Source: Gracilibacillus suaedae (GTDB taxonomy: Bacteria > Bacillota > Bacilli > Bacillales > Amphibacillaceae). Taken from it: a stretch of DNA of 64,000 nucleotides. How positions within the stretch are numbered: position 1 is the first letter of the stretch; every line of letters starts with the position of its first letter. Under the pieces are notes generated by a model. It was not told the origin of the DNA, did no database searches, and saw only the letters and a program-made list of their open reading frames with translations. The stretch is taken from the NCBI RefSeq assembly GCF_017599345.1, contig NZ_JAGFVL010000032.1:1-64000 (forward strand). Reading direction: 5' to 3'. This document shows positions 1 through 64,000 of the stretch, piece after piece. The position numbers and the translations under genes were made by a program.

Positions 1-2757
<2,757 letters not shown>

Positions 2758-2877
2758 ATACGATTTGTTTGAGCTTGTTGATGACTCTTATCTAGTTTTG
2801 AAAGTATATTAAATTTTTACTTGATTTTTTCAAAATACATAGTATAATATTCTTTGTCACTAAAAATAACAGTACAA

Positions 2878-2995
2878 GCCTGGTGGCGATAGCGGAGAGG
2901 TCACACCTGTTCCCATGCCGAACACAGTAGTTAAGCTCTCCAGCGCCCATGGTAGTTGGGGCTCACGCCCCTGCAAGAGTAGGACGTTGCCAGGC
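2878..2995 (+). rRNA. rrf: 5S ribosomal RNA
   Basis: A 118-base 5S rRNA whose ends pair (GCCTGG at the 5' end, CCAGGC at the 3' end) and whose interior carries the conserved CCGAACACAGTAGTTAAG loop. It follows 23S after a 120-base AT-rich spacer and precedes the tRNA array, the standard Bacillus rrn layout. Confidence 0.97.
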
Positions 2996-3007
2996 ATTTT
3001 CTTCCAT

Positions 3008-3082
3008 TCCACAGTAGCTCAGTGGTAGAGCAATCGGCTGTTAACCGATCGGTCGTAGGTTCGAATCCTACCTGTGGAGCCA
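3008..3082 (+). tRNA. tRNA-Asn (anticodon GTT)
   Basis: Cloverleaf with acceptor arms TCCACAG/CTGTGGA, anticodon loop reading GTT, TTCGAAT T-loop and an encoded CCA end. First of 14 tRNAs after the 5S gene. Confidence 0.96.
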
Positions 3083-3084
3083 AT

Positions 3085-3176
3085 GGAGAGCTGTCCGAGT
3101 GGTCGAAGGAGCACGATTGGAAATCGTGTGTGCGGTCAACGCCGTACCGAGGGTTCGAATCCCTCGCTCTCCGCCA
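3085..3176 (+). tRNA. tRNA-Ser (anticodon GGA)
   Basis: Class II tRNA with a long variable arm; acceptor GGAGAGC pairs with GCTCTCC, the anticodon loop reads GGA, and CCA is encoded. Confidence 0.96.
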
Positions 3177-3187
3177 CTTTTAATATA

Positions 3188-3262
3188 GGCCCGTTGGTCA
3201 AGTGGTTAAGACACCGCCCTTTCACGGCGGTAACACGGGTTCGAATCCCGTACGGGTCACCA
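3188..3262 (+). tRNA. tRNA-Glu (anticodon TTC)
   Basis: Acceptor GGCCCGT pairs with ACGGGTC (one G-U), anticodon TTC sits in CCTTTCACGG, and CCA is encoded. Confidence 0.96.
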
Positions 3263-3270
3263 CTTACTTA

Positions 3271-3346
3271 GGAGGATTAGCTCAGCTGGGAGAGCACTTG
3301 CCTTACAAGCAAGGGGTCGCAGGTTCGAGCCCTGCATCCTCCACCA
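3271..3346 (+). tRNA. tRNA-Val (anticodon TAC)
   Basis: Acceptor GGAGGAT pairs with ATCCTCC, anticodon TAC, encoded CCA. Confidence 0.96.
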
Positions 3347-3373
3347 TTCAAAAATTAATACATTCCTTATTAT

Positions 3374-3450
<77 letters not shown>

Positions 3451-3453
3451 AAA

Positions 3454-3530
3454 GGTCCGGTAGTTCAGTTGGTTAGAATGCCTGCCTGTCACGCAGGAGG
3501 TCGCGGGTTCGAGTCCCGTCCGGACCGCCA
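3454..3530 (+). tRNA. tRNA-Asp (anticodon GTC)
   Basis: Acceptor GGTCCGG pairs with CCGGACC, anticodon GTC, encoded CCA. Only three bases separate it from tRNA-fMet. Confidence 0.96.
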
Positions 3531-3550
3531 CTATAAACTTATCAATTTCT

Positions 3551-3626
<76 letters not shown>

Positions 3627-3669
3627 CTTTTAAAGTTTTCTCTTTCTTATTAATATGTTCAATATTTAT

Positions 3670-3755
3670 GGAGGGATAGCGAAGTTGGCCAAACGCGGCG
3701 GACTGTAAATCCGCTCCCATCGGGTTCGTAGGTTCGAGTCCTACTCCCTCCACCA
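3670..3755 (+). tRNA. tRNA-Tyr (anticodon GTA)
   Basis: Class II tRNA with a long variable arm, anticodon GTA, acceptor GGAGGGA/TCCCTCC, encoded CCA. The tRNA-Thr that sits before Tyr in some Bacillus arrays is absent. Confidence 0.95.
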
Positions 3756-3780
3756 TTTTTTTATATTTTATGATAATCGT

Positions 3781-3851
3781 AGGGGTATAGTTTAACGGTA
3801 GAACAGAGGTCTCCAAAACCTCCAGTGTGGGTTCGATTCCTACTACCCCTG
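3781..3851 (+). tRNA. tRNA-Trp (anticodon CCA)
   Basis: Acceptor AGGGGTA pairs with TACCCCT, anticodon CCA, discriminator G. The 3' CCA end is not encoded (GTTTT follows), unlike most neighbours. Confidence 0.94.
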
Positions 3852-3864
3852 TTTTTCTTATCAT

Positions 3865-3941
3865 GGCGGTCATGGCGAAGTGGTTAACGCACCGGATTGT
3901 GGTTCCGGCACGCGTGGGTTCGATCCCCACTGGCCGCCCCA
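3865..3941 (+). tRNA. tRNA-His (anticodon GTG)
   Basis: Anticodon GTG. An extra G at the 5' end faces a C discriminator, the identity element of tRNA-His. CCA is encoded. Confidence 0.95.
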
Positions 3942-3953
3942 TTTTTAAAATAT

Positions 3954-4028
3954 TGGGCTATAGCCAAGCGGTAAGGCAACGGTTTTTGGTACCGTCATGC
4001 GCTGGTTCGAATCCAGCTAGCCCAGCCA
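3954..4028 (+). tRNA. tRNA-Gln (anticodon TTG)
   Basis: Acceptor TGGGCTA pairs with TAGCCCA, anticodon TTG, encoded CCA. Confidence 0.96.
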
Positions 4029-4033
4029 TTTAT

Positions 4034-4108
4034 GCGGAAGTAGTTCAGTGGTAGAACACCACCTTGCCAAGGTGGGGGTCGCGGGTTCGAATCCCGTCTT
4101 CCGCTCCA
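4034..4108 (+). tRNA. tRNA-Gly (anticodon GCC)
   Basis: Acceptor GCGGAAG pairs with CTTCCGC, anticodon GCC, encoded CCA. Confidence 0.96.
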
Positions 4109-4155
4109 TTTGTATTTAACATTTTCATTTAAATATCATATACTATTTATATCGA

Positions 4156-4229
<74 letters not shown>

Positions 4230-4240
4230 TTTCTATTTAT

Positions 4241-4322
4241 GCCGGTGTGGCGGAATTGGCAGACGCGCACGACTCAAAATCGTGTTCCTTCGGGAGTGTC
4301 GGTTCGACCCCGACCACCGGTA
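4241..4322 (+). tRNA. tRNA-Leu (anticodon CAA)
   Basis: Class II tRNA with anticodon CAA. Acceptor GCCGGTG pairs with CACCGGT (terminal G-U), discriminator A, no encoded CCA. Last tRNA of the array. An integrase remnant lies 138 bases downstream, so its 3' end is a plausible former attachment site. Confidence 0.93.
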
Positions 4323-4362
4323 TTTTGAGTATTTGTTTAGCTAATTTAAAAATTAGTATTTT

Positions 4363-4404
4363 GCGTTAGAATGTTGATATATCAATGTTCTAATGCTTTT
4401 TTTT
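4363..4404 (+). terminator. Terminator of the rrn-tRNA operon
   Basis: A long stem (GCGTTAGAA facing TTCTAATGC, extended inward with G-U pairs around GATATATC) is followed by eight T residues. It closes the tRNA array 41 bases after tRNA-Leu. Confidence 0.8.
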
Positions 4405-4459
4405 GTTTTTTGAGTTTGCGGTAGAAAACGATAGATTTTAGCTCCATTTTATACATTTT

Positions 4460-4813
4460 TTACACAACCATATTCTCGAAAGTTGCTGTTGTAGCAGCTT
4501 CATCTTCCTCTCGTAATTCCCTGACAACGTGAGAATATTCACGCAAAGTAGTTTCAATATCTCCGTGACCTAATCGCTCACTGACATAATAAATAGAAAC
4601 TTTTTTATACAATAATACACTTGCGTGAGTATGTCTTAAGCCATGCAGGGTTATAGGATTAATTTTTAGATTGATCAGTAATTTCTTTAACAACTTATTA
4701 GCATTTATATTGCTAATTACTTTATATTTAGAATTAGGGCTATAAAACACCAATTTATGAATGTTATCTGGTGTTGATTGGAATAACTTTTTAAAATGAG
4801 CCATCGTTATCAC
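4460..4813 (-). pseudogene. Tyrosine recombinase (integrase) C-terminal fragment
   Basis: The 117-residue frame keeps the C-terminal catalytic half of a phage/ICE tyrosine recombinase: box II HGLRHTHAS, the LGH motif, and ETTLREYSHV with the nucleophilic Tyr. The N-terminal DNA-binding domains and the box I arginine region are missing. An in-frame stop lies just upstream of the apparent start, and the DNA beyond 4795 belongs to a gene on the other strand. Its position just after tRNA-Leu, reading towards the tRNA, is the usual orientation for an element integrated at a tRNA 3' end. I infer a decayed integrative element. Confidence 0.85.
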
Positions 4814-5587
4814 TAATATTCATTGAAAGTGACCTAGCGACAGAGTCATCTAAACGACTCGAAGAAAAAATTAAAAATTATGTTGAGTTAGCAAAAGAAC
4901 AGGAAGCTATAAACCTATATGTGATTTTTGGATTGATAGATAATTCCTTTCCAACCAGACGGATTATAACTAATAATGGTTATAAAAGGTTAGCAAACAT
5001 GAAAAAAATATTTTTAACTAGAAGTGATATTCATTTAGACAATCTTCATTTATTTGTAGCATATATGAATAGAAGTAAAGAAATTGCAGAAACAATAGCA
5101 ACTCAGATGAAAAATGAAAAGTACGATGAAGTTTCAATTGCAGTTAATACTCTGAATAAGCTAGTAGATGCTTTTCATTATTCCTTTGAAGCAATTGACG
5201 ACAGCGAAGTATATGTAACGAAAGACGATACTTATTTGCAATGCGGAAAGGTATATAAGTTAATAAATAAAACAACGAAAAGTGTACATCATGTTTTATT
5301 CGTAGAAATAGAAGAGGCAAATATGAAATCCCTGGATAAATTATATTATTTAGAATATGTCGCAAACAGTGTTTTATTAAAAATAAACATCGATAAAATC
5401 TTCGGAATATATAGCACATTCGATCATCTAAAAAATGATTATATACCAGATACGATGAAGAACATTGTTTTTATTGCTAACTCTGAATTAGTTAATAATT
5501 TGGATACAAAACCTGTTTGTTATAAAACATTCAATAAAAATAAATTAAAGAGGATAAATATTGAAGATGTACTAGAGGAAGGGGATA
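4795..5587 (+). pseudogene. Hypothetical protein, truncated at both ends
   Basis: I do not recognise this protein. One frame stays open from 4795 through 5587; GTG 4921 and ATG 4999 are possible starts, but the family probably begins further upstream. The sequence is hydrophilic, mixed alpha/beta in character, with no signal peptide or membrane segment. Near 5587 the frame runs out of its own gene into an IS3-family transposase read in the wrong frame, so its true C-terminus is lost. The 5' end abuts the integrase fragment. Probably part of the same decayed mobile element as the integrase, but that is inference. Confidence 0.5.
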
Positions 5588-6085
5588 AATGGGAGCCCAA
5601 TAAAAGCTGCCACTTTCCTTGGATTACTAGAGACATTAGGTATTCAACATTCCTTTTCAAGACCACGAGTGAGCAATGATAATCCCTATTCAGAAGCGAT
5701 GTTTCGTACACTCAAATACCGACCGGATTTTCCGCACAAGGGTTTTGCATCACTAGAAGAAGCAAGGAAATGGGCACAAGCATTCGTTCATTGGTATAAC
5801 CAGGTTCATCAGCATAGTGGACTGAATTTTGTTACACCTGAACAATGTCATACAGGAGAACACATTGCCATCTTAGAAAAACACAGGGAGGTCTATGACG
5901 AAGGAATGAAGAAACATCCTGAGCGTTGGGCAAGAAGCGTAAGAAATTGGAGTTCGTATGAACAAGTAGCACTTAATCTATCCGAGAGGAGGAGAAAACG
6001 AAATCATTGGGGCAATCATAATATCCCTTTTTTTCCTAGTGATGGGAGTCAAAAGCATGGTCTTTCTTTTGATTTCCATCACTAG
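5588..6085 (+). pseudogene. IS3-family transposase OrfB, C-terminal part
   Basis: The frame starts at NGSPIKAATF, just after the second catalytic Asp of the DDE triad, whose codon is replaced at the junction. It continues through SRPRVSNDNPYSEA with the catalytic Glu, then HSGLNFVTPEQCHTG and the family C-terminus HPERWARSVRNWS. About half of the ORF is lost. The ORF continues past the usual end because the reading frame remains open to 6085 through the downstream hairpin. Confidence 0.85.
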
Positions 6086-6086
6086 G
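6035..6086. other. Conserved IS 3'-end hairpin, copy 1
   Basis: CTAGTGATGGGAGTCAAAAG pairs with CTTTTGATTTCCATCACTAG, a near-perfect ~20-bp stem with a 10-base loop. It overlaps the end of the transposase frame. The same structure, with compensating base changes, is present at 8458-8506, so the stem rather than the sequence appears conserved. Confidence 0.75.
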
Positions 6087-6269
6087 CCAGCAAGCGTAGC
6101 GCGGTAGCTTTGTTTGATGAGGGTTGTAACATATTAAAAAACTAAGGCAATTAAATCCGACAACTATATTGGCAAACACCGATAATACTACTGAAAACAA
6201 AATAATTGTTTGTTTTTCTTTTGAAGTATCCTCTTAAACTATTAAGATAACGGAGAGAAAATCTGTTGT

Positions 6270-6587
6270 TTAGAATAATATGTTAATTAAACTTTCAATG
6301 CCCATTGCAATAAATGTAAGAGCATAGAGAACTAAGAGAATTCCAGAAAGAATAACACCAATCTTTGCAAACATATGAGTTTTATATTTCCTTCCAATAA
6401 TTACAGCAGCAATCATAAATAAAATAGTGAACATAATAACTGGTAAACTAATATTAAAATAATCTAGGATAATCTCTCCAAGTGGCCCCTTTCTTTCAAT
6501 ACTGGCATGGTAAAGTAAAAAGCCTATGACAAATAAGAGTAACGAAAGACTTCCCCATCCTAATGATTTTCGTTTTTTTTCTTTAAT
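6270..6587 (-). CDS. Small membrane protein with apparent ATT start
   Basis: A 105-codon frame opens with ATT at 6585-6587, nine bases after a perfect GGAGG at 6597-6601. There is no ATG, GTG or TTG at a usable distance, which is why simple ORF callers miss it. The product starts with a basic KEKKRKS stretch. It has three hydrophobic segments (about residues 12-25, 48-65 and 75-97: SLSLLLFVIGFLLYH, LPVIMFTILFMIAAVII, IGVILSGILLVLYALTF) and a short polar loop ERKGPLGE. I infer a three-span membrane protein of unknown function. It is divergent from the secreted protein gene at 6705. The ATT could instead be a mutated ATG. Confidence 0.6.
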   Translation of the reverse strand: MKEKKRKSLGWGSLSLLLFVIGFLLYHASIERKGPLGEIILDYFNISLPVIMFTILFMIAAVIIGRKYKTHMFAKIGVILSGILLVLYALTFIAMGIESLINILF

Positions 6588-6632
6588 TTTAAACTACCTC
6601 CTTTCATTCTACTAAAATATAGCAGAAAACGA

Positions 6633-6660
6633 TTGCAAATGCTAGTTTAGTATGTATAAT
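6633..6660 (+). promoter_or_regulatory. Predicted sigma-A promoter for the secreted protein gene
   Basis: A -35-like TTGCAA (6633-6638) and a perfect -10 TATAAT (6655-6660) are 16 bases apart, about 45 bases upstream of the 6705 start codon. Confidence 0.55.
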
Positions 6661-6704
6661 ATACTATATGAGGTTTTTTTTTACAAAAAAAGGAGGAATT
6701 AGTA

Positions 6705-7406
6705 ATGAGTCATTTTGTAAAAGTTAGTATTATGGTGGTTACTTTTCTATTAATTACAGCACCTACAGCATTTGCACAGTCAAGCTCCTTTGATGAAAAC
6801 GAATTAAAAGATTTGGAAAATGAGATTAACGAAATACTTGTTGAGGAATTAGAAAATTATTCCGCTGGTATTGTGGAATACGAAAATCCCTCAATTAAAC
6901 TGACACAAGTCACACTGGAAAAGTACAACTATAATAAACAGGATATTCTCAATGCATTTAAAAAAGAAGCAGAACTTATTAAAGCAAATGCAAAGAATAT
7001 AACCATGGAGTTTGAAGAGAAAGAAACTGATAACAATCCAGAATCTGAGATTGGAATACAAAAAATTATTAAAAATCCTTCACACTATCCCGGAGACTAT
7101 ACTGCTAGTGTATCAGCTGCTGTACCAGGTCTCACTACTGCATCTATACGACAGGATTTCGATGCATCTGTAAGATCGGGATATATTAAAAGTATCACGT
7201 TGAGGGGTTCCTCATATTCATCTTCAAAAATCGGATTGTCACAGTGGAGTCCTATTAAAAGTTGGGCAACCATTGAAACTGTTGGTGCGTATCAGGGATT
7301 GAGTGCATCCATCAGAATGAAAGGTACTCTTTCTTATATATTTAAGGGATCCCCTATAAGCTTAACGCCTACTTTCAAGAAGACATTTACTCCACATGAT
7401 TTATAA
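6705..7406 (+). CDS. Secreted hypothetical protein
   Basis: 233 residues with a clear Sec signal peptide: a basic start, the hydrophobic run IMVVTFLLITAPTAF, and a probable AFA-Q cleavage around residue 25. The mature part begins with an acidic helical region (residues 30-110, rich in Glu/Asn). It ends in a Ser/Thr/Gly-rich, probably beta-structured C-terminal half with short repeats such as SVSAAVPG and SYSSSK. No catalytic motif or anchor is visible. AGGAGG sits ahead of the ATG and a consensus promoter upstream. The gene is intact among insertion-sequence debris and divergent from a small membrane protein, which may be a partner or immunity-like protein (inference only). Confidence 0.7.
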   Translation: MSHFVKVSIMVVTFLLITAPTAFAQSSSFDENELKDLENEINEILVEELENYSAGIVEYENPSIKLTQVTLEKYNYNKQDILNAFKKEAELIKANAKNITMEFEEKETDNNPESEIGIQKIIKNPSHYPGDYTASVSAAVPGLTTASIRQDFDASVRSGYIKSITLRGSSYSSSKIGLSQWSPIKSWATIETVGAYQGLSASIRMKGTLSYIFKGSPISLTPTFKKTFTPHDL

Positions 7407-7427
7407 TTACTTAATTTAATCCAAAGA

Positions 7428-7452
7428 TGGTCTCTCTTGGGAGGCCAATTTT
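7428..7452 (+). terminator. Possible terminator after the secreted protein gene
   Basis: TGGTCTC pairs with GAGGCCA around a short loop, followed by AATTTTAAG. The T run is weak, so this is only a candidate. Confidence 0.4.
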
Positions 7453-7584
7453 AAGTTATATTCATATGATTGTTCTTGAGCTTCAATATAGGATAATTTG
7501 GTTGATGTGATTCGGCCTGTGAATAATCTAGTGTAACCAATATATATATACTTCATTCATAGAAATCACCATAAGTCTCTAATA

Positions 7585-7648
7585 CAAAAAAGTAGCCCAA
7601 TTAGGATTCCATCTTTTTTTGCATTTTCCCTAATAGGCTACTTTTTTA
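7585..7648. terminator. Bidirectional terminator-like hairpin
   Basis: AAAAAAGTAGCC and GGCTACTTTTTT flank a partly paired interior (AATTAGG/CCTAAT) with a 22-base loop. The A-run and T-run would serve either direction. It sits just left of the second IS3 remnant. The stretch 7453-7690 holds nothing else I can identify. Confidence 0.5.
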
Positions 7649-7713
7649 TATGTTTATTGAGTAGAAATGGATAGTCAAAGCAAGGGAGTCATGCATTAAA
7701 AGGTAAAAAAAAG

Positions 7714-8443
7714 CGAGCGAACCAATTAGAAAAAGAAATTCAAAAGAAAGAGAAGGCATTACCTGAAGCAGTTTCCCTATTGTTATTGCGAAAAAAGGGC
7801 CAAGCGATTTGGGGGGACAACGAGGAAGAATGATTGACGCTTCAAATCGCATACTAGCTGTGGAACTGATACAAGAGGCAAACACCAATGCGCAAGACCA
7901 AATCAGGTATGGACATGGGACATCACATGGCTTGGTGGAACTGTGAAAGGCTATTATTATAAACTTTATTTGATTTTAGATCTATTTACTAGAAAAGTAG
8001 TTGGTTGGGAAGTGTGGGAAACAGAAGAAGCGAAGTATGCAGAAGAATTAGTAAAAAAAGCTGTCGTTCAAGAGAAAATTCAAGGCCGTCCACTCGTTTT
8101 ACATTCAGACAACGGGAGTCCAATGAAGGCGGAAACTTTTCAAAGTTTACTAGAAAAACTAGGTATTCAGCAATCCTTTTCAAGACCACGAGTGAGTAAT
8201 GATAATCCTTATTCGGAAGCGATGTTTCGGACACTTAAATACCGTACTAATTATCCACATAAAGGCTTTGCATCACTGGAAGAAGCAAGAGAATGGGCAC
8301 AACAATTTGTCTATTGGTACAATCATATTCATTTACATAGTGGTTTGAATTTTGTCACACCTGAACAATGTCATACAGGTGCACATGTTGCGCTCAATCC
8401 AATGCATGAGGAGCAAAAAATACAAGCTCGGAAACAATCGTAG
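7714..8443 (+). pseudogene. IS3-family transposase OrfA/OrfB with internal deletions
   Basis: The orfA tail (RANQLEKEIQKKEK to AIWGDNEEE, stop at 7831-7833) overlaps the orfB ATG at 7830 in an ATGA arrangement typical of IS3 frameshift elements. After 26 codons orfB jumps out of frame into PNQVWTWDITW at about 7893. From there DDE motifs follow (TWDITW, LHSDNGSPMK, VSNDNPYSEA), then HSGLNFVTPEQCHTG. Compared with copy 1, the segment between CHTGAH and VALN (about 36 codons) is deleted. Not functional. Confidence 0.85.
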
Positions 8444-8457
8444 GTACTTCTTATTCC

Positions 8458-8506
8458 CTAGTGATTGGAGTCAAAAGTATGCTTCTCCTTTTGATTCCAA
8501 TCACTA
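8458..8506. other. Conserved IS 3'-end hairpin, copy 2
   Basis: CTAGTGATTGGAGTCAAAAG pairs with CTTTTGATTCCAATCACTA. Relative to copy 1, a G-to-T change in the left arm is matched by C-to-A in the right arm, and a G-U pair becomes G-C. Confidence 0.75.
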
Positions 8507-8667
8507 CGCCAGCAAGCAAAGCGCGGTAGCTTCTGGCAACAAAGTGAGATGGATCAAAAAAAAATTAAAGTAAAAAAATGCGACAACTTTATTGACAATC
8601 ACCGCTTAGGTGGTTACCCCCAAAAGTTAGAGTTTTATTATTCAGCCAATTTTTCTTTTGATCGTTC

Positions 8668-8790
8668 ATGGTTGTACCAGTAGATAACAGACGGAATTTA
8701 GAAAAACCGTTGGACAAAACATTAATATTGGCTAAACGATTTCAACGACATCTTGCCATTTTGTATATGGATATAGATGACTTCAAAGAC
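8668..8790 (+). pseudogene. GGDEF (diguanylate cyclase) domain fragment
   Basis: About 41 codons matching the start of a GGDEF domain: DNRRNLEKPLDKTL resembles the LTGLPNRR..F...L opening, followed by AKRFQRHLAILYMDIDDFKD, the first beta strand with its metal-binding Asp. The GGDEF signature itself is absent. The frame then runs straight into an unrelated transporter fragment, so this is a deletion junction. Confidence 0.65.
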
Positions 8791-8804
8791 ACAGGACTTA
8801 AAAG

Positions 8805-9003
8805 AAGTAAGGGGATTTCCGTGTTTAAAACTAACCCATCATTCGGACTAGGAATACCGTTCTTAATACTTGGACTGGGGCAAGCCATAGGATCCATTTT
8901 TTCAGGAGTAGTAGCAGACATATCAGGATGATATTATATACTTTTTATCGGTGCTTCTATAATTGGTTATGTAACCTTAGTATTTAAACCCAAAACAAAT
9001 TAG
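8805..9003 (+). pseudogene. MFS transporter C-terminal fragment with in-frame stop
   Basis: FGLGIPFLILGLGQAIGSIF followed by SGVVADISG looks like a late MFS transmembrane helix and loop. A TGA at 8929-8931 interrupts it, and the same frame continues YYILFIGASIIGYVTLVF to a TAG at 9001-9003, a plausible last helix. A relic of an efflux-type transporter. Confidence 0.6.
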
Positions 9004-9146
9004 AAATTTGCTTATACTACAAAAATGATCAATCTTTATTTTCAAGCTACACGTTGCTTTTATTTTCTTTTAGGGGTAAAACCTGCAACTGGGTCTACCC
9101 CTTGTTAAGGTTTATTTTATATAGCTTTATTTTAAGATAAGGGTTA

Positions 9147-9311
9147 TTAAGCATTAGAACAGTGAGGTGGTATCCAACCTTTTATCATTGCACCACCTTC
9201 TGAATGGTTATCTACGACAAGGTCACTCCCGTGTTGTCTCATGCCCCTTCTTGAAATAGTCAACCTTAACCCGACCCCTCCGGTTGATAGTCCTTGTCCC
9301 CCAACATTTGC
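9147..9311 (-). pseudogene. Histidine kinase ATPase-domain C-terminal fragment
   Basis: On the minus strand one frame reads GQGLSTGGVGLRLTISRRGM, then RQHGSDLVVDNHSEGGAMIK, then GWIP. This is the G2 box and last strands of a HATPase_c domain (compare GxGLGLxI...HGGxIxVxSxxGxGTxF). The frame is broken at about 9311 by a stop, and the rest of the kinase is not present. Short and degenerate, so moderately certain. Confidence 0.5.
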
Positions 9312-9349
9312 GGATCAAGGGTCCAAGAGCTTGCAGTTGAAGGTGTTTT

Positions 9350-10258
9350 CTAAACGGTTTTATTCTCATCCTCTATAGCGATAACCTCCCTTGCTGCTTC
9401 TATGAAAGACAATATGATTGGTGAAAGCCACTTTTCTTTATGCCAAGCCATATGAGTATATACGTGTAAGTCCGATAGTTGCCATGGAAGAGCAACAAGA
9501 TCACCCCGTTTAACTTCTGCTTCCACTGTGATTTCAGGAAGAAAGGCAATACCGATCCCAGAAATTGCACATTGTTTAATGGCTTCGGCATTTTGAAACT
9601 CCAAATAAGTAATACTATCAATGCCCTTTTTCTCAAATGATCGGTCAAACATGGTTCGATAAGGACAGCCCTTTTCATTAACCAGTAATACTTCTCCGTG
9701 AAAATCTTCCTGTTGCAGTACAGGTTGTTTCGCAAGTGGATGATCAGGAGCAACGAACAAGCGGAAAGTTTCTTCCAGTAACGGTTCTACAGCAAGTCTC
9801 GTTGAGAGAATGGTTTCGTCCAGCATAAAGACGACATCCGCGGTTCCATCAAAGAGTGTTTGCTTGAGTTCCTGATTTGGAACAGAGCGGAAGATAAGTC
9901 GAACGCCTGGATGGCGGGAACGAAATAGCTTAAAGACAACTGGGAGGCGATAGGCGCAAAGAACCTCGTTGGCGCTAATTGTAAGGGTGCCTCTAATATC
10001 TTCGTTGTCATGAACGGTATTGCGAGCTTCGTCTAATTTGTCTAGAACGCTTTGGATATGAGTTAAAAAGCGTTTACCCGCATTGGTGAGAACGAGCTGC
10101 TTGCCCAAACGGTCAAAGAGAGGAACACCAAGCTCATCCTCCAATGCTTTTATTTGCATCGTAACGTTAGAGGGGACGTAGTTAAGCGCGTCCGCAGCCC
10201 GACTAAAATTTAAAATGGAAGCAACTGTGCGAAACGTTTTCAATTGGCGCAATTCCAT
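9350..10258 (-). CDS. LysR-family transcriptional regulator
   Basis: 302 residues, the normal LysR length. The N-terminal winged helix (residues 1-60) shows MELRQLKTFRTVASILNFSRAA split by the usual turn, with ALNYVPSNVTMQIKALEDEL as recognition region and the family GVPLFDRLGKQLVLTNAG. A two-lobed effector-binding domain follows (about 90-290). It is divergently transcribed from the hydrolase gene at 10400 with a 141-base spacer, the classical arrangement in which the LysR protein controls its neighbour and itself. The effector is unknown. Since the target gene carries a stop codon, the pair may be decaying. Confidence 0.88.
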   Translation of the reverse strand: MELRQLKTFRTVASILNFSRAADALNYVPSNVTMQIKALEDELGVPLFDRLGKQLVLTNAGKRFLTHIQSVLDKLDEARNTVHDNEDIRGTLTISANEVLCAYRLPVVFKLFRSRHPGVRLIFRSVPNQELKQTLFDGTADVVFMLDETILSTRLAVEPLLEETFRLFVAPDHPLAKQPVLQQEDFHGEVLLVNEKGCPYRTMFDRSFEKKGIDSITYLEFQNAEAIKQCAISGIGIAFLPEITVEAEVKRGDLVALPWQLSDLHVYTHMAWHKEKWLSPIILSFIEAAREVIAIEDENKTV

Positions 10259-10399
10259 TACACTTTCCCTCTTTTATTTTCAATATTATTGAATACTGAT
10301 TTGAATTTTCTTCACTTTTATTGAGAGTTTCATGGGTTTATACTTTGTACAAGAAATACATTCTAGATGTGTTTCATTTTTGAAGGGAGCGACAATACA

Positions 10400-11407
10400 A
10401 TGGATTATGAGATTTTTGATTTGGATGACGTAACCTTGCAATCAGGAGTAACGTTACCGAACGCATTTCTTGCATATAAGACTTTTGGAGAATTGAATGA
10501 AAAGAAAGATAATGTGATCGTCTATCCAACTGCTTTTGGCGACCATCATGTTCAGAATGAATGGTTGATTTGAAACGGCATGGCACTAGATCCGAGAAAA
10601 TATTTTATTATCGTTTCAAATCTGTTGGGAAACGGGTTATCTTCGTCTCCTAGTAATACTCCTGCTCCATTCGACAAGGCTAATTTTCCTCAGGTAACCA
10701 TCTATGATAACGTTAAATTACAGCATCGACTGGTGACCGAAAAATTCGGCATTCAAAAGATCGCTCTGGTAGTTGGATGGTCAATGGGAGGTGTTCAATC
10801 ATTCCAATGGGCGGCAAGCTATCCCGACATGGTGGAACGAATTGCCCCCTTTTGTGGAGGTGCAAAGACTTGGTCGCAAACGTATATAGTTCTGGACGGA
10901 ATGAAAGCTGCTCTCATGGCTGCAGTTGGCCATGATTCAAGTAAACTTAACCAATTGACTTCAGTAGACATGCGCGCTGTTGGTCGTGTCTATGCGGGAT
11001 GGGGCTTATCTCAAACTTTTTACAAAGAGGAACTTTATCGTGAGATGGGATATGATTCATTGGAAAATTTTGTGGCTGGAGTCTGGGAAGATAGCTTTAT
11101 GAGGATGGATCCACACAATGTCCTAGCAATGTTATGGACTGGACAAAATGGAGATATTAGTGCAAACCCCGCCTATAACGGAGATTTCGATGAGGCGCTC
11201 AACAGCATTAAAGCGCTTGCTATCGTCATGCCAAGTATCACGGATCTCTTCTGCACGGCGGATGATAACGAATACGAGGTTAAGCATATCCCTAATGCTG
11301 TTCTTAATCCTATCGAGTCGATCTGGGGTCATTTTGCCGGACGCGGAATCAACAGTGCTGATAATAAATTTATTGATGACAACCTAAAGCGCTTATTGGA
11401 AACTTAA
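10400..11407 (+). pseudogene. MetX-like alpha/beta hydrolase interrupted by one TGA
   Basis: With the stop read through, the frame encodes 335 residues of the homoserine O-acetyltransferase-like alpha/beta hydrolase family. Features are the N-terminal LANAFLAYKTFGELN-type strand region, the nucleophile elbow GWSMGG, ADDNE near the acid position, and WGHFAG with the catalytic His. A TGA at 10571-10573 follows NEWLI where relatives have Gly, so a single GGA-to-TGA change explains it. Downstream MALDPRKYFI remains in the same frame and well conserved, suggesting a recent mutation, read-through, or a sequencing error. RBS AAGGGA precedes ATG 10400. Substrate unknown; without a MetI/MetY neighbour I would not call it methionine biosynthesis. 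Confidence 0.75.
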
Positions 11408-11417
11408 ATTTGCTTGA

Positions 11418-11463
11418 AAAGAAACCATTTTGATCAAAGAATCTTCAAAATGGTTTCTTTTTA
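11418..11463 (+). terminator. Terminator after the MetX-like gene
   Basis: A perfect 15-bp stem (AAAGAAACCATTTTG with CAAAATGGTTTCTTT) with a 13-base loop and T-rich tail, 10 bases after the stop codon. The rest of 11464-11690 shows no convincing gene. Confidence 0.85.
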
Positions 11464-11690
11464 TTTATCGTAAAATATGGGTCTGCTAGGTATTTTGATT
11501 AAACATAAAGATATGACAGTGACTGAGTGGGATGCTTTAGAAAAGAACGGGCCGTTCCGCTTAAGATTATCGATTCTAGCACATTGCCTTTGAACTTAAC
11601 TATTAGTCATATCTAATCAACACCTTTATTCTCCTCATCTAATATAGTATAATTGCACCATCTTACATGTTAAAAAATGGGTGGTAAATA

Positions 11691-14600
11691 ATGAAGGATA
11701 AATTGCAGACATTAAGTGATCGGTTAAATGATATAAGCAGAAGTAACCGTTCGATACGTTTGCTGAAATTGTATAATAAATGGACGTTTGATTTAAGTGA
11801 ACTAACCAAAGTAGAGAAAGACCCAATGGAAATATTGAAGGCACTTACGGATAACAAATCAAAGCTCTTTATTAAAGAGAAAGCGGATAATCCAGTAGAA
11901 TTGTCGCTCTCACGAAAATTAACGACGCTTTATCGTAATATCCGTTCGATTGAAGAGGAAACAGGTCTTTATGATCTTTACCTAGGCTATCCGATGATGG
12001 AAGGCGCCATGTCAGATGGTACATATGTCAGAGCTCCATTGTTTTTATATCCTGTTCGATTAGAAAGAAAAAAGCGAAATGGTGTGGAATGGCATGTGGA
12101 GCCAATAAGTGATCAAGCTCCACAACTGAATCGTACGTTATTCTTAGCGTTACAAAAATTAAGTAATATTCACGTACCTGAGTCTTTGTTTGAGGAAGCA
12201 GAAACCAAAGCAACATCAATCAATATCGAAGAGTGGAGCAGATGGTTAGCTACGCATGACTTTGCAATAATAGCGAATCTATCTGAGCAACTAGAAGCAG
12301 TCGAAGAGTATACGAAAGATACGATACCAACATTTCATAAAGGATCATTCCGTCTTAATGAGCAAGCAGTCATTGGGCATTTTCCACAAGGAAACTCTGC
12401 TATTTTAAGTGATTATGAGAAGTTTGTCGAGATGCTCGCACAAGGACAAGAAGATTTAGGAGTGGTCTCCGAATTTCTAGATATCAAAGTCCATGACACA
12501 GGTGAAGAAGTAGATAATCTACCCTCTAATAAAGATCAATCCTTTCAAGAAAAACTAGCACAAGAGAAAAATAAGTATTATGTACTTGATACTGATGCCT
12601 CTCAAGAAAAAATACTGGATGCACTTGATCACGAAAAAGGTATGGTTGTCCATGGCCCACCAGGTACAGGGAAATCACAAGTGATCGTTAATATGATCTC
12701 CAATGCGATAGCAAAAGGGCAGCGAGTGATGCTTGTTACACAAAAGCGGGCGGCATTAGATGTCGTCTATCAACGGTTAGATGCACTTAATCTGTCATCC
12801 AATGTAGCATTACTCCATGATGAAAAGAATGATCGTAAAACTTTTTATCAAAAATTAAATGTACAACTAAATCGTGATCATTCATACCAAGATCTCCAGC
12901 AAGCATTTGATCAATTATCTCAGAAAATTATTAGTACGGAAGATAAACTGGATAAAATAGCGCAAGCATTATTTGAAGTGCAGCCACATGGCTTTAGAGC
13001 TTACGATTTATATGGGTTGAGTAAAACTGCGAAAGAACAAGATAAAATGATCCCGTTAGAAGGTATTTTGGAAGAGCTGAACAAACAAAATCTAGCAGAC
13101 ATTTTAAGAAAAGTGAGTACCTATGCCAGTTATTATGCGACGTTTGGAAAAGATAATCCTGTCCAGGACCGGACATCTTTTACTGATATGGAATTAAAGG
13201 ATCGTATTCAACTTATCGAAATATTGGATGGTGCTATTAATGAGGCAGAACAGAGTATCAACCATTTAGAACATTTTGATGATGAAGATATTACCCCGGC
13301 TTATAGTCGCCAAATTGATAAAAAGCTGGAAAAAATCTATGATGCCTTACATACAGAGGACAAAAAGACACTGCAGAAACTACGATTATGGTTATGGACA
13401 AGTTTTACCGGTAAAACGATTATTGAAGAATTGCTAGACGGTGAAAAGTTCAGTGGCTTATCATCAAAAGAATGGCCGAAATTAAAAGAAAGTTTAACCA
13501 TCCTATATGACTTATCCCAAGCAACAGAAGGGTTATTCCAACAATTAGAGAAATTAGATCCGTATTTTTCAGCAGACTCTATTAAAAGTCTAAAGACACG
13601 GGTATCAAAAGGCGATATTCCGTTAGAAGTATTAAAAAAGAAACAAACATATATAAAAGAATTCTTTGATGAATTACGTGAAATGGATCGTTTGTATGAC
13701 CATAGTGCTAAGGAAGTGCAACAGTTAATTGATCGATTAATAGAACGCAATTTAGCGGACAGTGGAAACATGGCAGAAGAATGGGCAGAAGTAGCTAAAC
13801 AATCAGCATACATTCACTGGATCGATCAAATAGAAAGAAAGTATCCGGAGATTGCCATGATCGGGACAGGTAACTTTCAGCATTTAACAGATGAGCTAAA
13901 AGAGTTATTACAGAAAAAACAGAGTCTGACAATTGATTTGCTGCAAAATCAAATGCATCAAATGATTGCAGAAGTAAAAGCAGAAAATCCGAAAGCTGTA
14001 AAAGACATGATTTATCAAACAGGGAAAAAGCGTCAACTCTGGCCGGTTCGTCGTTTAGTAAACGAATTTGCCTTAAAAGGATTACTAGATGTCATTCCCG
14101 TCTGGTTAGTATCACCAGAGATCGCTTCTGCCATTTTTCCATTAGAAGAAAAAATATTTGATCTTGTCATTTTTGACGAAGCATCCCAGTGTACAGTGGA
14201 AAATGGCATGCCATCCATTTACAGAGGTAATAAAGTGGTCGTAGCGGGAGATGAACAACAGCTTCCGCCTTCCTCCCTTTTTAAAGGATCAGTTGATTCA
14301 GATGAAGATGAGGAACAAGAAGAATTTGAAGAATCACAGAGCCTGCTGAATTTAGCAAAACGAATCTTGCCAAGCAGTTTATTGGAATGGCATTACCGCT
14401 CGAAATCAGAAGAGTTGATCAATTTTTCTAATCACGCTTTTTATCATGGCCATATGCAGATTGCACCAAACGTCAATCACCTGCAAGACCCAGCAGCGAT
14501 TCAATGGCATGAATCCAATGGACGATGGATCAACCAGCAAAATACCGTAGAAGCAGAGGATGTTGTAAAACTGCTGAAGCAGAAATTAATCGAAGATGCA

Positions 14601-15425
14601 TCAAGAACGATTGGTATCATAACCTTTAATGCGAAACAACAAGCGGCTATTGAAGATGCGATTGATCGCTTTAGCGAAGAAGATGCAGAATTTGGTGTGA
14701 TTTATGACCAGGTAATGAGTCGTGACTTAGATGAAAGAATCTTTGTAAAGAATATTGAAAATGTCCAAGGTGATGAACGAGATATCATTATTTTCTCGAT
14801 CGCCTATGCCAAAAATAAAGAAGGAAAAGTCTATAACCGCTTTGGTACACTTGGACAAGAAGGTGGCGAAAACCGTTTAAATGTTGCAGTAACACGCGCC
14901 AAACAAGAAATTCATTTAGTATCCAGTATTGACCCGCATGAGTTGAATGTCACCAACGCGAAAAATATTGGTCCGAAACTGTTAAAAGCATATTTGGAAT
15001 ACGCACAAGCTGTTTCTGATTTGAAGAAGGACTCCATTGAAGCCACGTTGACGAATCTAAGCGGGGAAGTTAATACGGTAAAACAAGAGGGAAGCCTGCA
15101 ATTTGATTCGCCATTTGAAGAAGAAGTGTATGAAAAACTAACAGAAATTGGCTACACCGTTGATACACAAGTAGGCATGTCCGGTTATCGGATTGATTTA
15201 GCGGTAGTCGATCCAAATGATCCGAGCAAGTATGTGTTAGGAATTGAATGTGATGGGGCGATGTATCATAGTTCGCCGGCAGCAAGAGAACGGGATATTT
15301 ACAGGCAACGGTTTTTAGAGTCGAAAGGGTGGAAGATTGAGAGGGTTTGGAGTCGGAATTGGTGGAAGGATCCGTTTGGGGAGGTAGAGCGGGTTGATCG
15401 GGTGGTTAAGGAATTAAAAAGTTAA
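11691..15425 (+). CDS. SF1 helicase with C-terminal Vsr-like nuclease domain
   Basis: 1244 residues. Walker A GPPGTGKSQ lies at about residue 321. Then comes a ~500-residue insertion rich in predicted coiled coil, Walker B DEASQC at about 828, motif III GDEQQLPPS near 853, WHYRSKSEELI, and motifs V/VI (NVQGDERDIIIFS, RLNVAVTRAKQE) at 1022-1070. The last ~110 residues (FEEEVYEKLTEIGY, YRIDLAVV, GIECDGAMYHS, ERVWSRNWW) match the restriction-like/Vsr-type endonuclease domain (REase_MTES_1575/DUF559) often fused to such helicases. The start follows GGGTGG at suitable spacing. It stands alone with no methylase or partner. Helicase-nuclease fusions of this kind are found in defence islands, so antiviral or DNA-repair roles are possible, but neither is shown here. 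Confidence 0.85.
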   Translation: MKDKLQTLSDRLNDISRSNRSIRLLKLYNKWTFDLSELTKVEKDPMEILKALTDNKSKLFIKEKADNPVELSLSRKLTTLYRNIRSIEEETGLYDLYLGYPMMEGAMSDGTYVRAPLFLYPVRLERKKRNGVEWHVEPISDQAPQLNRTLFLALQKLSNIHVPESLFEEAETKATSINIEEWSRWLATHDFAIIANLSEQLEAVEEYTKDTIPTFHKGSFRLNEQAVIGHFPQGNSAILSDYEKFVEMLAQGQEDLGVVSEFLDIKVHDTGEEVDNLPSNKDQSFQEKLAQEKNKYYVLDTDASQEKILDALDHEKGMVVHGPPGTGKSQVIVNMISNAIAKGQRVMLVTQKRAALDVVYQRLDALNLSSNVALLHDEKNDRKTFYQKLNVQLNRDHSYQDLQQAFDQLSQKIISTEDKLDKIAQALFEVQPHGFRAYDLYGLSKTAKEQDKMIPLEGILEELNKQNLADILRKVSTYASYYATFGKDNPVQDRTSFTDMELKDRIQLIEILDGAINEAEQSINHLEHFDDEDITPAYSRQIDKKLEKIYDALHTEDKKTLQKLRLWLWTSFTGKTIIEELLDGEKFSGLSSKEWPKLKESLTILYDLSQATEGLFQQLEKLDPYFSADSIKSLKTRVSKGDIPLEVLKKKQTYIKEFFDELREMDRLYDHSAKEVQQLIDRLIERNLADSGNMAEEWAEVAKQSAYIHWIDQIERKYPEIAMIGTGNFQHLTDELKELLQKKQSLTIDLLQNQMHQMIAEVKAENPKAVKDMIYQTGKKRQLWPVRRLVNEFALKGLLDVIPVWLVSPEIASAIFPLEEKIFDLVIFDEASQCTVENGMPSIYRGNKVVVAGDEQQLPPSSLFKGSVDSDEDEEQEEFEESQSLLNLAKRILPSSLLEWHYRSKSEELINFSNHAFYHGHMQIAPNVNHLQDPAAIQWHESNGRWINQQNTVEAEDVVKLLKQKLIEDASRTIGIITFNAKQQAAIEDAIDRFSEEDAEFGVIYDQVMSRDLDERIFVKNIENVQGDERDIIIFSIAYAKNKEGKVYNRFGTLGQEGGENRLNVAVTRAKQEIHLVSSIDPHELNVTNAKNIGPKLLKAYLEYAQAVSDLKKDSIEATLTNLSGEVNTVKQEGSLQFDSPFEEEVYEKLTEIGYTVDTQVGMSGYRIDLAVVDPNDPSKYVLGIECDGAMYHSSPAARERDIYRQRFLESKGWKIERVWSRNWWKDPFGEVERVDRVVKELKS

Positions 15426-16190
15426 GCTTTTTGCGCTACAGGTTCAAACTGGAGTATTTTGTCATTAAATTCACCATTTAAGGAGATGATATCTTCGTTA
15501 CATTGCATGAAGCTATATTACAGTGTTTTCAATATTCTGGAAAATCCATGACAATTCTAGAAGTGGAAAGATGTTAGTACTACATTAGAAGATATGACAC
15601 ATTCTGATCACGGTGGAAACGCCAGCTCCACCGTGCCACATGAATTTAGACGATGTGATGTATATGAAACTTCTGTTATTATTTTATTAAATAAGTAGTG
15701 AGTGGTAAAAATACTGACAAAGTGATACATAATCACCGTCTCTATCTTTAATAAATACAAATTGTCCACCATACGTGAACAACAATCTTTTTAAGGGGAA
15801 TTATACAAAAAAACGAAGAAAATAATGGAAATTTTTTATATACTGTGAACAAATAAAGAATATGCCGTGAATCATTGTTCGCATTTAAGATGTTACCGTG
15901 TGATAATAGATCCTACTTAGCCGACCCACAAACGCCCACTCCTTAGATGATAAACATGTTGATACGAATAATCAATCGATTCTTTGTACTTTTCATAAGA
16001 GGACATTGAAATAACCTCCATATTTATTAGAAATAACAGTAATTTAACTATATCATATATTCTCAAATGATGGAAAACGTGTTTAACTTACAAAAAAAGA
16101 TTTTCATGGTAGGATAATCTATGTTAAGAGTAATTATTCTGATAGCTACATTTAAATATGCATAAGAATGGATAACCAGCAGGAGGATAT
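15426..16190. other. 765-base intergenic region
   Basis: No large gene is visible. It contains a perfect 9-bp hairpin (CACGGTGGA at 15609-15617, TCCACCGTG at 15627-15635) without a T tail, a candidate 29-codon gene on the minus strand (15917-16006), and the AT-rich leader of the MFS gene. Nothing else is recognisable. Confidence 0.6.
15917..16006 (-). CDS. Candidate 29-residue small protein
   Basis: ATG at 16004-16006 follows a perfect GGAGG (16015-16019) with an 8-base gap. The product begins MSSYEKYKESIDYSYQHVYH and ends LRSGRLWVG before TAA. It is aromatic (five Tyr) and without a hydrophobic segment. The family is not recognised. The strong ribosome binding site is the only positive evidence, and it could be the intact 5' end of a decayed gene. 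Confidence 0.35.
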   Translation of the reverse strand: MSSYEKYKESIDYSYQHVYHLRSGRLWVG

Positions 16191-17354
16191 ATGAAACGTT
16201 TAATTTGGATTGGGTCTTTTACATACTTACTTATCGGTTTTACGCACATTATTCTTGGATCAATTTTGACTGAGATTTTGGATTATTATGATCGAAGTTA
16301 TACGGAAGGTGGCATTCTAATTGCGAGCCAATCTGTGGGCTTTTTGGCAGGGGTGATTTCAGCGTCTTATTTATCTAGATTAATAGGTAGAAGAAGGACT
16401 CTTATATTCTCATTCATATCCATAGCACTGGCTCAAATCATGTTTATGTCACTTGTGCCATGGGAATTTTGGTTTTTTATTGCTATTTTTGCTGGATTTG
16501 GCTTTGGTATCATTGAACCATTGGTAGGTGCCTTAATTATTGACGCGATCAATGATAAACCAGCGATCGCTTTTAGTAGATTAGAAGTGTTTTTTGGCCT
16601 TGGTTCTTTAATCATGCCGATTATTTCCGGTTGGCTCGCATCCACGGATTTATGGCGCTATTCGTTTCTAGTGTTAGGCGTATACGCAGTAGTGATATGC
16701 ATCTTCTGGATGAAAACTTCATTTGGTTCTTTAGAAACGTATATGGGAAAAGTTAGCCAACCTAAAACAGAAGGGCAAGTGCGGTTTTCAACAAAGCATC
16801 GTATAATTTTAACTATGATTATGATCTTTTTCATCGTTTATGTTGGGTTAGAAATAAGTGTGATGAATTTCTTGCCTGCTATTCTAGTGAACCAGGTGGA
16901 AGCAGCTACCTTTTTAGCAACATTGTCTGTAACGATTTTTTGGGGAGCTATGGTCGCTGGTCGTTTGGCTGCGGGACATTTAGCTGAATGGATGCAATAT
17001 GCTCGCTATCTGATCATTTGTTGTACAGGGACGGTTGTTTTTATTGCTATATTAGGAATGGCAACTAGTCTGTGGTTGAGCTATGTGTTAATAGTACTGA
17101 TTGGATTAATGATGGCTGGTGTATTTGGTATTGTGATTGTCTATGCGACAACTTTGTTACCGGGAAGTACTGATAAAATTACGAGTATTTTAATTGCCTC
17201 AGGTGGAGCTGGTGGCATATTCTTTCCATTGATAACAGGGAGTTTGATGGATCATGCAACGACAACAACGGTTGCGTTTGTGCTGGCTGGGTTAGCGATT
17301 TTAATGATTGTTATTATCCTTTTTGCGCGTAATTATCAAAAACAACTAGTTTGA
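16191..17354 (+). CDS. MFS transporter
   Basis: 387 residues with about twelve hydrophobic segments. The inter-helix 2/3 motif is SYLSRLIGRRRTL, a version of the MFS GxLaDrxGrrr signature, and GRLAAGHLAEWM is its second-half counterpart. The overall pattern (FFGLGSLIMPIISGWL, GFGFGIIEPLVGALI) resembles the FucP/YfkF-type sugar-permease branch, but the substrate cannot be assigned. Start ATG is six bases after AGGAGG. It stands alone. Confidence 0.8.
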   Translation: MKRLIWIGSFTYLLIGFTHIILGSILTEILDYYDRSYTEGGILIASQSVGFLAGVISASYLSRLIGRRRTLIFSFISIALAQIMFMSLVPWEFWFFIAIFAGFGFGIIEPLVGALIIDAINDKPAIAFSRLEVFFGLGSLIMPIISGWLASTDLWRYSFLVLGVYAVVICIFWMKTSFGSLETYMGKVSQPKTEGQVRFSTKHRIILTMIMIFFIVYVGLEISVMNFLPAILVNQVEAATFLATLSVTIFWGAMVAGRLAAGHLAEWMQYARYLIICCTGTVVFIAILGMATSLWLSYVLIVLIGLMMAGVFGIVIVYATTLLPGSTDKITSILIASGGAGGIFFPLITGSLMDHATTTTVAFVLAGLAILMIVIILFARNYQKQLV

Positions 17355-17446
17355 TTCTTTCATTTCATTATTAATGTGTATTAAATGAACACACCCCAAT
17401 TGAAGCTCGTGTTGAATTTGTAAAGGCAAACGATCATTAATGGAGG

Positions 17447-17656
17447 ATGAGGAAGATATTTTTATCTGCCATTCAATATGTGATTAGAATGGATCCTATT
17501 CCAAATATCAGTGACATCCTTAACAGTAGGGCTTTTGATCAGTATAAAGTTGCAAACCCTGATGCTAAACCGTTGAAATATGGACCAGAGATGAAGCGTC
17601 AATGGAGAATGGTATTGGATCAAGTGATTATACCATTGGATGATGAGTTGAGATAG
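17447..17656 (+). pseudogene. Short unrecognised frame, possibly a gene remnant
   Basis: 69 codons beginning MRKIFLSAIQYVIRMDPIPN and ending PLDDELR. Hydrophilic, with a compositional look of real protein but without a recognised domain. GGAGGATGAGG overlaps the start, giving poor spacing. It may be the end of a larger lost gene. The flanks 17355-17446 and 17657-17821 hold only the palindromic repeat listed separately. Confidence 0.35.
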
Positions 17657-17691
17657 AAGAGTTTATTGGTTCTCTTTATCACGGAGCTAAC

Positions 17692-17756
17692 CGTCTGTAA
17701 TACCCCCGCTGCAAGTTTCGAGTAACACGAAGAAAGTAACTGGGGGATAACAGACG
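17692..17756. repeat. Palindromic intergenic element
   Basis: CGTCTGT/ACAGACG outer arms (17692-17698, 17750-17756) and CCCCC/GGGGG inner arms (17703-17707, 17742-17746) form a long hairpin around a ~34-base interior that itself can pair weakly (TTTCG/CGAA). No T tail. Looks like a REP- or MITE-like palindrome; only one copy occurs in this window. Confidence 0.5.
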
Positions 17757-17821
17757 CTAAGCATCCTGATAAGTTTCGCCTAATGATCAGTGGAGATAAA
17801 AAAACTGATTATAATCTTACT

Positions 17822-18970
17822 TTATTCTGAATTAACTAATTTCCCTTTTGATAATATTTTCTTTAAAACGGTTAGATTTAACTGGGGACTAAACTTCCGC
17901 AGTTGTCGCTCCTCACTCTCCGTGACAATGGCTACAACGGTACCTGAGTCAGACCCTAACCGCCCAGTTCTTCCGGAGCGATGAACGAATTGTGTCGTCT
18001 CTTTAGGCAAGTCCATATGAATAACATGGGATAAATCAGGGATATCTAAGCCTCTTGCAGCAACATCTGAAGCTAATAGTAATTCAGCTTTTCCTTCGCG
18101 GAATTCTTTAATTGCCTTAGCGCGTTCTTGCTTTTTGGAGTCACTATGTAAAACTCCTGCATGGATGCCCATATAATCTAGTTTTTCTGCCAGTACCGAA
18201 AGCGTTGAAATGTCTTTGACGAATACCAGTGCTTTCATTTCATGATTTCGTACGAGCTTTCGAAGTAGTTCAATTTTATCTCTCGCCTCACAAACAAGAT
18301 ACATATACTCCACATTTGGTCGATCATCCTCTTCTTTACCTACTCGAATTACTTCAGGACTGTTCATTAGTTCTTCTGCCTTTGATTGTACTGTCTCAGG
18401 TAGAGTTGCCGAAAAGACAAGCATTTGTCGATCACTTAAGGTACTTTTTACAATTTTTTCGATAGTAGCTATATGTTCGGGTATTAACAGTTGATCTGCT
18501 TCATCCAATACAATCGTTTTTACTTGATGCATCTTTAATTTTTTCTGATTAATTAGTTCGTTCATTCTTCCTGGTGTTCCAATTACGATTTGCGGTTTCT
18601 TTTTCAACTTTTCAATTTGTCGTTTTACGTTTGCTCCACCAATCAGTGTCGCACTACCAATTCCACTATCCCTTGACCACTCCTGAACTTCTTGATTTAT
18701 TTGCATCACTAGTTCATGGGATGATGCTAAGATTACAACTTGCGTATTTTTTTGAGTTGGGTCAATTTGTTGCAAAAGCGGTAAAAGGTAAGCTAGCGTT
18801 TTACCGCTGCCTGTTGGTGACTCAGCAATGATATCTTTTCCTTCGATTATAAAGCGGGCCGTATGCAGTTGAATGGCTGTTAGCTTTTCGAACCCGGATT
18901 TATCCCAAGCTGTTTGAAGAAATGGTTTTAGGTCAGGTAATACTTCATTTAATGATTGCGTTTTATTCAT
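17822..18970 (-). CDS. yfmL: DEAD-box RNA helicase, YfmL-like
   Basis: 382 residues with the full DEAD-box set in order: Q-motif region GFEKLTAIQ, motif I SPTGSGKT, GGANVKRQIEKLKKKPQI-type Ib stretch, TPGR, DEAD (motif II), SAT (III), and HRSGRTGR (VI) near residue 330. The C-terminus is short, with no extra RNA-binding domain, as in B. subtilis YfmL, to which the wording (ESPTGSGKTLAY, LIGGANVK, KLKMHQVKTIVLDEAD) is very close. YfmL is known to act in 50S ribosomal subunit maturation at low temperature; the same role is inferred here. Monocistronic. Confidence 0.9.
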   Translation of the reverse strand: MNKTQSLNEVLPDLKPFLQTAWDKSGFEKLTAIQLHTARFIIEGKDIIAESPTGSGKTLAYLLPLLQQIDPTQKNTQVVILASSHELVMQINQEVQEWSRDSGIGSATLIGGANVKRQIEKLKKKPQIVIGTPGRMNELINQKKLKMHQVKTIVLDEADQLLIPEHIATIEKIVKSTLSDRQMLVFSATLPETVQSKAEELMNSPEVIRVGKEEDDRPNVEYMYLVCEARDKIELLRKLVRNHEMKALVFVKDISTLSVLAEKLDYMGIHAGVLHSDSKKQERAKAIKEFREGKAELLLASDVAARGLDIPDLSHVIHMDLPKETTQFVHRSGRTGRLGSDSGTVVAIVTESEERQLRKFSPQLNLTVLKKILSKGKLVNSE

Positions 18971-19164
18971 TATTTATGCTCCTTTTATTGCTTCAATTCG
19001 TACGTCTTTATTCAGAGTAATCTTGATTACTATATACGTCAACTTGTACCATTATTTTGTGATAAATTAAATCGATTATGTGCCCTCCATAAGCTGGGGA
19101 GCGATCACACATAAAAATTTCGCCTTCGTTACAAACTACATGTATGTTTAGGAGGTAGAGGGTC

Positions 19165-19246
19165 TGGCACCTTTATCCCATCCAATAATTGGTGGCAGTT
19201 TTTTTGCATTCGTTAGTTTTACTACGGTCTTTGGATAGTATATAAT
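19165..19246 (+). promoter_or_regulatory. Hairpin plus predicted promoter ahead of rlmCD
   Basis: CTGGCACC (from about 19165) can pair imperfectly with GGTGGCAG and is followed by seven T residues, a possible terminator. Then -35-like TTTACT (19218-19223) and -10 TATAAT (19241-19246) are 17 bases apart, 33 bases before the start codon. The rest of 18971-19165 holds nothing I recognise. Confidence 0.45.
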
Positions 19247-19279
19247 GGGAAACCAAAGAAAAATAGATAGGAAGTGCCT

Positions 19280-20764
19280 ATGAATAAAAGCAAAAAGAAT
19301 GGATATAAACTAGGAAAAACACGCAATCAAGCGAAAAAAACAAATGGGAAAAAGCGCTCCGCACTGACTAATCAAAAGGGCGGCAAATTCCAAGGTAAGC
19401 CCTCGGCAACAAATAAGCATCGAGGTAATAAGAAATTTGTAACAGCAGAGGTGACCTGCACAGGCCTGACCAATGAGGGGAAAGGTATCGTTCAATGGAA
19501 AGGAAAGCAGCTAGAGGTAGAGCATCTATTGCCAGGTGAAACGGCTGAGATTACTTTGTCCACTAGTGGGCGATATGTTAATACGGAATTGAAGCGGGTA
19601 ATCACCTCGTCTAAAGACCGAATCGAGCCAATGTGCTCCTATTTTTATGAGTGTGGCGGATGTCAGCTTCAGCATATGAACAAGGAAGCGCAAAAGCGTT
19701 TCAAACAGGAAACAATAGATCAATTGATGAAACCATTCGGTAAACCGGAACCCATTTTAACGATGGATCATCCGTACGATTACCGGAACAAGAGTCATAC
19801 AACATTTGGTCTGAATCAGGAACGGCAGATTATTGGTGGGCTATACGCTCAGAATAGTCATCAGCTTATCTCGATGGATCGGTGTCTCATTCACGATCCG
19901 AAAGCGGATGAGATATGGCAAACGATTAAGGACATGATGAAGTCCTTTAAAATGCAGCCATATAATGAAGACACTGGACGAGGCTTCCTGCGTCACGTAC
20001 TGGTGAAGGTCGGTAAAGTCAGTGGTGAAATCATGGTGGTGCTGGTTGTAGCTTCACCTATTTTTAAAGGTAAGAATAATTTTGTGAAAGCTCTAAGGAA
20101 GGCTCACCCAGAGATTACGACCATCCTCATGAATGTGAATAACCGGGATACGAGCATGGTTCTAGGTGATCAGGAGAAAGTGTTGTTCGGTAAAGGGACT
20201 ATAACTGACACTCTTTGTGGAATGAAGTTTGATATTTCCGCGAAATCCTTCTATCAGATTAATCCGGTCCAGACGGAAAAGTTATATGCAAAAGCCATTG
20301 AAATGGCCCAGTTAACTGGAAGTGAAACCGTGATTGATGCGTACTGTGGGATCGGTACAATTGGTCTGATTGCTAGTCAAAAGGCTGGCAAAGTCATTGG
20401 AGTAGAGTTGAATAAGGATGCTGTTCGAGACGCAATCCGCAATTCAAAGCGCAACGGCGTGAAAAATGCCCGTTTCTATCAAGGCGATTCCGGGGAATTC
20501 ATGATGGAGATGGCAGCACGTGGTGAGAAAGCGGATGTAGTAATTATGGATCCACCACGAAGCGGGAGTGATGAAGCGTTCTTGTCTAGTGTCGTTAAGC
20601 TTAAGCCGGAACGTATAGTTTATGTGTCCTGCAATCCGGTGACGCAGGTGCAAGATATGAAATATTTAGTACAGAACGGATATAAGGTAAAAGGGATTCA
20701 GCCAGTGGATATGTTTCCACAGACGACGCATGTAGAAAATGTAGCGGAGATAGTGTTGAAGTGA
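19280..20764 (+). CDS. rlmCD: 23S rRNA (uracil-5-)-methyltransferase RlmCD/RumA type
   Basis: 494 residues from ATG 19280, preferred over GTG 19274 because TAGGAAG lies at proper distance. A very basic Lys/Asn-rich N-terminal extension (residues 1-55) precedes a TRAM domain (EVTCTGLTNEGKGIVQ). A 4Fe-4S cysteine cluster follows (CSYFYECGGCQLQHM, then DRCLIHDP), then the SAM-binding fold (DAYCGIGTIGLIA), DPPRSG, and the catalytic Cys motif YVSCNP, ending FPQTTHVENVAEI. In Gram-positives RlmCD methylates U747 and U1939 of 23S rRNA. The basic N-terminal tail is longer than in most relatives. A strong terminator follows directly. Confidence 0.92.
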   Translation: MNKSKKNGYKLGKTRNQAKKTNGKKRSALTNQKGGKFQGKPSATNKHRGNKKFVTAEVTCTGLTNEGKGIVQWKGKQLEVEHLLPGETAEITLSTSGRYVNTELKRVITSSKDRIEPMCSYFYECGGCQLQHMNKEAQKRFKQETIDQLMKPFGKPEPILTMDHPYDYRNKSHTTFGLNQERQIIGGLYAQNSHQLISMDRCLIHDPKADEIWQTIKDMMKSFKMQPYNEDTGRGFLRHVLVKVGKVSGEIMVVLVVASPIFKGKNNFVKALRKAHPEITTILMNVNNRDTSMVLGDQEKVLFGKGTITDTLCGMKFDISAKSFYQINPVQTEKLYAKAIEMAQLTGSETVIDAYCGIGTIGLIASQKAGKVIGVELNKDAVRDAIRNSKRNGVKNARFYQGDSGEFMMEMAARGEKADVVIMDPPRSGSDEAFLSSVVKLKPERIVYVSCNPVTQVQDMKYLVQNGYKVKGIQPVDMFPQTTHVENVAEIVLK

Positions 20765-20766
20765 GA

Positions 20767-20796
20767 AGCAGGAACTTGACAGGTTCCTGCTTTTTT
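20767..20796 (+). terminator. Terminator of rlmCD
   Basis: AGCAGGAAC and GTTCCTGCT form a 9-bp stem with a short loop, followed by six T residues, two bases after the stop codon. Confidence 0.9.
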
Positions 20797-21312
20797 AAGT
20801 ATAAGCAAAATTTTGATCGAAATTCTCTAATTCGGTTAAATATTTGACGTCGATCCCCGATCAACTATATATCGATGCAGATCATAAGCAGCTGAAATAT
20901 TGGTCCAGACATTTATACGATTTTTACCTTTTAGATGTATATTTTTTTGCTAAGATTTGAACGGATTTTCATTCTCTATTTACTACCTTTTGTTCAAGTT
21001 TGTATTTAGAGTTAAATAAAAGTTGAATAATGAATATTCGGTAAATCATATCTTAACTGGTAGGATGTAGTCATTCACTACACCTTAAATCCCTCAAAAA
21101 GATAGTATAATAGAATCATCTTATAAATTAGCAAATAGTCGGTAAATGAAGAAGTAATAAATGACAAGAGAAATCTTATATTGCATAGTAGACGAAGCAA
21201 ACGTATACTGCGCAGCAACAATTATCATTTGTTTTCTTCATCAGGGTTGGGCAGGCCCTATTAAAATGAATTTGGCAGAGCCTGCTTCAGTATTTTCAAA
21301 TCGGCGTATAAA
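20797..21312. other. Intergenic region without recognisable gene
   Basis: 516 AT-rich bases. A GCAGGC/GCCTGC inverted repeat near 21250-21285 could end transcription of the oxidoreductase on the minus strand. No frame with a plausible ribosome binding site, RNA gene or repeat is seen. Confidence 0.5.
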
Positions 21313-22365
21313 TTAATTTAAACATTTTAGCTGCTCTTTTGTGTGATATGGGAAAATCTCTTGATTCGCTTTCAGACGAATAACCAAATCAGGATTGGAT
21401 ATATATAATTGTCCAAATGCAATTAGGTCTGCTTGATTTTCCTCAATGATGTCTGCCCCTTCATTAGGAGCTATATTACCAACAGCTATAAGGGTTTCCC
21501 CCCAGTATTTCCTAAATAACTCATGAAGCGATCTTTGATCATTTTTAAGGGCAACACCGTAGTTTTCTACAGAGGGATGGATAATTTTTATTCGGTGTTT
21601 GGAAAGAATCTCTGTGATAGCGTGTACCATTTCTTCAGGTTGCTCCCATACATAATCCCTATCGTCATCTTTCTTTTCTGAAACCCTGATGCTAATTCTA
21701 TTTTTAGGTACAACTTTCTTTACTTCTTTAATAATTAAATCTAAAAATCGCAGTCTATTTTGTAAGGACCCTCCAAACATGTCTTGACGAAGATTTGATT
21801 TCTCACTGATAAATTGATCAATGAGATAACCATGTGCGGCATGTATTTCAACACCGTCAAATCCAGCCTCCATTGCATTTCTTGCTGCTTGTCTATAGTC
21901 ATCGATAATTTGATATATTTCCGCCTGACTTAAAGGTTTAGGTGCTTGGAACGGTTTCCTTAATCTATGCACGTGGCCGCTAGCACTTATGGCAGATGGA
22001 GCGACAGGAGTATGCCCTTTTAAAATTTCCTGATGACTTACTCTGCCTACATGCCAAAGCTGGGCAAAAATTTTCGTTTTATGTCGATGAACTTCTCTTG
22101 TGACTTTTTTCCAACTTAGAGTTTGACGATGTGTGAATATTCCCGGAATCCCATAGGTTCCTTTGGCTGATTCATTGATGACAATTCCTTCTGTGATGAT
22201 TAAGCCGGCACCGTATCTCGCTCTTTTTCCATAATAGTCGGCAATCAACTGATTTACTTCACCGGTTTCATTATCAGCAAATCCTCTTGTCATAGGAGCC
22301 ATCACAATTCTATTATCTAATGTTAAGTTCCCGATTTTGTAATCAGAGAAGATGGAACATGTCAT
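21313..22365 (-). CDS. NADH:flavin oxidoreductase, old-yellow-enzyme family
   Basis: 350 residues from ATG 22365. The GTG at 22374 lies inside the GAGGTGA ribosome binding site, so the ATG is chosen. A single TIM-barrel FMN domain is seen: NRIVMAPMTRG, AQLWHVGRVSH, APSAISASG, the catalytic/substrate HAAHGYLIDQFIS, GGSLQNRLRF, and the phosphate-binding GNIAP...AFGQLYISNPDL. Members reduce activated C=C bonds with NAD(P)H. It is divergent from an Lrp-type regulator with a ~110-base spacer, suggesting that regulator controls it. The natural substrate is unknown. Confidence 0.88.
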   Translation of the reverse strand: MTCSIFSDYKIGNLTLDNRIVMAPMTRGFADNETGEVNQLIADYYGKRARYGAGLIITEGIVINESAKGTYGIPGIFTHRQTLSWKKVTREVHRHKTKIFAQLWHVGRVSHQEILKGHTPVAPSAISASGHVHRLRKPFQAPKPLSQAEIYQIIDDYRQAARNAMEAGFDGVEIHAAHGYLIDQFISEKSNLRQDMFGGSLQNRLRFLDLIIKEVKKVVPKNRISIRVSEKKDDDRDYVWEQPEEMVHAITEILSKHRIKIIHPSVENYGVALKNDQRSLHELFRKYWGETLIAVGNIAPNEGADIIEENQADLIAFGQLYISNPDLVIRLKANQEIFPYHTKEQLKCLN

Positions 22366-22475
22366 ATTTATCACCTCATGTAGAATTTTAAATCTATCCC
22401 GATTTGTTTACAATGGAATTATTAAGCTATATACTATGAAAAACTTTAAATTTTAAAGTAATGAGGGTGAAAGCA

Positions 22476-22892
22476 ATGTTAGATGATATCGATCATCAAA
22501 TTTTAGATTTATTAAAAAGAAATTCAAGGCTTACTTATACGGAAATCGGTAAACAAATAAGCATGTCATCTCCTGCTGTGAAAACGAGGATAGAAAGATT
22601 AGAAGATTATGTGATAAATCGTTATACGGTAGAGGTAAATCATAAAGAACTCAATAAAGGAATTCATGGTTTTGTTTTATTTAAAACAAAGAGCTGTGAA
22701 AAGTTAATGAATTATTGTAAAGAGAACAGTAATATTATTGATTTATGGAGAATTAGCGGAGAGTATAATTATATGGCTGAAGTTGTATGTACAAAGGTGG
22801 AGGAGCTAGAGCAAATCTCTAAAGATACAACGCATTATGCCTTTTCCAATATACTATCTGTTCTAGGGAATTATAAGGTTAGTGATGGTTAA
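22476..22892 (+). CDS. Lrp/AsnC-family transcriptional regulator
   Basis: 138 residues from ATG 22476; the upstream in-frame ATG 22461 overlaps the GAGGGTG ribosome binding site and is rejected. The N-terminal AsnC helix-turn-helix (DDIDHQILDLLKRNSRLTYT, then EIGKQISMSSPAVKTRIERL) spans residues 3-55. The ligand-binding RAM/ACT-like half follows, with GEYNYMAEVVC. Divergent from the oxidoreductase gene, which it likely regulates. Confidence 0.88.
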   Translation: MLDDIDHQILDLLKRNSRLTYTEIGKQISMSSPAVKTRIERLEDYVINRYTVEVNHKELNKGIHGFVLFKTKSCEKLMNYCKENSNIIDLWRISGEYNYMAEVVCTKVEELEQISKDTTHYAFSNILSVLGNYKVSDG

Positions 22893-23065
22893 AAATGATA
22901 ATTCATATCAAACAAACCTGATGCTTGAATCACTAATAATAACTTGTATTATCTCTAGTAATAGCAAATATTCATCCTCCATTTCTTAACTCGACACTTA
23001 GTGTTTAACACGAAATAGAGGGTATATTGCGCTTTAACTCATTAACTCTTTTCTACAAAAATTAA

Positions 23066-23092
23066 AGAAAAAGCAGCTAAAAAAGCTGCTTT
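23066..23092 (-). terminator. Terminator of the 50-residue protein gene
   Basis: AAGCAGCT/AGCTGCTT stem with a six-base loop. Read on the minus strand it is followed by TTTTTCTTTAATTTTT, 37 bases after the stop of the small gene at 23129. It could also end the Lrp transcript from the other side. Confidence 0.6.
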
Positions 23093-23128
23093 AAGATGAC
23101 CTGTCCTTATAAGTTAGGATTTTCCTTC

Positions 23129-23281
23129 TTAGCTTTCCTTCTTCGCTTCATTTACTCTAGGTTTTCGATATCCACCAGCAATATCTGCTTGTTTAAAGTC
23201 TTTTGCATAAATAACTTCCTGTGCGTCTGATGGTTCTTCCCCATTTCCTCCTATAGGTTGATACTGTGTTTTTTTGGACAT
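23129..23281 (-). CDS. Small hydrophilic protein, possibly YfhE-like
   Basis: 50 residues beginning MSKKTQYQPIGGNGEE and containing SDAQEVIYAKDFKQADIAGG before YRKPRVNEAKKES. The second ATG (23281) is chosen because AAAGGA lies eight bases upstream; the first ATG (23290) directly abuts it. The QEV-Y-KDFK-AD-AGG pattern recalls the short YfhE family of Bacillus, but this is a memory-based resemblance. It has its own terminator and no membrane segment. Confidence 0.6.
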   Translation of the reverse strand: MSKKTQYQPIGGNGEEPSDAQEVIYAKDFKQADIAGGYRKPRVNEAKKES

Positions 23282-23540
23282 AGTGCTCATCCTTTCTATT
23301 GGAATTGGGTTATATATATGATTTACCCATCATCATAAATTGCTAAACATAGGCTTTTCGGCAGTGTCAGGATTTCCCCGTTCATTTTTTAGTACTTTCC
23401 CGAAGACCATAAGATTTGAATTATTTAATGTAACGATTAGTTTTATTGAAAAGTGAGAGTAGTTGTGAGATAAAGGAGATAGTGGTTGATTTTAGCCCTA
23501 TACTTGTATCATATCGTTACACTCTTTAGGAGGGAAAATA

Positions 23541-24392
23541 ATGAAAGACTTGTATACAATCGGTGAAACAGCTAAATTAAATAACATATCCGTGCAGACT
23601 CTTCGCTATTACGATAGATTAGGCCTATTCCAGCCAGCACATGTCGATGGGCATAATGGTTATCGGTTTTATGATAGCAGACAATTTTTTTATCTGGATA
23701 TTATAAAATCACTTAAATACTTACAAACGCCACTGGAAGATATAAAAAAGGTTATCCAAGATTCCCCTGAAAATATGCTACTCTTTTTACACAACCAACA
23801 AAAAGCTATTGAAAGAGAAAAGGAGAGACTTCTCCAAGCGGAGCAGTTACTCTCCAAAAGAAAACGTCAATTGGCTGAGCAATTTGAAATTAGTAAAAGA
23901 AGGGAAGATAATGCCATTTACTCGCGATATATTGAAGAGCAAAAAGTATTGAAAATGGCTATTCCCGGTGGAAATCCAAATACTGAACCAAATATACTCA
24001 CACGTAAGTTAGCGGAGATTTTAGAAGATAAGAGTTCTATGATTGATAACCAGTGTGGTTATACTTATGACTTGAGAGCTTATCAAACTACTAGTCAGAT
24101 AGATTACGACTCTGTGTATTCAACGCTTTCACATCCAAATATCGAATTAAGCGGAGAAGACGCGGAAATTGAATTTGGTCTGATCGCTTCTGGAGAATAT
24201 CTCTGCATTGCTTTTGATTGGTCTCTTCAACACTACCTCCGTCATTATCATAAATTATATGATTATATTAAGGTAAACAATATAGAGACAGAAGGAAAAG
24301 TATATGAAGTTTCTGTACCTCTGAATTATAGTGCCTCTAAAGAAGATTGCTTTGTGACAGAATTAAGAGTAAAAAAGTCTTTGATAAACTAA
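23541..24392 (+). CDS. MerR-family transcriptional regulator with effector-binding domain
   Basis: 283 residues. The N-terminal MerR helix-turn-helix (YTIGETAKLNNISVQTLRYY, DRLGLFQP, NGYRFYDSRQFFYLDIIKSL) is followed by a dimerisation coiled coil (residues 80-120, KAIEREKERLLQAEQLL) and a GyrI/BmrR-like C-terminal ligand-binding domain. AGGAGG precedes the ATG. A MerR-type operator-promoter lies 38 bases downstream of its stop, in front of the flavin reductase gene, making that gene its probable target. The ligand is probably a small hydrophobic or aromatic compound, by family analogy. Confidence 0.88.
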   Translation: MKDLYTIGETAKLNNISVQTLRYYDRLGLFQPAHVDGHNGYRFYDSRQFFYLDIIKSLKYLQTPLEDIKKVIQDSPENMLLFLHNQQKAIEREKERLLQAEQLLSKRKRQLAEQFEISKRREDNAIYSRYIEEQKVLKMAIPGGNPNTEPNILTRKLAEILEDKSSMIDNQCGYTYDLRAYQTTSQIDYDSVYSTLSHPNIELSGEDAEIEFGLIASGEYLCIAFDWSLQHYLRHYHKLYDYIKVNNIETEGKVYEVSVPLNYSASKEDCFVTELRVKKSLIN

Positions 24393-24430
24393 AAACTCAG
24401 TTCGATAAAAAAAACGAGCGCTTGATCCTA

Positions 24431-24461
24431 TTGACCCTATAGTTACTATAGGGTTTACAAT
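24431..24461 (+). promoter_or_regulatory. MerR-type operator/promoter of the flavin reductase gene
   Basis: -35 TTGACC (24431-24436) and -10 TACAAT (24456-24461) are separated by 19 bases, the over-long spacer characteristic of MerR-activated promoters. The spacer holds a perfect inverted repeat, ACCCTATAGT and ACTATAGGGT around one central T (24434-24454). Confidence 0.8.
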
Positions 24462-24525
24462 GCGTTATTAGAAAGAAAGTAAGTTTATTGAAGAGAAAAA
24501 ATAATAAAAAGGAGAGATTTTGAGT

Positions 24526-25080
24526 ATGAGAACACCTGTAGAAGAAGAGATCTGGTATTCCTATCCAGGGATGGTTGCCGTCATAACAGCTCGCTATAAA
24601 GGGGCACAGAATATCATGGCCTCCGGTTGGCATACTTATTTAGGATCTAATCCGGGTATGTATGGTATATCCGTCCAAAGAAAAGCATACACCTACGATT
24701 TGATTGAGAAAAGTGGTGTGTTTGGTGTGCATTTTTTACCGGCAAAATATACTGAACTTATTCAAGCTGTTGGTACTTTCAGTGGCTCGAATGTTGATAA
24801 GTTCCAAGAATATAATATTCATTATGAGAATGGATTGAAAGCAGATATACCTATTTTGACTAGTGCTTATTTTGCTTATGAATGTGAAGTGAAAAGTATC
24901 ACTCCAGTAGCAGATCAGGAGTGGATAGTTGGAGAAGTGTTACAACGTTATCAGGATAAAGATGTGTTCTTAGATAAAGGTTTTCCTAACTTAGCTAAAC
25001 TTGACATTCCTCTTCATATTGGTGATTCCAGCTATCGTATTCTAAATGACCAAGCACTTGAGAAAGATCATCCATTTTGA
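24526..25080 (+). CDS. Flavin reductase family protein (flavoredoxin-like)
   Basis: 184 residues from ATG 24526; TTG 24520 is only three bases from GGAGAG and is rejected. The fold is the FMN-binding split barrel of the flavin reductase family: YPGMVAVITARYKGAQNIMA, SGWHTYLGSNPG, YTYDLIEKSGVFGVHFLP, FSGSNVDKF. Such proteins bind FMN and either reduce flavin with NAD(P)H or act as small oxidoreductases. Placed behind a MerR regulator and its operator, it probably responds to a chemical stress signal. Confidence 0.8.
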   Translation: MRTPVEEEIWYSYPGMVAVITARYKGAQNIMASGWHTYLGSNPGMYGISVQRKAYTYDLIEKSGVFGVHFLPAKYTELIQAVGTFSGSNVDKFQEYNIHYENGLKADIPILTSAYFAYECEVKSITPVADQEWIVGEVLQRYQDKDVFLDKGFPNLAKLDIPLHIGDSSYRILNDQALEKDHPF

Positions 25081-25128
25081 TCATAGAAATATACATGCAG
25101 TGAAAACGATAGAGAATATTAAAGAAAA

Positions 25129-25240
25129 GGGGCTGTCCCATTTTGTTGGATGTTGTCCTGGAGCTTTTTTTATATCGCCACGGAGCTTTTTATTTTTTTT
25201 CGTGGTTTTTTATCTTGAAAGGGGCTTTTGGGACAGCCCC
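25129..25240. repeat. Long inverted repeat with nested hairpin
   Basis: GGGGCTGTCCCA (25129-25140) and TGGGACAGCCCC (25229-25240) are perfect 12-bp inverted arms 88 bases apart. Inside lies a second hairpin CCACG/CGTGG (25178-25182, 25201-25205) with an extremely T-rich interior. It may end transcription of the flavin reductase gene, or be a small non-autonomous repeat. The pyrimidine-rich strand contains two GGAGCTTTTT direct repeats. Confidence 0.5.
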
Positions 25241-25297
25241 CTTACTTAACCAAACAAATTCAAAAGCTCCAAAAATAGAACAAAAACACAATAAAAC

Positions 25298-26185
25298 TTA
25301 TTCACCTACTTCTATTGGCAGGCTTTCATCGGATGACCACTCAACCATAGATCCATCATATACAGCAACATCCTCACGACCAAGTGCGAACAATGCTAAT
25401 GCATTCCATGTTGCAGCAATGCCGCCACCGCAATAGGTAATCACTTTTTTTGATTTATCTAATGCTCCGACTGGGGCAAAAAGCTCTTGTAATTTTTCCC
25501 TGTCTGGTAGGCCTTTGGTTTTCGGATCTGTAACATCGCCAAAGAAAACATTTTTACTGTTTGGAATATGCCCATTACGTGGATAAGCATTTGTTTCACC
25601 TTTAAATTCAGCAGGGGATAAACAATTAACGATTACGGTTGAACTACTATTCATTGCTTCTATCATATCTTCTTTTGATGCTAGTAGTTCAGGTCTTCGT
25701 TTCCCAGTAAAAGTAGCTTTCGGATAAGAGCCTAGTTCACTTGTCAATCGACGCTCTTCTTCTTTCCATTTTGGTAAACCACCAGCTAATATGTATACCT
25801 CATCGAAACCTTCGAGTCGGAGCTGCCACCATAGTCGCGATGCCCAATCGGAAGCTGAGAATGATGCTCCAACAACAGGCCCACGGTCATAGACAACTAC
25901 ATAGGTACCATCCCCTACACCTAATTCAGAAATTTTTTGAACAAACTCATCATGTTGAGCTGCAGTTAATGGAAGAGCTGCCTCAGGATCACTTAACTCA
26001 TGTATTAGGTCTGCGAAAACTGCACCAGGAATGTGTTCCTTCACATATTCTTCTTTTCCAGAGGAGATATCCACTCCATTTTCGTCTTGTTTCATAATCA
26101 CTGTAGCATCTAGCAATCGTAGTTTCGGGTCATTTAAATGAGACTCAAGCCAATCAGTATCAACCATTAAATGATTAATCCTCAT
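25298..26185 (-). CDS. Rhodanese-type sulfurtransferase (two-domain)
   Basis: 295 residues with tandem rhodanese domains. The first (residues ~5-140) is the usual inactive copy, with YDRGPVVGASFSASDWASRLWW and no Cys at the active position. The second (~160-290) carries C252 in the loop CGGGIAAT and ends in DGSMVEWSSD, as in thiosulfate/3-mercaptopyruvate sulfurtransferases. GGAGG lies seven bases before ATG 26185. It is cytoplasmic and transcribed alone, towards the flavin reductase gene. Whether it relates to the neighbouring sulfate-ester locus is not evident; it handles sulfane, not sulfate, sulfur. Confidence 0.88.
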   Translation of the reverse strand: MRINHLMVDTDWLESHLNDPKLRLLDATVIMKQDENGVDISSGKEEYVKEHIPGAVFADLIHELSDPEAALPLTAAQHDEFVQKISELGVGDGTYVVVYDRGPVVGASFSASDWASRLWWQLRLEGFDEVYILAGGLPKWKEEERRLTSELGSYPKATFTGKRRPELLASKEDMIEAMNSSSTVIVNCLSPAEFKGETNAYPRNGHIPNSKNVFFGDVTDPKTKGLPDREKLQELFAPVGALDKSKKVITYCGGGIAATWNALALFALGREDVAVYDGSMVEWSSDESLPIEVGE

Positions 26186-26589
26186 GTATATACCTCCAGT
26201 TAGTATTTGTTCGGGTGTCTAGAATTATCTTTTCATTTTACCATATTTCTTCACTTATAATGCAATCGAGCACACTATTTGAATGAAATTCAATCCTTCA
26301 ATCTAACTTATAGGATAAGGTCATTGCATCTACCGAAGGCAAGGAGGATAATACCTCATAGCCGTAATACATTCATGTATTTACTTTCAAATAGAAAGGA
26401 TTTTGGAATGGTCAAACTACAATTGAAGCGAAAAGTAAAAAAATATAAAATAGAAAACAATATATTGCGATTTTTGTCGATTGTTGAAATACTAAATTTC
26501 CTATACAAACGGAAAAATAATATCTGTAGATAAAGTGGAAGCGTTCTTATAATAGATAATAATAAGAAGAATAAGACAGGAGGGTAGAG
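26186..26589. other. Leader region of the catabolic locus
   Basis: 404 AT-rich bases between the divergent rhodanese and LicR-like genes. The convincing signals are a TATAAT at 26548-26553 and the overlapping cre-like site. An 84-codon frame in it has no ribosome binding site or protein-like composition. Confidence 0.5.
26536..26553 (+). promoter_or_regulatory. Candidate cre site overlapping the -10 of the LicR-like gene
   Basis: TGGAAGCGTTCTTA (26536-26549) fits 12 of 14 positions of the CcpA consensus TGWAANCGNTNWCA and overlaps a TATAAT at 26548-26553, a position expected for catabolite repression. It lies 36 bases before the regulator start. Confidence 0.5.
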
Positions 26590-28503
26590 ATGAATAAAAG
26601 GATCCAACAATTATTAAAACAATTTATCGGTAGGGAAGATCCGGTTACAAGTGACCAACTTGCAACTATACTTCAAGTATCCTCTCGTACAGTGAGAAAC
26701 GATATAAAGATATTAGAGAATGTGTTACAAAAAAATGGTGCACATATATTAGCAGAACGCGGCCAAGGCTATCAATTGCAAATAAAAGATAATTCCCTAT
26801 TCAAATCATATATTGAATCATTATTATTTGAGAAGGGGAGAGTCCCTGTTGAACCAGAAGATCGCATAAAATTTTTAGTAGAAAAATTCTTACTACAATC
26901 TGATTATATAAAAATTGAAGATTTAGTAGAAGAACTATTTGTCAGTCGATCTACTTTGCAGAAAGATTTAAAGGATGTAAAAGTTATACTAGATAAATAC
27001 AAGTTGACGCTAGAGAAAAGGCCAAATTATGGACTTAAAGTGTCAGGTGACGAGAAAAAAATACGTTATGCAATTTCGGAAGAGCTCTTTAAAAGAGATC
27101 AAATGATGCCAACAGATCAGAGTTCCAAAATGTTGCTGCCGAAGGAACAAATGGATCGTATTCAGCAAATAGTCCTCAAACACCTACGAAAGAACCAATT
27201 GAATTTATCGGATATTGCTCTTTCCAATTTAGTGGTTCATATAGCGATTGCTTGCAGGCGAATTGAACAAAACCAGTATATTACTTCGCAATCTATTAAT
27301 TATCAAGATATATTAAATACAAAGGAACATAAAATTGCAGCGGAATTATTAAATGAAGCAGAACAAGCATTACAAATTACTTTTCCTGACGCAGAAATTC
27401 ATTATGTAACCTTACATTTATTAGGAACGAAGATTTTTTTAACGGATCAAAAAAATTCATCCTTACATGACTTTGAAGATCCTATGTTAGAAACAGCTAG
27501 ATCATTAATTAATAAAGTGGACGAGCAATTGGGGTTAGGAATAAAAGAAGATAAAGAATTATTAGCAGGAATAGTTGTCCATCTTAAACCAGCTATTCAT
27601 CGCTATCGAAATGGCATGAATATTAGAAATCCTGTACTTGAAGCAATTAAAGAAAATTATCCAGTAGCATTTGAAGCAGGAGTCATTGCTGGTAAAGTGA
27701 TTGAACAAAAACAAAATATAAAGATAGATGAAAACGAAATCGGATATATTGCTTTACATTTTGGTGCAGCAATTGAAAGAACGAAGCTAGAAAAAAAACC
27801 AAAAAGATGTTTAATTGTTTGTACGACAGGGGTCGGAAGCTCGCAACTATTATTGTATAAATTACGCACAAAATTTGCAAATAAAATATCTATTTTAGGT
27901 ACGACAGAACTACACAATTTAGAACAATACGAGTCCAATGTAGATTTAATTATAAGTACTGTACCACTTCCAGATGATCTCGACATACCGTATGTAATAG
28001 TAAGTACGATTTTAGGTGAACAGGATATAAATTTAATAGAAAAACAATTGGATAATCGTTGCGAGGATATTGTAGATAAATATTTAAATCCAGCACATAT
28101 ATTCTTAAACCAGAATTTTCACTCATCTGAGGAAGTCATTCGGTTCGTAGGGAGAAAGCTGACGGAAGAAGGTTTAGTCAATGATACTTTTTCAGAATCA
28201 GTTTTAGAAAGAGAGAAAGCCGCTTCAACGAGTTATGGAAATTTAGTTGCAATTCCACATCCTTTAGTTCCACAATCTAACCGAACATTTTGGGTATTCT
28301 GTGTATTACAGAATCCTATTCAATGGGGAGAGAACTTAGTTCAATTAGTCTGCTTTCTACATGTAAGCGAAGAAAATAAAGAAGAATTAAAGCCGATGTA
28401 CCAGCACCTCATTAGTTTAGTTGATAATAAGGATATCGTACAAAAAATTATTTATTCGAAATCTCCAGAAGAGCTTTATCAAATATTGAAGGCAATTAGT
28501 TGA
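26590..28503 (+). CDS. LicR/MtlR-type PRD-containing PTS regulator
   Basis: 637 residues, the LicR length. Two N-terminal helix-turn-helix domains are visible (RIQQLLKQFIGREDPVTSDQ, LQVSSRTVRNDI; then VEELFVSRSTLQKDL). Two PRD domains follow (about 180-390), then an EIIB-like domain with the phosphorylatable Cys in IVCTTGVGSSQ and a C-terminal EIIA-like domain (about 500-637) containing IPHPL. Such proteins are activators whose activity is set by HPr- and EIIB-dependent phosphorylation. Here it precedes a lactose/cellobiose-type PTS and a GH1 enzyme, so it most likely activates that module on substrate uptake. AGGAGG is well placed before the ATG. A terminator separates it from the PTS genes. 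Confidence 0.9.
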   Translation: MNKRIQQLLKQFIGREDPVTSDQLATILQVSSRTVRNDIKILENVLQKNGAHILAERGQGYQLQIKDNSLFKSYIESLLFEKGRVPVEPEDRIKFLVEKFLLQSDYIKIEDLVEELFVSRSTLQKDLKDVKVILDKYKLTLEKRPNYGLKVSGDEKKIRYAISEELFKRDQMMPTDQSSKMLLPKEQMDRIQQIVLKHLRKNQLNLSDIALSNLVVHIAIACRRIEQNQYITSQSINYQDILNTKEHKIAAELLNEAEQALQITFPDAEIHYVTLHLLGTKIFLTDQKNSSLHDFEDPMLETARSLINKVDEQLGLGIKEDKELLAGIVVHLKPAIHRYRNGMNIRNPVLEAIKENYPVAFEAGVIAGKVIEQKQNIKIDENEIGYIALHFGAAIERTKLEKKPKRCLIVCTTGVGSSQLLLYKLRTKFANKISILGTTELHNLEQYESNVDLIISTVPLPDDLDIPYVIVSTILGEQDINLIEKQLDNRCEDIVDKYLNPAHIFLNQNFHSSEEVIRFVGRKLTEEGLVNDTFSESVLEREKAASTSYGNLVAIPHPLVPQSNRTFWVFCVLQNPIQWGENLVQLVCFLHVSEENKEELKPMYQHLISLVDNKDIVQKIIYSKSPEELYQILKAIS

Positions 28504-28504
28504 T

Positions 28505-28533
28505 AACTCAGTTTAGAACTGGGTTATTTTTTT
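28505..28533 (+). terminator. Terminator of the LicR-like gene
   Basis: AACTCAGTT/AACTGGGTT stem with a three-base loop, then ATTTTTTT. The remaining 28534-28788 is the promoter region of the PTS genes, in which I see no certain operator. Confidence 0.85.
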
Positions 28534-28788
28534 GGAGTAAATTAAACTTCCTTTATCTAGAGAGTTAATGTCAAACTAAAAACACAAAATATTAAGTGAC
28601 CTCCCCATTGCCATTTTTAGTCGCCATGTTTATTTGCAGTACTTTAGCCTTTCTTTGGAGTATACACTAGATGTTTGCGTTAATTTCTGCCGTTGTGTAC
28701 GGAAAAATGTGCTCTGTAGTTGAGAACAATTTAATAATAGAATGAAATTACAATTTATAAATAGAAAGACGGAAAGGAGGATTCTTCG

Positions 28789-29094
28789 TTGGACTATCAA
28801 GAAACCATTATGGGGATAATCGTCAATGGGGGAAACGCAAGGAGTAATGCGATTCGCTCGATAAAAGAAGCGAAAAAAGGCAATTTCGAAGAAGCTGAGA
28901 AATTACTAGAACAAACAAATGAGGATTTAGCACAAGCTCATCGTGTGCAAACAGACCTTATTCAAGGTGAAGCAAGGGGGGAAAAAACAGAAATCACTCT
29001 ACTGATGATCCACGCACAGGACCATTTAATGAATGCAATGACTGTTAGAGATTTGGCTCGAGAGATTATTGACTTACATCAAAAAATTAACTAA
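28789..29094 (+). CDS. PTS lactose/cellobiose-family EIIA
   Basis: 101 residues from a TTG start eight bases after AAAGGAGG. The all-helical EIIA-Lac fold is recognisable: MGIIVNGGNARSNAIRSIKE, GNFEEAEKLLEQTNEDLAQAH, and the phosphorylation site H75 in LLMIHAQDHLM. It passes phosphate from HPr to the EIIB encoded next. First gene of a probable EIIA-EIIB-EIIC-sulfatase-GH1 operon. Confidence 0.92.
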   Translation: MDYQETIMGIIVNGGNARSNAIRSIKEAKKGNFEEAEKLLEQTNEDLAQAHRVQTDLIQGEARGEKTEITLLMIHAQDHLMNAMTVRDLAREIIDLHQKIN

Positions 29095-29109
29095 ATGGAG
29101 GAACGAAAA

Positions 29110-29418
29110 ATGAAAAATATTTTATTAGTATGTGCTGCAGGTATGTCAACAAGTATGTTAGTGAACAAGATGGAAGAGGCAGCAAAAGATAAGTCAGAAG
29201 AGATTGTGATAAATGCAACTTCTGGTGGGGATCTAAAAAAATACGTTGGAAATGCAGATGTTCTATTATTGGGACCTCAGGTTTCTTATTTACACGAGGA
29301 TTACCAAAAAGAATATGGTGATAGAATCCCTGTCGAGGTGATTAATACTGTAGATTATGGAACGATGAATGGACAAAAGGTATTAGGATGGGCATTAGAA
29401 CTTATTGAAAAGAAATAG
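29110..29418 (+). CDS. PTS lactose/cellobiose-family EIIB
   Basis: 102 residues from ATG 29110. The upstream in-frame ATG 29095 overlaps the stop of EIIA and the GGAGG that serves ATG 29110. The phosphocysteine C8 lies in LLVCAAGMSTSMLV, followed by SGGDLKKYVGNADVLLLGPQ typical of CelA-type EIIB. It phosphorylates the incoming sugar bound to EIIC. Confidence 0.93.
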   Translation: MKNILLVCAAGMSTSMLVNKMEEAAKDKSEEIVINATSGGDLKKYVGNADVLLLGPQVSYLHEDYQKEYGDRIPVEVINTVDYGTMNGQKVLGWALELIEKK

Positions 29419-29442
29419 TTAGATCATTAGAGGAGGTTTATT

Positions 29443-30714
29443 ATGGGGATCGAAAGGCAACAAATCTTAACAAAAATACAGTCAGTGTCCGGAAAAACAA
29501 GTAACAATAGGTATTTAAAAGCAATTTCCAATGGGTTAATCTCTATCTTACCAGTTATCATCATAGGTGCTTTTGCAACTCTTTTAGCAAACATGAACAT
29601 TGGAGGCTATCAAGATTTTATAGAATCAATAGGTTTAAAAACGATGTTCATGATACCCGCTAATGTCACGACTGGAATGTTAGCATTATACACTGTATTT
29701 TTCATTGCATATAGACTGGCATCATATTTTGAGAAAGATGGTGTTGGTGCAGGTTTAATCGCGTTAATTTGTTTTTTAGTCTTAACACCATTGTCCCAGC
29801 TTGATGATGCGAACGTTATACCTGTTGAATATTTAGGAGCTAAAGGACTCTTTGTAGCGATAATTGTCGGACTAACAGTATCAAGATTGTATGTACTAAT
29901 AATAGATAGTAAATTTTTGATTCGATTACCAGATAGCGTCCCACCAACGATTGGGAAATCTTTCAACAACCTTGTTCCAGGAATTGTAATAACAATAATT
30001 TTTACCATTGTAAATGTATTATTTCAATTAACTACTTATGAAAATGTTCATGAATTTATCTATTCGATTCTTCAAGCTCCATTGTTAAATTTAGGTGGGG
30101 GATACTGGTCTTTAGTAGTAATGATTTTAGTTATTCACTTACTATGGTTTATTGGGGTTCACGGGATGTTAGTGGTATTACCTATATATTATAGTATATG
30201 GATGCCACTAGGTCTAGAAAATTTAGATGCCATCGCAGCAGGCGAAACACCTACCAACATTGTTCATACAGGCTTTTACACTACGTTTATTTCACTTGGA
30301 GGTGCAGGTGCAACATTAGGACTATGTATACTAATGGCGTTTTTTGCCAAGAGTAAACGCTACAAGTCGTTAGGAAAAATATCATTACCTGCCTCAATTT
30401 TTAGTATCAATGAACCAATTACTTTTGGTACACCCATTATATTAAATCCATATATGTTTATACCTTTTATCTTTGCACCATTAATAATTGGTACAATATC
30501 TTACTTTACAATGCTTTCCGGTATTATTCCAATAGCTAACGGTACTCACTTGCCAATAGGTACACCTATTATACTTGGACCAATAGTTCAGGGAGGTTTA
30601 ATATTAATTATATGGCAATTCATTTGTATCGGAATGTCCGTTCTAATCTATTATCCATTCTTTCGAGCGTTAGATAGAAAAGCTTTAACAGAAGAAATCT
30701 CTTCCGAGAGTTAA
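29443..30714 (+). CDS. PTS lactose/cellobiose-family EIIC permease
   Basis: 423 residues with about ten hydrophobic segments. Family landmarks are the N-terminal YLKAISNGLISILPVIIIGA, LLWFIGVHGMLVV, SINEPITFGTPIILNPYMFIP and GGLILIIWQFICI. It brings a beta-linked disaccharide-like substrate in with concomitant phosphorylation. It lies 24 bases after the EIIB gene and directly ahead of a sulfatase gene, an unusual PTS partner, implying that the transported sugar is sulfated. Confidence 0.92.
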   Translation: MGIERQQILTKIQSVSGKTSNNRYLKAISNGLISILPVIIIGAFATLLANMNIGGYQDFIESIGLKTMFMIPANVTTGMLALYTVFFIAYRLASYFEKDGVGAGLIALICFLVLTPLSQLDDANVIPVEYLGAKGLFVAIIVGLTVSRLYVLIIDSKFLIRLPDSVPPTIGKSFNNLVPGIVITIIFTIVNVLFQLTTYENVHEFIYSILQAPLLNLGGGYWSLVVMILVIHLLWFIGVHGMLVVLPIYYSIWMPLGLENLDAIAAGETPTNIVHTGFYTTFISLGGAGATLGLCILMAFFAKSKRYKSLGKISLPASIFSINEPITFGTPIILNPYMFIPFIFAPLIIGTISYFTMLSGIIPIANGTHLPIGTPIILGPIVQGGLILIIWQFICIGMSVLIYYPFFRALDRKALTEEISSES

Positions 30715-30732
30715 TAATAATTTCACAAGCGA

Positions 30733-30769
30733 AAGGAGGGGAAAGAGGGGATTCCCTCTTTATGAGATG
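30733..30769 (+). promoter_or_regulatory. Structured ribosome binding site of the first sulfatase
   Basis: AGGAGGGG (about 30734-30741) is more than 25 bases from ATG 30767, too far for normal initiation. Between them AAAGAGGG (30743-30750) pairs perfectly with CCCTCTTT (30754-30761) around GATT, which would bring the two together to about seven bases. A two-codon mini-frame ATG-AGA-TGA (30762-30770) overlaps the start codon. Confidence 0.5.
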
Positions 30770-32200
30770 AGTAAAAAAACTAATATTGTCATGATAGTTG
30801 CAGATCAATGGCGTGCTGATTCTGTCGGATTTCTAGGGAACTCTTCAGTAAGTACACCTAATCTGGATAAATTAGCTAAAGAAGGTGTAGGTTTCTCTAA
30901 TACCTATTGTCAAAATCCAGTATGTGTTCCAAGCCGATGTTCATTTATGACTGGTTGGTATCCACACACAAAAGGTTATCGAACAATGAGGCATCTAATG
31001 GATGATAATGAACCTAACCTATTAAAAACATTAAAAGAATCGGGATATTTTGTTCACTGGGGAGGCAGATCTGACTTTTTGCAAGTTGATGCAGATATTA
31101 GCGCTGTATGTTCCGATAGAAGTGATTTTTTTTCTGAAAAGATGAGGAAGGCAAAAGAACAGAAAAAGAATGAAATAACATCTGAACCAGATTATTCACA
31201 TTATAAAGGTGTGGTTGAAGAAGCTAATCATCCAGATGTAGATCAGATAAATAATGCAATTGAATTAATAGAGGATAAAGAATTTGGTGATGATCCATTC
31301 TGTATTTATTTAGCTCTCTCCTTACCACATCCAGCATATAAGATTGAGGAAGAATGGTACAACCAAATTAGTTCTGCAGACATTGCTAGTCCGATCAGAT
31401 TAAAAGAGGGAGAATGGAATAAAAAGCCTAGTATTTTGCGTGGTATTCATGAAAACCAAAAACTTACCCATTATTCAGATGAGCAATTAAAGGAAATAAA
31501 ACGTGTCTATTATGCGATGGGGACTAAATTAGATGCTCAAATTGGAAATTTAGTTAATACACTAAAAGAAAAAAATCTGTATGATGATACAATGATTATT
31601 TTCTTTAGTGATCATGGCGACTATACTGGTGACTATGAATTAACGGAAAAGAATCAAAATACATTTGAAGATGTAATAACAAGAGTGCCACTTTTAATAA
31701 AGCCTTCTGGACAAACAAAAATAAAACCGCGTATCACAGACGCTTTAGTAGAACTAATTGACGTTCAAGCAACTATTATGGATTTAGTAGATATTGCGCC
31801 GAGTCATACACATTTTGGGAAATCACTTAGAGACGTTCTTGAAGGAAAAGAGCAACATAGAGATGTGGTTTTCTGTGAAGGTGGTAGATTAGAAGGTGAA
31901 GATCATTGTATGGATGCAGGCCATTCTCCGGATAACCCATATTGGGCAAGAACGACCGAACAAGAAAAAATGCCTCAACATACAAAGGCAATGATGATAA
32001 GGGATCATGATTTTAAATATGTTTATCGGTTATATGAAGAAGATGAATTTTATAACCTGAAAGAAGATCCATGGGAGAAAAACAATATAATAGAAGATGA
32101 ACGTTATAAAGAGAAAATATTAGATTTTAAAAATAGAATGTTACTACATTTTTTTGAAACAGGTGATGTTGTCCCACATCGACGAGATAGACGCTTTTGA
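30767..32200 (+). CDS. Sulfatase 1 of 8 (type I, FGly-dependent)
   Basis: 477 residues, cytoplasmic by the absence of a signal peptide. Alkaline-phosphatase fold: metal ligands in IVADQWRADS near the N-terminus, the FGly motif C53-VPSR in NPVCVPSRCSFMTGWYP, and the second ligand pair in FFSDHGDYTGDYEL near 285. The C-terminal FYNLKEDPWEKNNI stretch is typical of choline-sulfatase/arylsulfatase-like enzymes. Cys must be converted to formylglycine, presumably by the enzyme encoded at 40227. It lies between PTS EIIC and a GH1 glycosidase, so it probably removes sulfate from the PTS-imported (phosphorylated) sugar before cleavage. Exact substrate unknown. Confidence 0.9.
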   Translation: MSKKTNIVMIVADQWRADSVGFLGNSSVSTPNLDKLAKEGVGFSNTYCQNPVCVPSRCSFMTGWYPHTKGYRTMRHLMDDNEPNLLKTLKESGYFVHWGGRSDFLQVDADISAVCSDRSDFFSEKMRKAKEQKKNEITSEPDYSHYKGVVEEANHPDVDQINNAIELIEDKEFGDDPFCIYLALSLPHPAYKIEEEWYNQISSADIASPIRLKEGEWNKKPSILRGIHENQKLTHYSDEQLKEIKRVYYAMGTKLDAQIGNLVNTLKEKNLYDDTMIIFFSDHGDYTGDYELTEKNQNTFEDVITRVPLLIKPSGQTKIKPRITDALVELIDVQATIMDLVDIAPSHTHFGKSLRDVLEGKEQHRDVVFCEGGRLEGEDHCMDAGHSPDNPYWARTTEQEKMPQHTKAMMIRDHDFKYVYRLYEEDEFYNLKEDPWEKNNIIEDERYKEKILDFKNRMLLHFFETGDVVPHRRDRRF

Positions 32201-32204
32201 TTAG

Positions 32205-33668
<1,464 letters not shown>

Positions 33669-33672
33669 TGCC

Positions 33673-33706
33673 AAAAACCGATAAGCATAATGCTTATCGG
33701 TTTTTT
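33673..33706 (+). terminator. Terminator of the PTS-sulfatase-GH1 operon
   Basis: AAAAACCGATAAGCA and TGCTTATCGGTTTTTT form a ~15-bp stem with a three-base loop and T tail, 5 bases after the GH1 stop codon. Confidence 0.93.
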
Positions 33707-33717
33707 ATGGTTTTGAA

Positions 33718-34015
33718 AACCCCTGGATGTGCCAGGGGTTCTGGAGAGCTTTTAGCATGGACCAAAAAAAGCCTCCCTTCATGGTAAGATAGAGGTGATT
33801 TACCGACCACTTAAACTCACCAAAGAAGGAGGCATGTCCAATGAAGGACAAAAATAGTTTAGCACACAACGTGGAATTGTAAGTACCATATTGTATTTGC
33901 TCCAAAATACAGAAGGCAAATAATTAATGGAAAGTATAAAAAAAGTATAGGACAAATTATTCGAGATTGGTTTGAACGGAAAGGTGTGACGATATATGAG
34001 GCTAACGTATGTTCC
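33718..34015 (+). mobile_element. IS200/IS605-type element remnant
   Basis: A perfect hairpin AACCCCTGG/CCAGGGGTT (33718-33740), as at IS200 left ends, precedes a degraded tnpA starting at 33841: MKDKNSLAHN. A two-base loss then shifts frame, and the next frame reads KYHIVFAPKYRRQI, then KYKKSIGQIIRDWFERKGV and EANVC. The HUH histidines, catalytic Tyr and the right end are missing. It separates the first catabolic module from the GntR gene. Confidence 0.85.
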
Positions 34016-34139
34016 GAAAATAAAGAAAACGTTTTGCGAATAATTAGTTAATACCTTTTCATATAAATTCTCAAACATATATTATATTTGTTATAATCTA
34101 TTTACTCATACAAATAAATCTTTAAGAGGTGGGTGTTAA

Positions 34140-34859
34140 GTGGGAAAACCAAAAAGAATACCAAAATACAAAATGATTGAAGATTATATCCTACAAAAAA
34201 TCAAAGGTGGCCAATTTGCAAAAGGTTCACCAATTGAGACAGAACAGGAATTAATAAAGAAATTTAATGTTAGCAGGGTTACTGTACGTCAAGCAACCAA
34301 TAATCTGGTGGCAAAAGGATTTCTTTCTCGAAGTCAAGGAAGTGGAACATATGTTACCAATCAAAAGGTAATTGAACGGTCTACTCATGTAAAAAGTTTC
34401 ACTGAAGAGATGCTGGAAACAGGAAAACAGCCATCAACGGATATAATCGAATTTAAAGTAATCCCTTCAAATGAGGAGATAGCAAATAAATTGGCCATTA
34501 CAAAAGGGGAACCAATTTATTATATAAAAAGGTTACGAAAAGCAGATAATATGCCAATGATGCTTGAGACTAATTTCATGGAAGTTCAAAAATATCCTGA
34601 TTTATCTTATGATCGTATTCGGAAGTCTAAATATGAATTTATTGAGGGATACACCAAGGAAACGATAGACCAATCTCACCATATCGTTGTCCCAATAATG
34701 CCATCAGATGAAATTGTAAACTATTTTAATTGTGATCCTTCAACCCCTTTATTGAAAGTACTAAACACTACTTATCTGTCTAACGGGCAAATATTAGATT
34801 ATACGGAATTAATATTAAATGGAGAAGAATATCAATATCAATCGATACGTGGAAGGTAG
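34140..34859 (+). CDS. GntR/HutC-family transcriptional regulator
   Basis: 239 residues from GTG 34140 behind AGAGGTGGG. The N-terminal winged helix (YKMIEDYILQKIKGGQFAKG, PIETEQELIKKFNVSRVTVR, QATNNLVAKGFLSRSQGSGT) is followed by a UTRA effector domain (residues ~85-239: KSFTEEMLETGKQPSTDIIE, YYIKRLRKADNMPMMLETNF). HutC-subfamily members usually sense a sugar phosphate or amino sugar. It precedes a glucose-type PTS permease and sulfatase, which it probably represses until substrate enters. Own promoter TATAAT at 34092-34097. Confidence 0.9.
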   Translation: MGKPKRIPKYKMIEDYILQKIKGGQFAKGSPIETEQELIKKFNVSRVTVRQATNNLVAKGFLSRSQGSGTYVTNQKVIERSTHVKSFTEEMLETGKQPSTDIIEFKVIPSNEEIANKLAITKGEPIYYIKRLRKADNMPMMLETNFMEVQKYPDLSYDRIRKSKYEFIEGYTKETIDQSHHIVVPIMPSDEIVNYFNCDPSTPLLKVLNTTYLSNGQILDYTELILNGEEYQYQSIRGR

Positions 34860-34861
34860 AG

Positions 34862-34899
34862 GAGAAGTAAGTCATTGATAATGGCTGCTTCTTTTTTTT
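34862..34899 (+). terminator. Terminator of the GntR gene
   Basis: GAAGTAAGTCATT pairs with AATGGCTGCTTC (one bulge), followed by eight or more T residues, just past the stop codon. Confidence 0.8.
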
Positions 34900-35052
34900 G
34901 TTTTTTCAAAAAGATATTAACCTTTAAAATTAATAGTATTCATTTAATCCCTTGATAAACCTAGATAATCATGGTTAAGAAATCTTTTAATGTTGTAATA
35001 TTTTAAAAAAAGGTATTTACATATTATATAATTGGTGTTAATCTATTTGTCA

Positions 35053-35066
35053 AGGAAGCGATATCA
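35053..35066 (+). promoter_or_regulatory. Candidate cre site upstream of the glucose-type PTS
   Basis: AGGAAGCGATATCA fits 12 of 14 positions of the CcpA consensus TGWAANCGNTNWCA and lies 47 bases before the EIICB start codon, where it could block the promoter. Confidence 0.5.
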
Positions 35067-35112
35067 ATTCCTATAATACTCAGGGGCTATTACCAATAGA
35101 AGGGATGGAGTA

Positions 35113-36702
35113 ATGTTGAAAGATAAACTAATAGAGTTTGGACAAAGACTTGGAAAAGCTATTTTATTACCTGTTGCGATTCTTCCTGTTGCAGGATTAT
35201 TGCTAGGTATTTCTGCAGCTTTATCCGGAGAAGCAGTTATAGAAAGTTATCCATTTTTGGATAACACTATTTTACAAGCGATTTTGAGCTTAATGAATGC
35301 TGCTGGTTCTGGTGTATTTGATGCCTTACCATTAATTTTCGCAATTGGGATTGCAGTTGGTTTAGCTAGAAGAGAAAAAGGTTCTGCTGGATTGGCCAGT
35401 GTTGTTGGTTATTTTGTACTCATTATTACGATTAATTCCCTACTTGATATTACTGGTCAACTTGCAACAGGAGATATGGACCCACGTTTAGTTGGACAAG
35501 GTGCACAATTTGGTATTATGACATTACAAATGGGAGTGTTCGGTGGTATTTTAGCAGGTATTATCACAGGATTAGTTCATAACCGCTTTTATAATATAAA
35601 ATTACCAGAATTTCTTGCCTTTTTTGGTGGGTCACGCTTTGTTCCAATTGTTAATACCTTTGTATTCTTAATTGTTGGTTCGATTATGTTTATTGTATGG
35701 CCATTCATTGGAAACGCTATAGCTAGTTTTGGAGAATTTGCGACTGGTCTGGGAACTTTCGGAGCATTCTTATATGGGCTCTTGTTAAGAACACTATATC
35801 TTTTTGGTTTACACCATGTGTTCTATCTACCATTTTGGACAACTGCTGCTGGGGGAACAATGGAAGTTGGTGGTCAAGTATATGAAGGATTTCAAACTAT
35901 CTTCTTGGCACAGTTATCTGATCCAAACACGACACAGTTCTTTAGTAATTTAGCTTTATTTAATAGTGGTCGTTATTTGCACATGATGTTCGGAATGGTC
36001 GGGATCGTTTTGGCTATGTATAAAACGATTCCAGCAGGGCCAAAAAGAAAGGCAACATCTGGATTTTTAATATCTGTTGGATTGACAGCATTTATCACAG
36101 GGGTAACAGAACCAATTTCTTTTGCCTTACTTTTTGCATCACCATTATTATTTGTTGCTGAAGCCATCTTATTCGCTTGTAGTTTTGTCGTAGCTAGCTT
36201 GTTTAATATTACGATTGGCTCAACCTTTTCAGCAGGTCTGGTGGAATTTCTCTTATTTGGTGTATTCCAAGGAAATGATAAGACAAATTATTTATGGGCA
36301 ATCTTATTAGCTATTCCAATCATATTTGTCTACTACTTCGTCTTTAAAACATTAATTGTAAAACTAAACGCTAAAACACCTGGTAGAGACGATGAAGAAA
36401 TTACAGAAGAAGAGAAAAATGCAAATAGTTCTTATGAAGGTGGGCAAGCGCAACGCATTATTGAGGGGTTAGGTGGTTTCAACAATATTACTGATATCGA
36501 TAATTGTGCAACACGCTTAAGAGTATCTGTAAAAAAACCTGACCAAATTAATGCCAATGTGTTAAAACAAACTGGTGCAATGAATACTGTTGTACGAGGT
36601 AAAGCGATACAAGTTATTTATGGACCAAAGGTTAATACGATTCGGGGAGAGATAGACGAATTTATTGATGAGAAAAATATTGAGCATTTAAAGCAAAAAT
36701 AG
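35113..36702 (+). CDS. PTS glucose/maltose/GlcNAc-family EIICB permease
   Basis: 529 residues: an EIIC membrane domain (about 10-420; KAILLPVAILPVAGLLLGI, LARREKGSAGLASVVGYFV, GLHHVFYLPFWTTAAGG, GVTEPISFALLFASP) fused to an EIIB domain (about 440-529) with phosphocysteine C465 in DIDNCATRLRVSV. No EIIA domain is fused; a separate one is encoded at 38201. The family imports glucose, maltose, N-acetylglucosamine and related sugars as phosphates. Flanked by GntR and a sulfatase related to N-sulfoglucosamine sulfohydrolases, it may transport a sulfated hexose or amino sugar (inference). Confidence 0.92.
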   Translation: MLKDKLIEFGQRLGKAILLPVAILPVAGLLLGISAALSGEAVIESYPFLDNTILQAILSLMNAAGSGVFDALPLIFAIGIAVGLARREKGSAGLASVVGYFVLIITINSLLDITGQLATGDMDPRLVGQGAQFGIMTLQMGVFGGILAGIITGLVHNRFYNIKLPEFLAFFGGSRFVPIVNTFVFLIVGSIMFIVWPFIGNAIASFGEFATGLGTFGAFLYGLLLRTLYLFGLHHVFYLPFWTTAAGGTMEVGGQVYEGFQTIFLAQLSDPNTTQFFSNLALFNSGRYLHMMFGMVGIVLAMYKTIPAGPKRKATSGFLISVGLTAFITGVTEPISFALLFASPLLFVAEAILFACSFVVASLFNITIGSTFSAGLVEFLLFGVFQGNDKTNYLWAILLAIPIIFVYYFVFKTLIVKLNAKTPGRDDEEITEEEKNANSSYEGGQAQRIIEGLGGFNNITDIDNCATRLRVSVKKPDQINANVLKQTGAMNTVVRGKAIQVIYGPKVNTIRGEIDEFIDEKNIEHLKQK

Positions 36703-36754
36703 TACACCGGAAGGCAGACATCATATTCGCTTGTTTCTGAATTTTTTGCAACTA

Positions 36755-36780
36755 GAGAGAAGTTAAACTAAACTTCTCTC
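36755..36780 (+). other. Intercistronic hairpin between EIICB and sulfatase
   Basis: GAGAGAAGTT and AACTTCTCTC form a perfect 10-bp stem with a six-base loop. A CT-rich but not T-run sequence follows, so it is more likely an mRNA-processing or stability element than a full terminator. Confidence 0.5.
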
Positions 36781-36816
36781 TCCTTCCTTGAAATATACGA
36801 TAAGGAGTGTACAAAC

Positions 36817-38196
36817 ATGAAAAAAAATATTATTTATATACACACACATGACAGTGGAAAAGTTCTGAGTCCTTATGGTTATAATGTACCGACTCCTGCC
36901 TTAGCAGACTTTGCAAAGGATGCCACTATCTTTCGTGAGGCATATTGTGTTGGTCCAACCTGTTCACCTAGTAGAGCAGGTCTATTAACCGGTATGTATC
37001 CGCATAGTAACGGTATGTATGGTCTGTCGCAACGTGGTTTTAAGCTTCATGACTACAATCAACATCTTGTTCATTTCCTGAACCAACATGACTACAATAC
37101 AGTACTTTGTGGTATCCAGCATGAGGCAGGTAGTTATATCGATCATGAGCAAGGGGCGAAAACAATTGGCTACAAGCAAGATATTAGTACAGATAACTCA
37201 GGTCTATCTGAACCTGAACTAGCGGAATGGGATTATAAAAATGCTTGCAAGGTGAAGGAATGGCTAGAATCCTATCGTGATGATAAACCATTCTTCTTAT
37301 CATATGGTTTATTTTCTACCCATCGGAAGTTTCCAGAAAAAAGTCATGGTAATAAGGAGGAAATTGATCCTAAATATGTGATGCCACCATCACCACTAGC
37401 AGACGATCGGCCAATTCGCGAAGATTATGCGGGCTATTTAAGATCAGCAACATGGATGGATGAATCTTTTAAAGTGGTGATTAATGCCATTAAGGATGCT
37501 GGTTTTTATGATAATTCAATCATTATCTTTACAACAGATCATGGGATTGCTTTTCCATTTAATAAGTGTAATTTGTTTGATTCCGGTATTGGTGTATCGT
37601 TAATCATGCGTATAAATGGAAGCAAAATGAATGGTGAAGAGGTAAATGATTTAGTTTCACAGGTTGATATTTTTCCGACGTTGTGTGATTTGTTAGATCT
37701 GGAAAAACCGGATTACCTACAAGGAGAATCATTTGCAAGACTCTTTGAAGAAGAAGCGTTTCGTGGAAGAGAAGCAGTTTTTTCAGAAATTAATTATCAT
37801 ACGGCTTACGAGCCAGCTCGAAGTGTGCGAACGGATCGTTATAAGTATATCAAATATTATGATACCTCTTATTTAAAGATCAACCGAACAAATATTGATA
37901 ACTCTATAAGTAAAGCTTATTATCAGGAAAATGGTTTAGAGAAAGTAGGGAAACCGGAAGAGGCGCTTTATGATCTGTTGTTTGATCCGGGCGAAAAGAA
38001 CAATGTTATTAATGATCCTGCATATCAAGGAATTGCGGATGAATTACGCGAAAAACTTGCCAGCCATCAGAAAGAAACTAATGATCCTATCTTAGAGGGA
38101 CATTTTCGGTTGCAAGAAGGGTGGAAAATTAATAAAAAAGAAAACTATAATCCAAGTTCAAAAGATCCAGATGATTTTCTGAAAGTAGGGGAGTAA
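36817..38196 (+). CDS. Sulfatase 2 of 8, N-sulfoglucosamine sulfohydrolase-like
   Basis: 459 residues with no signal peptide. FGly motif C49-SPSR in GPTCSPSRAGLLTGMYPHSN, followed by GMYGLSQRGF. This strongly recalls human SGSH (CSPSRASLLTG...HQNGMYGL) and the heparan N-sulfatase branch of type I sulfatases. Metal-site motifs are IHTHDSG at the N-terminus and FTTDHGIAFPFNK near 240. The tail shows SVRTDRYKYIKYY and LYDLLFDPGEKNN. Placed between the EIICB and EIIA of a glucose/GlcNAc-type PTS, it could release sulfate from a phosphorylated N- or O-sulfated hexosamine or hexose in the cytoplasm. Related subfamilies act on other sugars, so the substrate remains open. Confidence 0.87.
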   Translation: MKKNIIYIHTHDSGKVLSPYGYNVPTPALADFAKDATIFREAYCVGPTCSPSRAGLLTGMYPHSNGMYGLSQRGFKLHDYNQHLVHFLNQHDYNTVLCGIQHEAGSYIDHEQGAKTIGYKQDISTDNSGLSEPELAEWDYKNACKVKEWLESYRDDKPFFLSYGLFSTHRKFPEKSHGNKEEIDPKYVMPPSPLADDRPIREDYAGYLRSATWMDESFKVVINAIKDAGFYDNSIIIFTTDHGIAFPFNKCNLFDSGIGVSLIMRINGSKMNGEEVNDLVSQVDIFPTLCDLLDLEKPDYLQGESFARLFEEEAFRGREAVFSEINYHTAYEPARSVRTDRYKYIKYYDTSYLKINRTNIDNSISKAYYQENGLEKVGKPEEALYDLLFDPGEKNNVINDPAYQGIADELREKLASHQKETNDPILEGHFRLQEGWKINKKENYNPSSKDPDDFLKVGE

Positions 38197-38200
38197 TCGA

Positions 38201-38668
38201 ATGTTTAAAAGTTTATTTAAGAAATCAACTTTTGTTAGTCCTGTTACAGGAACAATAAAAAATATTAAGGACGTTGCAGATGAATCCTTTGCTCAAAAAA
38301 TGCTCGGCGACGGATTTGCCATTAAACCAGAGAGCAATCAGATTAAGTCTCCTGTCAATGGCGAGGTTGCCTTTGTGTTTGATACAAAGCACGCTATTGG
38401 TTTGAAGTCATCTGATGGCTTAGAAATATTGATTCATGTAGGTGTAGATACTGTTAATCTAAAAGGTGAAGGATTTAGCGCTCATGTAAAAAACAATCAA
38501 AAAATCAAGCAAGGAGATTTATTACTAACTGTAGATTTTGACGAAATTCAGTCAAAAGTACCGTCAATCGATGTAATTGTTGTATTTAGTAATGGGGAAA
38601 CATGCACGGTGCATAAACCCGGCCAACCAGTAACTGAACTGGAAAAAGATATAATAACGGTAAAATAG
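38201..38668 (+). CDS. PTS glucose-family EIIA (Crr/YpqE type)
   Basis: 155 residues, start four bases after the sulfatase stop (GGGGAG as ribosome binding site inside it). Barrel-sandwich EIIA-Glc fold: FVSPVTGTIKNI, GDGFAIKPESNQIKSPVNGE, FDTKHAIGL with the first His, and the phosphorylated H79 in ILIHVGVDTV. It supplies the phosphate relay missing from the EIICB at 35113, so the three genes EIICB-sulfatase-EIIA form one functional unit. Confidence 0.92.
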   Translation: MFKSLFKKSTFVSPVTGTIKNIKDVADESFAQKMLGDGFAIKPESNQIKSPVNGEVAFVFDTKHAIGLKSSDGLEILIHVGVDTVNLKGEGFSAHVKNNQKIKQGDLLLTVDFDEIQSKVPSIDVIVVFSNGETCTVHKPGQPVTELEKDIITVK

Positions 38669-38701
38669 GGAGATATAATTACTATGTCTCCCTATTTCTA
38701 T
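38667..38701 (+). terminator. Terminator of the EIICB-sulfatase-EIIA unit
   Basis: AGGGAGA pairs with TCTCCCT around a 13-base loop, followed by ATTTCTATT, directly at the EIIA stop. The following 38702-39000 is AT-rich with no gene seen. Confidence 0.65.
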
Positions 38702-39005
38702 TAATAGTTGGTTTTCCTAAGAGTTTTATTAACTAGTTTTGTCTGATGTTTCAGCTATTTCTTCATCAAGAGCGGAGCATAAAAATGTATTCTGTTTGGC
38801 TATTAGTTATAAAGTTTAACTCTATAAATTGTTATATATACTCGTAAAGTTCCCTTCTACCTTTCCTAATGGACGCTAATGACTTTTTATTTTAGATTTG
38901 AAAAAATAAATATTTAAGGCTTCCAGTCAACCATAACGGAAATGTCATATTAATTAAAATCTATCAAGAGCATCCGCTAACTTTTATCCGTTATGGAACA
39001 AAGTG

Positions 39006-39014
39006 TGTTATAAT
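39006..39014 (+). promoter_or_regulatory. Extended -10 promoter of the CHR transporter pair
   Basis: TGTTATAAT (TGn plus TATAAT) lies 45 bases before the TTG start at 39059. A good -35 is absent, as allowed for extended -10 promoters. It gives the CHR genes and the formylglycine-generating enzyme a promoter of their own. Confidence 0.55.
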
Positions 39015-39058
39015 CAAAATGGATAAAAGTTATTAGTGTTAATAAGGGAGGGCTGTAA

Positions 39059-39643
39059 TTGAAAACCAATTGGAAGTATTTATTACAAATCTTTCTTTCC
39101 TTTTTAAAAATAGGTCCAGTCACTTTTGGTGGTGGATATGCAATGATTCCAATGATCGAAAGGGAAGTAGTAGACAAAAGAAAATGGGTCAAGACGAAAG
39201 ATGTATCTGAAATATTTGCGATTGCAGAATCTGTACCAGGAGCAATTGCTATTAATTCAGCTACGTTTATTGGATACCGCTTAGCAGGAGTTAGAGGTGC
39301 TGTTGTTGCAATGGCTGGTGTCCTTTTACCAACATTTCTTATTGTGGTTGGCCTGAGTATTTTATTCCTTTTTATTAAAGATAATCCGTATGTAGAATCT
39401 GCATTTGTTGGAATTCGAGCAGCAATTGTCGCTTTAATTGCATTTGCAGCTTACAAAATTGGTTTGACGGCTATCTATGACAAAACAACTCTAGTTATTA
39501 CCATTGTTACTGCAGCAATATTATACTTTTTACATCTTCATCCAGTGATCATTATTGTAGGAGGTATTGGCTTAGGGATTGTTGTTGTAAAGGTGAAAAG
39601 CTTATTAGGCTATGCAACACGATTAGAAAGAGATGATAAATAG
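39059..39643 (+). CDS. CHR-family (chromate/sulfate) transporter, first half-protein
   Basis: 194 residues from TTG 39059, six bases after AAGGGAGGG. A short-chain CHR protein: the conserved opening FLKIGPVTFGGGYAMIPMIE, the AIAESVPGAIAINSATFIGY motif, and about five to six hydrophobic segments. Short CHR proteins work as pairs of opposite topology. Characterised members export chromate, a sulfate analogue, and sulfate affects or exchanges with it. It sits between an EIIA/sulfatase gene and the formylglycine-generating enzyme, so sulfate export is my inferred role rather than chromate resistance. Confidence 0.88.
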   Translation: MKTNWKYLLQIFLSFLKIGPVTFGGGYAMIPMIEREVVDKRKWVKTKDVSEIFAIAESVPGAIAINSATFIGYRLAGVRGAVVAMAGVLLPTFLIVVGLSILFLFIKDNPYVESAFVGIRAAIVALIAFAAYKIGLTAIYDKTTLVITIVTAAILYFLHLHPVIIIVGGIGLGIVVVKVKSLLGYATRLERDDK

Positions 39644-39658
39644 GGAGGGGGATTAGCA

Positions 39659-40195
39659 GTGGAACTTTTGGACTTATTTTGGACCTTCTTAATGATTGGG
39701 TTTGTGTCTTTTGGCGGAGGGTATGCGATGATTCCGGTAATAGAGATGGAAGTATCACAACATGGTTGGATGACAACACAAGAATTTACTGATGTAATTG
39801 CAGTTGCTGGAATGTCACCAGGACCGATCGCGACAAACAGTGCTATTTTCGTAGGTTATCAAACAGCAGGATTATCAGGTGCGATTGTGTCAGCGTTTGG
39901 TATGGTTATTCCCTCCTTAATGATTATATTAATTATCGCTACCTTCTTTTTTAAATTTAACGAATTGCCAATTGTAAAATCGGCTTTTTATGGATTGCGA
40001 CCAATAATTACTGGTTTAATTATTTACGCGGCGATACGGTTTGCAATTACCAACAATGTAATAGGTGATTTTTCTTTTCAAACATTTAGTTTATTAATGA
40101 TATGTGTCTTGTCGTTTTTTGCGTTAATGAAATTACGAATGCATCCAATTTATGTAATAGCTTTGGCGGGTTTTTTTGGCGTCGTGTTATACTAA
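39659..40195 (+). CDS. CHR-family (chromate/sulfate) transporter, second half-protein
   Basis: 178 residues from GTG 39659, eight bases after GGGAGGGG. It repeats the CHR signature: FVSFGGGYAMIPVIEMEVSQ, then AVAGMSPGPIATNSAIFVGY with the conserved Pro-Gly pair, and several hydrophobic helices. It starts 15 bases after its partner, so both halves are made together. No chrR/chrB-type regulator or other chromate-resistance gene is nearby; all neighbours concern sulfate-ester cleavage. Confidence 0.88.
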   Translation: MELLDLFWTFLMIGFVSFGGGYAMIPVIEMEVSQHGWMTTQEFTDVIAVAGMSPGPIATNSAIFVGYQTAGLSGAIVSAFGMVIPSLMIILIIATFFFKFNELPIVKSAFYGLRPIITGLIIYAAIRFAITNNVIGDFSFQTFSLLMICVLSFFALMKLRMHPIYVIALAGFFGVVLY

Positions 40196-40226
40196 AATTA
40201 TTGATTTAGGAAAGTGAGGGGTATCG

Positions 40227-41171
40227 ATGGATGAGAAGAAGCGAAGTTGCTGTCAAGTAAGTAGGTCAGACTTTATGTCCTTTAATAAACAAGAGAACGA
40301 TCAAAATATCCAGGAAAATATTGCTAGTGAGGATGGCATGATATTATTAGATGGTGGAGAGTATCTAATGGGTACGGATGATGATGAAGGTTTTAAAACA
40401 GATGGAGAAGGACCTGTCCAAAAAGTAAAGGTAGCTCCTTTCTATATTGATATACATACGGTAACAAATCAGCAATTTAAAAAATTTGTGGATGATACAG
40501 GATACAAAACAGAAGCAGAGCAGTACGGTTGGTCATTTGTCTTTTATCAATTTGTTCCAAAAGATTTCCCAGGAAAACTCCAACAAGTACCGCAAACACC
40601 TTGGTGGCTTGCAACAGAACAAGCGTATTGGTATCAACCAGAAGGAATAGGCTCAACAATTGAAGATCGGATGGATCATCCCGTTATACATGTCTCATGG
40701 AACGATGCAGTAGCCTATTGTAAGTGGGCAGGGAAAAGACTACCAACAGAAAAAGAATGGGAATATGCTGCAAGGGGTAGCTTGGAGCAAAAGAAGTTTC
40801 CTTGGGGCAATGAATTGACGCCGAATGGTGAACATTACTGTAATATTTGGCAAGGAGAATTTCCGCAAAACAATACTGAAGATGACGGATTTATCGGTAC
40901 AGCACCTGCTCAATCTTTTCCTCCTAATGGTTATGGACTATATAATGTATCAGGAAATGTGTGGGAATGGTGTGCTGATACATTTCAAATAGATCGAAAT
41001 GGGAAGATAGATCAGAAACCAGTCAATGGAGATATTTTAAAGGTAATGCGTGGTGGCTCTTATTTATGTCATCATTCCTATTGTAATCGATACCGAGTAG
41101 CAGCTAGAAGTTCCAATACAGTAGATAGTTCTTCAGGGAATATTGGTTTTCGGTGTGTGAAGAGTGTTTAG
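40227..41171 (+). CDS. Formylglycine-generating enzyme (sulfatase activator)
   Basis: 314 residues. The FGE-sulfatase fold is complete: MILLDGGEYLMGTDD, PFYIDIHTVTNQQFKKFVDD, HPVIHVSWNDAVAYCKWAGK, RLPTEKEWEYAARG, NVSGNVWEW, and the active-site stretch GGSYLCHHSYCNRYRVAARS with C281 and C286, equivalent to human SUMF1 C336/C341. GNIGFRCV closes it. The copper/oxygen-dependent FGE converts the Cys of CxPxR to formylglycine, so it should activate the eight Cys-type sulfatases of this locus and implies aerobic use. An N-terminal CC pair (residues 8-9) recalls bacterial FGE tails. No signal peptide, matching cytoplasmic sulfatases. Confidence 0.93.
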   Translation: MDEKKRSCCQVSRSDFMSFNKQENDQNIQENIASEDGMILLDGGEYLMGTDDDEGFKTDGEGPVQKVKVAPFYIDIHTVTNQQFKKFVDDTGYKTEAEQYGWSFVFYQFVPKDFPGKLQQVPQTPWWLATEQAYWYQPEGIGSTIEDRMDHPVIHVSWNDAVAYCKWAGKRLPTEKEWEYAARGSLEQKKFPWGNELTPNGEHYCNIWQGEFPQNNTEDDGFIGTAPAQSFPPNGYGLYNVSGNVWEWCADTFQIDRNGKIDQKPVNGDILKVMRGGSYLCHHSYCNRYRVAARSSNTVDSSSGNIGFRCVKSV

Positions 41172-41223
41172 TAGAAAATATTTCCTTAAGCTTTCTAATC
41201 ATGTAAATAGTTAGCCATTTTTA

Positions 41224-41260
41224 ATAAAAGTCACTCGTATTGTGGGTGGCTTTTATTTCT
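41224..41260 (+). terminator. Terminator after the formylglycine-generating enzyme gene
   Basis: ATAAAAGTCACTC pairs with GGTGGCTTTTAT (G-U pairs included) and is followed by TTCTC. Ends the CHR-FGE unit. Confidence 0.75.
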
Positions 41261-41398
41261 CTAATTAAAATTAAGTAAATTAGAAAAACTATTATTTCTA
41301 TTATGAAATATTAAATCCCAAGAGAGGTGATAGACGATTTGAAAATAGAGGTGATTTATTTAGTAGTAATAGTAAGTGATTGAAAGAGAGGGATCACC

Positions 41399-43255
41399 AT
41401 GAATAAATTATTACAGAAACTGGATCAATGGACAAGTCATATTATGATTCGCCCTAAATTGTTAATTACCTTTTACTTAGTTAGCTTCACACCAATTCTT
41501 TTGGTTTCATACTTCTTTTATATTTCTTCATCACAAACTTTGAAAGATGAATTAGGTAAATATATGGTGGAAACATCTAGACAAGTTGATTTAAGATTAG
41601 ACGCATTTATAGAAGAAATGGAATATCTGGCGTTAAGTATTCAAAACGATCAAGATGTTCAACGTTTTCTGAATTTACAGGACCAAACGGATCCTATGTA
41701 TCTTGATATGCAATTAGATTTACGAGATTTATTAGCGACTACGGTTGATTATCGTGATCATCTATGGTCTGTTTTTGTTGTAAATGACTATGGGAGTATC
41801 TTGTATTATAGCAAACCATCAACTAATCCGTTATTTTCTAGCTGGTGGAGTGCAGTTGAAATTGATGATGCTTTTCTAACTGAAAATCAAATGTACCAAA
41901 AAATAAAAGAAGAGAAAGAGTTTGCTCTCTATCCACCTCACTCGGCAAGCTTTACTAATGATGAGCAAGTTGTGACATTTGGCGGTAGAATGTATCAATT
42001 GACAAAAGAAAAAGGTACTTTACTATTTAATTTTGATCCATCCTTTATATCGCAAATGAGTGATATGGTACAAATAGGTGATACTGGTTTTGTAAGCGTT
42101 TTAACAAGTGGTGATAAACTCTTGTTTGAAAATGAAAATATACCTAGTAGTTTTTTAAAACGACTAAAGGACTTAAATTTAGAAAATCAATATAGTGGTT
42201 ATGGAATTATAAATTTAGAGAATAAGGAAACATTAATTTCGTTCACGACATCTGATAAGACAGGGTGGAAGATATTATCAGTAGTTCCTTTTGAAGAAGT
42301 GTCAGGTAATATAAGTGCAGTAAGGAATAGTATTTATTTTATTGCAACTAATGCAATTCTCTTTGTCATCCTTTTTTCTAAATATTTAAGTCAATTAATA
42401 ACCAATCCATTAGTGGAATTACAGAATTATATGTTGAAAGCTGAGACAGGAGATCTCTCAGTGCGAGTGCCTGTCTTAAGGAGTGACGAATATGGAAAGC
42501 TAACAAAAACATTTAATCGAATGTTGCAAAATTTAGAGAGTTTGAAAAATAGAGTGTATGATTCTAAGATTCAAGAAATTAAATTAAGATTACTGCATCG
42601 AGAATCTGAGTTTAGAGCGTTACAGATGCAGATTAATCCACATTTTTTGTATAACACATTAAATACGATGAAGTGTATCGGAGAAATAAAAGAAATAGAA
42701 GAAGTGACGGAAATGAGTGATGCATTATCATCCATGTTTCAATATAGTATTGATAATCAAAATTATAAAACAATTGAAGAAGAATTAAATCATGTTAATG
42801 CTTATCTTCGCATTATTCAAATTCGTTTTCCTGGGAAAATTCAATATGGCATTAATTGTTCCGGCCATTTACAGAATATTTATATCCTTAAGTTAATATT
42901 ACAGCCATTAGTTGAAAATGCAGTGGAGCATGGAATTATACCAAGTGGCAAACAAGGTACTCTAAACATAACGGTTAGAGAAGACGATGATAAGTACTTA
43001 ACAATTAAAGTAATAGATAACGGTGTTGGGATGTCCCAAGAAAAAATGGAATTACTAAATCGGAAACTGACGTGCCATGAGACAAACGCCTCGAATGAGG
43101 AGTTACCTTCGAATAGTATAGGTCTCTATAATGTTCAACAGAGATTGTTATTTAATTATGAAGGAAAAAGTTTTTTAACGATTGATAGCAAAGAAGGTCA
43201 GGGTACTATCATTACTATAAAAATTCCAATCGAGAATGAAAGGAATGAGCCATAA
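41399..43255 (+). CDS. YesM-type sensor histidine kinase
   Basis: 618 residues: TM1 about 20-42 (LLITFYLVSFTPILLVSYFF), a ~265-residue extracellular Cache-like sensor domain, TM2 about 308-330, HAMP (about 335-385, VPVLRSDEYGKLTKTFNRML), and the His_kinase domain with phospho-H415 in INPHFLYNTLNTM. The HATPase domain has LVENAVEHGI and IDNGVGM. This class senses extracellular oligosaccharide signals in Firmicutes (YesM-like) and phosphorylates an AraC-type response regulator, encoded by the overlapping next gene. The likely target is the ABC importer and sulfatase operon downstream. Confidence 0.92.
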   Translation: MNKLLQKLDQWTSHIMIRPKLLITFYLVSFTPILLVSYFFYISSSQTLKDELGKYMVETSRQVDLRLDAFIEEMEYLALSIQNDQDVQRFLNLQDQTDPMYLDMQLDLRDLLATTVDYRDHLWSVFVVNDYGSILYYSKPSTNPLFSSWWSAVEIDDAFLTENQMYQKIKEEKEFALYPPHSASFTNDEQVVTFGGRMYQLTKEKGTLLFNFDPSFISQMSDMVQIGDTGFVSVLTSGDKLLFENENIPSSFLKRLKDLNLENQYSGYGIINLENKETLISFTTSDKTGWKILSVVPFEEVSGNISAVRNSIYFIATNAILFVILFSKYLSQLITNPLVELQNYMLKAETGDLSVRVPVLRSDEYGKLTKTFNRMLQNLESLKNRVYDSKIQEIKLRLLHRESEFRALQMQINPHFLYNTLNTMKCIGEIKEIEEVTEMSDALSSMFQYSIDNQNYKTIEEELNHVNAYLRIIQIRFPGKIQYGINCSGHLQNIYILKLILQPLVENAVEHGIIPSGKQGTLNITVREDDDKYLTIKVIDNGVGMSQEKMELLNRKLTCHETNASNEELPSNSIGLYNVQQRLLFNYEGKSFLTIDSKEGQGTIITIKIPIENERNEP

Positions 43256-43989
43256 TGTTTAACGTATTGGTTGTAGAAGATGAATTTTGGATGGGGGAAG
43301 GTATGCGAAAGGTAATTAATAAATTGGAATGCCCTTTTGAAGTTAGTGATATTGCTCAGAATGGACATGAGGCATTGTCTAAAATGAATAACGTTAAATT
43401 TGATCTTATAATTACTGATATAAAAATGCCTATTATGGATGGATTAGAATTTATTGAGAGGAAGAATGAGTTGGCTTATCAGCAGCCGGTTGTTATTATT
43501 ACTGGCCATAGTGAGTTTGAGTATGCTCGAAAGGCAATTCGACTTGGAGCCTTTGATTATTTGTTAAAACCAGTCAAGAAGGAAGAGCTAAGCGAAGTCT
43601 TTGAAAATATAGAATCTCAAATCAATGATGACCAACAGCTTAGTATACAAATCAATGAAAATCAGCAAGTTGGGGTAGATGTAATTCAGTATACTATAGA
43701 TTTAATTGATCGAGAATATATGAAAGATCTATCGTTATCCGAAATAGCAGACCAAGTAGGATTTAATGCTTCATACCTTAGTAGATTGTTTAAATTAGAG
43801 ACAGGAATCGGATTTGTACAATACCTACGTGAAGTACGAATGAAACAAGCAAAAGAAATGTTAATTAGGGGAGAAATCACCATTGAAACTATATCAAGAA
43901 AAGTTGGTTTTCAAAGTGAGAAGCATTTCCGTAGAACGTTTAAAAAGGAAGAAGGAGTCACACCTAGTGAATATAGAGATAGGAAGTAA
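43255..43989 (+). CDS. YesN-type response regulator with AraC output domain
   Basis: 244 residues; its ATG overlaps the kinase stop codon by one base (TAATG). Receiver domain with phospho-acceptor D55 in IITDIKMPIMDG and the LLKPVKKEEL lysine. After a short linker it has an AraC DNA-binding domain (about 145-244: LSLSEIADQVGFNASYLSRL, then ISRKVGFQSEKHFRRTFKKE). The receiver-to-HTH linker is much shorter than in typical YesN proteins (about 244 against 350-500 residues). Probably activates the transporter operon beginning at 44123. Confidence 0.92.
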   Translation: MFNVLVVEDEFWMGEGMRKVINKLECPFEVSDIAQNGHEALSKMNNVKFDLIITDIKMPIMDGLEFIERKNELAYQQPVVIITGHSEFEYARKAIRLGAFDYLLKPVKKEELSEVFENIESQINDDQQLSIQINENQQVGVDVIQYTIDLIDREYMKDLSLSEIADQVGFNASYLSRLFKLETGIGFVQYLREVRMKQAKEMLIRGEITIETISRKVGFQSEKHFRRTFKKEEGVTPSEYRDRK

Positions 43990-44035
43990 AAAAAAGTACC
44001 TATGAAAGTAAAAAAACGTGTCTAACATCCAATTT

Positions 44036-44049
44036 AGGAAGCGGTTACA
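44036..44049 (+). promoter_or_regulatory. Candidate cre site before the ABC importer operon
   Basis: AGGAAGCGGTTACA fits 12 of 14 positions of the CcpA consensus. It lies between the response regulator stop and the binding-protein gene, 74 bases before the latter's start. Confidence 0.5.
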
Positions 44050-44122
44050 ATTAAAATGTATCCGGATACAATCGATTCATTTTAAAGATAACGTTGGTTT
44101 TATTAAAAAGGAGGCTATTCCG

Positions 44123-45598
44123 ATGAAGATTAAATGGCTAAGCTTTTCTGTTATTATGTTTGCGTTAATATTATTTCTTTTTGCTTGTAGTAGTGATGAA
44201 ACCACAACTGGTGATAATACCAATAATGATAGTGATTTAAATGAGGAACAAAATAGTGAAGATGGAATTACTTTACGAGTAATGGATTGGGCAGATTCTA
44301 CCAAATATCTAAGGGAAGAATTTCATGAGAAATTTATGGAGAAATATCCTGAAGTTACAAATATTGAATATACGACATTAACACAACAACAATTTACGGA
44401 TACAATTCTTAATGCCATAAGAACTGGAGATGCACCCGATGTCTTTATGGCACCATTAAGTTTTAGTTTACCAGTATTAGTAGAAGAAGGTTGGTTTCAA
44501 CCTTTAGATCCATTAGTAGAAGAAGGGTTCTTTGAAATTTTCAGAGAAGGTCTATTTAAAGAAGGTTTAAATATAGTAGATGGTGAGATTTATACCATAC
44601 CACAACAAATTGCCCAGCCTACTACAATGGTTTTTTACAATAAAGATCTATTCAAAGAAGCAGGACTAGACCCAGAGCAACCTCCTCAAACATATGAGGA
44701 ATTTCGTGACTATGCTCGTCAGATTACAGAAGCGGGTAATGGTGATTTTTATGGACTAATAGAAGGTGGAAAGCAAAGTAATCGCTTTATTTATACAGTT
44801 CAACAATGGGGCTCTTTAAATGGTGCTGGTTTAGCAGATAATTCCCCCGTTAGTAAATTAACCGGAGAAGCTCCATATCATACAGAGGCGATTACAGATA
44901 TTTATGACCTATTCGCTGGATTAGCAGATGATGGTAGTATTCATCCACGTACATCAAGTCTTACTGCACCGGAAGCAAGACAAATTTTTGCTAATGGCGA
45001 AGCAGGTTTTATTATTCAAGGGGCATGGAATATAGGTGTTTGGAATGCCAATAGTCCAGACTTGAATTACGGAGTGATGGCACCTCCAACTCCAACCGGA
45101 GAAAGAAAAGGTTCTATTGATACTGTAGCACAGGTGGGATTTGGTATCTATTCAGAAACAGAACATCCTGAATTAGCTGCTAAATATTTGGAAGAACTTT
45201 ACGGAGGAGATTTTTACCAAAGAAAAGTAGTAGAAAACCAACATAACTATTCTCCGGTAGATGGAGCAATTGAGGAATATGCTTCTGGAGAGTTTTTAGA
45301 ATTTTATGAGCTATATAATGATATTTTAGTTGGTGGTCCTATTCCAGAGGCTGTGAATCTTGATGTCACAACAGTTCTGGGGGAGTATGTTGATGTGACA
45401 CCATCTGCAGCAGAAATTATGCAAGGTGTTGCTATATCAGGCTTACGTGATTATGAACCTATGCTTGAAGACTTGTCAAAACAGACAGATCAAGCTTTAG
45501 AGGATGCTATAAGTGCTGCTCAAGAAGATGGGGCAAATGTGAGTATAGATGATTTTGTTTTTCCTGACTGGGATCCAATGGAAAATTACAATCAATAA
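44123..45598 (+). CDS. ABC sugar importer, lipoprotein solute-binding protein
   Basis: 491 residues from ATG 44123, placed after AAAGGAGG. The first 22 residues are a lipoprotein signal with lipobox LFAC (C22), then an acidic Ser/Asp/Asn linker. The body is a family 1 extracellular solute-binding fold: LRVMDWADSTKYLREEFHEK, GDAPDVFMAP, IPQQIAQPTTMVFYNKDLF, and WNIGVWNANSP. The mature protein is anchored outside the membrane and delivers oligosaccharides to the two permeases that follow. By context the ligand is probably a sulfated oligosaccharide. Confidence 0.92.
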   Translation: MKIKWLSFSVIMFALILFLFACSSDETTTGDNTNNDSDLNEEQNSEDGITLRVMDWADSTKYLREEFHEKFMEKYPEVTNIEYTTLTQQQFTDTILNAIRTGDAPDVFMAPLSFSLPVLVEEGWFQPLDPLVEEGFFEIFREGLFKEGLNIVDGEIYTIPQQIAQPTTMVFYNKDLFKEAGLDPEQPPQTYEEFRDYARQITEAGNGDFYGLIEGGKQSNRFIYTVQQWGSLNGAGLADNSPVSKLTGEAPYHTEAITDIYDLFAGLADDGSIHPRTSSLTAPEARQIFANGEAGFIIQGAWNIGVWNANSPDLNYGVMAPPTPTGERKGSIDTVAQVGFGIYSETEHPELAAKYLEELYGGDFYQRKVVENQHNYSPVDGAIEEYASGEFLEFYELYNDILVGGPIPEAVNLDVTTVLGEYVDVTPSAAEIMQGVAISGLRDYEPMLEDLSKQTDQALEDAISAAQEDGANVSIDDFVFPDWDPMENYNQ

Positions 45599-45622
45599 CT
45601 GTATATAAAGTGAAACTTCGTT

Positions 45623-45752
45623 CAGTGGGGGTTTTTTCCATCCCCCACTGAGCGTTAGTTGAACCAATCGGGCCGTTACTGGCTGTTGGATCTCCCACTT
45701 AGACATGACGTGTTCCCTTATTTCTTGAAGTGGGAGTACTACAGCCAGTTAC
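45623..45752. other. Two large hairpins between binding protein and permease genes
   Basis: The first hairpin is CAGTGGGGG/CCCCCACTG (45623-45650). The second is a two-storey stem: ACTGGCTGT/ACAGCCAGT (45678-45686, 45741-45749) enclosing CTCCCACTT/AAGTGGGAG (45692-45700, 45728-45736). Such structures after a binding-protein gene often stabilise its mRNA and reduce read-through to the permeases. The second resembles the terminal structure of IS605-type elements, so it could be a small mobile relic. Confidence 0.6.
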
Positions 45753-45815
45753 ACTGCGATAAATATTCATGTGGTGGGTAATACATGCCTGCCACATGAA
45801 AAGGAGGTTGGCAAT

Positions 45816-46769
45816 ATGTCAAATACAGAAACGACATTAAATAAACAGAGTGCATTAAATTCAAAGAAAAAAAACAAGAAGAATATTGCATTTTGGTGTT
45901 GGATGTTTGTCTTGCCTAATATGATTTTATTTATCTTATTCCAATTATGGCCGATTGTATCTAGTTGGTTTTATGCGATGTCTAATTGGAATGGTTTAAG
46001 TTCTAGTATTGAATTTATAGGATTAGCAAATTTTAAAGAACTAGTGCAAGATAAATACTTCTGGAATGCTTTTAAAAATGTCTTCATCTATTCATTTGGA
46101 AGTGTTCCATTTCAATTAATACTTGGACTACTTTTTGCAGTAATTCTCAATAATCCGAAATTAAAGTTTGCTAGTGTGTATCGAACGTTTATTTTTCTAC
46201 CAGTAATTACAAGTGCTGCGATTATCGGTATAATTATGAGTTTTATTTGGAGTTCTGATGGAGCAGTAAACTATTTATTGATGCAAATAGGTTTATTAGA
46301 TACTCCAATCGATTTTTTAGGCAGTATGACATGGGCAATGCCGACCGTAATTATGGTATCAATATGGATGAGTACGGGTATTAACATGATATTTTGGTTA
46401 GCTGGTTTACAGGGAATTCCTAAAGAGCTTTATGAAGCGGCATATATGGATGGAGCAGGTCACATTCGAACTTTTTTTTCCATAACATTACCTTTATTAG
46501 TACCCATTGGCGCAGTAATTTTACTATTTAATGTCGCATTTTCGTTAAGAGCTTTTGATTTGATCAAAACATTAACAGATGGTGGACCGTTTTTTGCTAC
46601 AGATGTAGTTTCCACCTATATCTATAGCGCTGCATTTGCAGGTGAGATAGGACAACCCCGGATGGGGTATGGATCGGCAGCAGGTGTATTCTTTGGTTTT
46701 ACTATTGTTTTTCTCATGCTTTTTATACAATATCTACGAAATAAAGTGAAAGCAAATAGTCACGTATAA
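45816..46769 (+). CDS. ABC sugar importer permease 1
   Basis: 317 residues from ATG 45816 (AAGGAGG eight bases upstream; the in-frame GTG 45771 is rejected). Six hydrophobic helices; family signature EAAYMDGAGHIRTFFSITLP, the EAA loop that docks the ATPase. MalF/UgpA-type partner of the permease encoded next. No ATPase gene accompanies them, so a shared MsmX/UgpC-type ATPase elsewhere in the genome is presumably used, as usual for Bacillus sugar importers. Confidence 0.92.
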   Translation: MSNTETTLNKQSALNSKKKNKKNIAFWCWMFVLPNMILFILFQLWPIVSSWFYAMSNWNGLSSSIEFIGLANFKELVQDKYFWNAFKNVFIYSFGSVPFQLILGLLFAVILNNPKLKFASVYRTFIFLPVITSAAIIGIIMSFIWSSDGAVNYLLMQIGLLDTPIDFLGSMTWAMPTVIMVSIWMSTGINMIFWLAGLQGIPKELYEAAYMDGAGHIRTFFSITLPLLVPIGAVILLFNVAFSLRAFDLIKTLTDGGPFFATDVVSTYIYSAAFAGEIGQPRMGYGSAAGVFFGFTIVFLMLFIQYLRNKVKANSHV

Positions 46770-46794
46770 CCTCTCAATCAAAAGGAGTGAAAAT

Positions 46795-47646
46795 ATGAAT
46801 AACAGTTTATCGGTGAGTCGATTTAGCTCGATCTCGAGACTTGTGACACACATTTTTTTAATTGGTATTTGTTTTATTTGGATGTATCCATTTTTATGGA
46901 TGGTGGCATCTTCATTTAAAAGTGATGCAGAGTTTTTTGAAAATGGACTCAGTATTATTCCAAGTTCTTTTAACTTTTCAAATATCACGAGAGCTTGGGA
47001 AACGGCTAATTTTAGTCAATATTTTTTAAACACACTCATCATAACGGCAAGTGTCGTTCTTATCGTATTAATTTCCACATCTGCTTGTGGTTATGCGCTT
47101 GGAAGATTCTCATTTCCTGGCAAAAAAGTCATCTATGTGTTGTTAGTTAGTAGTATGTTTATACCACTTGAGTTTTCGATTATTCCTATTGTTGCATTAA
47201 TTAACGCATTAGGTTTATCCAATACAATGATAGGTGTAATTTTAGCAGAATCTGGTGGAGGACATGTGATGCTTGTGTTGATGTTTGCTGGATTCTTTTC
47301 TCAGATACCAAAAGAAATGGAAGAATCGGCAACTATGGATGGTTGTGGATTTATCAGAACATTCATCCATGTCATGTTGCCTTTATCTAAGCCGATTATC
47401 GGGAGTACGATCATTATGCAAGTTATATTTACATGGAATTCTTTTTTAATACCTCTAATTCTAACATTAAGTAATCCCAGTATACGTCCTTTATCGGTTG
47501 GTTTATATGCATTTCAAGGAGAGAACATAGTTGATTGGACAGGGATTGCAGCTGGTGCAACGATTTCTGTATTACCAGTTATTATTATCTTTTTCTTCTT
47601 GCAAAAATATTTCGTGGAAGGTATTTCTGGAGCAGTAAAAGGATAA
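46795..47646 (+). CDS. ABC sugar importer permease 2
   Basis: 283 residues, MalG/UgpE type with six helices: FIWMYPFLWMVASSFKSDAE, ACGYALGRFSFPGKKVIY, and the EAA-type loop EESATMDGCGFIRTFIHVML. It starts 25 bases after permease 1 and 16 bases ahead of the next sulfatase gene, so import and desulfation genes share a transcript. Confidence 0.92.
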   Translation: MNNSLSVSRFSSISRLVTHIFLIGICFIWMYPFLWMVASSFKSDAEFFENGLSIIPSSFNFSNITRAWETANFSQYFLNTLIITASVVLIVLISTSACGYALGRFSFPGKKVIYVLLVSSMFIPLEFSIIPIVALINALGLSNTMIGVILAESGGGHVMLVLMFAGFFSQIPKEMEESATMDGCGFIRTFIHVMLPLSKPIIGSTIIMQVIFTWNSFLIPLILTLSNPSIRPLSVGLYAFQGENIVDWTGIAAGATISVLPVIIIFFFLQKYFVEGISGAVKG

Positions 47647-47662
47647 CAAAGGAGCTATGATA

Positions 47663-49165
47663 ATGAAGGCGATTGTCATTTTATTAGATACACTGAATCG
47701 TCATATGTTGGATATCTATAATAAACAAACATGGGTGAACACACCGAATATTAATCGATTAGCAGAAAAATCGTTCATTTTTGATAATCATTGGGCAGGA
47801 TCTCTTCCTTGTATGCCAGCAAGAAGAGATATGCTTACGGGTAGGTTAGATTTTTTAGAACGAGGATGGGGTGGATTAGAGCCCTTTGATATAACCCTGA
47901 CAAACTGTTTAAAAGAAAATAATATATTTTCTCATATTGTAACTGATCACTACCATTATTTTTCTACAGGTGGTGAGAATTATTGTCAATCTTTTAATAC
48001 ATGGGATTTCCACCGAGGACAAGAAGGAGATCCATGGGTTTCAAATGTCCACCAAGCAGATCCACCAAAAGAATATATAGGTCGTTTTCTTGAACAGAAC
48101 GAAAAAAACCGATCCAAATTGGAAGAAGAAACAACTTATCCAGGCCCAAAGACGATGCAAGCAGCTTGTCAGTGGTTACAAGACAATGAAAAAGCAGATA
48201 ATTATTTTTTAATGGTAGAAGCCTTTGATCCCCACGAACCATTCGTAACACCTGACCACTATCTTGACCAGTATGATGATAGTTATCAAGGTCCTAGGTT
48301 TGATTGGCCTAAATATGCAAAAGTGAATGAATCAGAGGAAGCAATCGATCATATTCAAAAACGATATGCCGCAACGCTTACGATGATTGATCATTGGTTA
48401 GGAAAACTACTTGATGAAATGGATAGGCAAGATATATGGGATGATACATTAGTTATCTTTACTACGGATCATGGTTTATTACTTGGCGAGCATAATTGGA
48501 CAGGAAAAAATATTATGCATGCATACAATGAAGTGGCCCACTTGCCTTTAATGATCCATGTACCGGAAGTGGAAGCACACGGAACACACATTGATTCGAT
48601 TACCCAAAATATTGATATCATGCCTACTATTTTAGAGTACTTCCAGTTATCAATACCGGAAAGTGTACAAGGTAATAGTTTACTAGGTTTATGCAAGAAT
48701 AATCAAGAGAAGGTAAGAGATTATGCTATTTACGGTATGTTTGGTATGACAGTTAACCTAACCGATGGAGATTATACCTATTTAAGAGCGCCTAATCATG
48801 AAGATAATCATCCATGTTATGTATATACGGCAATGCCAACAACTTTTCGAGGATATCATGATAGTGAAAATAGAGAAAATATAGAGATGGGACGATTTTT
48901 AACACATACCAGTTACCCAGTATACAAATTTCCTTATAGTAAAAAAGGAAAACCATTTGTGATGGCTAAGAACATATTAGAGTCTTATTTGTTTGATATT
49001 CGTGCTGACTATCAACAAAAACATACTATTGATGATAGTCAGCTAAAAAACAAGTATCAACAGATTCTGATTGAAGTGATGAATCAATATGATGCACCTA
49101 TCGAGCAATATCTTCGGTTAGGATTAAGAAACCCAGAAGGAAGTGGTGAATATGACACAACCTAA
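47663..49165 (+). CDS. Sulfatase 3 of 8 (CMPAR type)
   Basis: 500 residues from ATG 47663; ATG 47657 is too close to AAAGGAG. FGly motif C50-MPAR in GSLPCMPARRDMLTGR. Metal-site motifs are IVILLDTLNRH at the start and FTTDHGLLLGEHNWTGK near 270. EAFDPHEPFVTPDHY supplies a mid-protein His-containing loop. It is clearly paralogous to the sulfatase at 60794 (same start MKAI, same active-site wording, same LLGEH). No signal peptide. The gene follows the ABC permeases by 16 bases and overlaps the next sulfatase gene by 14 bases, so translation is coupled. Confidence 0.9.
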   Translation: MKAIVILLDTLNRHMLDIYNKQTWVNTPNINRLAEKSFIFDNHWAGSLPCMPARRDMLTGRLDFLERGWGGLEPFDITLTNCLKENNIFSHIVTDHYHYFSTGGENYCQSFNTWDFHRGQEGDPWVSNVHQADPPKEYIGRFLEQNEKNRSKLEEETTYPGPKTMQAACQWLQDNEKADNYFLMVEAFDPHEPFVTPDHYLDQYDDSYQGPRFDWPKYAKVNESEEAIDHIQKRYAATLTMIDHWLGKLLDEMDRQDIWDDTLVIFTTDHGLLLGEHNWTGKNIMHAYNEVAHLPLMIHVPEVEAHGTHIDSITQNIDIMPTILEYFQLSIPESVQGNSLLGLCKNNQEKVRDYAIYGMFGMTVNLTDGDYTYLRAPNHEDNHPCYVYTAMPTTFRGYHDSENRENIEMGRFLTHTSYPVYKFPYSKKGKPFVMAKNILESYLFDIRADYQQKHTIDDSQLKNKYQQILIEVMNQYDAPIEQYLRLGLRNPEGSGEYDTT

Positions 49166-50726
49166 TATCTTATTGATTACGACAGATTCTCAAAGATGTG
49201 ACACATTGAGATGTATGGGAAGTGAGTTTGCTATCTCCCCGAATTTGGATAAACTTGCCGAAGAGGGTGTTTTATTTGAACAAGCACACACTTCTTCGCC
49301 AGTGTGTGCCGTTGCAAGAAGTAGTTTAATAACGGGATTACACTCACCGATACATGGCTGCATTGAAAATGGTTTAAAGCGTTATAATCACTTTCCTACA
49401 CTACCAGATCATTTAAAGGAACATGGTTACCACAATATTATGATAGGGAAAACCCACTTTGGACCAATACCTGATTCGTTTGATGCTAAATATATTGTGA
49501 CAGAGAAAATGATGGATACAGATGACTGTTATGCAGCTCATATTCGAAAGCACGGCTATAGTCGAGTGAGTGATCATCCTAATCCGGTTCCAGAAGAGTT
49601 GTTTATGGAAGCTTTCCTAGTAGATAAAACGATTGAGGAAATTAAAAATTGGACAGAAAATAAAAATGCGCCATTCTTTGCCTTTTGCTCGATGGTTAGC
49701 CCACATGAACCGATTGATCCACCAGGTAAATGGGCACATTTATATGATGATATAACATTACCGGAAATCAATTATCAAGAGGGTGAAATCGAAGAACTTC
49801 CTGAACAGTTGAAAACAATATTGGGATTTTCCGGTTATGACGCAAGTACACCATCGAATACGGAAGTAGAAATCCAAGATTTGTTTGAAGCCCGTGGAGC
49901 AATCTATTCTGAAGAAATTAAGGATAAAATCGATCAACTGAGAAAATTATATTATGGTTTGGCAGCCTATTGCGATAATCAAATTGGCAGACTAATAAAG
50001 TTTATTAATGATGCTGGTCTAAGAGAGAATACGTTGATTATTTTTTCTTCCGATCATGGGTTGCAATTGTTTGATCATGGATTTAATGATAAACACAATT
50101 ATTATGATGCGTCTTGGAGAGTTCCATTTATTATGAGTATGCCAGGTACGTTGCCCGAAGGAGAGAAACGAAAATTTGCGATATGGAATGATATATCAAC
50201 TACCATACTAGCAGCTGCAGGAATAGAAAATAAGACGATGCAAGGGTTTGATTTATATACACCTTTATCTCAAAATAAACCCTCTCCCCGAAAGTGCGCG
50301 ATTGGAACTTTATTTAAATCTGCGGCGATTGCTACAGAAAAATGGAAGTTAGAGTATTATTTTGATAATGGAGAAGCAAGACTCTATGATCGCAGAAACG
50401 ATCGATTAGAACAACATAATTTAGCTAGTCATCCAGCATTAATAAAAATAAGAGAGCAGTTAGTTGCTTCTTTACTTAATTGGCGAGCGGATTTGATAGA
50501 TCTATATTTCTATCATCAAGCTACAGAACAATTTAAAAAAATAATACAAAAACGAAAAGAAAATGATATGAAAAAGAACATAAATAGAAACAGAGAATTA
50601 GCACCTGTGGCTTCACGAGTTACTTCTGCTGTGTCTTCTATAAAAGGATGGGAATCAGAAGAAAAATTAAATAAGCGGGTATTAAAAATTGATGCTGTAT
50701 ATGGAGATTGTAAAGTGAATTCTTAA
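49152..50726 (+). CDS. Sulfatase 4 of 8 with non-canonical CAVAR motif
   Basis: 524 residues from ATG 49152, overlapping the previous gene; the in-frame GTGs at 49143 and 49146 lie within the ribosome binding region. The fold motifs are sound: LLITTDSQRCDTLR, MIGKTHFGP, FFAFCSMVSPHEPI, IFSSDHGLQLFDHGFNDKHN. The active-site segment reads C52-AVAR in SPVCAVARSSLITG, so the Pro/Ala expected two residues after Cys is Val. Cys and Arg are kept, so modification may still occur, but this departs from the C-x-P/A-x-R rule. A lysine-rich C-terminal tail (about 470-524) is unique in the set. No signal peptide. Confidence 0.87.
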   Translation: MTQPNILLITTDSQRCDTLRCMGSEFAISPNLDKLAEEGVLFEQAHTSSPVCAVARSSLITGLHSPIHGCIENGLKRYNHFPTLPDHLKEHGYHNIMIGKTHFGPIPDSFDAKYIVTEKMMDTDDCYAAHIRKHGYSRVSDHPNPVPEELFMEAFLVDKTIEEIKNWTENKNAPFFAFCSMVSPHEPIDPPGKWAHLYDDITLPEINYQEGEIEELPEQLKTILGFSGYDASTPSNTEVEIQDLFEARGAIYSEEIKDKIDQLRKLYYGLAAYCDNQIGRLIKFINDAGLRENTLIIFSSDHGLQLFDHGFNDKHNYYDASWRVPFIMSMPGTLPEGEKRKFAIWNDISTTILAAAGIENKTMQGFDLYTPLSQNKPSPRKCAIGTLFKSAAIATEKWKLEYYFDNGEARLYDRRNDRLEQHNLASHPALIKIREQLVASLLNWRADLIDLYFYHQATEQFKKIIQKRKENDMKKNINRNRELAPVASRVTSAVSSIKGWESEEKLNKRVLKIDAVYGDCKVNS

Positions 50727-50754
50727 GAGATTTCATAGATGGGTAGGTGAGAAA

Positions 50755-52086
50755 ATGGCCAACAAAAATATTATTTTTATTACAACAGATCAACAGCGTG
50801 TAGATACATTAACAAATGATCATTATTATACGCCAAATTTAAATCAACTTATGGATAAGGGAGTAACTTTTACTAATCATATTTGTACCTCTGCTCAATG
50901 TGCTCCATCTCGGGCGACTTGGATGACTGGTAAATATCCTCATGAGGTAGGGGTTAATGTTATTGGGCACAAGTTAGATTCTGAAATAGATAATGTTGCA
51001 AAAGAGTTCAATAATGGTGAGTATGAGACGGTATATTTTGGGAAATGGCATTTAGGGGGGGAACCTAAAGAGTATGGCTTTCAAGTGACAGATTATCGAA
51101 CAGATGGACTTGATCTTTGGGGAGCAAATGAAGACCCTGTTTATTTAAGTCACCGAGATGCGGTTTCTACTGTCCAAGCATTAAATTATTTAGATGATTA
51201 TCAAAAGGATCATTCATTTTTTATGCAAGTTTCTTGGTATCTGCCACATCCTAATAATCCCAATTATGTAGAACACGGTCCATTTGAAAATATAATGGCA
51301 TTTGAAGATATGTTTAACGAGAGTGATATGCCAATTCCTGATAGTTATTATAAAGATGATTTATCGACCAAACCAGAACATCAAAAAAAGAGAGCAACTT
51401 CTGGAGAATCTCAATTAACAGAAGAGATCATCCAAAAAGATGCGAAAAAATACCATAAGCTAGTGTCATTAATGGATCGTAACCTCGGTAAAATTTTAGA
51501 AAAATTAGCAAAAAAAAATTTACTAAAGGATACAATGATTGTCTTTTCTTCTGATCATGGTGATATGCAAGGCGCCCACCAATTAAGGCTAAAAGGTGTT
51601 CTCCCATATAAGGAGCTTTATCAAATACCATTAGTAATCTATGTTCCATGGATCAATGCAAAAAGGACGACGATTAGTGATTTGAATTCAAATGCTTCGA
51701 TGGTAGCAACTTTATTGGATGCGGCAGGCTTAAAAGTACCTGAAGATATGCATCCTTCATTGCTTCCATTATTACAAAGGGACAAGGAAGATGAAAATGC
51801 TTCTGTTTTTATCGAACACTACAAAGCATACTGGGGTGAGCATCCATTTAGAGGGATTCAAACGAAACAATTTAAATATATCTATTACTACAAAGATAAC
51901 CAAGAGGAAATGTATGACTTAAGTCAAGACCCAGACGAGTTAACGAATATAGCAAGCAAGCCAAAATATCGAGAGATAAAGGAAAGACTTAAAAAAGAAG
52001 TGGATAAATGGTGGGAAGAAACAGGAGCATTAAACAAACAACCGATTATAGATTATGAATCTAACTGGGGAAAAGCAACTAGGTAG
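50755..52086 (+). CDS. Sulfatase 5 of 8 (CAPSR type)
   Basis: 443 residues, the shortest of the set. Metal and active-site motifs: FITTDQQRVDTL, C49-APSR in SAQCAPSRATWMTGKYPHE, FGKWHLGG (Lys/His catalytic loop), FMQVSWYLPHPN, and FSSDHGDMQGAHQL near 270. The C-terminus has FKYIYYYKDNQEEMYDLSQD. No signal peptide. Starts 28 bases after the previous gene with AGGTGAG as ribosome binding site, so it belongs to the same operon. Substrate unknown. Confidence 0.9.
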   Translation: MANKNIIFITTDQQRVDTLTNDHYYTPNLNQLMDKGVTFTNHICTSAQCAPSRATWMTGKYPHEVGVNVIGHKLDSEIDNVAKEFNNGEYETVYFGKWHLGGEPKEYGFQVTDYRTDGLDLWGANEDPVYLSHRDAVSTVQALNYLDDYQKDHSFFMQVSWYLPHPNNPNYVEHGPFENIMAFEDMFNESDMPIPDSYYKDDLSTKPEHQKKRATSGESQLTEEIIQKDAKKYHKLVSLMDRNLGKILEKLAKKNLLKDTMIVFSSDHGDMQGAHQLRLKGVLPYKELYQIPLVIYVPWINAKRTTISDLNSNASMVATLLDAAGLKVPEDMHPSLLPLLQRDKEDENASVFIEHYKAYWGEHPFRGIQTKQFKYIYYYKDNQEEMYDLSQDPDELTNIASKPKYREIKERLKKEVDKWWEETGALNKQPIIDYESNWGKATR

Positions 52087-52120
52087 TTCTTGAATAGATA
52101 GTGCACCGGAGGTGTTCACA

Positions 52121-53770
52121 ATGGTAAATCAGAAAAAAAGACCAAATATTCTTTGGATATCAATTGAAGATACTAGTCCAAGGTTTGGCTGTTATGGAGA
52201 TAATTTAGCTCATACGCCAAATATCGATAAATTAGCGAGTCAGGGAAGAACTTATACAAATGCATTTTCTACTTCTGGTGTTTGTGCTCCTAGCAGGTCA
52301 TCAATTATTACAGGCATGTATCAAACGGCTATTGGAACACATCATATGCGAACAGCACATCAAAATAAATATACACCAGAACTTCCAACACCTTATGAAG
52401 CGGTTCCGCCTGCATATGTCAAAACATTTACCGAATATTTGAGAACTGAAGGGTATTTTTGTACCAATAATTTTAAAACGGATTATCAATTTGAACCTCC
52501 TCTAAGTGCATGGGATGAAAATGGACACCATGCACATTGGCGACATCGAGAAACAAATCAGCCTTTTTTTTCTGTGTTTAATCCGATGTTGACACATGAA
52601 AGTAGTATGTGGGCAGATTGGATCAGAAATTCCCATTACTCGGAATCAGATAAATTAAAGTTTGAAATAACCGATCCCGAAAAAGTAGAGGTACCACCAT
52701 ATTTGCCAGATACACCAAAAACTCGTGAAGCGATAGCAACGCAATATAATCGAATAGCGGAAGTAGATGCACAAGTCGGTCTAATTTTGAATGAATTAGA
52801 GGAAGATGGCTTAGTTGAAAATACCATTGTCTTTTTATGGAGTGATCATGGAGAAGGACTTCCACGAGCGAAACGTTGGCCATATGATGCCGGAATTCGA
52901 GTGCCGCTTATTGTTCGTTGGCCTGGCGTCATTGAGGAAGACCAAACAAGTGAACAAATGGTCAGTATGATTGATTTAGGTCCTACCGTGTTATCGATCA
53001 CGGAATCGATGAAGCCTTATCATTTACAAGGACGTCCATTTTTAGGTGAGGAAATGGAAGAAAGAGAGTATATTTTCGCAACACGGGATCGGCATGATCA
53101 AGCATACGATAAAGTTCGTGCTGTCCGTGATAAGAGATTTAAATATATTCGAAATTATTATCCGGAAAAGCCATATTTACTTTGGACTTCTTTTAGTCAT
53201 CATCATCCAGCATTTCAAGAGTTATGGCGGCTAGCTTTGAAAAATGAATTAAATCAGCAACAAATGTTATTCATGCAAACCAAACGCCCGCCGGAAGAAT
53301 TATATGATTGTGAAAATGACCCTTTTGAATTAAAAAATTTAGCAAAGGATCAAGCATATCAGCGTGAATTAAATCGGTTACGTTATGTACTTGATGAATG
53401 GTGTAATAAATATGATACTTGGGGGAATGTAACAGAAGAGCAGATGGTATTACAAATGTGGCCGAACGGTGTACAGCCAACAACGGCATCACCGATATTT
53501 ATTGCGATCAATAGTCAGGAATTTGGGTTTGAACCAACAGATAGTAAGAAATTTAAGGAACCGACAGCCATCTCGTTGCATTCAGCAACAGAAGGTGCAT
53601 CTATTATTTATACGTTGGAAGAGACGGAGCATCCTAAATGGAAACTTTACACTGGCCCCATTCAACTTAGTCATTCTAGTACAATTATTCGTGCCAAAGC
53701 CGTTCGAATAGGTTATAAAGATAGTGAAGAAGTGAAAGGTATCTTTGAAATAGACAGTGAAAAAGCTTAG
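52121..53770 (+). CDS. Sulfatase 6 of 8 with C-terminal beta-sandwich-like extension
   Basis: 549 residues from ATG 52121; GTG 52112 lies within CGGAGGTG. N-terminus NILWISIEDTSPRFGCYGDN, FGly C55-APSR in GVCAPSRSSIITGMYQTAIG, THHMRTAH, and FLWSDHGEGLPRAKRW near 240. The family resemblance is to the heparan N-sulfatase/AtsG-like branch. About 90 residues after 455 (SPIFIAINSQEFGFEP, then ISLHSATEGASIIYTLE and STIIRAKAVRIGYKDSE) look like a chitobiase/hexosaminidase C-terminal (CHB_HEX_C) beta-sandwich. That domain is normally seen in secreted enzymes, yet there is no signal peptide. Confidence 0.88.
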   Translation: MVNQKKRPNILWISIEDTSPRFGCYGDNLAHTPNIDKLASQGRTYTNAFSTSGVCAPSRSSIITGMYQTAIGTHHMRTAHQNKYTPELPTPYEAVPPAYVKTFTEYLRTEGYFCTNNFKTDYQFEPPLSAWDENGHHAHWRHRETNQPFFSVFNPMLTHESSMWADWIRNSHYSESDKLKFEITDPEKVEVPPYLPDTPKTREAIATQYNRIAEVDAQVGLILNELEEDGLVENTIVFLWSDHGEGLPRAKRWPYDAGIRVPLIVRWPGVIEEDQTSEQMVSMIDLGPTVLSITESMKPYHLQGRPFLGEEMEEREYIFATRDRHDQAYDKVRAVRDKRFKYIRNYYPEKPYLLWTSFSHHHPAFQELWRLALKNELNQQQMLFMQTKRPPEELYDCENDPFELKNLAKDQAYQRELNRLRYVLDEWCNKYDTWGNVTEEQMVLQMWPNGVQPTTASPIFIAINSQEFGFEPTDSKKFKEPTAISLHSATEGASIIYTLEETEHPKWKLYTGPIQLSHSSTIIRAKAVRIGYKDSEEVKGIFEIDSEKA

Positions 53771-53824
53771 TTCAGATAATTTCTATATTGGATAGATAAA
53801 AAATAATAAAGGGAGAGATAACCG

Positions 53825-55372
53825 ATGAAACTATTATTTTTAGATCTAGATGCATTAAGTCCGCACCACATGAGTTGTTATGGGTATAACCGGCAAACGA
53901 CACCTAACATTGATGAAATAGCCAAACAAGGCGTTCGTTTCTCAAATTATTACACTTCTGATGCACCTTGTGCACCATCACGTACTGCATTAATGTCAGG
54001 GCAATTAGGTATCCGTAATGGATTAGTTGGACATGGTGGCACTGCAGGTGATATGAAATTAGAAGGGGTGGATAGACAATTATTTGGAAGACTTTCATTA
54101 GGTGATTCATTACCATCATTTCTACAATTAACACAAGGGTTGCATACAACATTAATAAGTCCATTCGCTCAACGTCATTCTACTTTTAATTTTTACGCTG
54201 GTTTTAATGAGATCATCAATACTGGTAAGCATGGAATGGAATCTGCAGAGGAAGTAACACCTACGGTAAAAGATTGGGTCGAGCGTAATGCAGATAAAGA
54301 CGATTGGTTTTTATATATTAATTATTGGGATGCACATACACCTTATCGTGCTCCTGCCCAATATGGTAATCCTTTTAAGGATGATGCACTGCCGGAATGG
54401 GCAACGGAAGAACGCTTGGAAAAACATAAAGAGGCGGTTGGCTCACATACTGTTCATGAATTAGAGATTGATTTCCATAACCAAACGTATACGAATGAAT
54501 CAGGATTTGAACGTTATCCAGGAGAAATTCAAGATATGGATGATTTGCGTAAAATGATTGATGGATATGATGTAGGGATTCATTATATTGATCATCATAT
54601 CGGACTATTGTTTGATGCTTTAGAGAAGCAAGGCGTAATGGACGATGTTGTTATTATGATTTCAGCAGATCATGGAGAGAATATGGGACAACTTGGTATT
54701 TACGGTGAACATGCAACAGCGGATGATGGTACATGTCGAATTCCCATGATTGTTCGTTGGCCAGGCATGCAAGAAGGACACGTTGACAACGACCTTCATT
54801 ATCATTTAGATCTACTACCAACACTTGCCGAGTTATTTGATGAAGCACCTTCGCCAAATTGGGATGGGCAAAGTTATGCATCTGTTTTACAAAATGGTGA
54901 ATCAAATGGAAGGGATTATCTAGTTATATCCCAGTGTGCACATGTGGCGCAACGAAGTGTTCGATTTGGTGATTGGTTATATATGCGCACTTACCATGAT
55001 GGTTATCATTTATTTAATAAAGAAATGTTATTTAACTTAAAAGAAGATCCACGCGAGGATCACAATGTAGCAGAAGAACATCCAGAATTGTGTAGAAAAG
55101 GTGCCCATTATTTATTAGAATGGCATGATGAAGCGATGATGGAGTCAAAAGATGGTATTGATCCATTATGGACGGTTATGCAAGAAGGTGGTCCTTTCCA
55201 TGCGCGAGGATATTTACAAAACTATCTAAAGCGTTTAGAGGAAACAGGGAGGGGACATCACGTACCTGAATTGAAACGCCGTCATCCTAATGAAATTCAG
55301 TCCGATGAGCCTACAAAAGAAGAAACGTTTAGAGCGAACATGAGAGGAAAATTGTTTAAATCAACACTTTAA
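53825..55372 (+). CDS. Sulfatase 7 of 8 (CAPSR type)
   Basis: 515 residues. Metal-site start LLFLDLDALSPHHMSCYGYN, FGly C49-APSR in DAPCAPSRTALMSGQLGIRN, WDAHTPYRAP, IDHHIGLLFDALEKQGV, and MISADHGENMGQLGIYGEHA near 285. It lacks the usual GKWH loop, having FAQRHSTFNF instead. The tail is rich in charged residues (RGHHVPELKRRHPNEIQSDE). No signal peptide. Last sulfatase of the run that starts at 47663; a hairpin follows. Confidence 0.9.
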   Translation: MKLLFLDLDALSPHHMSCYGYNRQTTPNIDEIAKQGVRFSNYYTSDAPCAPSRTALMSGQLGIRNGLVGHGGTAGDMKLEGVDRQLFGRLSLGDSLPSFLQLTQGLHTTLISPFAQRHSTFNFYAGFNEIINTGKHGMESAEEVTPTVKDWVERNADKDDWFLYINYWDAHTPYRAPAQYGNPFKDDALPEWATEERLEKHKEAVGSHTVHELEIDFHNQTYTNESGFERYPGEIQDMDDLRKMIDGYDVGIHYIDHHIGLLFDALEKQGVMDDVVIMISADHGENMGQLGIYGEHATADDGTCRIPMIVRWPGMQEGHVDNDLHYHLDLLPTLAELFDEAPSPNWDGQSYASVLQNGESNGRDYLVISQCAHVAQRSVRFGDWLYMRTYHDGYHLFNKEMLFNLKEDPREDHNVAEEHPELCRKGAHYLLEWHDEAMMESKDGIDPLWTVMQEGGPFHARGYLQNYLKRLEETGRGHHVPELKRRHPNEIQSDEPTKEETFRANMRGKLFKSTL

Positions 55373-55376
55373 TTAA

Positions 55377-55416
55377 AAGTAACTATCTGTTTCGGTATGA
55401 GGCAGATAGTTTACTT
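55377..55416 (+). terminator. Terminator between sulfatase 7 and GH3 gene
   Basis: AAGTAACTATCTG and CAGATAGTTTACTT form a ~13-bp stem around a 13-base loop, four bases after the stop codon. The T tail is interrupted (GTTC), so read-through into the GH3 gene is possible. Confidence 0.7.
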
Positions 55417-55493
55417 GTTCATTTGCGTCTGTAAAAAAACGGTATATTCTAAGAATGATAGAATGAATGGAATAAATAAAAGAGGTGATTTGT

Positions 55494-57722
55494 GTGATTG
55501 AATATATGCATAATAAAAACGGCCCTACTCTTGGTTACTCTTTTCAATCAGGTATCAAGATAATAGAAGAAAAGGGCCTTTATTTCAAAGATCTCAATAA
55601 AAGCGGCCACTTAGAACCTTACAAAGATTGGCGCCTACCAGCTGAAGAACGAGCAAAAGACTTGGCTTCCAAACTATCTATCGAAGAAATTGCTGGATTA
55701 ATGCTATATAGTCGTCACCAATCGATTCCTGCGAAGCCAAGAGGTCCATTCGCTAGTACTTATGATGGTAAGCCATTTGATGAGAGAATGGCCAATTCAT
55801 GGGACTTATCGGATCAGCAAAAAGAATTTCTAATTAAAGACCATTTACGTCATGTATTAGTGACATCTGTTGAAAGCCCTGAGGTAGCTGTAAAATGGAA
55901 CAATAATGTACAAGCAATAGTAGAGAGTGTTGGATTTGGTATTCCTGCTAATAATAGTTCAGACCCTCGTCATGCAAGTGATGCGAGTAAAGAGTTTAAT
56001 GAAGGCGCAGGCGGACAGATCTCCATGTGGCCAGAAAGCCTTGGTTTAGCAGCTACATTTAGTCCAGAAATTGTTCGGCAATTCGGTGAAATTGCTGCGA
56101 AGGAATATCGTGCCCTTGGCTTAACCACTGCTTTATCCCCACAAGTGGATATTGCTACTGACCCACGCTGGTATCGGTTTGAAGGTACATTTGGAGAAGA
56201 TCCGAAGCTTTCAACTGATTTAGGGAGAGCCTACATCGATGGGTTCCAAACCTCAACAGGAAGTGCAGAAATAGAAGCGGGTTGGGGATTTGATAGTGTT
56301 AATACGATGGTGAAGCATTGGCCAGGTGGTGGCTCTGGAGAAGCAGGACGTGATGCGCATTGGGGCTTTGGTAAATATGCGGTCTATCCTGGTGACAATT
56401 TTGATGAACATTTACAACCATTTACAGAAGGGGCTTTCCAATTAGAAGGTAAAACGAAAAAAGCTGCTGCCGTCATGCCTTATTATACGATATCTTATGA
56501 ACAAGATAAGGTTAATAAAGAGAATGTAGGAAACTCTTACAGTCAATACTTGATTAAGGACTTACTTCAAGGAACCTATCAATACGATGGTGTGGTTTGT
56601 ACTGATTGGTTAATTACTGCTGATGAACCAGAAAGCGTTGATCAATTTGCGGGAAAACCATGGGGAGTAGAAGAATTAACAGTCGCAGAGCGCCATTACA
56701 AACTACTAATGGCTGGTGTGGACCAATTCGGTGGTAATAATGAGATGGGACCGATTTTGGAAGCGTATCAAATGGGTGTTGCTGAACACGGAGAAACCTT
56801 TATGCGTCAGCGGATGGAGCAGTCAGCTGTGAAGTTATTAAAAAATATTTTCCGTACAGGTCTGTTTGAAAATCCATATTTAGATGTGCGAGAAAGTGCA
56901 GAAAAAGTCGGGCATCCTCATTTTATGCGCGAAGGTTACCAAGCACAATTGAAATCGCTTGTTATGCTTAAGAATAGGAAAGCAATGCTACCAATCATGA
57001 AAAAGCAAACGGTATATATTCCAAAAAGGTACTACCCAGAACAAGTGGATTGGTTTGGAAATAAAATTTCGGATAAAATGGAGTATCCGATTCATGTAGA
57101 CATGGTGAAGCAGTATTATGATGTTACAGATGATCCAAAACAAGCCGATTTTGCCCTTGTTTGTATGAAAGGACCAGACTCTGGTGACGGATATTGTAAG
57201 GAAGATCGAGAAGCTGGTGGTTCAGGGTATGTTCCCATCAGCTTACAATATCGCCCATATGACGCAACAGAAGCGCGTTCACCAAGTATTGCAGGAGATA
57301 CGCGTGAAGTAATAGACAGGTCTTATCAAGGGAAAAAAGTAGTGGCTAGTAATGAATCAGACTTAGATTTGATTTTAGAAACAAAAGAAAAGATGCAAGA
57401 TAAACCAGTGATTGTGTCATTGCATTTATCCAATCCAGCGATTGTTTCAGAATTTGAACCTTATGCCGATAGTATTCTCGTTCACTTTGGTGTGCAAGAT
57501 CAAGCTATATTAGATATTATTTCTGGTAATGTGGAACCTTCTGGATTATTACCAATGCAAATGCCAGATGATATGGAAACCGTAGAGAAGCAATGTGAGG
57601 ATGTACCACATGATATGGAGTGTTATGTTGATGAAGAGGGAAATAAATATGATTTTGCATTTGGCTTGAACTGGGATGGAATCATCAGGGATGAACGGAC
57701 GGAAAAATATCGAAAGGGATAA
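55494..57722 (+). CDS. GH3-family glycoside hydrolase
   Basis: 742 residues from GTG 55494, six bases after GAGGTGA; GTG 55485 sits inside that ribosome binding site. The GH3 N-terminal barrel shows GLTTALSPQVDIATDPRWYR, FGEDPKLSTDLGRAYIDGFQ, VKHWPGGGSGEAGRDAHWGF and nucleophile D371 in GVVCTDWLITADEP. The GH3_C half follows (LKSLVMLKNRKAMLPI, ADFALVCMKGPDSGDGYCKE). Exo-acting, retaining beta-glycosidase by family; glucose, xylose or other sugars are possible. No signal peptide, so it acts on imported oligosaccharides. GH3 enzymes with this very long insert-rich N-terminus are not the common BglX type. Confidence 0.9.
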   Translation: MIEYMHNKNGPTLGYSFQSGIKIIEEKGLYFKDLNKSGHLEPYKDWRLPAEERAKDLASKLSIEEIAGLMLYSRHQSIPAKPRGPFASTYDGKPFDERMANSWDLSDQQKEFLIKDHLRHVLVTSVESPEVAVKWNNNVQAIVESVGFGIPANNSSDPRHASDASKEFNEGAGGQISMWPESLGLAATFSPEIVRQFGEIAAKEYRALGLTTALSPQVDIATDPRWYRFEGTFGEDPKLSTDLGRAYIDGFQTSTGSAEIEAGWGFDSVNTMVKHWPGGGSGEAGRDAHWGFGKYAVYPGDNFDEHLQPFTEGAFQLEGKTKKAAAVMPYYTISYEQDKVNKENVGNSYSQYLIKDLLQGTYQYDGVVCTDWLITADEPESVDQFAGKPWGVEELTVAERHYKLLMAGVDQFGGNNEMGPILEAYQMGVAEHGETFMRQRMEQSAVKLLKNIFRTGLFENPYLDVRESAEKVGHPHFMREGYQAQLKSLVMLKNRKAMLPIMKKQTVYIPKRYYPEQVDWFGNKISDKMEYPIHVDMVKQYYDVTDDPKQADFALVCMKGPDSGDGYCKEDREAGGSGYVPISLQYRPYDATEARSPSIAGDTREVIDRSYQGKKVVASNESDLDLILETKEKMQDKPVIVSLHLSNPAIVSEFEPYADSILVHFGVQDQAILDIISGNVEPSGLLPMQMPDDMETVEKQCEDVPHDMECYVDEEGNKYDFAFGLNWDGIIRDERTEKYRKG

Positions 57723-57731
57723 AAAAGAGGA

Positions 57732-57775
57732 GAGGATACTCTTCAATTTCATGTATCCTCTTGATTAGTTTTACT
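57732..57775 (+). terminator. Terminator of the GH3 gene
   Basis: AGAGGATAC and GTATCCTCT form a 9-bp stem with a 13-base loop, followed by TGATTAGTTTTA, ten bases past the stop. It also separates the convergent AraC gene. Confidence 0.7.
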
Positions 57776-57869
57776 CTACAAGTGATGAAATAATGGAAAC
57801 ATATTAATAAATATGAATTGGTATGAGGAAAAGATTTCTATGTGGTGTATTAGCGTAAAAATTATAATA

Positions 57870-59093
57870 CTACAACTTTTCCTTATACTGTTTAGGAGTT
57901 AACCCGACATGCTTTCTAAATGTTTTTGTGAAATAACTTTGATCATTGAAATTTAATAAAGTTGATATTTTAAGCAGTGAATAGTCTGTTAAACTTATTA
58001 AGGATTTTGCTTCGTCGATTTTTGACTGTAGAATATAATCTCTAATATTTACTCCCACCTCTAACTTAAACAATTTAGACAAATAACTAGGGTGCAAACT
58101 AACTGCTTCAGCTAAGTCAGCAAGAGTGATAGTGTCATATAAATGATTAAATATATAGTTTAACGTTTTATTAATAGGTTTTGAGAAGTTTTGCTGTCTA
58201 GCCTTTTGAACACGCTCAGCAAATTCACAAAGAATTTCTTCGATATAAACATCTATCTCATTTGTTTTATTGATGTCCTCTATATTTTGTATATATAAGT
58301 CACTCAGTGTATAAGCAGTTTCATAATGAAGGCCACCTTTTATAGCCGCTCTAGTAGCCAAAGTTATCGCAGCTATTCCAAAGTTTTTTTTGTGTCTGAG
58401 ATAACTTTTTTTGGACAAAATACCTAATTTACCTGATTCTGGTACAGCTCTATAATTGGTTAGTACATCATCTTTTTTTCCTTGCTCTATCGCCTTAAAT
58501 ACCTTTTTTTCTTGTGTATCATCATGATGTAATGATAAACTTTGTCTTTTGTTCGAAATAATGAGGTTAGGATTGGTAATCTGTTTCGCTTTTTGAGCGA
58601 TTTCACTACTCAGTTGTTTCACATCTTCTGAACTTATCTTGACTTGGTAGATCATATAGTATAGTTGTTTGGCTAAAATAATGACTTTATTTAATTTTAA
58701 AGTTGGTAATGATAAAAAATATTGAACAAAGTCCTCTTTATCGTTGTCACTTAATTCAACATCATTCTTTAATAAATCTACAATTTCCTCTGAAGGTGAG
58801 TCTGCCATTATTGGTCCAATAATTAGTTGTCCACGCTGATCGACATAAGGAATATTTAGAGTTATAAATGTTTCTAAGTACATGGTTGTAACAATTATTG
58901 GGTGGTGAACCTCTGTATTTAATTGCGAAAATAACTCTTTTTTTGACGAAATTAATGGGTTTAGAGAAAAATTAGAGGTGTATTCATTTATTATATTTCC
59001 TGTATTATCAAGAAGGAAGATCGGAATATTATGGTAATCAAATATTAATTTAGTAATATATTTTAATTCTGTTATGTTTATTTTAGTTTCCAT
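57870..59093 (-). CDS. AraC-family transcriptional regulator with N-terminal sensory domain
   Basis: 407 residues from ATG 59093 (METKINITELKY), preceded by GAGAGGG; longer starts have no ribosome binding site. Residues 1-150 form a PAS/PocR-like sensory part (NIPIFLLDNTGNIINEYTSN, GQLIIGPIMADSPSEE). The middle is helical. The last 100 residues are an AraC DNA-binding domain with two helix-turn-helix motifs (ITLADLAEAVSLHPSYLSKL, FKLEVG; LLKISTLLNFNDQSYFTKTF, LTPKQYKEKL). It is divergent from the GPH symporter gene, which with the following sulfatase and GH3 genes is its likely target. Confidence 0.88.
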   Translation of the reverse strand: METKINITELKYITKLIFDYHNIPIFLLDNTGNIINEYTSNFSLNPLISSKKELFSQLNTEVHHPIIVTTMYLETFITLNIPYVDQRGQLIIGPIMADSPSEEIVDLLKNDVELSDNDKEDFVQYFLSLPTLKLNKVIILAKQLYYMIYQVKISSEDVKQLSSEIAQKAKQITNPNLIISNKRQSLSLHHDDTQEKKVFKAIEQGKKDDVLTNYRAVPESGKLGILSKKSYLRHKKNFGIAAITLATRAAIKGGLHYETAYTLSDLYIQNIEDINKTNEIDVYIEEILCEFAERVQKARQQNFSKPINKTLNYIFNHLYDTITLADLAEAVSLHPSYLSKLFKLEVGVNIRDYILQSKIDEAKSLISLTDYSLLKISTLLNFNDQSYFTKTFRKHVGLTPKQYKEKL

Positions 59094-59245
59094 TCGATCC
59101 CTCTCTGTACAATGATTCAACCATCTAATTGGAAGTATAACATATTGCAACCCGAAAATTTTAAATTAAAGCTAATAAAACACCAAAAAAATCAATTAAA
59201 CACAAAACACAACACCGACTTTTGTCTAAAATGGATGTTAGTTAG

Positions 59246-59259
59246 AGATAGCGCTTTCT
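59246..59259 (-). promoter_or_regulatory. Candidate cre site before the GPH symporter gene
   Basis: On the minus strand AGAAAGCGCTATCT fits 12 of 14 positions of the CcpA consensus with the full AAAGCGCT core. A weaker second match, TGAAAGCGTTAAAA, lies at 59333-59346. Both are in the 274-base spacer between the divergent AraC and symporter genes. Confidence 0.5.
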
Positions 59260-59367
59260 GAAAGGGTTTTATTAGAAGGGGGAATAATGCTAGTTATAGA
59301 TTGATAGAGAATATTTAGAAAATTGGATTAATTGAAAGCGTTAAAAATTTTTAGTGAGGTGAGGATA

Positions 59368-60750
59368 TTGGAACAAGTAAATTATCGAACATCTACCAAA
59401 AGTGAAGTTTTTAGATATGCGTTTGGTGGATTGGGATCAAATATTCCTTTTCAAATAATCTTGACATATTTAATGTTTTTCTATACTGATATAATTGGAA
59501 TAGCTCCAGCTGTAGTAGGAACGCTTTTTTTTGTTACTAGATTTATTGATGCGGTAAGCGATCCTATAATGGGAGTAATTGCAGATCGAACTAGTTCTCG
59601 ATTTGGACAATATCGTCCTTGGTTAATTTTTGGAGCACCCTTATTAGGAATTAGTACACTTGCGTTATTTTGGGTTCCAGACTTATCAGCAGAAATGAAA
59701 ATAGTATATATTTATGTTACCTATATTTCTTATTCGTTGATCTCAACTGCAGTTAATATTCCGTATCACTCGTTAACTCCTGTTCTTAGTGAAGACCCCG
59801 ATCAAAGAACTTGGTTAGCAACCGCAAAACAATTTATGGCAATACCAGCATTAATGTGTGCTCAAGTTTTAATTTTACCAATGGTAAGTTTTTTCGGAGA
59901 TGGAGAACAAGGATGGTTTATTTCGATTGCGATATTTTCCGTTATTATCGTCGCAAGTTTTTGGTTGTGCGCGAGTAGTGCCAATAGACATGATAATGCT
60001 TTTCCAAAGAAAACAGTAAAGAGAAAAAAACAAACCCCACTTAAAGGACAATTATTGCTAATAGCTAAAAATAAACCGTTACTTATGCTCATGATAGCAA
60101 TGTGTACTAACTTAATTGCTTCATCTGCACAAAGTGCGGTAGCTCTTTACTATTGGACTTATAACGCTGAAAGACCAGAATTATTTCCAATCCTATCTTT
60201 TGTAGGTTTAGGATTATCTATTCCCGTATTTTTCTTATTGCCGAAGTTTTCTAAAAAGTTTGGTAAAAAATCCACTTTTCTATACGGTAGTATTGTTTCG
60301 ATCCTCCCATTTGTCGTATTGTTATTAGCCCCATATGAAATGGTTTGGCTTAATTTCTCAGCAGCAGTTGCTATGAATGTTTTGATGCCGTTTACTGGAG
60401 CAATACCATGGGCAATGCTTCCAGACTGTGTAGATTATGGTGAATGGAAAACAGGTATTCGAGGTGCAGGTGTCGTTTCTTCTAGTTTAACTTTTATTAA
60501 TAAACTTGGAAGCGCTGTTGGTGGGATGATTGGAGGTGCCTTATTAGGAGTTGCAGGATACGTTGCTGGTCAATCCCAATCACCTGAGACCTTAAGAATG
60601 ATTGTATATTTATATGCTCTATTACCTATTTTGGGCCATATTTTTACTATTATTGCACTTAAATTTTATAAGCTTGATAACAAATTACATGCACAAATGT
60701 TAAAAGAGATTAAATCTAGAAAAGAAAGTCAACCTACTGTATCTGAGTAA
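59368..60750 (+). CDS. GPH-family sugar:cation symporter
   Basis: 460 residues from TTG 59368, behind GAGGTGAGG; the upstream in-frame TTG 59332 has no ribosome binding site. Twelve hydrophobic segments and GPH signatures: FRYAFGGLGSNIPFQIILTY, RFIDAVSDPIMGVIADRTSS, RFGQYRPWLIFGAP, NIPYHSLTPVLSEDPDQRTW, and DYGEWKTGIRGAGVVSSSLT. The family (MelB, XynB/YnaJ, UidB types) imports glycosides, pentosides and hexuronides with H+ or Na+. No EIIA-like C-terminal domain. It opens the last module with sulfatase 8 and a GH3 enzyme. Confidence 0.92.
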   Translation: MEQVNYRTSTKSEVFRYAFGGLGSNIPFQIILTYLMFFYTDIIGIAPAVVGTLFFVTRFIDAVSDPIMGVIADRTSSRFGQYRPWLIFGAPLLGISTLALFWVPDLSAEMKIVYIYVTYISYSLISTAVNIPYHSLTPVLSEDPDQRTWLATAKQFMAIPALMCAQVLILPMVSFFGDGEQGWFISIAIFSVIIVASFWLCASSANRHDNAFPKKTVKRKKQTPLKGQLLLIAKNKPLLMLMIAMCTNLIASSAQSAVALYYWTYNAERPELFPILSFVGLGLSIPVFFLLPKFSKKFGKKSTFLYGSIVSILPFVVLLLAPYEMVWLNFSAAVAMNVLMPFTGAIPWAMLPDCVDYGEWKTGIRGAGVVSSSLTFINKLGSAVGGMIGGALLGVAGYVAGQSQSPETLRMIVYLYALLPILGHIFTIIALKFYKLDNKLHAQMLKEIKSRKESQPTVSE

Positions 60751-60793
60751 GAAGGTCTGTTTATTAAAGTGGTAAATAAAGGAGATGTATGCT

Positions 60794-62569
60794 ATGAAAG
60801 CAATAATGGTTATGTTTGATTCATTAAACAGACATATGTTGCCACCATATGGTTGTGATTGGGTTCACGCTCCCAACTTTAAAAGATTAGCAGAAAAAAC
60901 AGTTACATTTGACAATGCTTATGTCGGAAGTTTACCTTGTATGCCGGCAAGACGAGACTTACATACAGGAAGGTACAACTTTCTGCATAGAAGCTGGGGG
61001 CCACTTGAGCCTTTTGACCATTCTATGCCAGAAATTTTGAAGAATAATGGTGTCTATACCCATTTAGTATCCGATCATCAACATTATTGGGAAGACGGTG
61101 GAGCAACTTATCATACCCGTTACAATTCTTGGGAGAGCATTAGGGGACAAGAAGGGGATCCATGGAAAGGTCATGTAGAAGACCCAGTTTTTCCTGAAAC
61201 AGAAGTCCCTGAAATGAAGGAGTTTCCATTGTTTCGTCAAGACGTGATTAACCGAGAATATTACAAAGAAGAAAAAGATCATCCACAAGCATTAACATTC
61301 GAAGCGGGCTTAGAATTTATTGATAAAAATAAGGACCAAGATCAATGGTTTTTGCAATTAGAAACATTTGATCCACATGAGCCTTTTACTTCTTATCAAA
61401 AATATAAGGACTTGTATCCTCACGAATATGAAGGAAAGCAATTTGATTGGCCTCCTTACTATTTTGTAAGAGAGGATGAACAAACGGTTGAGCATGGTAA
61501 GTATGAGTATGCTGCATTATTAAGCATGTGTGATCACTATTTAGGTAAAGTACTCGATATGATGGATGAAAATAACATGTGGGAAGACACGATGTTAATT
61601 GTTAATACGGATCATGGCTACTTATTAGGAGAGCATGGCTGGTGGTCAAAATCAATTATGCCAGTGTATCAAGAAATTGCGCATATTCCAATGTTTATCT
61701 GGGATCCTAGATATAAAATAAAAGGAGAGCATCATGATGAAATTATGCAATTGATTGATATTGCGCCAACATTATTAGAATTTTTCGATTTAGATATTCC
61801 AAAGGAGATGACGGGTAGGCCAATAGGTGATCTATTTAAAGAGAATTACAAGGAAAAAGAAGCTGCCTTATTTGGATTTCACGGAGGGCATGTAAATATA
61901 GTGGATAAAGAACATGTCTATATGAGAGGACCGGTATCACCATCTAATCAACCACTATATGAGTACACGTTAATGCCGACGCATATGCGAAGTATGTTTT
62001 CAGTTAATGAATTGAAAGAAATAGAGCTTGCAGAACCATTTAAATTTACACGTGGGGCAAAAGTGCTGAAAATAGAAGCTGGTTCAGGTTTTGTGAATCC
62101 CTTTCAATATGGTTCAATGCTCTATAACATTGAAAAAGATCCGAAACAAGAAAATGAAATAGAAGATGTAGAAATAGAACAAAAACTGATTAAGCAAATG
62201 GTGAAGATAATGAAGCAACATGAAGCACCTGATGAACAATTTGAAAGGTTAGGTATACCAAAAGATGGGCAGATTACCAATGATGAACTAACACAACAAA
62301 AAGAAAGAACCAGAGAAGCAGAAAAGATTGGTATTCTCAATAATTATTCGTGGACAAAAGTTGCTCAGAATAAAGTTCGTGCATTGTTAAATTCTACTCC
62401 AAAGGAAAATAGAACAGCAGTTATTGATAAACTAGAAGATTATATTCATAATGTGTCCGTAAAAAGTATAGATGGTGAAGTAATTAATTCCTTTGTGGAT
62501 AATCATTTTGAAAGTGCAGAGCAAGAAAAGATTAAATATTTTATTAACCTTGCAGGAAGAACTAGTTAA
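60794..62569 (+). CDS. Sulfatase 8 of 8 (CMPAR type)
   Basis: 591 residues from ATG 60794; ATG 60785 overlaps the AAAGGAGATG ribosome binding site. Start MKAIMVMFDSLNRHMLPPYG, FGly C49-MPAR in GSLPCMPARRDLHTGRYNFL, ETFDPHEPF, and VNTDHGYLLGEHGWWSKS near 275. It is a paralogue of the sulfatase at 47663 but carries about 90 extra C-terminal residues, helical and charged (LTQQKERTREAEKIGIL, then IDKLEDYIHNVSVKS). No signal peptide. It lies 43 bases after the GPH symporter gene and 81 bases before a GH3 gene, suggesting cytoplasmic desulfation of the symporter's substrate. Confidence 0.9.
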   Translation: MKAIMVMFDSLNRHMLPPYGCDWVHAPNFKRLAEKTVTFDNAYVGSLPCMPARRDLHTGRYNFLHRSWGPLEPFDHSMPEILKNNGVYTHLVSDHQHYWEDGGATYHTRYNSWESIRGQEGDPWKGHVEDPVFPETEVPEMKEFPLFRQDVINREYYKEEKDHPQALTFEAGLEFIDKNKDQDQWFLQLETFDPHEPFTSYQKYKDLYPHEYEGKQFDWPPYYFVREDEQTVEHGKYEYAALLSMCDHYLGKVLDMMDENNMWEDTMLIVNTDHGYLLGEHGWWSKSIMPVYQEIAHIPMFIWDPRYKIKGEHHDEIMQLIDIAPTLLEFFDLDIPKEMTGRPIGDLFKENYKEKEAALFGFHGGHVNIVDKEHVYMRGPVSPSNQPLYEYTLMPTHMRSMFSVNELKEIELAEPFKFTRGAKVLKIEAGSGFVNPFQYGSMLYNIEKDPKQENEIEDVEIEQKLIKQMVKIMKQHEAPDEQFERLGIPKDGQITNDELTQQKERTREAEKIGILNNYSWTKVAQNKVRALLNSTPKENRTAVIDKLEDYIHNVSVKSIDGEVINSFVDNHFESAEQEKIKYFINLAGRTS

Positions 62570-62650
62570 GCGTAATAGTAAGTTCTATCGTGAACATACA
62601 GGCAGTTAGCTCTGTGTAAATCCTTAAACAAAAGATACGGAGGTTCAAAA

Positions 62651-64000
62651 ATGACAAGAAATATCTCAAGATTAATAGAACAGATGACGATTGAAGAAAA
62701 AGCAGGAATGTGCTCCGGATTAGATTTTTGGTATTTAAAAGGTGTGGAACGATTAGGGATCCCTTCCATAATGGTAACAGATGGCCCGCACGGTCTACGA
62801 AAGCAAGCAGAAGACGCAGATCATTTAGGTTTAAGTAATAGTGTTCCTGCAACCTGTTTTCCTTCAGCAGTAGGTCTGGCAAGCTCATGGGATCGAGATC
62901 TAGTTAATAAAGTTGGTGTTGCTTTAGGGGAAGAAGCACAGGCTGAGAAAGTTGGTGTTTTACTTGGTCCTGGTGCGAATATTAAACGCTCGCCGTTATG
63001 TGGAAGGAATTTCGAATATTTTTCAGAGGATCCATATTTGTCATCAGAAATGGCTGCTAGTCATATTAAAGGTGTACAAAGTCAAGGAGTCGGTACTTCC
63101 TTAAAACACTTTGCAGCAAATAATCAAGAACATCGTCGTATGTCTACAAATGCTGTCGTAGATGAACGTACTTTAAGAGAGATCTATCTTGCTAGTTTCG
63201 AACAAGTAGTAAAGAAGGCTGAACCTTGGACTGTCATGTGTTCCTATAATAAAGTAAACGGAGAGTTTGCTGCGGAAAGTAAAAACTTATTAACAGACAT
63301 TCTAAGAGACGAATGGGGTTTTAACGGATTTGTTGTTTCGGATTGGGGTGCTGTTAATGAGCGAGTTGATGGACTGAAAGCAGGACTTGAGCTTGAAATG
63401 CCTGCAAGTAAAGGTATAGGGGAAAATAAAATTCTATCAGCAATTGAATCTGGTGAGCTAACAGAAGAATCACTTGATCAAGCAGTTGAACGATTATTGC
63501 GGATTATCTTTATGGCTGTTGACAATCAAAAAGAAAATGCAAGCTATGATAAACAGGATCATCATCAATTAGCGAAGCAAGTAGCAAGTGAAGGGATGGT
63601 TCTACTTAAAAATGACGAAGAAATTCTCCCGTTATCAACAGACAACCATGTCGCGGTTATAGGTGCACTTGCTAAACAACCAAGATATCAGGGTGGGGGA
63701 AGCTCACATATTAATCCAACCTACCTAGACGATATTTATGAAGAAATAGAACGGTCAGTATCAAGCAAAGCTAATATTGCATATGCTCAAGGTTATCACT
63801 TGGAAAGTGATCATATCGATAAAAAATTAATCGAAGAAGCTAAACAAACAGCATTAGAAGCAGATAAAGCGATTTTATTTATAGGCTTGCCAGACCGTTA
63901 TGAGTCAGAAGGGTATGATCGTACCCATTTGAACATTCCAGAAAATCAACGACAATTAATGGAGGAAGTTGCCCAAGTTCAACCAAATGTGATCGTGGTC
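62651..64000 (+). CDS. GH3-family beta-glycosidase (3' end outside window)
   Basis: 450 codons are present and the frame is open at the window edge, so only the N-terminal barrel and the start of the C-terminal domain are seen. ATG 62651 follows ACGGAGG at seven bases. Landmarks: [76 protein letters not shown], nucleophile D231 in [20 protein letters not shown], and [19 protein letters not shown]. This is the common BglB-like GH3 type with the shared catalytic plan, no signal peptide. It differs clearly from the GH3 at 55494. Third gene of the symporter-sulfatase-GH3 module. Confidence 0.92.

Follow-up and report, generated by a model that had tools for sequence, protein, structure and literature searches.

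Does the sulfatase-rich locus of Gracilibacillus suaedae, a salt-loving Gram-positive bacterium, take up sulfated sugars first and desulfate them afterwards inside the cell? An earlier note on the window (the whole 64,000-nucleotide stretch of DNA analysed) proposed that sulfated oligosaccharides are imported intact and dismantled in the cytosol. The region from window position 26590 to contig position 67606 is probably a composite, cytosolic Gram-positive glycan-utilisation locus. The proposed inventory was recovered in full, with eight S1-type sulfatases, one formylglycine-generating enzyme (FGE), one GH1 and two GH3 enzymes in the window together with four uptake systems (two PTS, one CUT1 ABC and one GPH), arranged as follows.

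26590..28503 (+): PRD/EIIA-type regulator of the lac-PTS module (NCBIfam AcpB/EbpR/MafR, 145.9 bits, cut-off 130; fructose-type IIA domain)
28789..30714 (+): PTS IIA, IIB and IIC, lac/cellobiose family
30767..32200 (+): sulfatase S1, CVPSR (PF00884, motif, hydropathy)
32235..33668 (+): GH1 6-phospho-beta-glucosidase (PF00232 and NCBIfam subfamily models)
34140..34859 (+): GntR-family regulator (GntR-family models, each under its own cut-off)
35113..36702 (+): glc-family PTS IIBC (TIGR02002, 466 bits, under the cut-off of 591.8)
36817..38196 (+): sulfatase S2, CSPSR (PF00884, motif, hydropathy)
38201..38668 (+): glc-family PTS IIA (TIGR00830, 156 bits, cut-off 97.5)
39059..40195 (+): split short-chain CHR pair, CHR1 39059-39643 and CHR2 39659-40195 (PF02417, 172.8 and 160.7 bits)
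40227..41171 (+): cytosolic FGE with an N-terminal SCCQVSR tail (PF03781, 277 bits)
41399..43989 (+): sensor kinase (dCache-HAMP-His_kinase) and AraC-type response regulator
44018..47646 (+): CUT1 ABC importer, SBP and two permeases (PF01547; PF00528 twice)
47657..49165 (+): sulfatase S3, CMPAR (PF00884, motif, hydropathy)
49143..50726 (+): sulfatase S4, non-canonical CAVAR (PF00884, motif, hydropathy)
50755..52086 (+): sulfatase S5, CAPSR (PF00884, motif, hydropathy)
52112..53770 (+): sulfatase S6, CAPSR, S1_8-like, C-terminal CHB_HEX_C_1 (PDB sequence match, Pfam)
53825..55372 (+): sulfatase S7, CAPSR (PF00884, motif, hydropathy)
55485..57722 (+): divergent GH3 glycosidase (PF00933 and PF01915; best NCBIfam model 98.7 bits, cut-off 1330)
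57870..59150 (-): AraC-family regulator
59332..60750 (+): GPH/MFS_2 sugar symporter (PF13347, 327 bits)
60785..62569 (+): sulfatase S8, CMPAR (PF00884, motif, hydropathy)
62651..64948 on the contig (+): second GH3, cut by the window end at 64000
65068-66360 on the contig, past the window: anSME (TIGR03942)
66419-67606 on the contig, past the window, after anSME: ROK regulator

The genes are tightly spaced within the modules: gaps of 0 and 24 bp separate the lac/cellobiose IIA, IIB and IIC genes, 52 bp IIC and S1, 34 bp S1 and GH1, 4 bp S2 and the following IIA, and 10 bp the permease and S3, and successive gaps from S3 to S7 range from -23 to 54 bp. For the lac/cellobiose PTS, TIGR00823 (127.6) and TIGR00853 (102) scored below their cut-offs of 136.95 and 110, and TIGR00410 (341.5) above its cut-off of 236. 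GH1 exceeded three subfamily cut-offs (NF007158, 789.6 against 639; NF007356, 781.8 against 623; NF007154, 658.6 against 624), and no ATPase gene adjoins the SBP and permeases at 44018..47646. A strong terminator-like hairpin at 33673 lies directly 3′ of GH1; overall, such hairpins occupied 12 sites against 9.2 in shuffles. Promoter-like matches in 26000-45900 showed no excess (81 against 88.4 in shuffles), and a cre-like (catabolite-repression) consensus pattern gave 0 matches in the window with 0.41 expected. Regulators are encoded at 26590, 34140, 41399-43989 and 57870. The locus thus comprises several modules with regulators of their own. They may act jointly, as the earlier note supposed, but the hairpin after GH1 counts against it; the proposed class of sulfated substrates is likewise putative. 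The CHR pair, the anSME just past the window, a second FGE elsewhere in the genome (C14) and the FGE tail are additional to that note.

The lack of signal peptides was confirmed by hydropathy and by domain position. When the N-terminal 50 residues of each longest ORF were scanned for hydropathy, no peak exceeded 2.1 (S3) among the nine sulfatases of the contig, FGE, GH1 and both GH3 enzymes of the window, and five lipoprotein controls gave 2.6-3.2. The peaks of S3 (2.1) and S8 (1.4) each contain two charged residues and correspond to the opening strand of the fold. A control that failed was the SBP at 44018, which reached just 1.66: the lipoprotein signal lies about 35 codons inside its longest ORF. 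Such a failure cannot mask a sulfatase signal, since the PF00884 match begins at residue 3-11 in the sulfatases. Each ORF starts at the first ATG, GTG or TTG after a stop, and therefore no upstream start was overlooked. An offset of 22-23 residues between S1/S6 and the PDB chains 7oz8/9bb9 was dropped as a signal-peptide control, as it more likely reflects a tag, considering that the pET28a construct of 9bb9 had the signal peptide removed. Cytosolic sulfatases with cytosolic maturation imply uptake first, and import before desulfation is well supported; it is, however, neither peculiar to this locus nor unusual, because a crude test on 78 sulfatases, drawn from 80 FGE loci and from two loci on plasmids, found a signal-like extension in 2 and none in the other 76.

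Two maturation routes are encoded. Cys281 and Cys286 of FGE, which we take to be the catalytic active-site pair, are invariant across 45 aligned rows, and an RBS-like GTGAGGGG precedes the FGE ATG. The anSME gene, 1.1 kb past the window end, scored 419 bits with TIGR03942 (cut-off 349.45) and is the only match over this cut-off in the genome. The O2-dependent FGE would mature sulfatases in air and the radical-SAM anSME would do so without O2, an aerobic/anaerobic division of labour suggested by the presence of both enzymes.

The Gram-positive PUL (gpPUL) is an established category, defined in the available text of PMC9067506 by degrading enzymes, transporters and regulators in one locus with PTS/ABC uptake. 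The Gracilibacillus locus resembles it in uniting GH1, two GH3, four importers and regulators, and differs in its eight sulfatases, two kinds of maturase and the CHR pair by FGE. Similar combinations recur in other bacteria and within the genome: C14 carries a second PTS IIBCA-sulfatase-FGE run, the Amphibacillus marinus locus holds IIBC (88%), S2 (76%), TauE, anSME and FGE, that of Paenibacillus plantarum S5, S7, GH3, S6 and FGE with ABC permeases, and the Niallia taxi megaplasmid FGE, S8, two GPH, S1, PTS and GH1. In Streptobacillus moniliformis, sulfated GAG disaccharides are imported, and a sulfatase and UGL are predicted to be cytoplasmic (PMC5430744, in part). The order of import and predicted cytoplasmic desulfation is shared with that cluster, which is described there with an ABC importer, one sulfatase and UGL in an outer-membrane cell, whereas four importers and eight sulfatases occur here and UGL was not found. 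Disaccharides with sulfate at C6 are, according to the same portion of that paper, not suited to PTS uptake; on this argument, the PTS modules here should take other sulfate positions. S6 resembles S1_8A of the Pseudoalteromonas lambda-carrageenan PUL (S1_8A/B/C), an enzyme interpreted as a Gal-2-sulfate 2-O-sulfatase in the sections available of PMC12549532; unlike S6, the S1_8 enzymes are reported in those sections to have predicted signal peptides, which the cloned versions lack, and the breakdown is placed in the periplasm.

The nature of the substrates bears directly on the earlier note. S6 matched 9bb9 (S1_8A) with an E-value of 2.5e-83 and 284 bits, its top five PDB sequences all being S1_8A/B/C, and its nearest characterised relative is monosaccharide-specific (activity from the accessible part of PMC12549532). 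The unsaturated-uronyl pathway is marked by GH88/GH105, and PF07470 (GH88) gave 0 matches in the genome, with the model positive in 3 of 14 controls. Considering these two observations, oligosaccharides are only presumptive substrates. A GAG-specific gpPUL is marked by a lyase, and no polysaccharide lyase family or endo-glycanase was found among the genes scanned from 26590 to 64948; PL8 gave 0 genome matches in a search that was also silent in every control and so carries no weight. Small sulfated glycosides (plant phenolic/flavonoid glucosides or glucosinolate-like compounds) and sulfated monosaccharides, rather than polysaccharide fragments, could account for the specificity of the S6 relative and for the missing lyases, endo-glycanases and GH88. 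The PTS would then phosphorylate the glucose, the sulfatase remove the sulfate and the 6-phospho-beta-glucosidase free the aglycone, consistent with a lac-type PTS paired with that enzyme and one sulfatase. Eight different sulfatases, the GH3 enzymes and an ABC importer nevertheless exceed the needs of one small glycoside, and three GH16 genes elsewhere in the genome could release oligosaccharides, which leaves this explanation rather unlikely, though worth keeping in mind.

For a glycan-utilisation locus, the gene order suggests a pathway in which the four importers (lac-type PTS, glc-type PTS, CUT1 ABC and GPH), each adjoining its own regulator, would carry small sulfated sugars in. The sulfatases beside each importer would acquire their formylglycine in the cytosol, and desulfation may occur before or alongside the action of the 6-phospho-beta-glucosidase on PTS products and of the GH3 enzymes on ABC/GPH products. 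The CHR pair before FGE might export the freed sulfate. If this is right, Gram-positives could live on sulfated sugars while keeping the desulfated products out of reach of competitors, the price being a sulfate load inside the cell.

CHR1 (194 aa) and CHR2 (178 aa) contain one PF02417 domain each, are separated by 15 bp and lie 31 bp upstream of FGE. Their size and domain content agree with short-chain CHR chromate transporters (~180 aa, one PF02417 domain each; PMC5699817, as far as its available text goes); here, they are paired and linked to sulfatase maturation genes. The arrangement CHR1-CHR2-(ROK)-FGE recurs in 12 of 80 FGE loci, upstream and on the same strand in 12/12, against an expectation of ~0.2 that assumes two CHR loci per 3.7 Mb and ignores kinship of the genomes. 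The pair was not detected in the other 68 of 80, some of which end at contig ends. A further CHR-FGE case is G040, and in G030 the pair is divergent from anSME. The pair is therefore a candidate sulfate exporter, although a literature search turned up no publication showing that CHR proteins carry sulfate. Ordinary chromate-resistance genes that adjoin FGE without functional link are an unlikely explanation. In its favour, all but one of 100 family genomes have CHR genes, known members expel chromate (PMC5699817, same portion), and G036 retains ROK and the CHR pair with no FGE match; against it stand the shared order and strand, and a 27-row CHR1 tree in which the maturase-linked label changes 3 times versus 9.1 when shuffled (0 of 500 shuffles as low). 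TauE/SafE was rejected as a general exporter, being seen in only 3 of 80 loci in a non-exhaustive search for a common gene: in L010 it lies ~6 kb from FGE, in L014 on the opposite strand and in L019 beside anSME and FGE, so that its maturase link is weak except in L019.

The N-terminal tail of FGE carries a motif, CCx[P/A/V]xR, that resembles the enzyme's own CxPxR substrate motif and is present in bacteria and archaea; an early tally (CC 73/80, motif 57/80) made with a crude core finder has been superseded. One review regarded the FGE N-terminal extension as specific to higher eukaryotes. In human FGE, alanine replacements at C50/C52 are reported to have left sulfatases unactivated in cells (PMC7279497, in the part available), and the extension is dispensable for in vitro activity (PMC4505483, likewise in part). 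In the AlphaFold model, tail residues 1-27 have pLDDT <50 and confidence is low in parts of 287-302 as well, and therefore the model says nothing on tail docking. Taken together, it is tentatively proposed, at somewhat less than even probability, that split Bacillales CHR proteins are physiological sulfate exporters for which chromate is fortuitous, and that the substrate-mimicking FGE tail, probably flexible, is an old feature that may regulate or prime the enzyme. The CHR1-CHR2-(ROK)-FGE unit would then couple sulfatase maturation to disposal of released sulfate. If so, a widespread family known mainly for chromate would gain a physiological role, human FGE would owe its tail with the cysteine pair to ancient origins instead of to a higher-eukaryote novelty, and the bacterial tail would let the role of the human pair be studied in simple bacteria.

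The sulfatases at 30767, 36817, 47657, 49143, 50755, 52112, 53825 and 60785 all exceed the PF00884 cut-off (8/8), and seven of them carry the CxPxR maturation motif. The exception is S4 (CAVAR, without Pro), for which no orthologue was found in the other 99 family genomes at E<=1e-100, a threshold chosen in this analysis. This exception counts against the glycan-utilisation reading, as do the PDB comparisons of S1-S5 and S7, which gave only superfamily-level matches. Several of these proteins could instead be formylglycine-dependent phosphonate monoester/phosphodiester hydrolases of the same superfamily, given that S1, S3 and S4 also resemble hydrolases of the PehA type and structures of phosphonate monoester hydrolases, and that 0/8 score high enough to pass any NCBIfam sulfatase model; S6 is, however, clearly S1_8-like and the PehA scores fall far under the cut-off of 900, making this doubtful. 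Although sulfatases often act in sulfur scavenging, the import of sulfate esters to obtain sulfate instead of carbon is very improbable here, as the sulfatases are embedded among sugar importers, glycosidases and sugar-type regulators, and a CHR/TauE exporter beside the maturases, if export is their role, would be counter-productive. The 12 PF00884 matches of the genome (11 genes) are the highest number among 100 family genomes (median 3). Beyond the window, a ninth gene lies at contig position 111845 and two more on C14 and C11; the C14 gene has FGE beside it, and the C11 protein (630 aa) looks like a lipoteichoic acid synthase.

Every gene named in the earlier note was found in the window, which opens a contig of 279,641 bp in a genome of 4.65 Mb. 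Intergenic distances are short within gene groups and reach 147–471 bp between most groups, which suggests that the locus consists of several transcription units. The eight PF00884 sulfatases, S1–S8 in gene order, are distributed among them as follows.

lac module: regulator, lac-PTS IIA-IIB-IIC, S1, GH1
glc module: GntR, glc-PTS IIBC, S2, IIA
39059..40195 (+), then 40227..41171 (+): CHR1 and CHR2 (split "chromate transporter" pair), then the formylglycine-generating enzyme (FGE), consecutive and after the glc module
ABC module: kinase, response regulator, SBP, two permeases, S3, S4, S5, S6, S7, GH3
AraC regulator: opposite strand, between the ABC and GPH modules
GPH module: GPH, S8, GH3; then, past the window, the radical-SAM maturase anSME and a ROK regulator

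The genome yielded 12 PF00884 matches in 11 genes (one gene was matched as two pieces), the highest count among 100 family genomes, where the median is 3; many of the other genomes' matches, among those listed, lie in frames of 620–670 aa, which we take to be the size of lipoteichoic acid synthase. A third cluster beyond the window (contig positions 103885-113311, locus L003) contains LacI, a lipoprotein-like SBP, two permease-like genes, a BglX-like GH3 and a ninth sulfatase, S9, with 60% identity to S7. Between GH3 and an endonuclease/phosphatase-like gene, a 117-aa ORF (L003:12184-12534) without a match in Pfam or NCBIfam is possibly a gene remnant. The clostridial Subdoligranulum variabile plasmid OY725881.1 carries relatives of S9, S1, S5 and S8, a piece of S4, a GH3 and a kinase/regulator pair; sulfatase sets of this sort are thus not confined to Bacillales. 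Within the window, 14 tRNA genes are clustered at 3008-4323 after a GC-rich (52%) stretch, which fits a position downstream of an rRNA operon.

The earlier claim that the sulfatases lack signal peptides held: in the longest possible reading frames of all nine sulfatases on the contig, the PF00884 match starts at residue 3–11, leaving no room for a signal peptide, and hydropathy agreed, the failure of one of its positive controls, the SBP, being due to an over-long ORF. Across 80 FGE loci plus two plasmid loci, a crude test, rough given many over-extended frames in GC-rich genomes, found a signal-like extension in 2 of 78 sulfatases (L026 and L086), the L026 case probably being an over-extended frame; one further sulfatase (L049) was twin-arginine-like, under the threshold. 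The cytosolic layout therefore seems general for sulfatases adjoining this kind of FGE rather than peculiar to the locus, in contrast to the sulfatase-rich Kiritimatiellales, where signal peptides were described on most sulfatases (354 in one strain, 339 in another; PMC6388578). The earlier observation is sound, and its reading as uptake first and desulfation afterwards is likely. Systems of this kind are already known; what the analysis adds is the link between CHR and FGE, the presence of two routes of maturation, and the tail of FGE.

PTS transport phosphorylates C6, and C6-sulfated disaccharides have been considered unsuitable for it (PMC5430744); the sugars that reach S1 and S2 should therefore carry their sulfate at other positions. 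GH1 scored above three 6-phospho-beta-glucosidase cut-offs. The top five PDB sequences for S6 were all S1_8 enzymes, which are described as 2-O-sulfatases; S1_8A, the nearest of them, has been interpreted as a galactose-2-sulfate monosaccharide sulfatase. The six other window sulfatases compared with the PDB, S1–S5 and S7, gave no clear subfamily. The second GH3 resembles exo-alpha-L-arabinopyranosidase, below the cut-off (899 vs 1300).

In the window FGE both conserved cysteines are present, its gene has a plausible ribosome-binding site, and its closest relative in a named record, among the matches listed, is from Gracilibacillus orientalis (82%). The anSME gene (contig 65068-66360) was the sole genome match over the curated cut-off. 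On another contig, C14, an antiterminator that contains CAT_RBD and PRD domains is followed by PTS IIBCA, a sulfatase (42.9% against S8) and a second FGE.

C14:6453-17253 (L006:1454-12254): region with antiterminator, PTS IIBCA, sulfatase and second FGE
L006:6363-7313: second FGE

Downstream of it lie genes that by eye look like iolC/iolB/mmsA, and a divergent TauE/SafE gene is found near the cluster. S4 (49143-50726), which overlaps S3 by 23 bp, reads CAVAR and thus lacks the proline of the FGE consensus CxPxR (PMC4505483). It had no match at E≤1e-100 in the 99 other family genomes, and may be poorly matured, matured by anSME alone, or inactive.

CHR1 (194 aa) and CHR2 (178 aa), both PF02417, directly precede the FGE gene; 15 bp lie between the two and 31 bp between CHR2 and FGE. 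Among the best 80 of at least 577 confirmed FGE matches, the pair occurred in 12 loci, always upstream on the same strand, about 34–225 bp from FGE in seven and 1270–1511 bp in five; each of these five had a ROK match, and in G040 a ROK gene occupies the gap. The chance expectation within 2.5 kb was 0.2, assuming a density of two CHR loci per 3.7 Mb and ignoring kinship. All 12 loci are from Bacillales, an order with 31 titles in the FGE listing. Counting against the link, the pair was not detected in 68 of the 80 loci, and in G036 ROK and the CHR pair are present with no FGE match. FGE occurs in 42 of the 100 family genomes and CHR in 99, with adjacency, among the CHR matches listed, in G000, G047 (L007) and G040; in G030 the pair diverges from an anSME that shares 72% identity with the one described above. 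On a 27-row tree, maturase-linked CHR1 sequences clustered (3 changes vs 9.1 shuffled), not as one supported clade. Some CHR proteins expel chromate (PMC5699817), which resembles sulfate, so we infer sulfate export as the simplest function of the pair; no publication linking CHR to sulfatases or sulfate export was found by title or abstract opening. In G040 (L089:2485-12733), CHR1-CHR2-ROK-FGE adjoins GH35, a SIS-domain protein, a NagA-like amidohydrolase and a class-II aldolase, which points to an amino-sugar/galactose pathway in that genome.

The window FGE begins with MDEKKRSCCQVSR and carries a cysteine-pair tail.

40227-40265 (+): tail motif CCx[P/A/V]xR of the window FGE; also in the C14 FGE (L006:6363-7313) and among L007-L086

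A CC pair stands ahead of the core in 82 of 85 FGE loci (79/82 once three loci from genomes already counted are set aside). Position CC+4 is Arg in 67/82, and CC+2 is Pro, Ala or Val in 71/82. Of 45 aligned rows, selected because they have CC, 43 retain Arg13 and 20 contain the full CxPxR; entropies at columns 15–35 are 3.25–3.72 bits. CC...R appeared within the first 80 residues of 32 of the 45 FGE ORFs recognised by a simple pattern vs 4 of 839 other ORFs from the same loci. Groups named in the titles of the FGE records include Bacillota, Actinomycetota, Chloroflexota, haloarchaea and Spirochaetota. In sequence, the tail mimics the motif by which sulfatases are recognised, and relatives from bacteria and archaea conserve it, whereas the linker is not conserved. 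The tail may be homologous to that of human FGE, and a literature search by title found no publication about a bacterial one. According to a review, only FGE of higher eukaryotes has the N-terminal extension that bears C50 and C52 (PMC7279497); for the cysteine-pair tail, the present data disagree.
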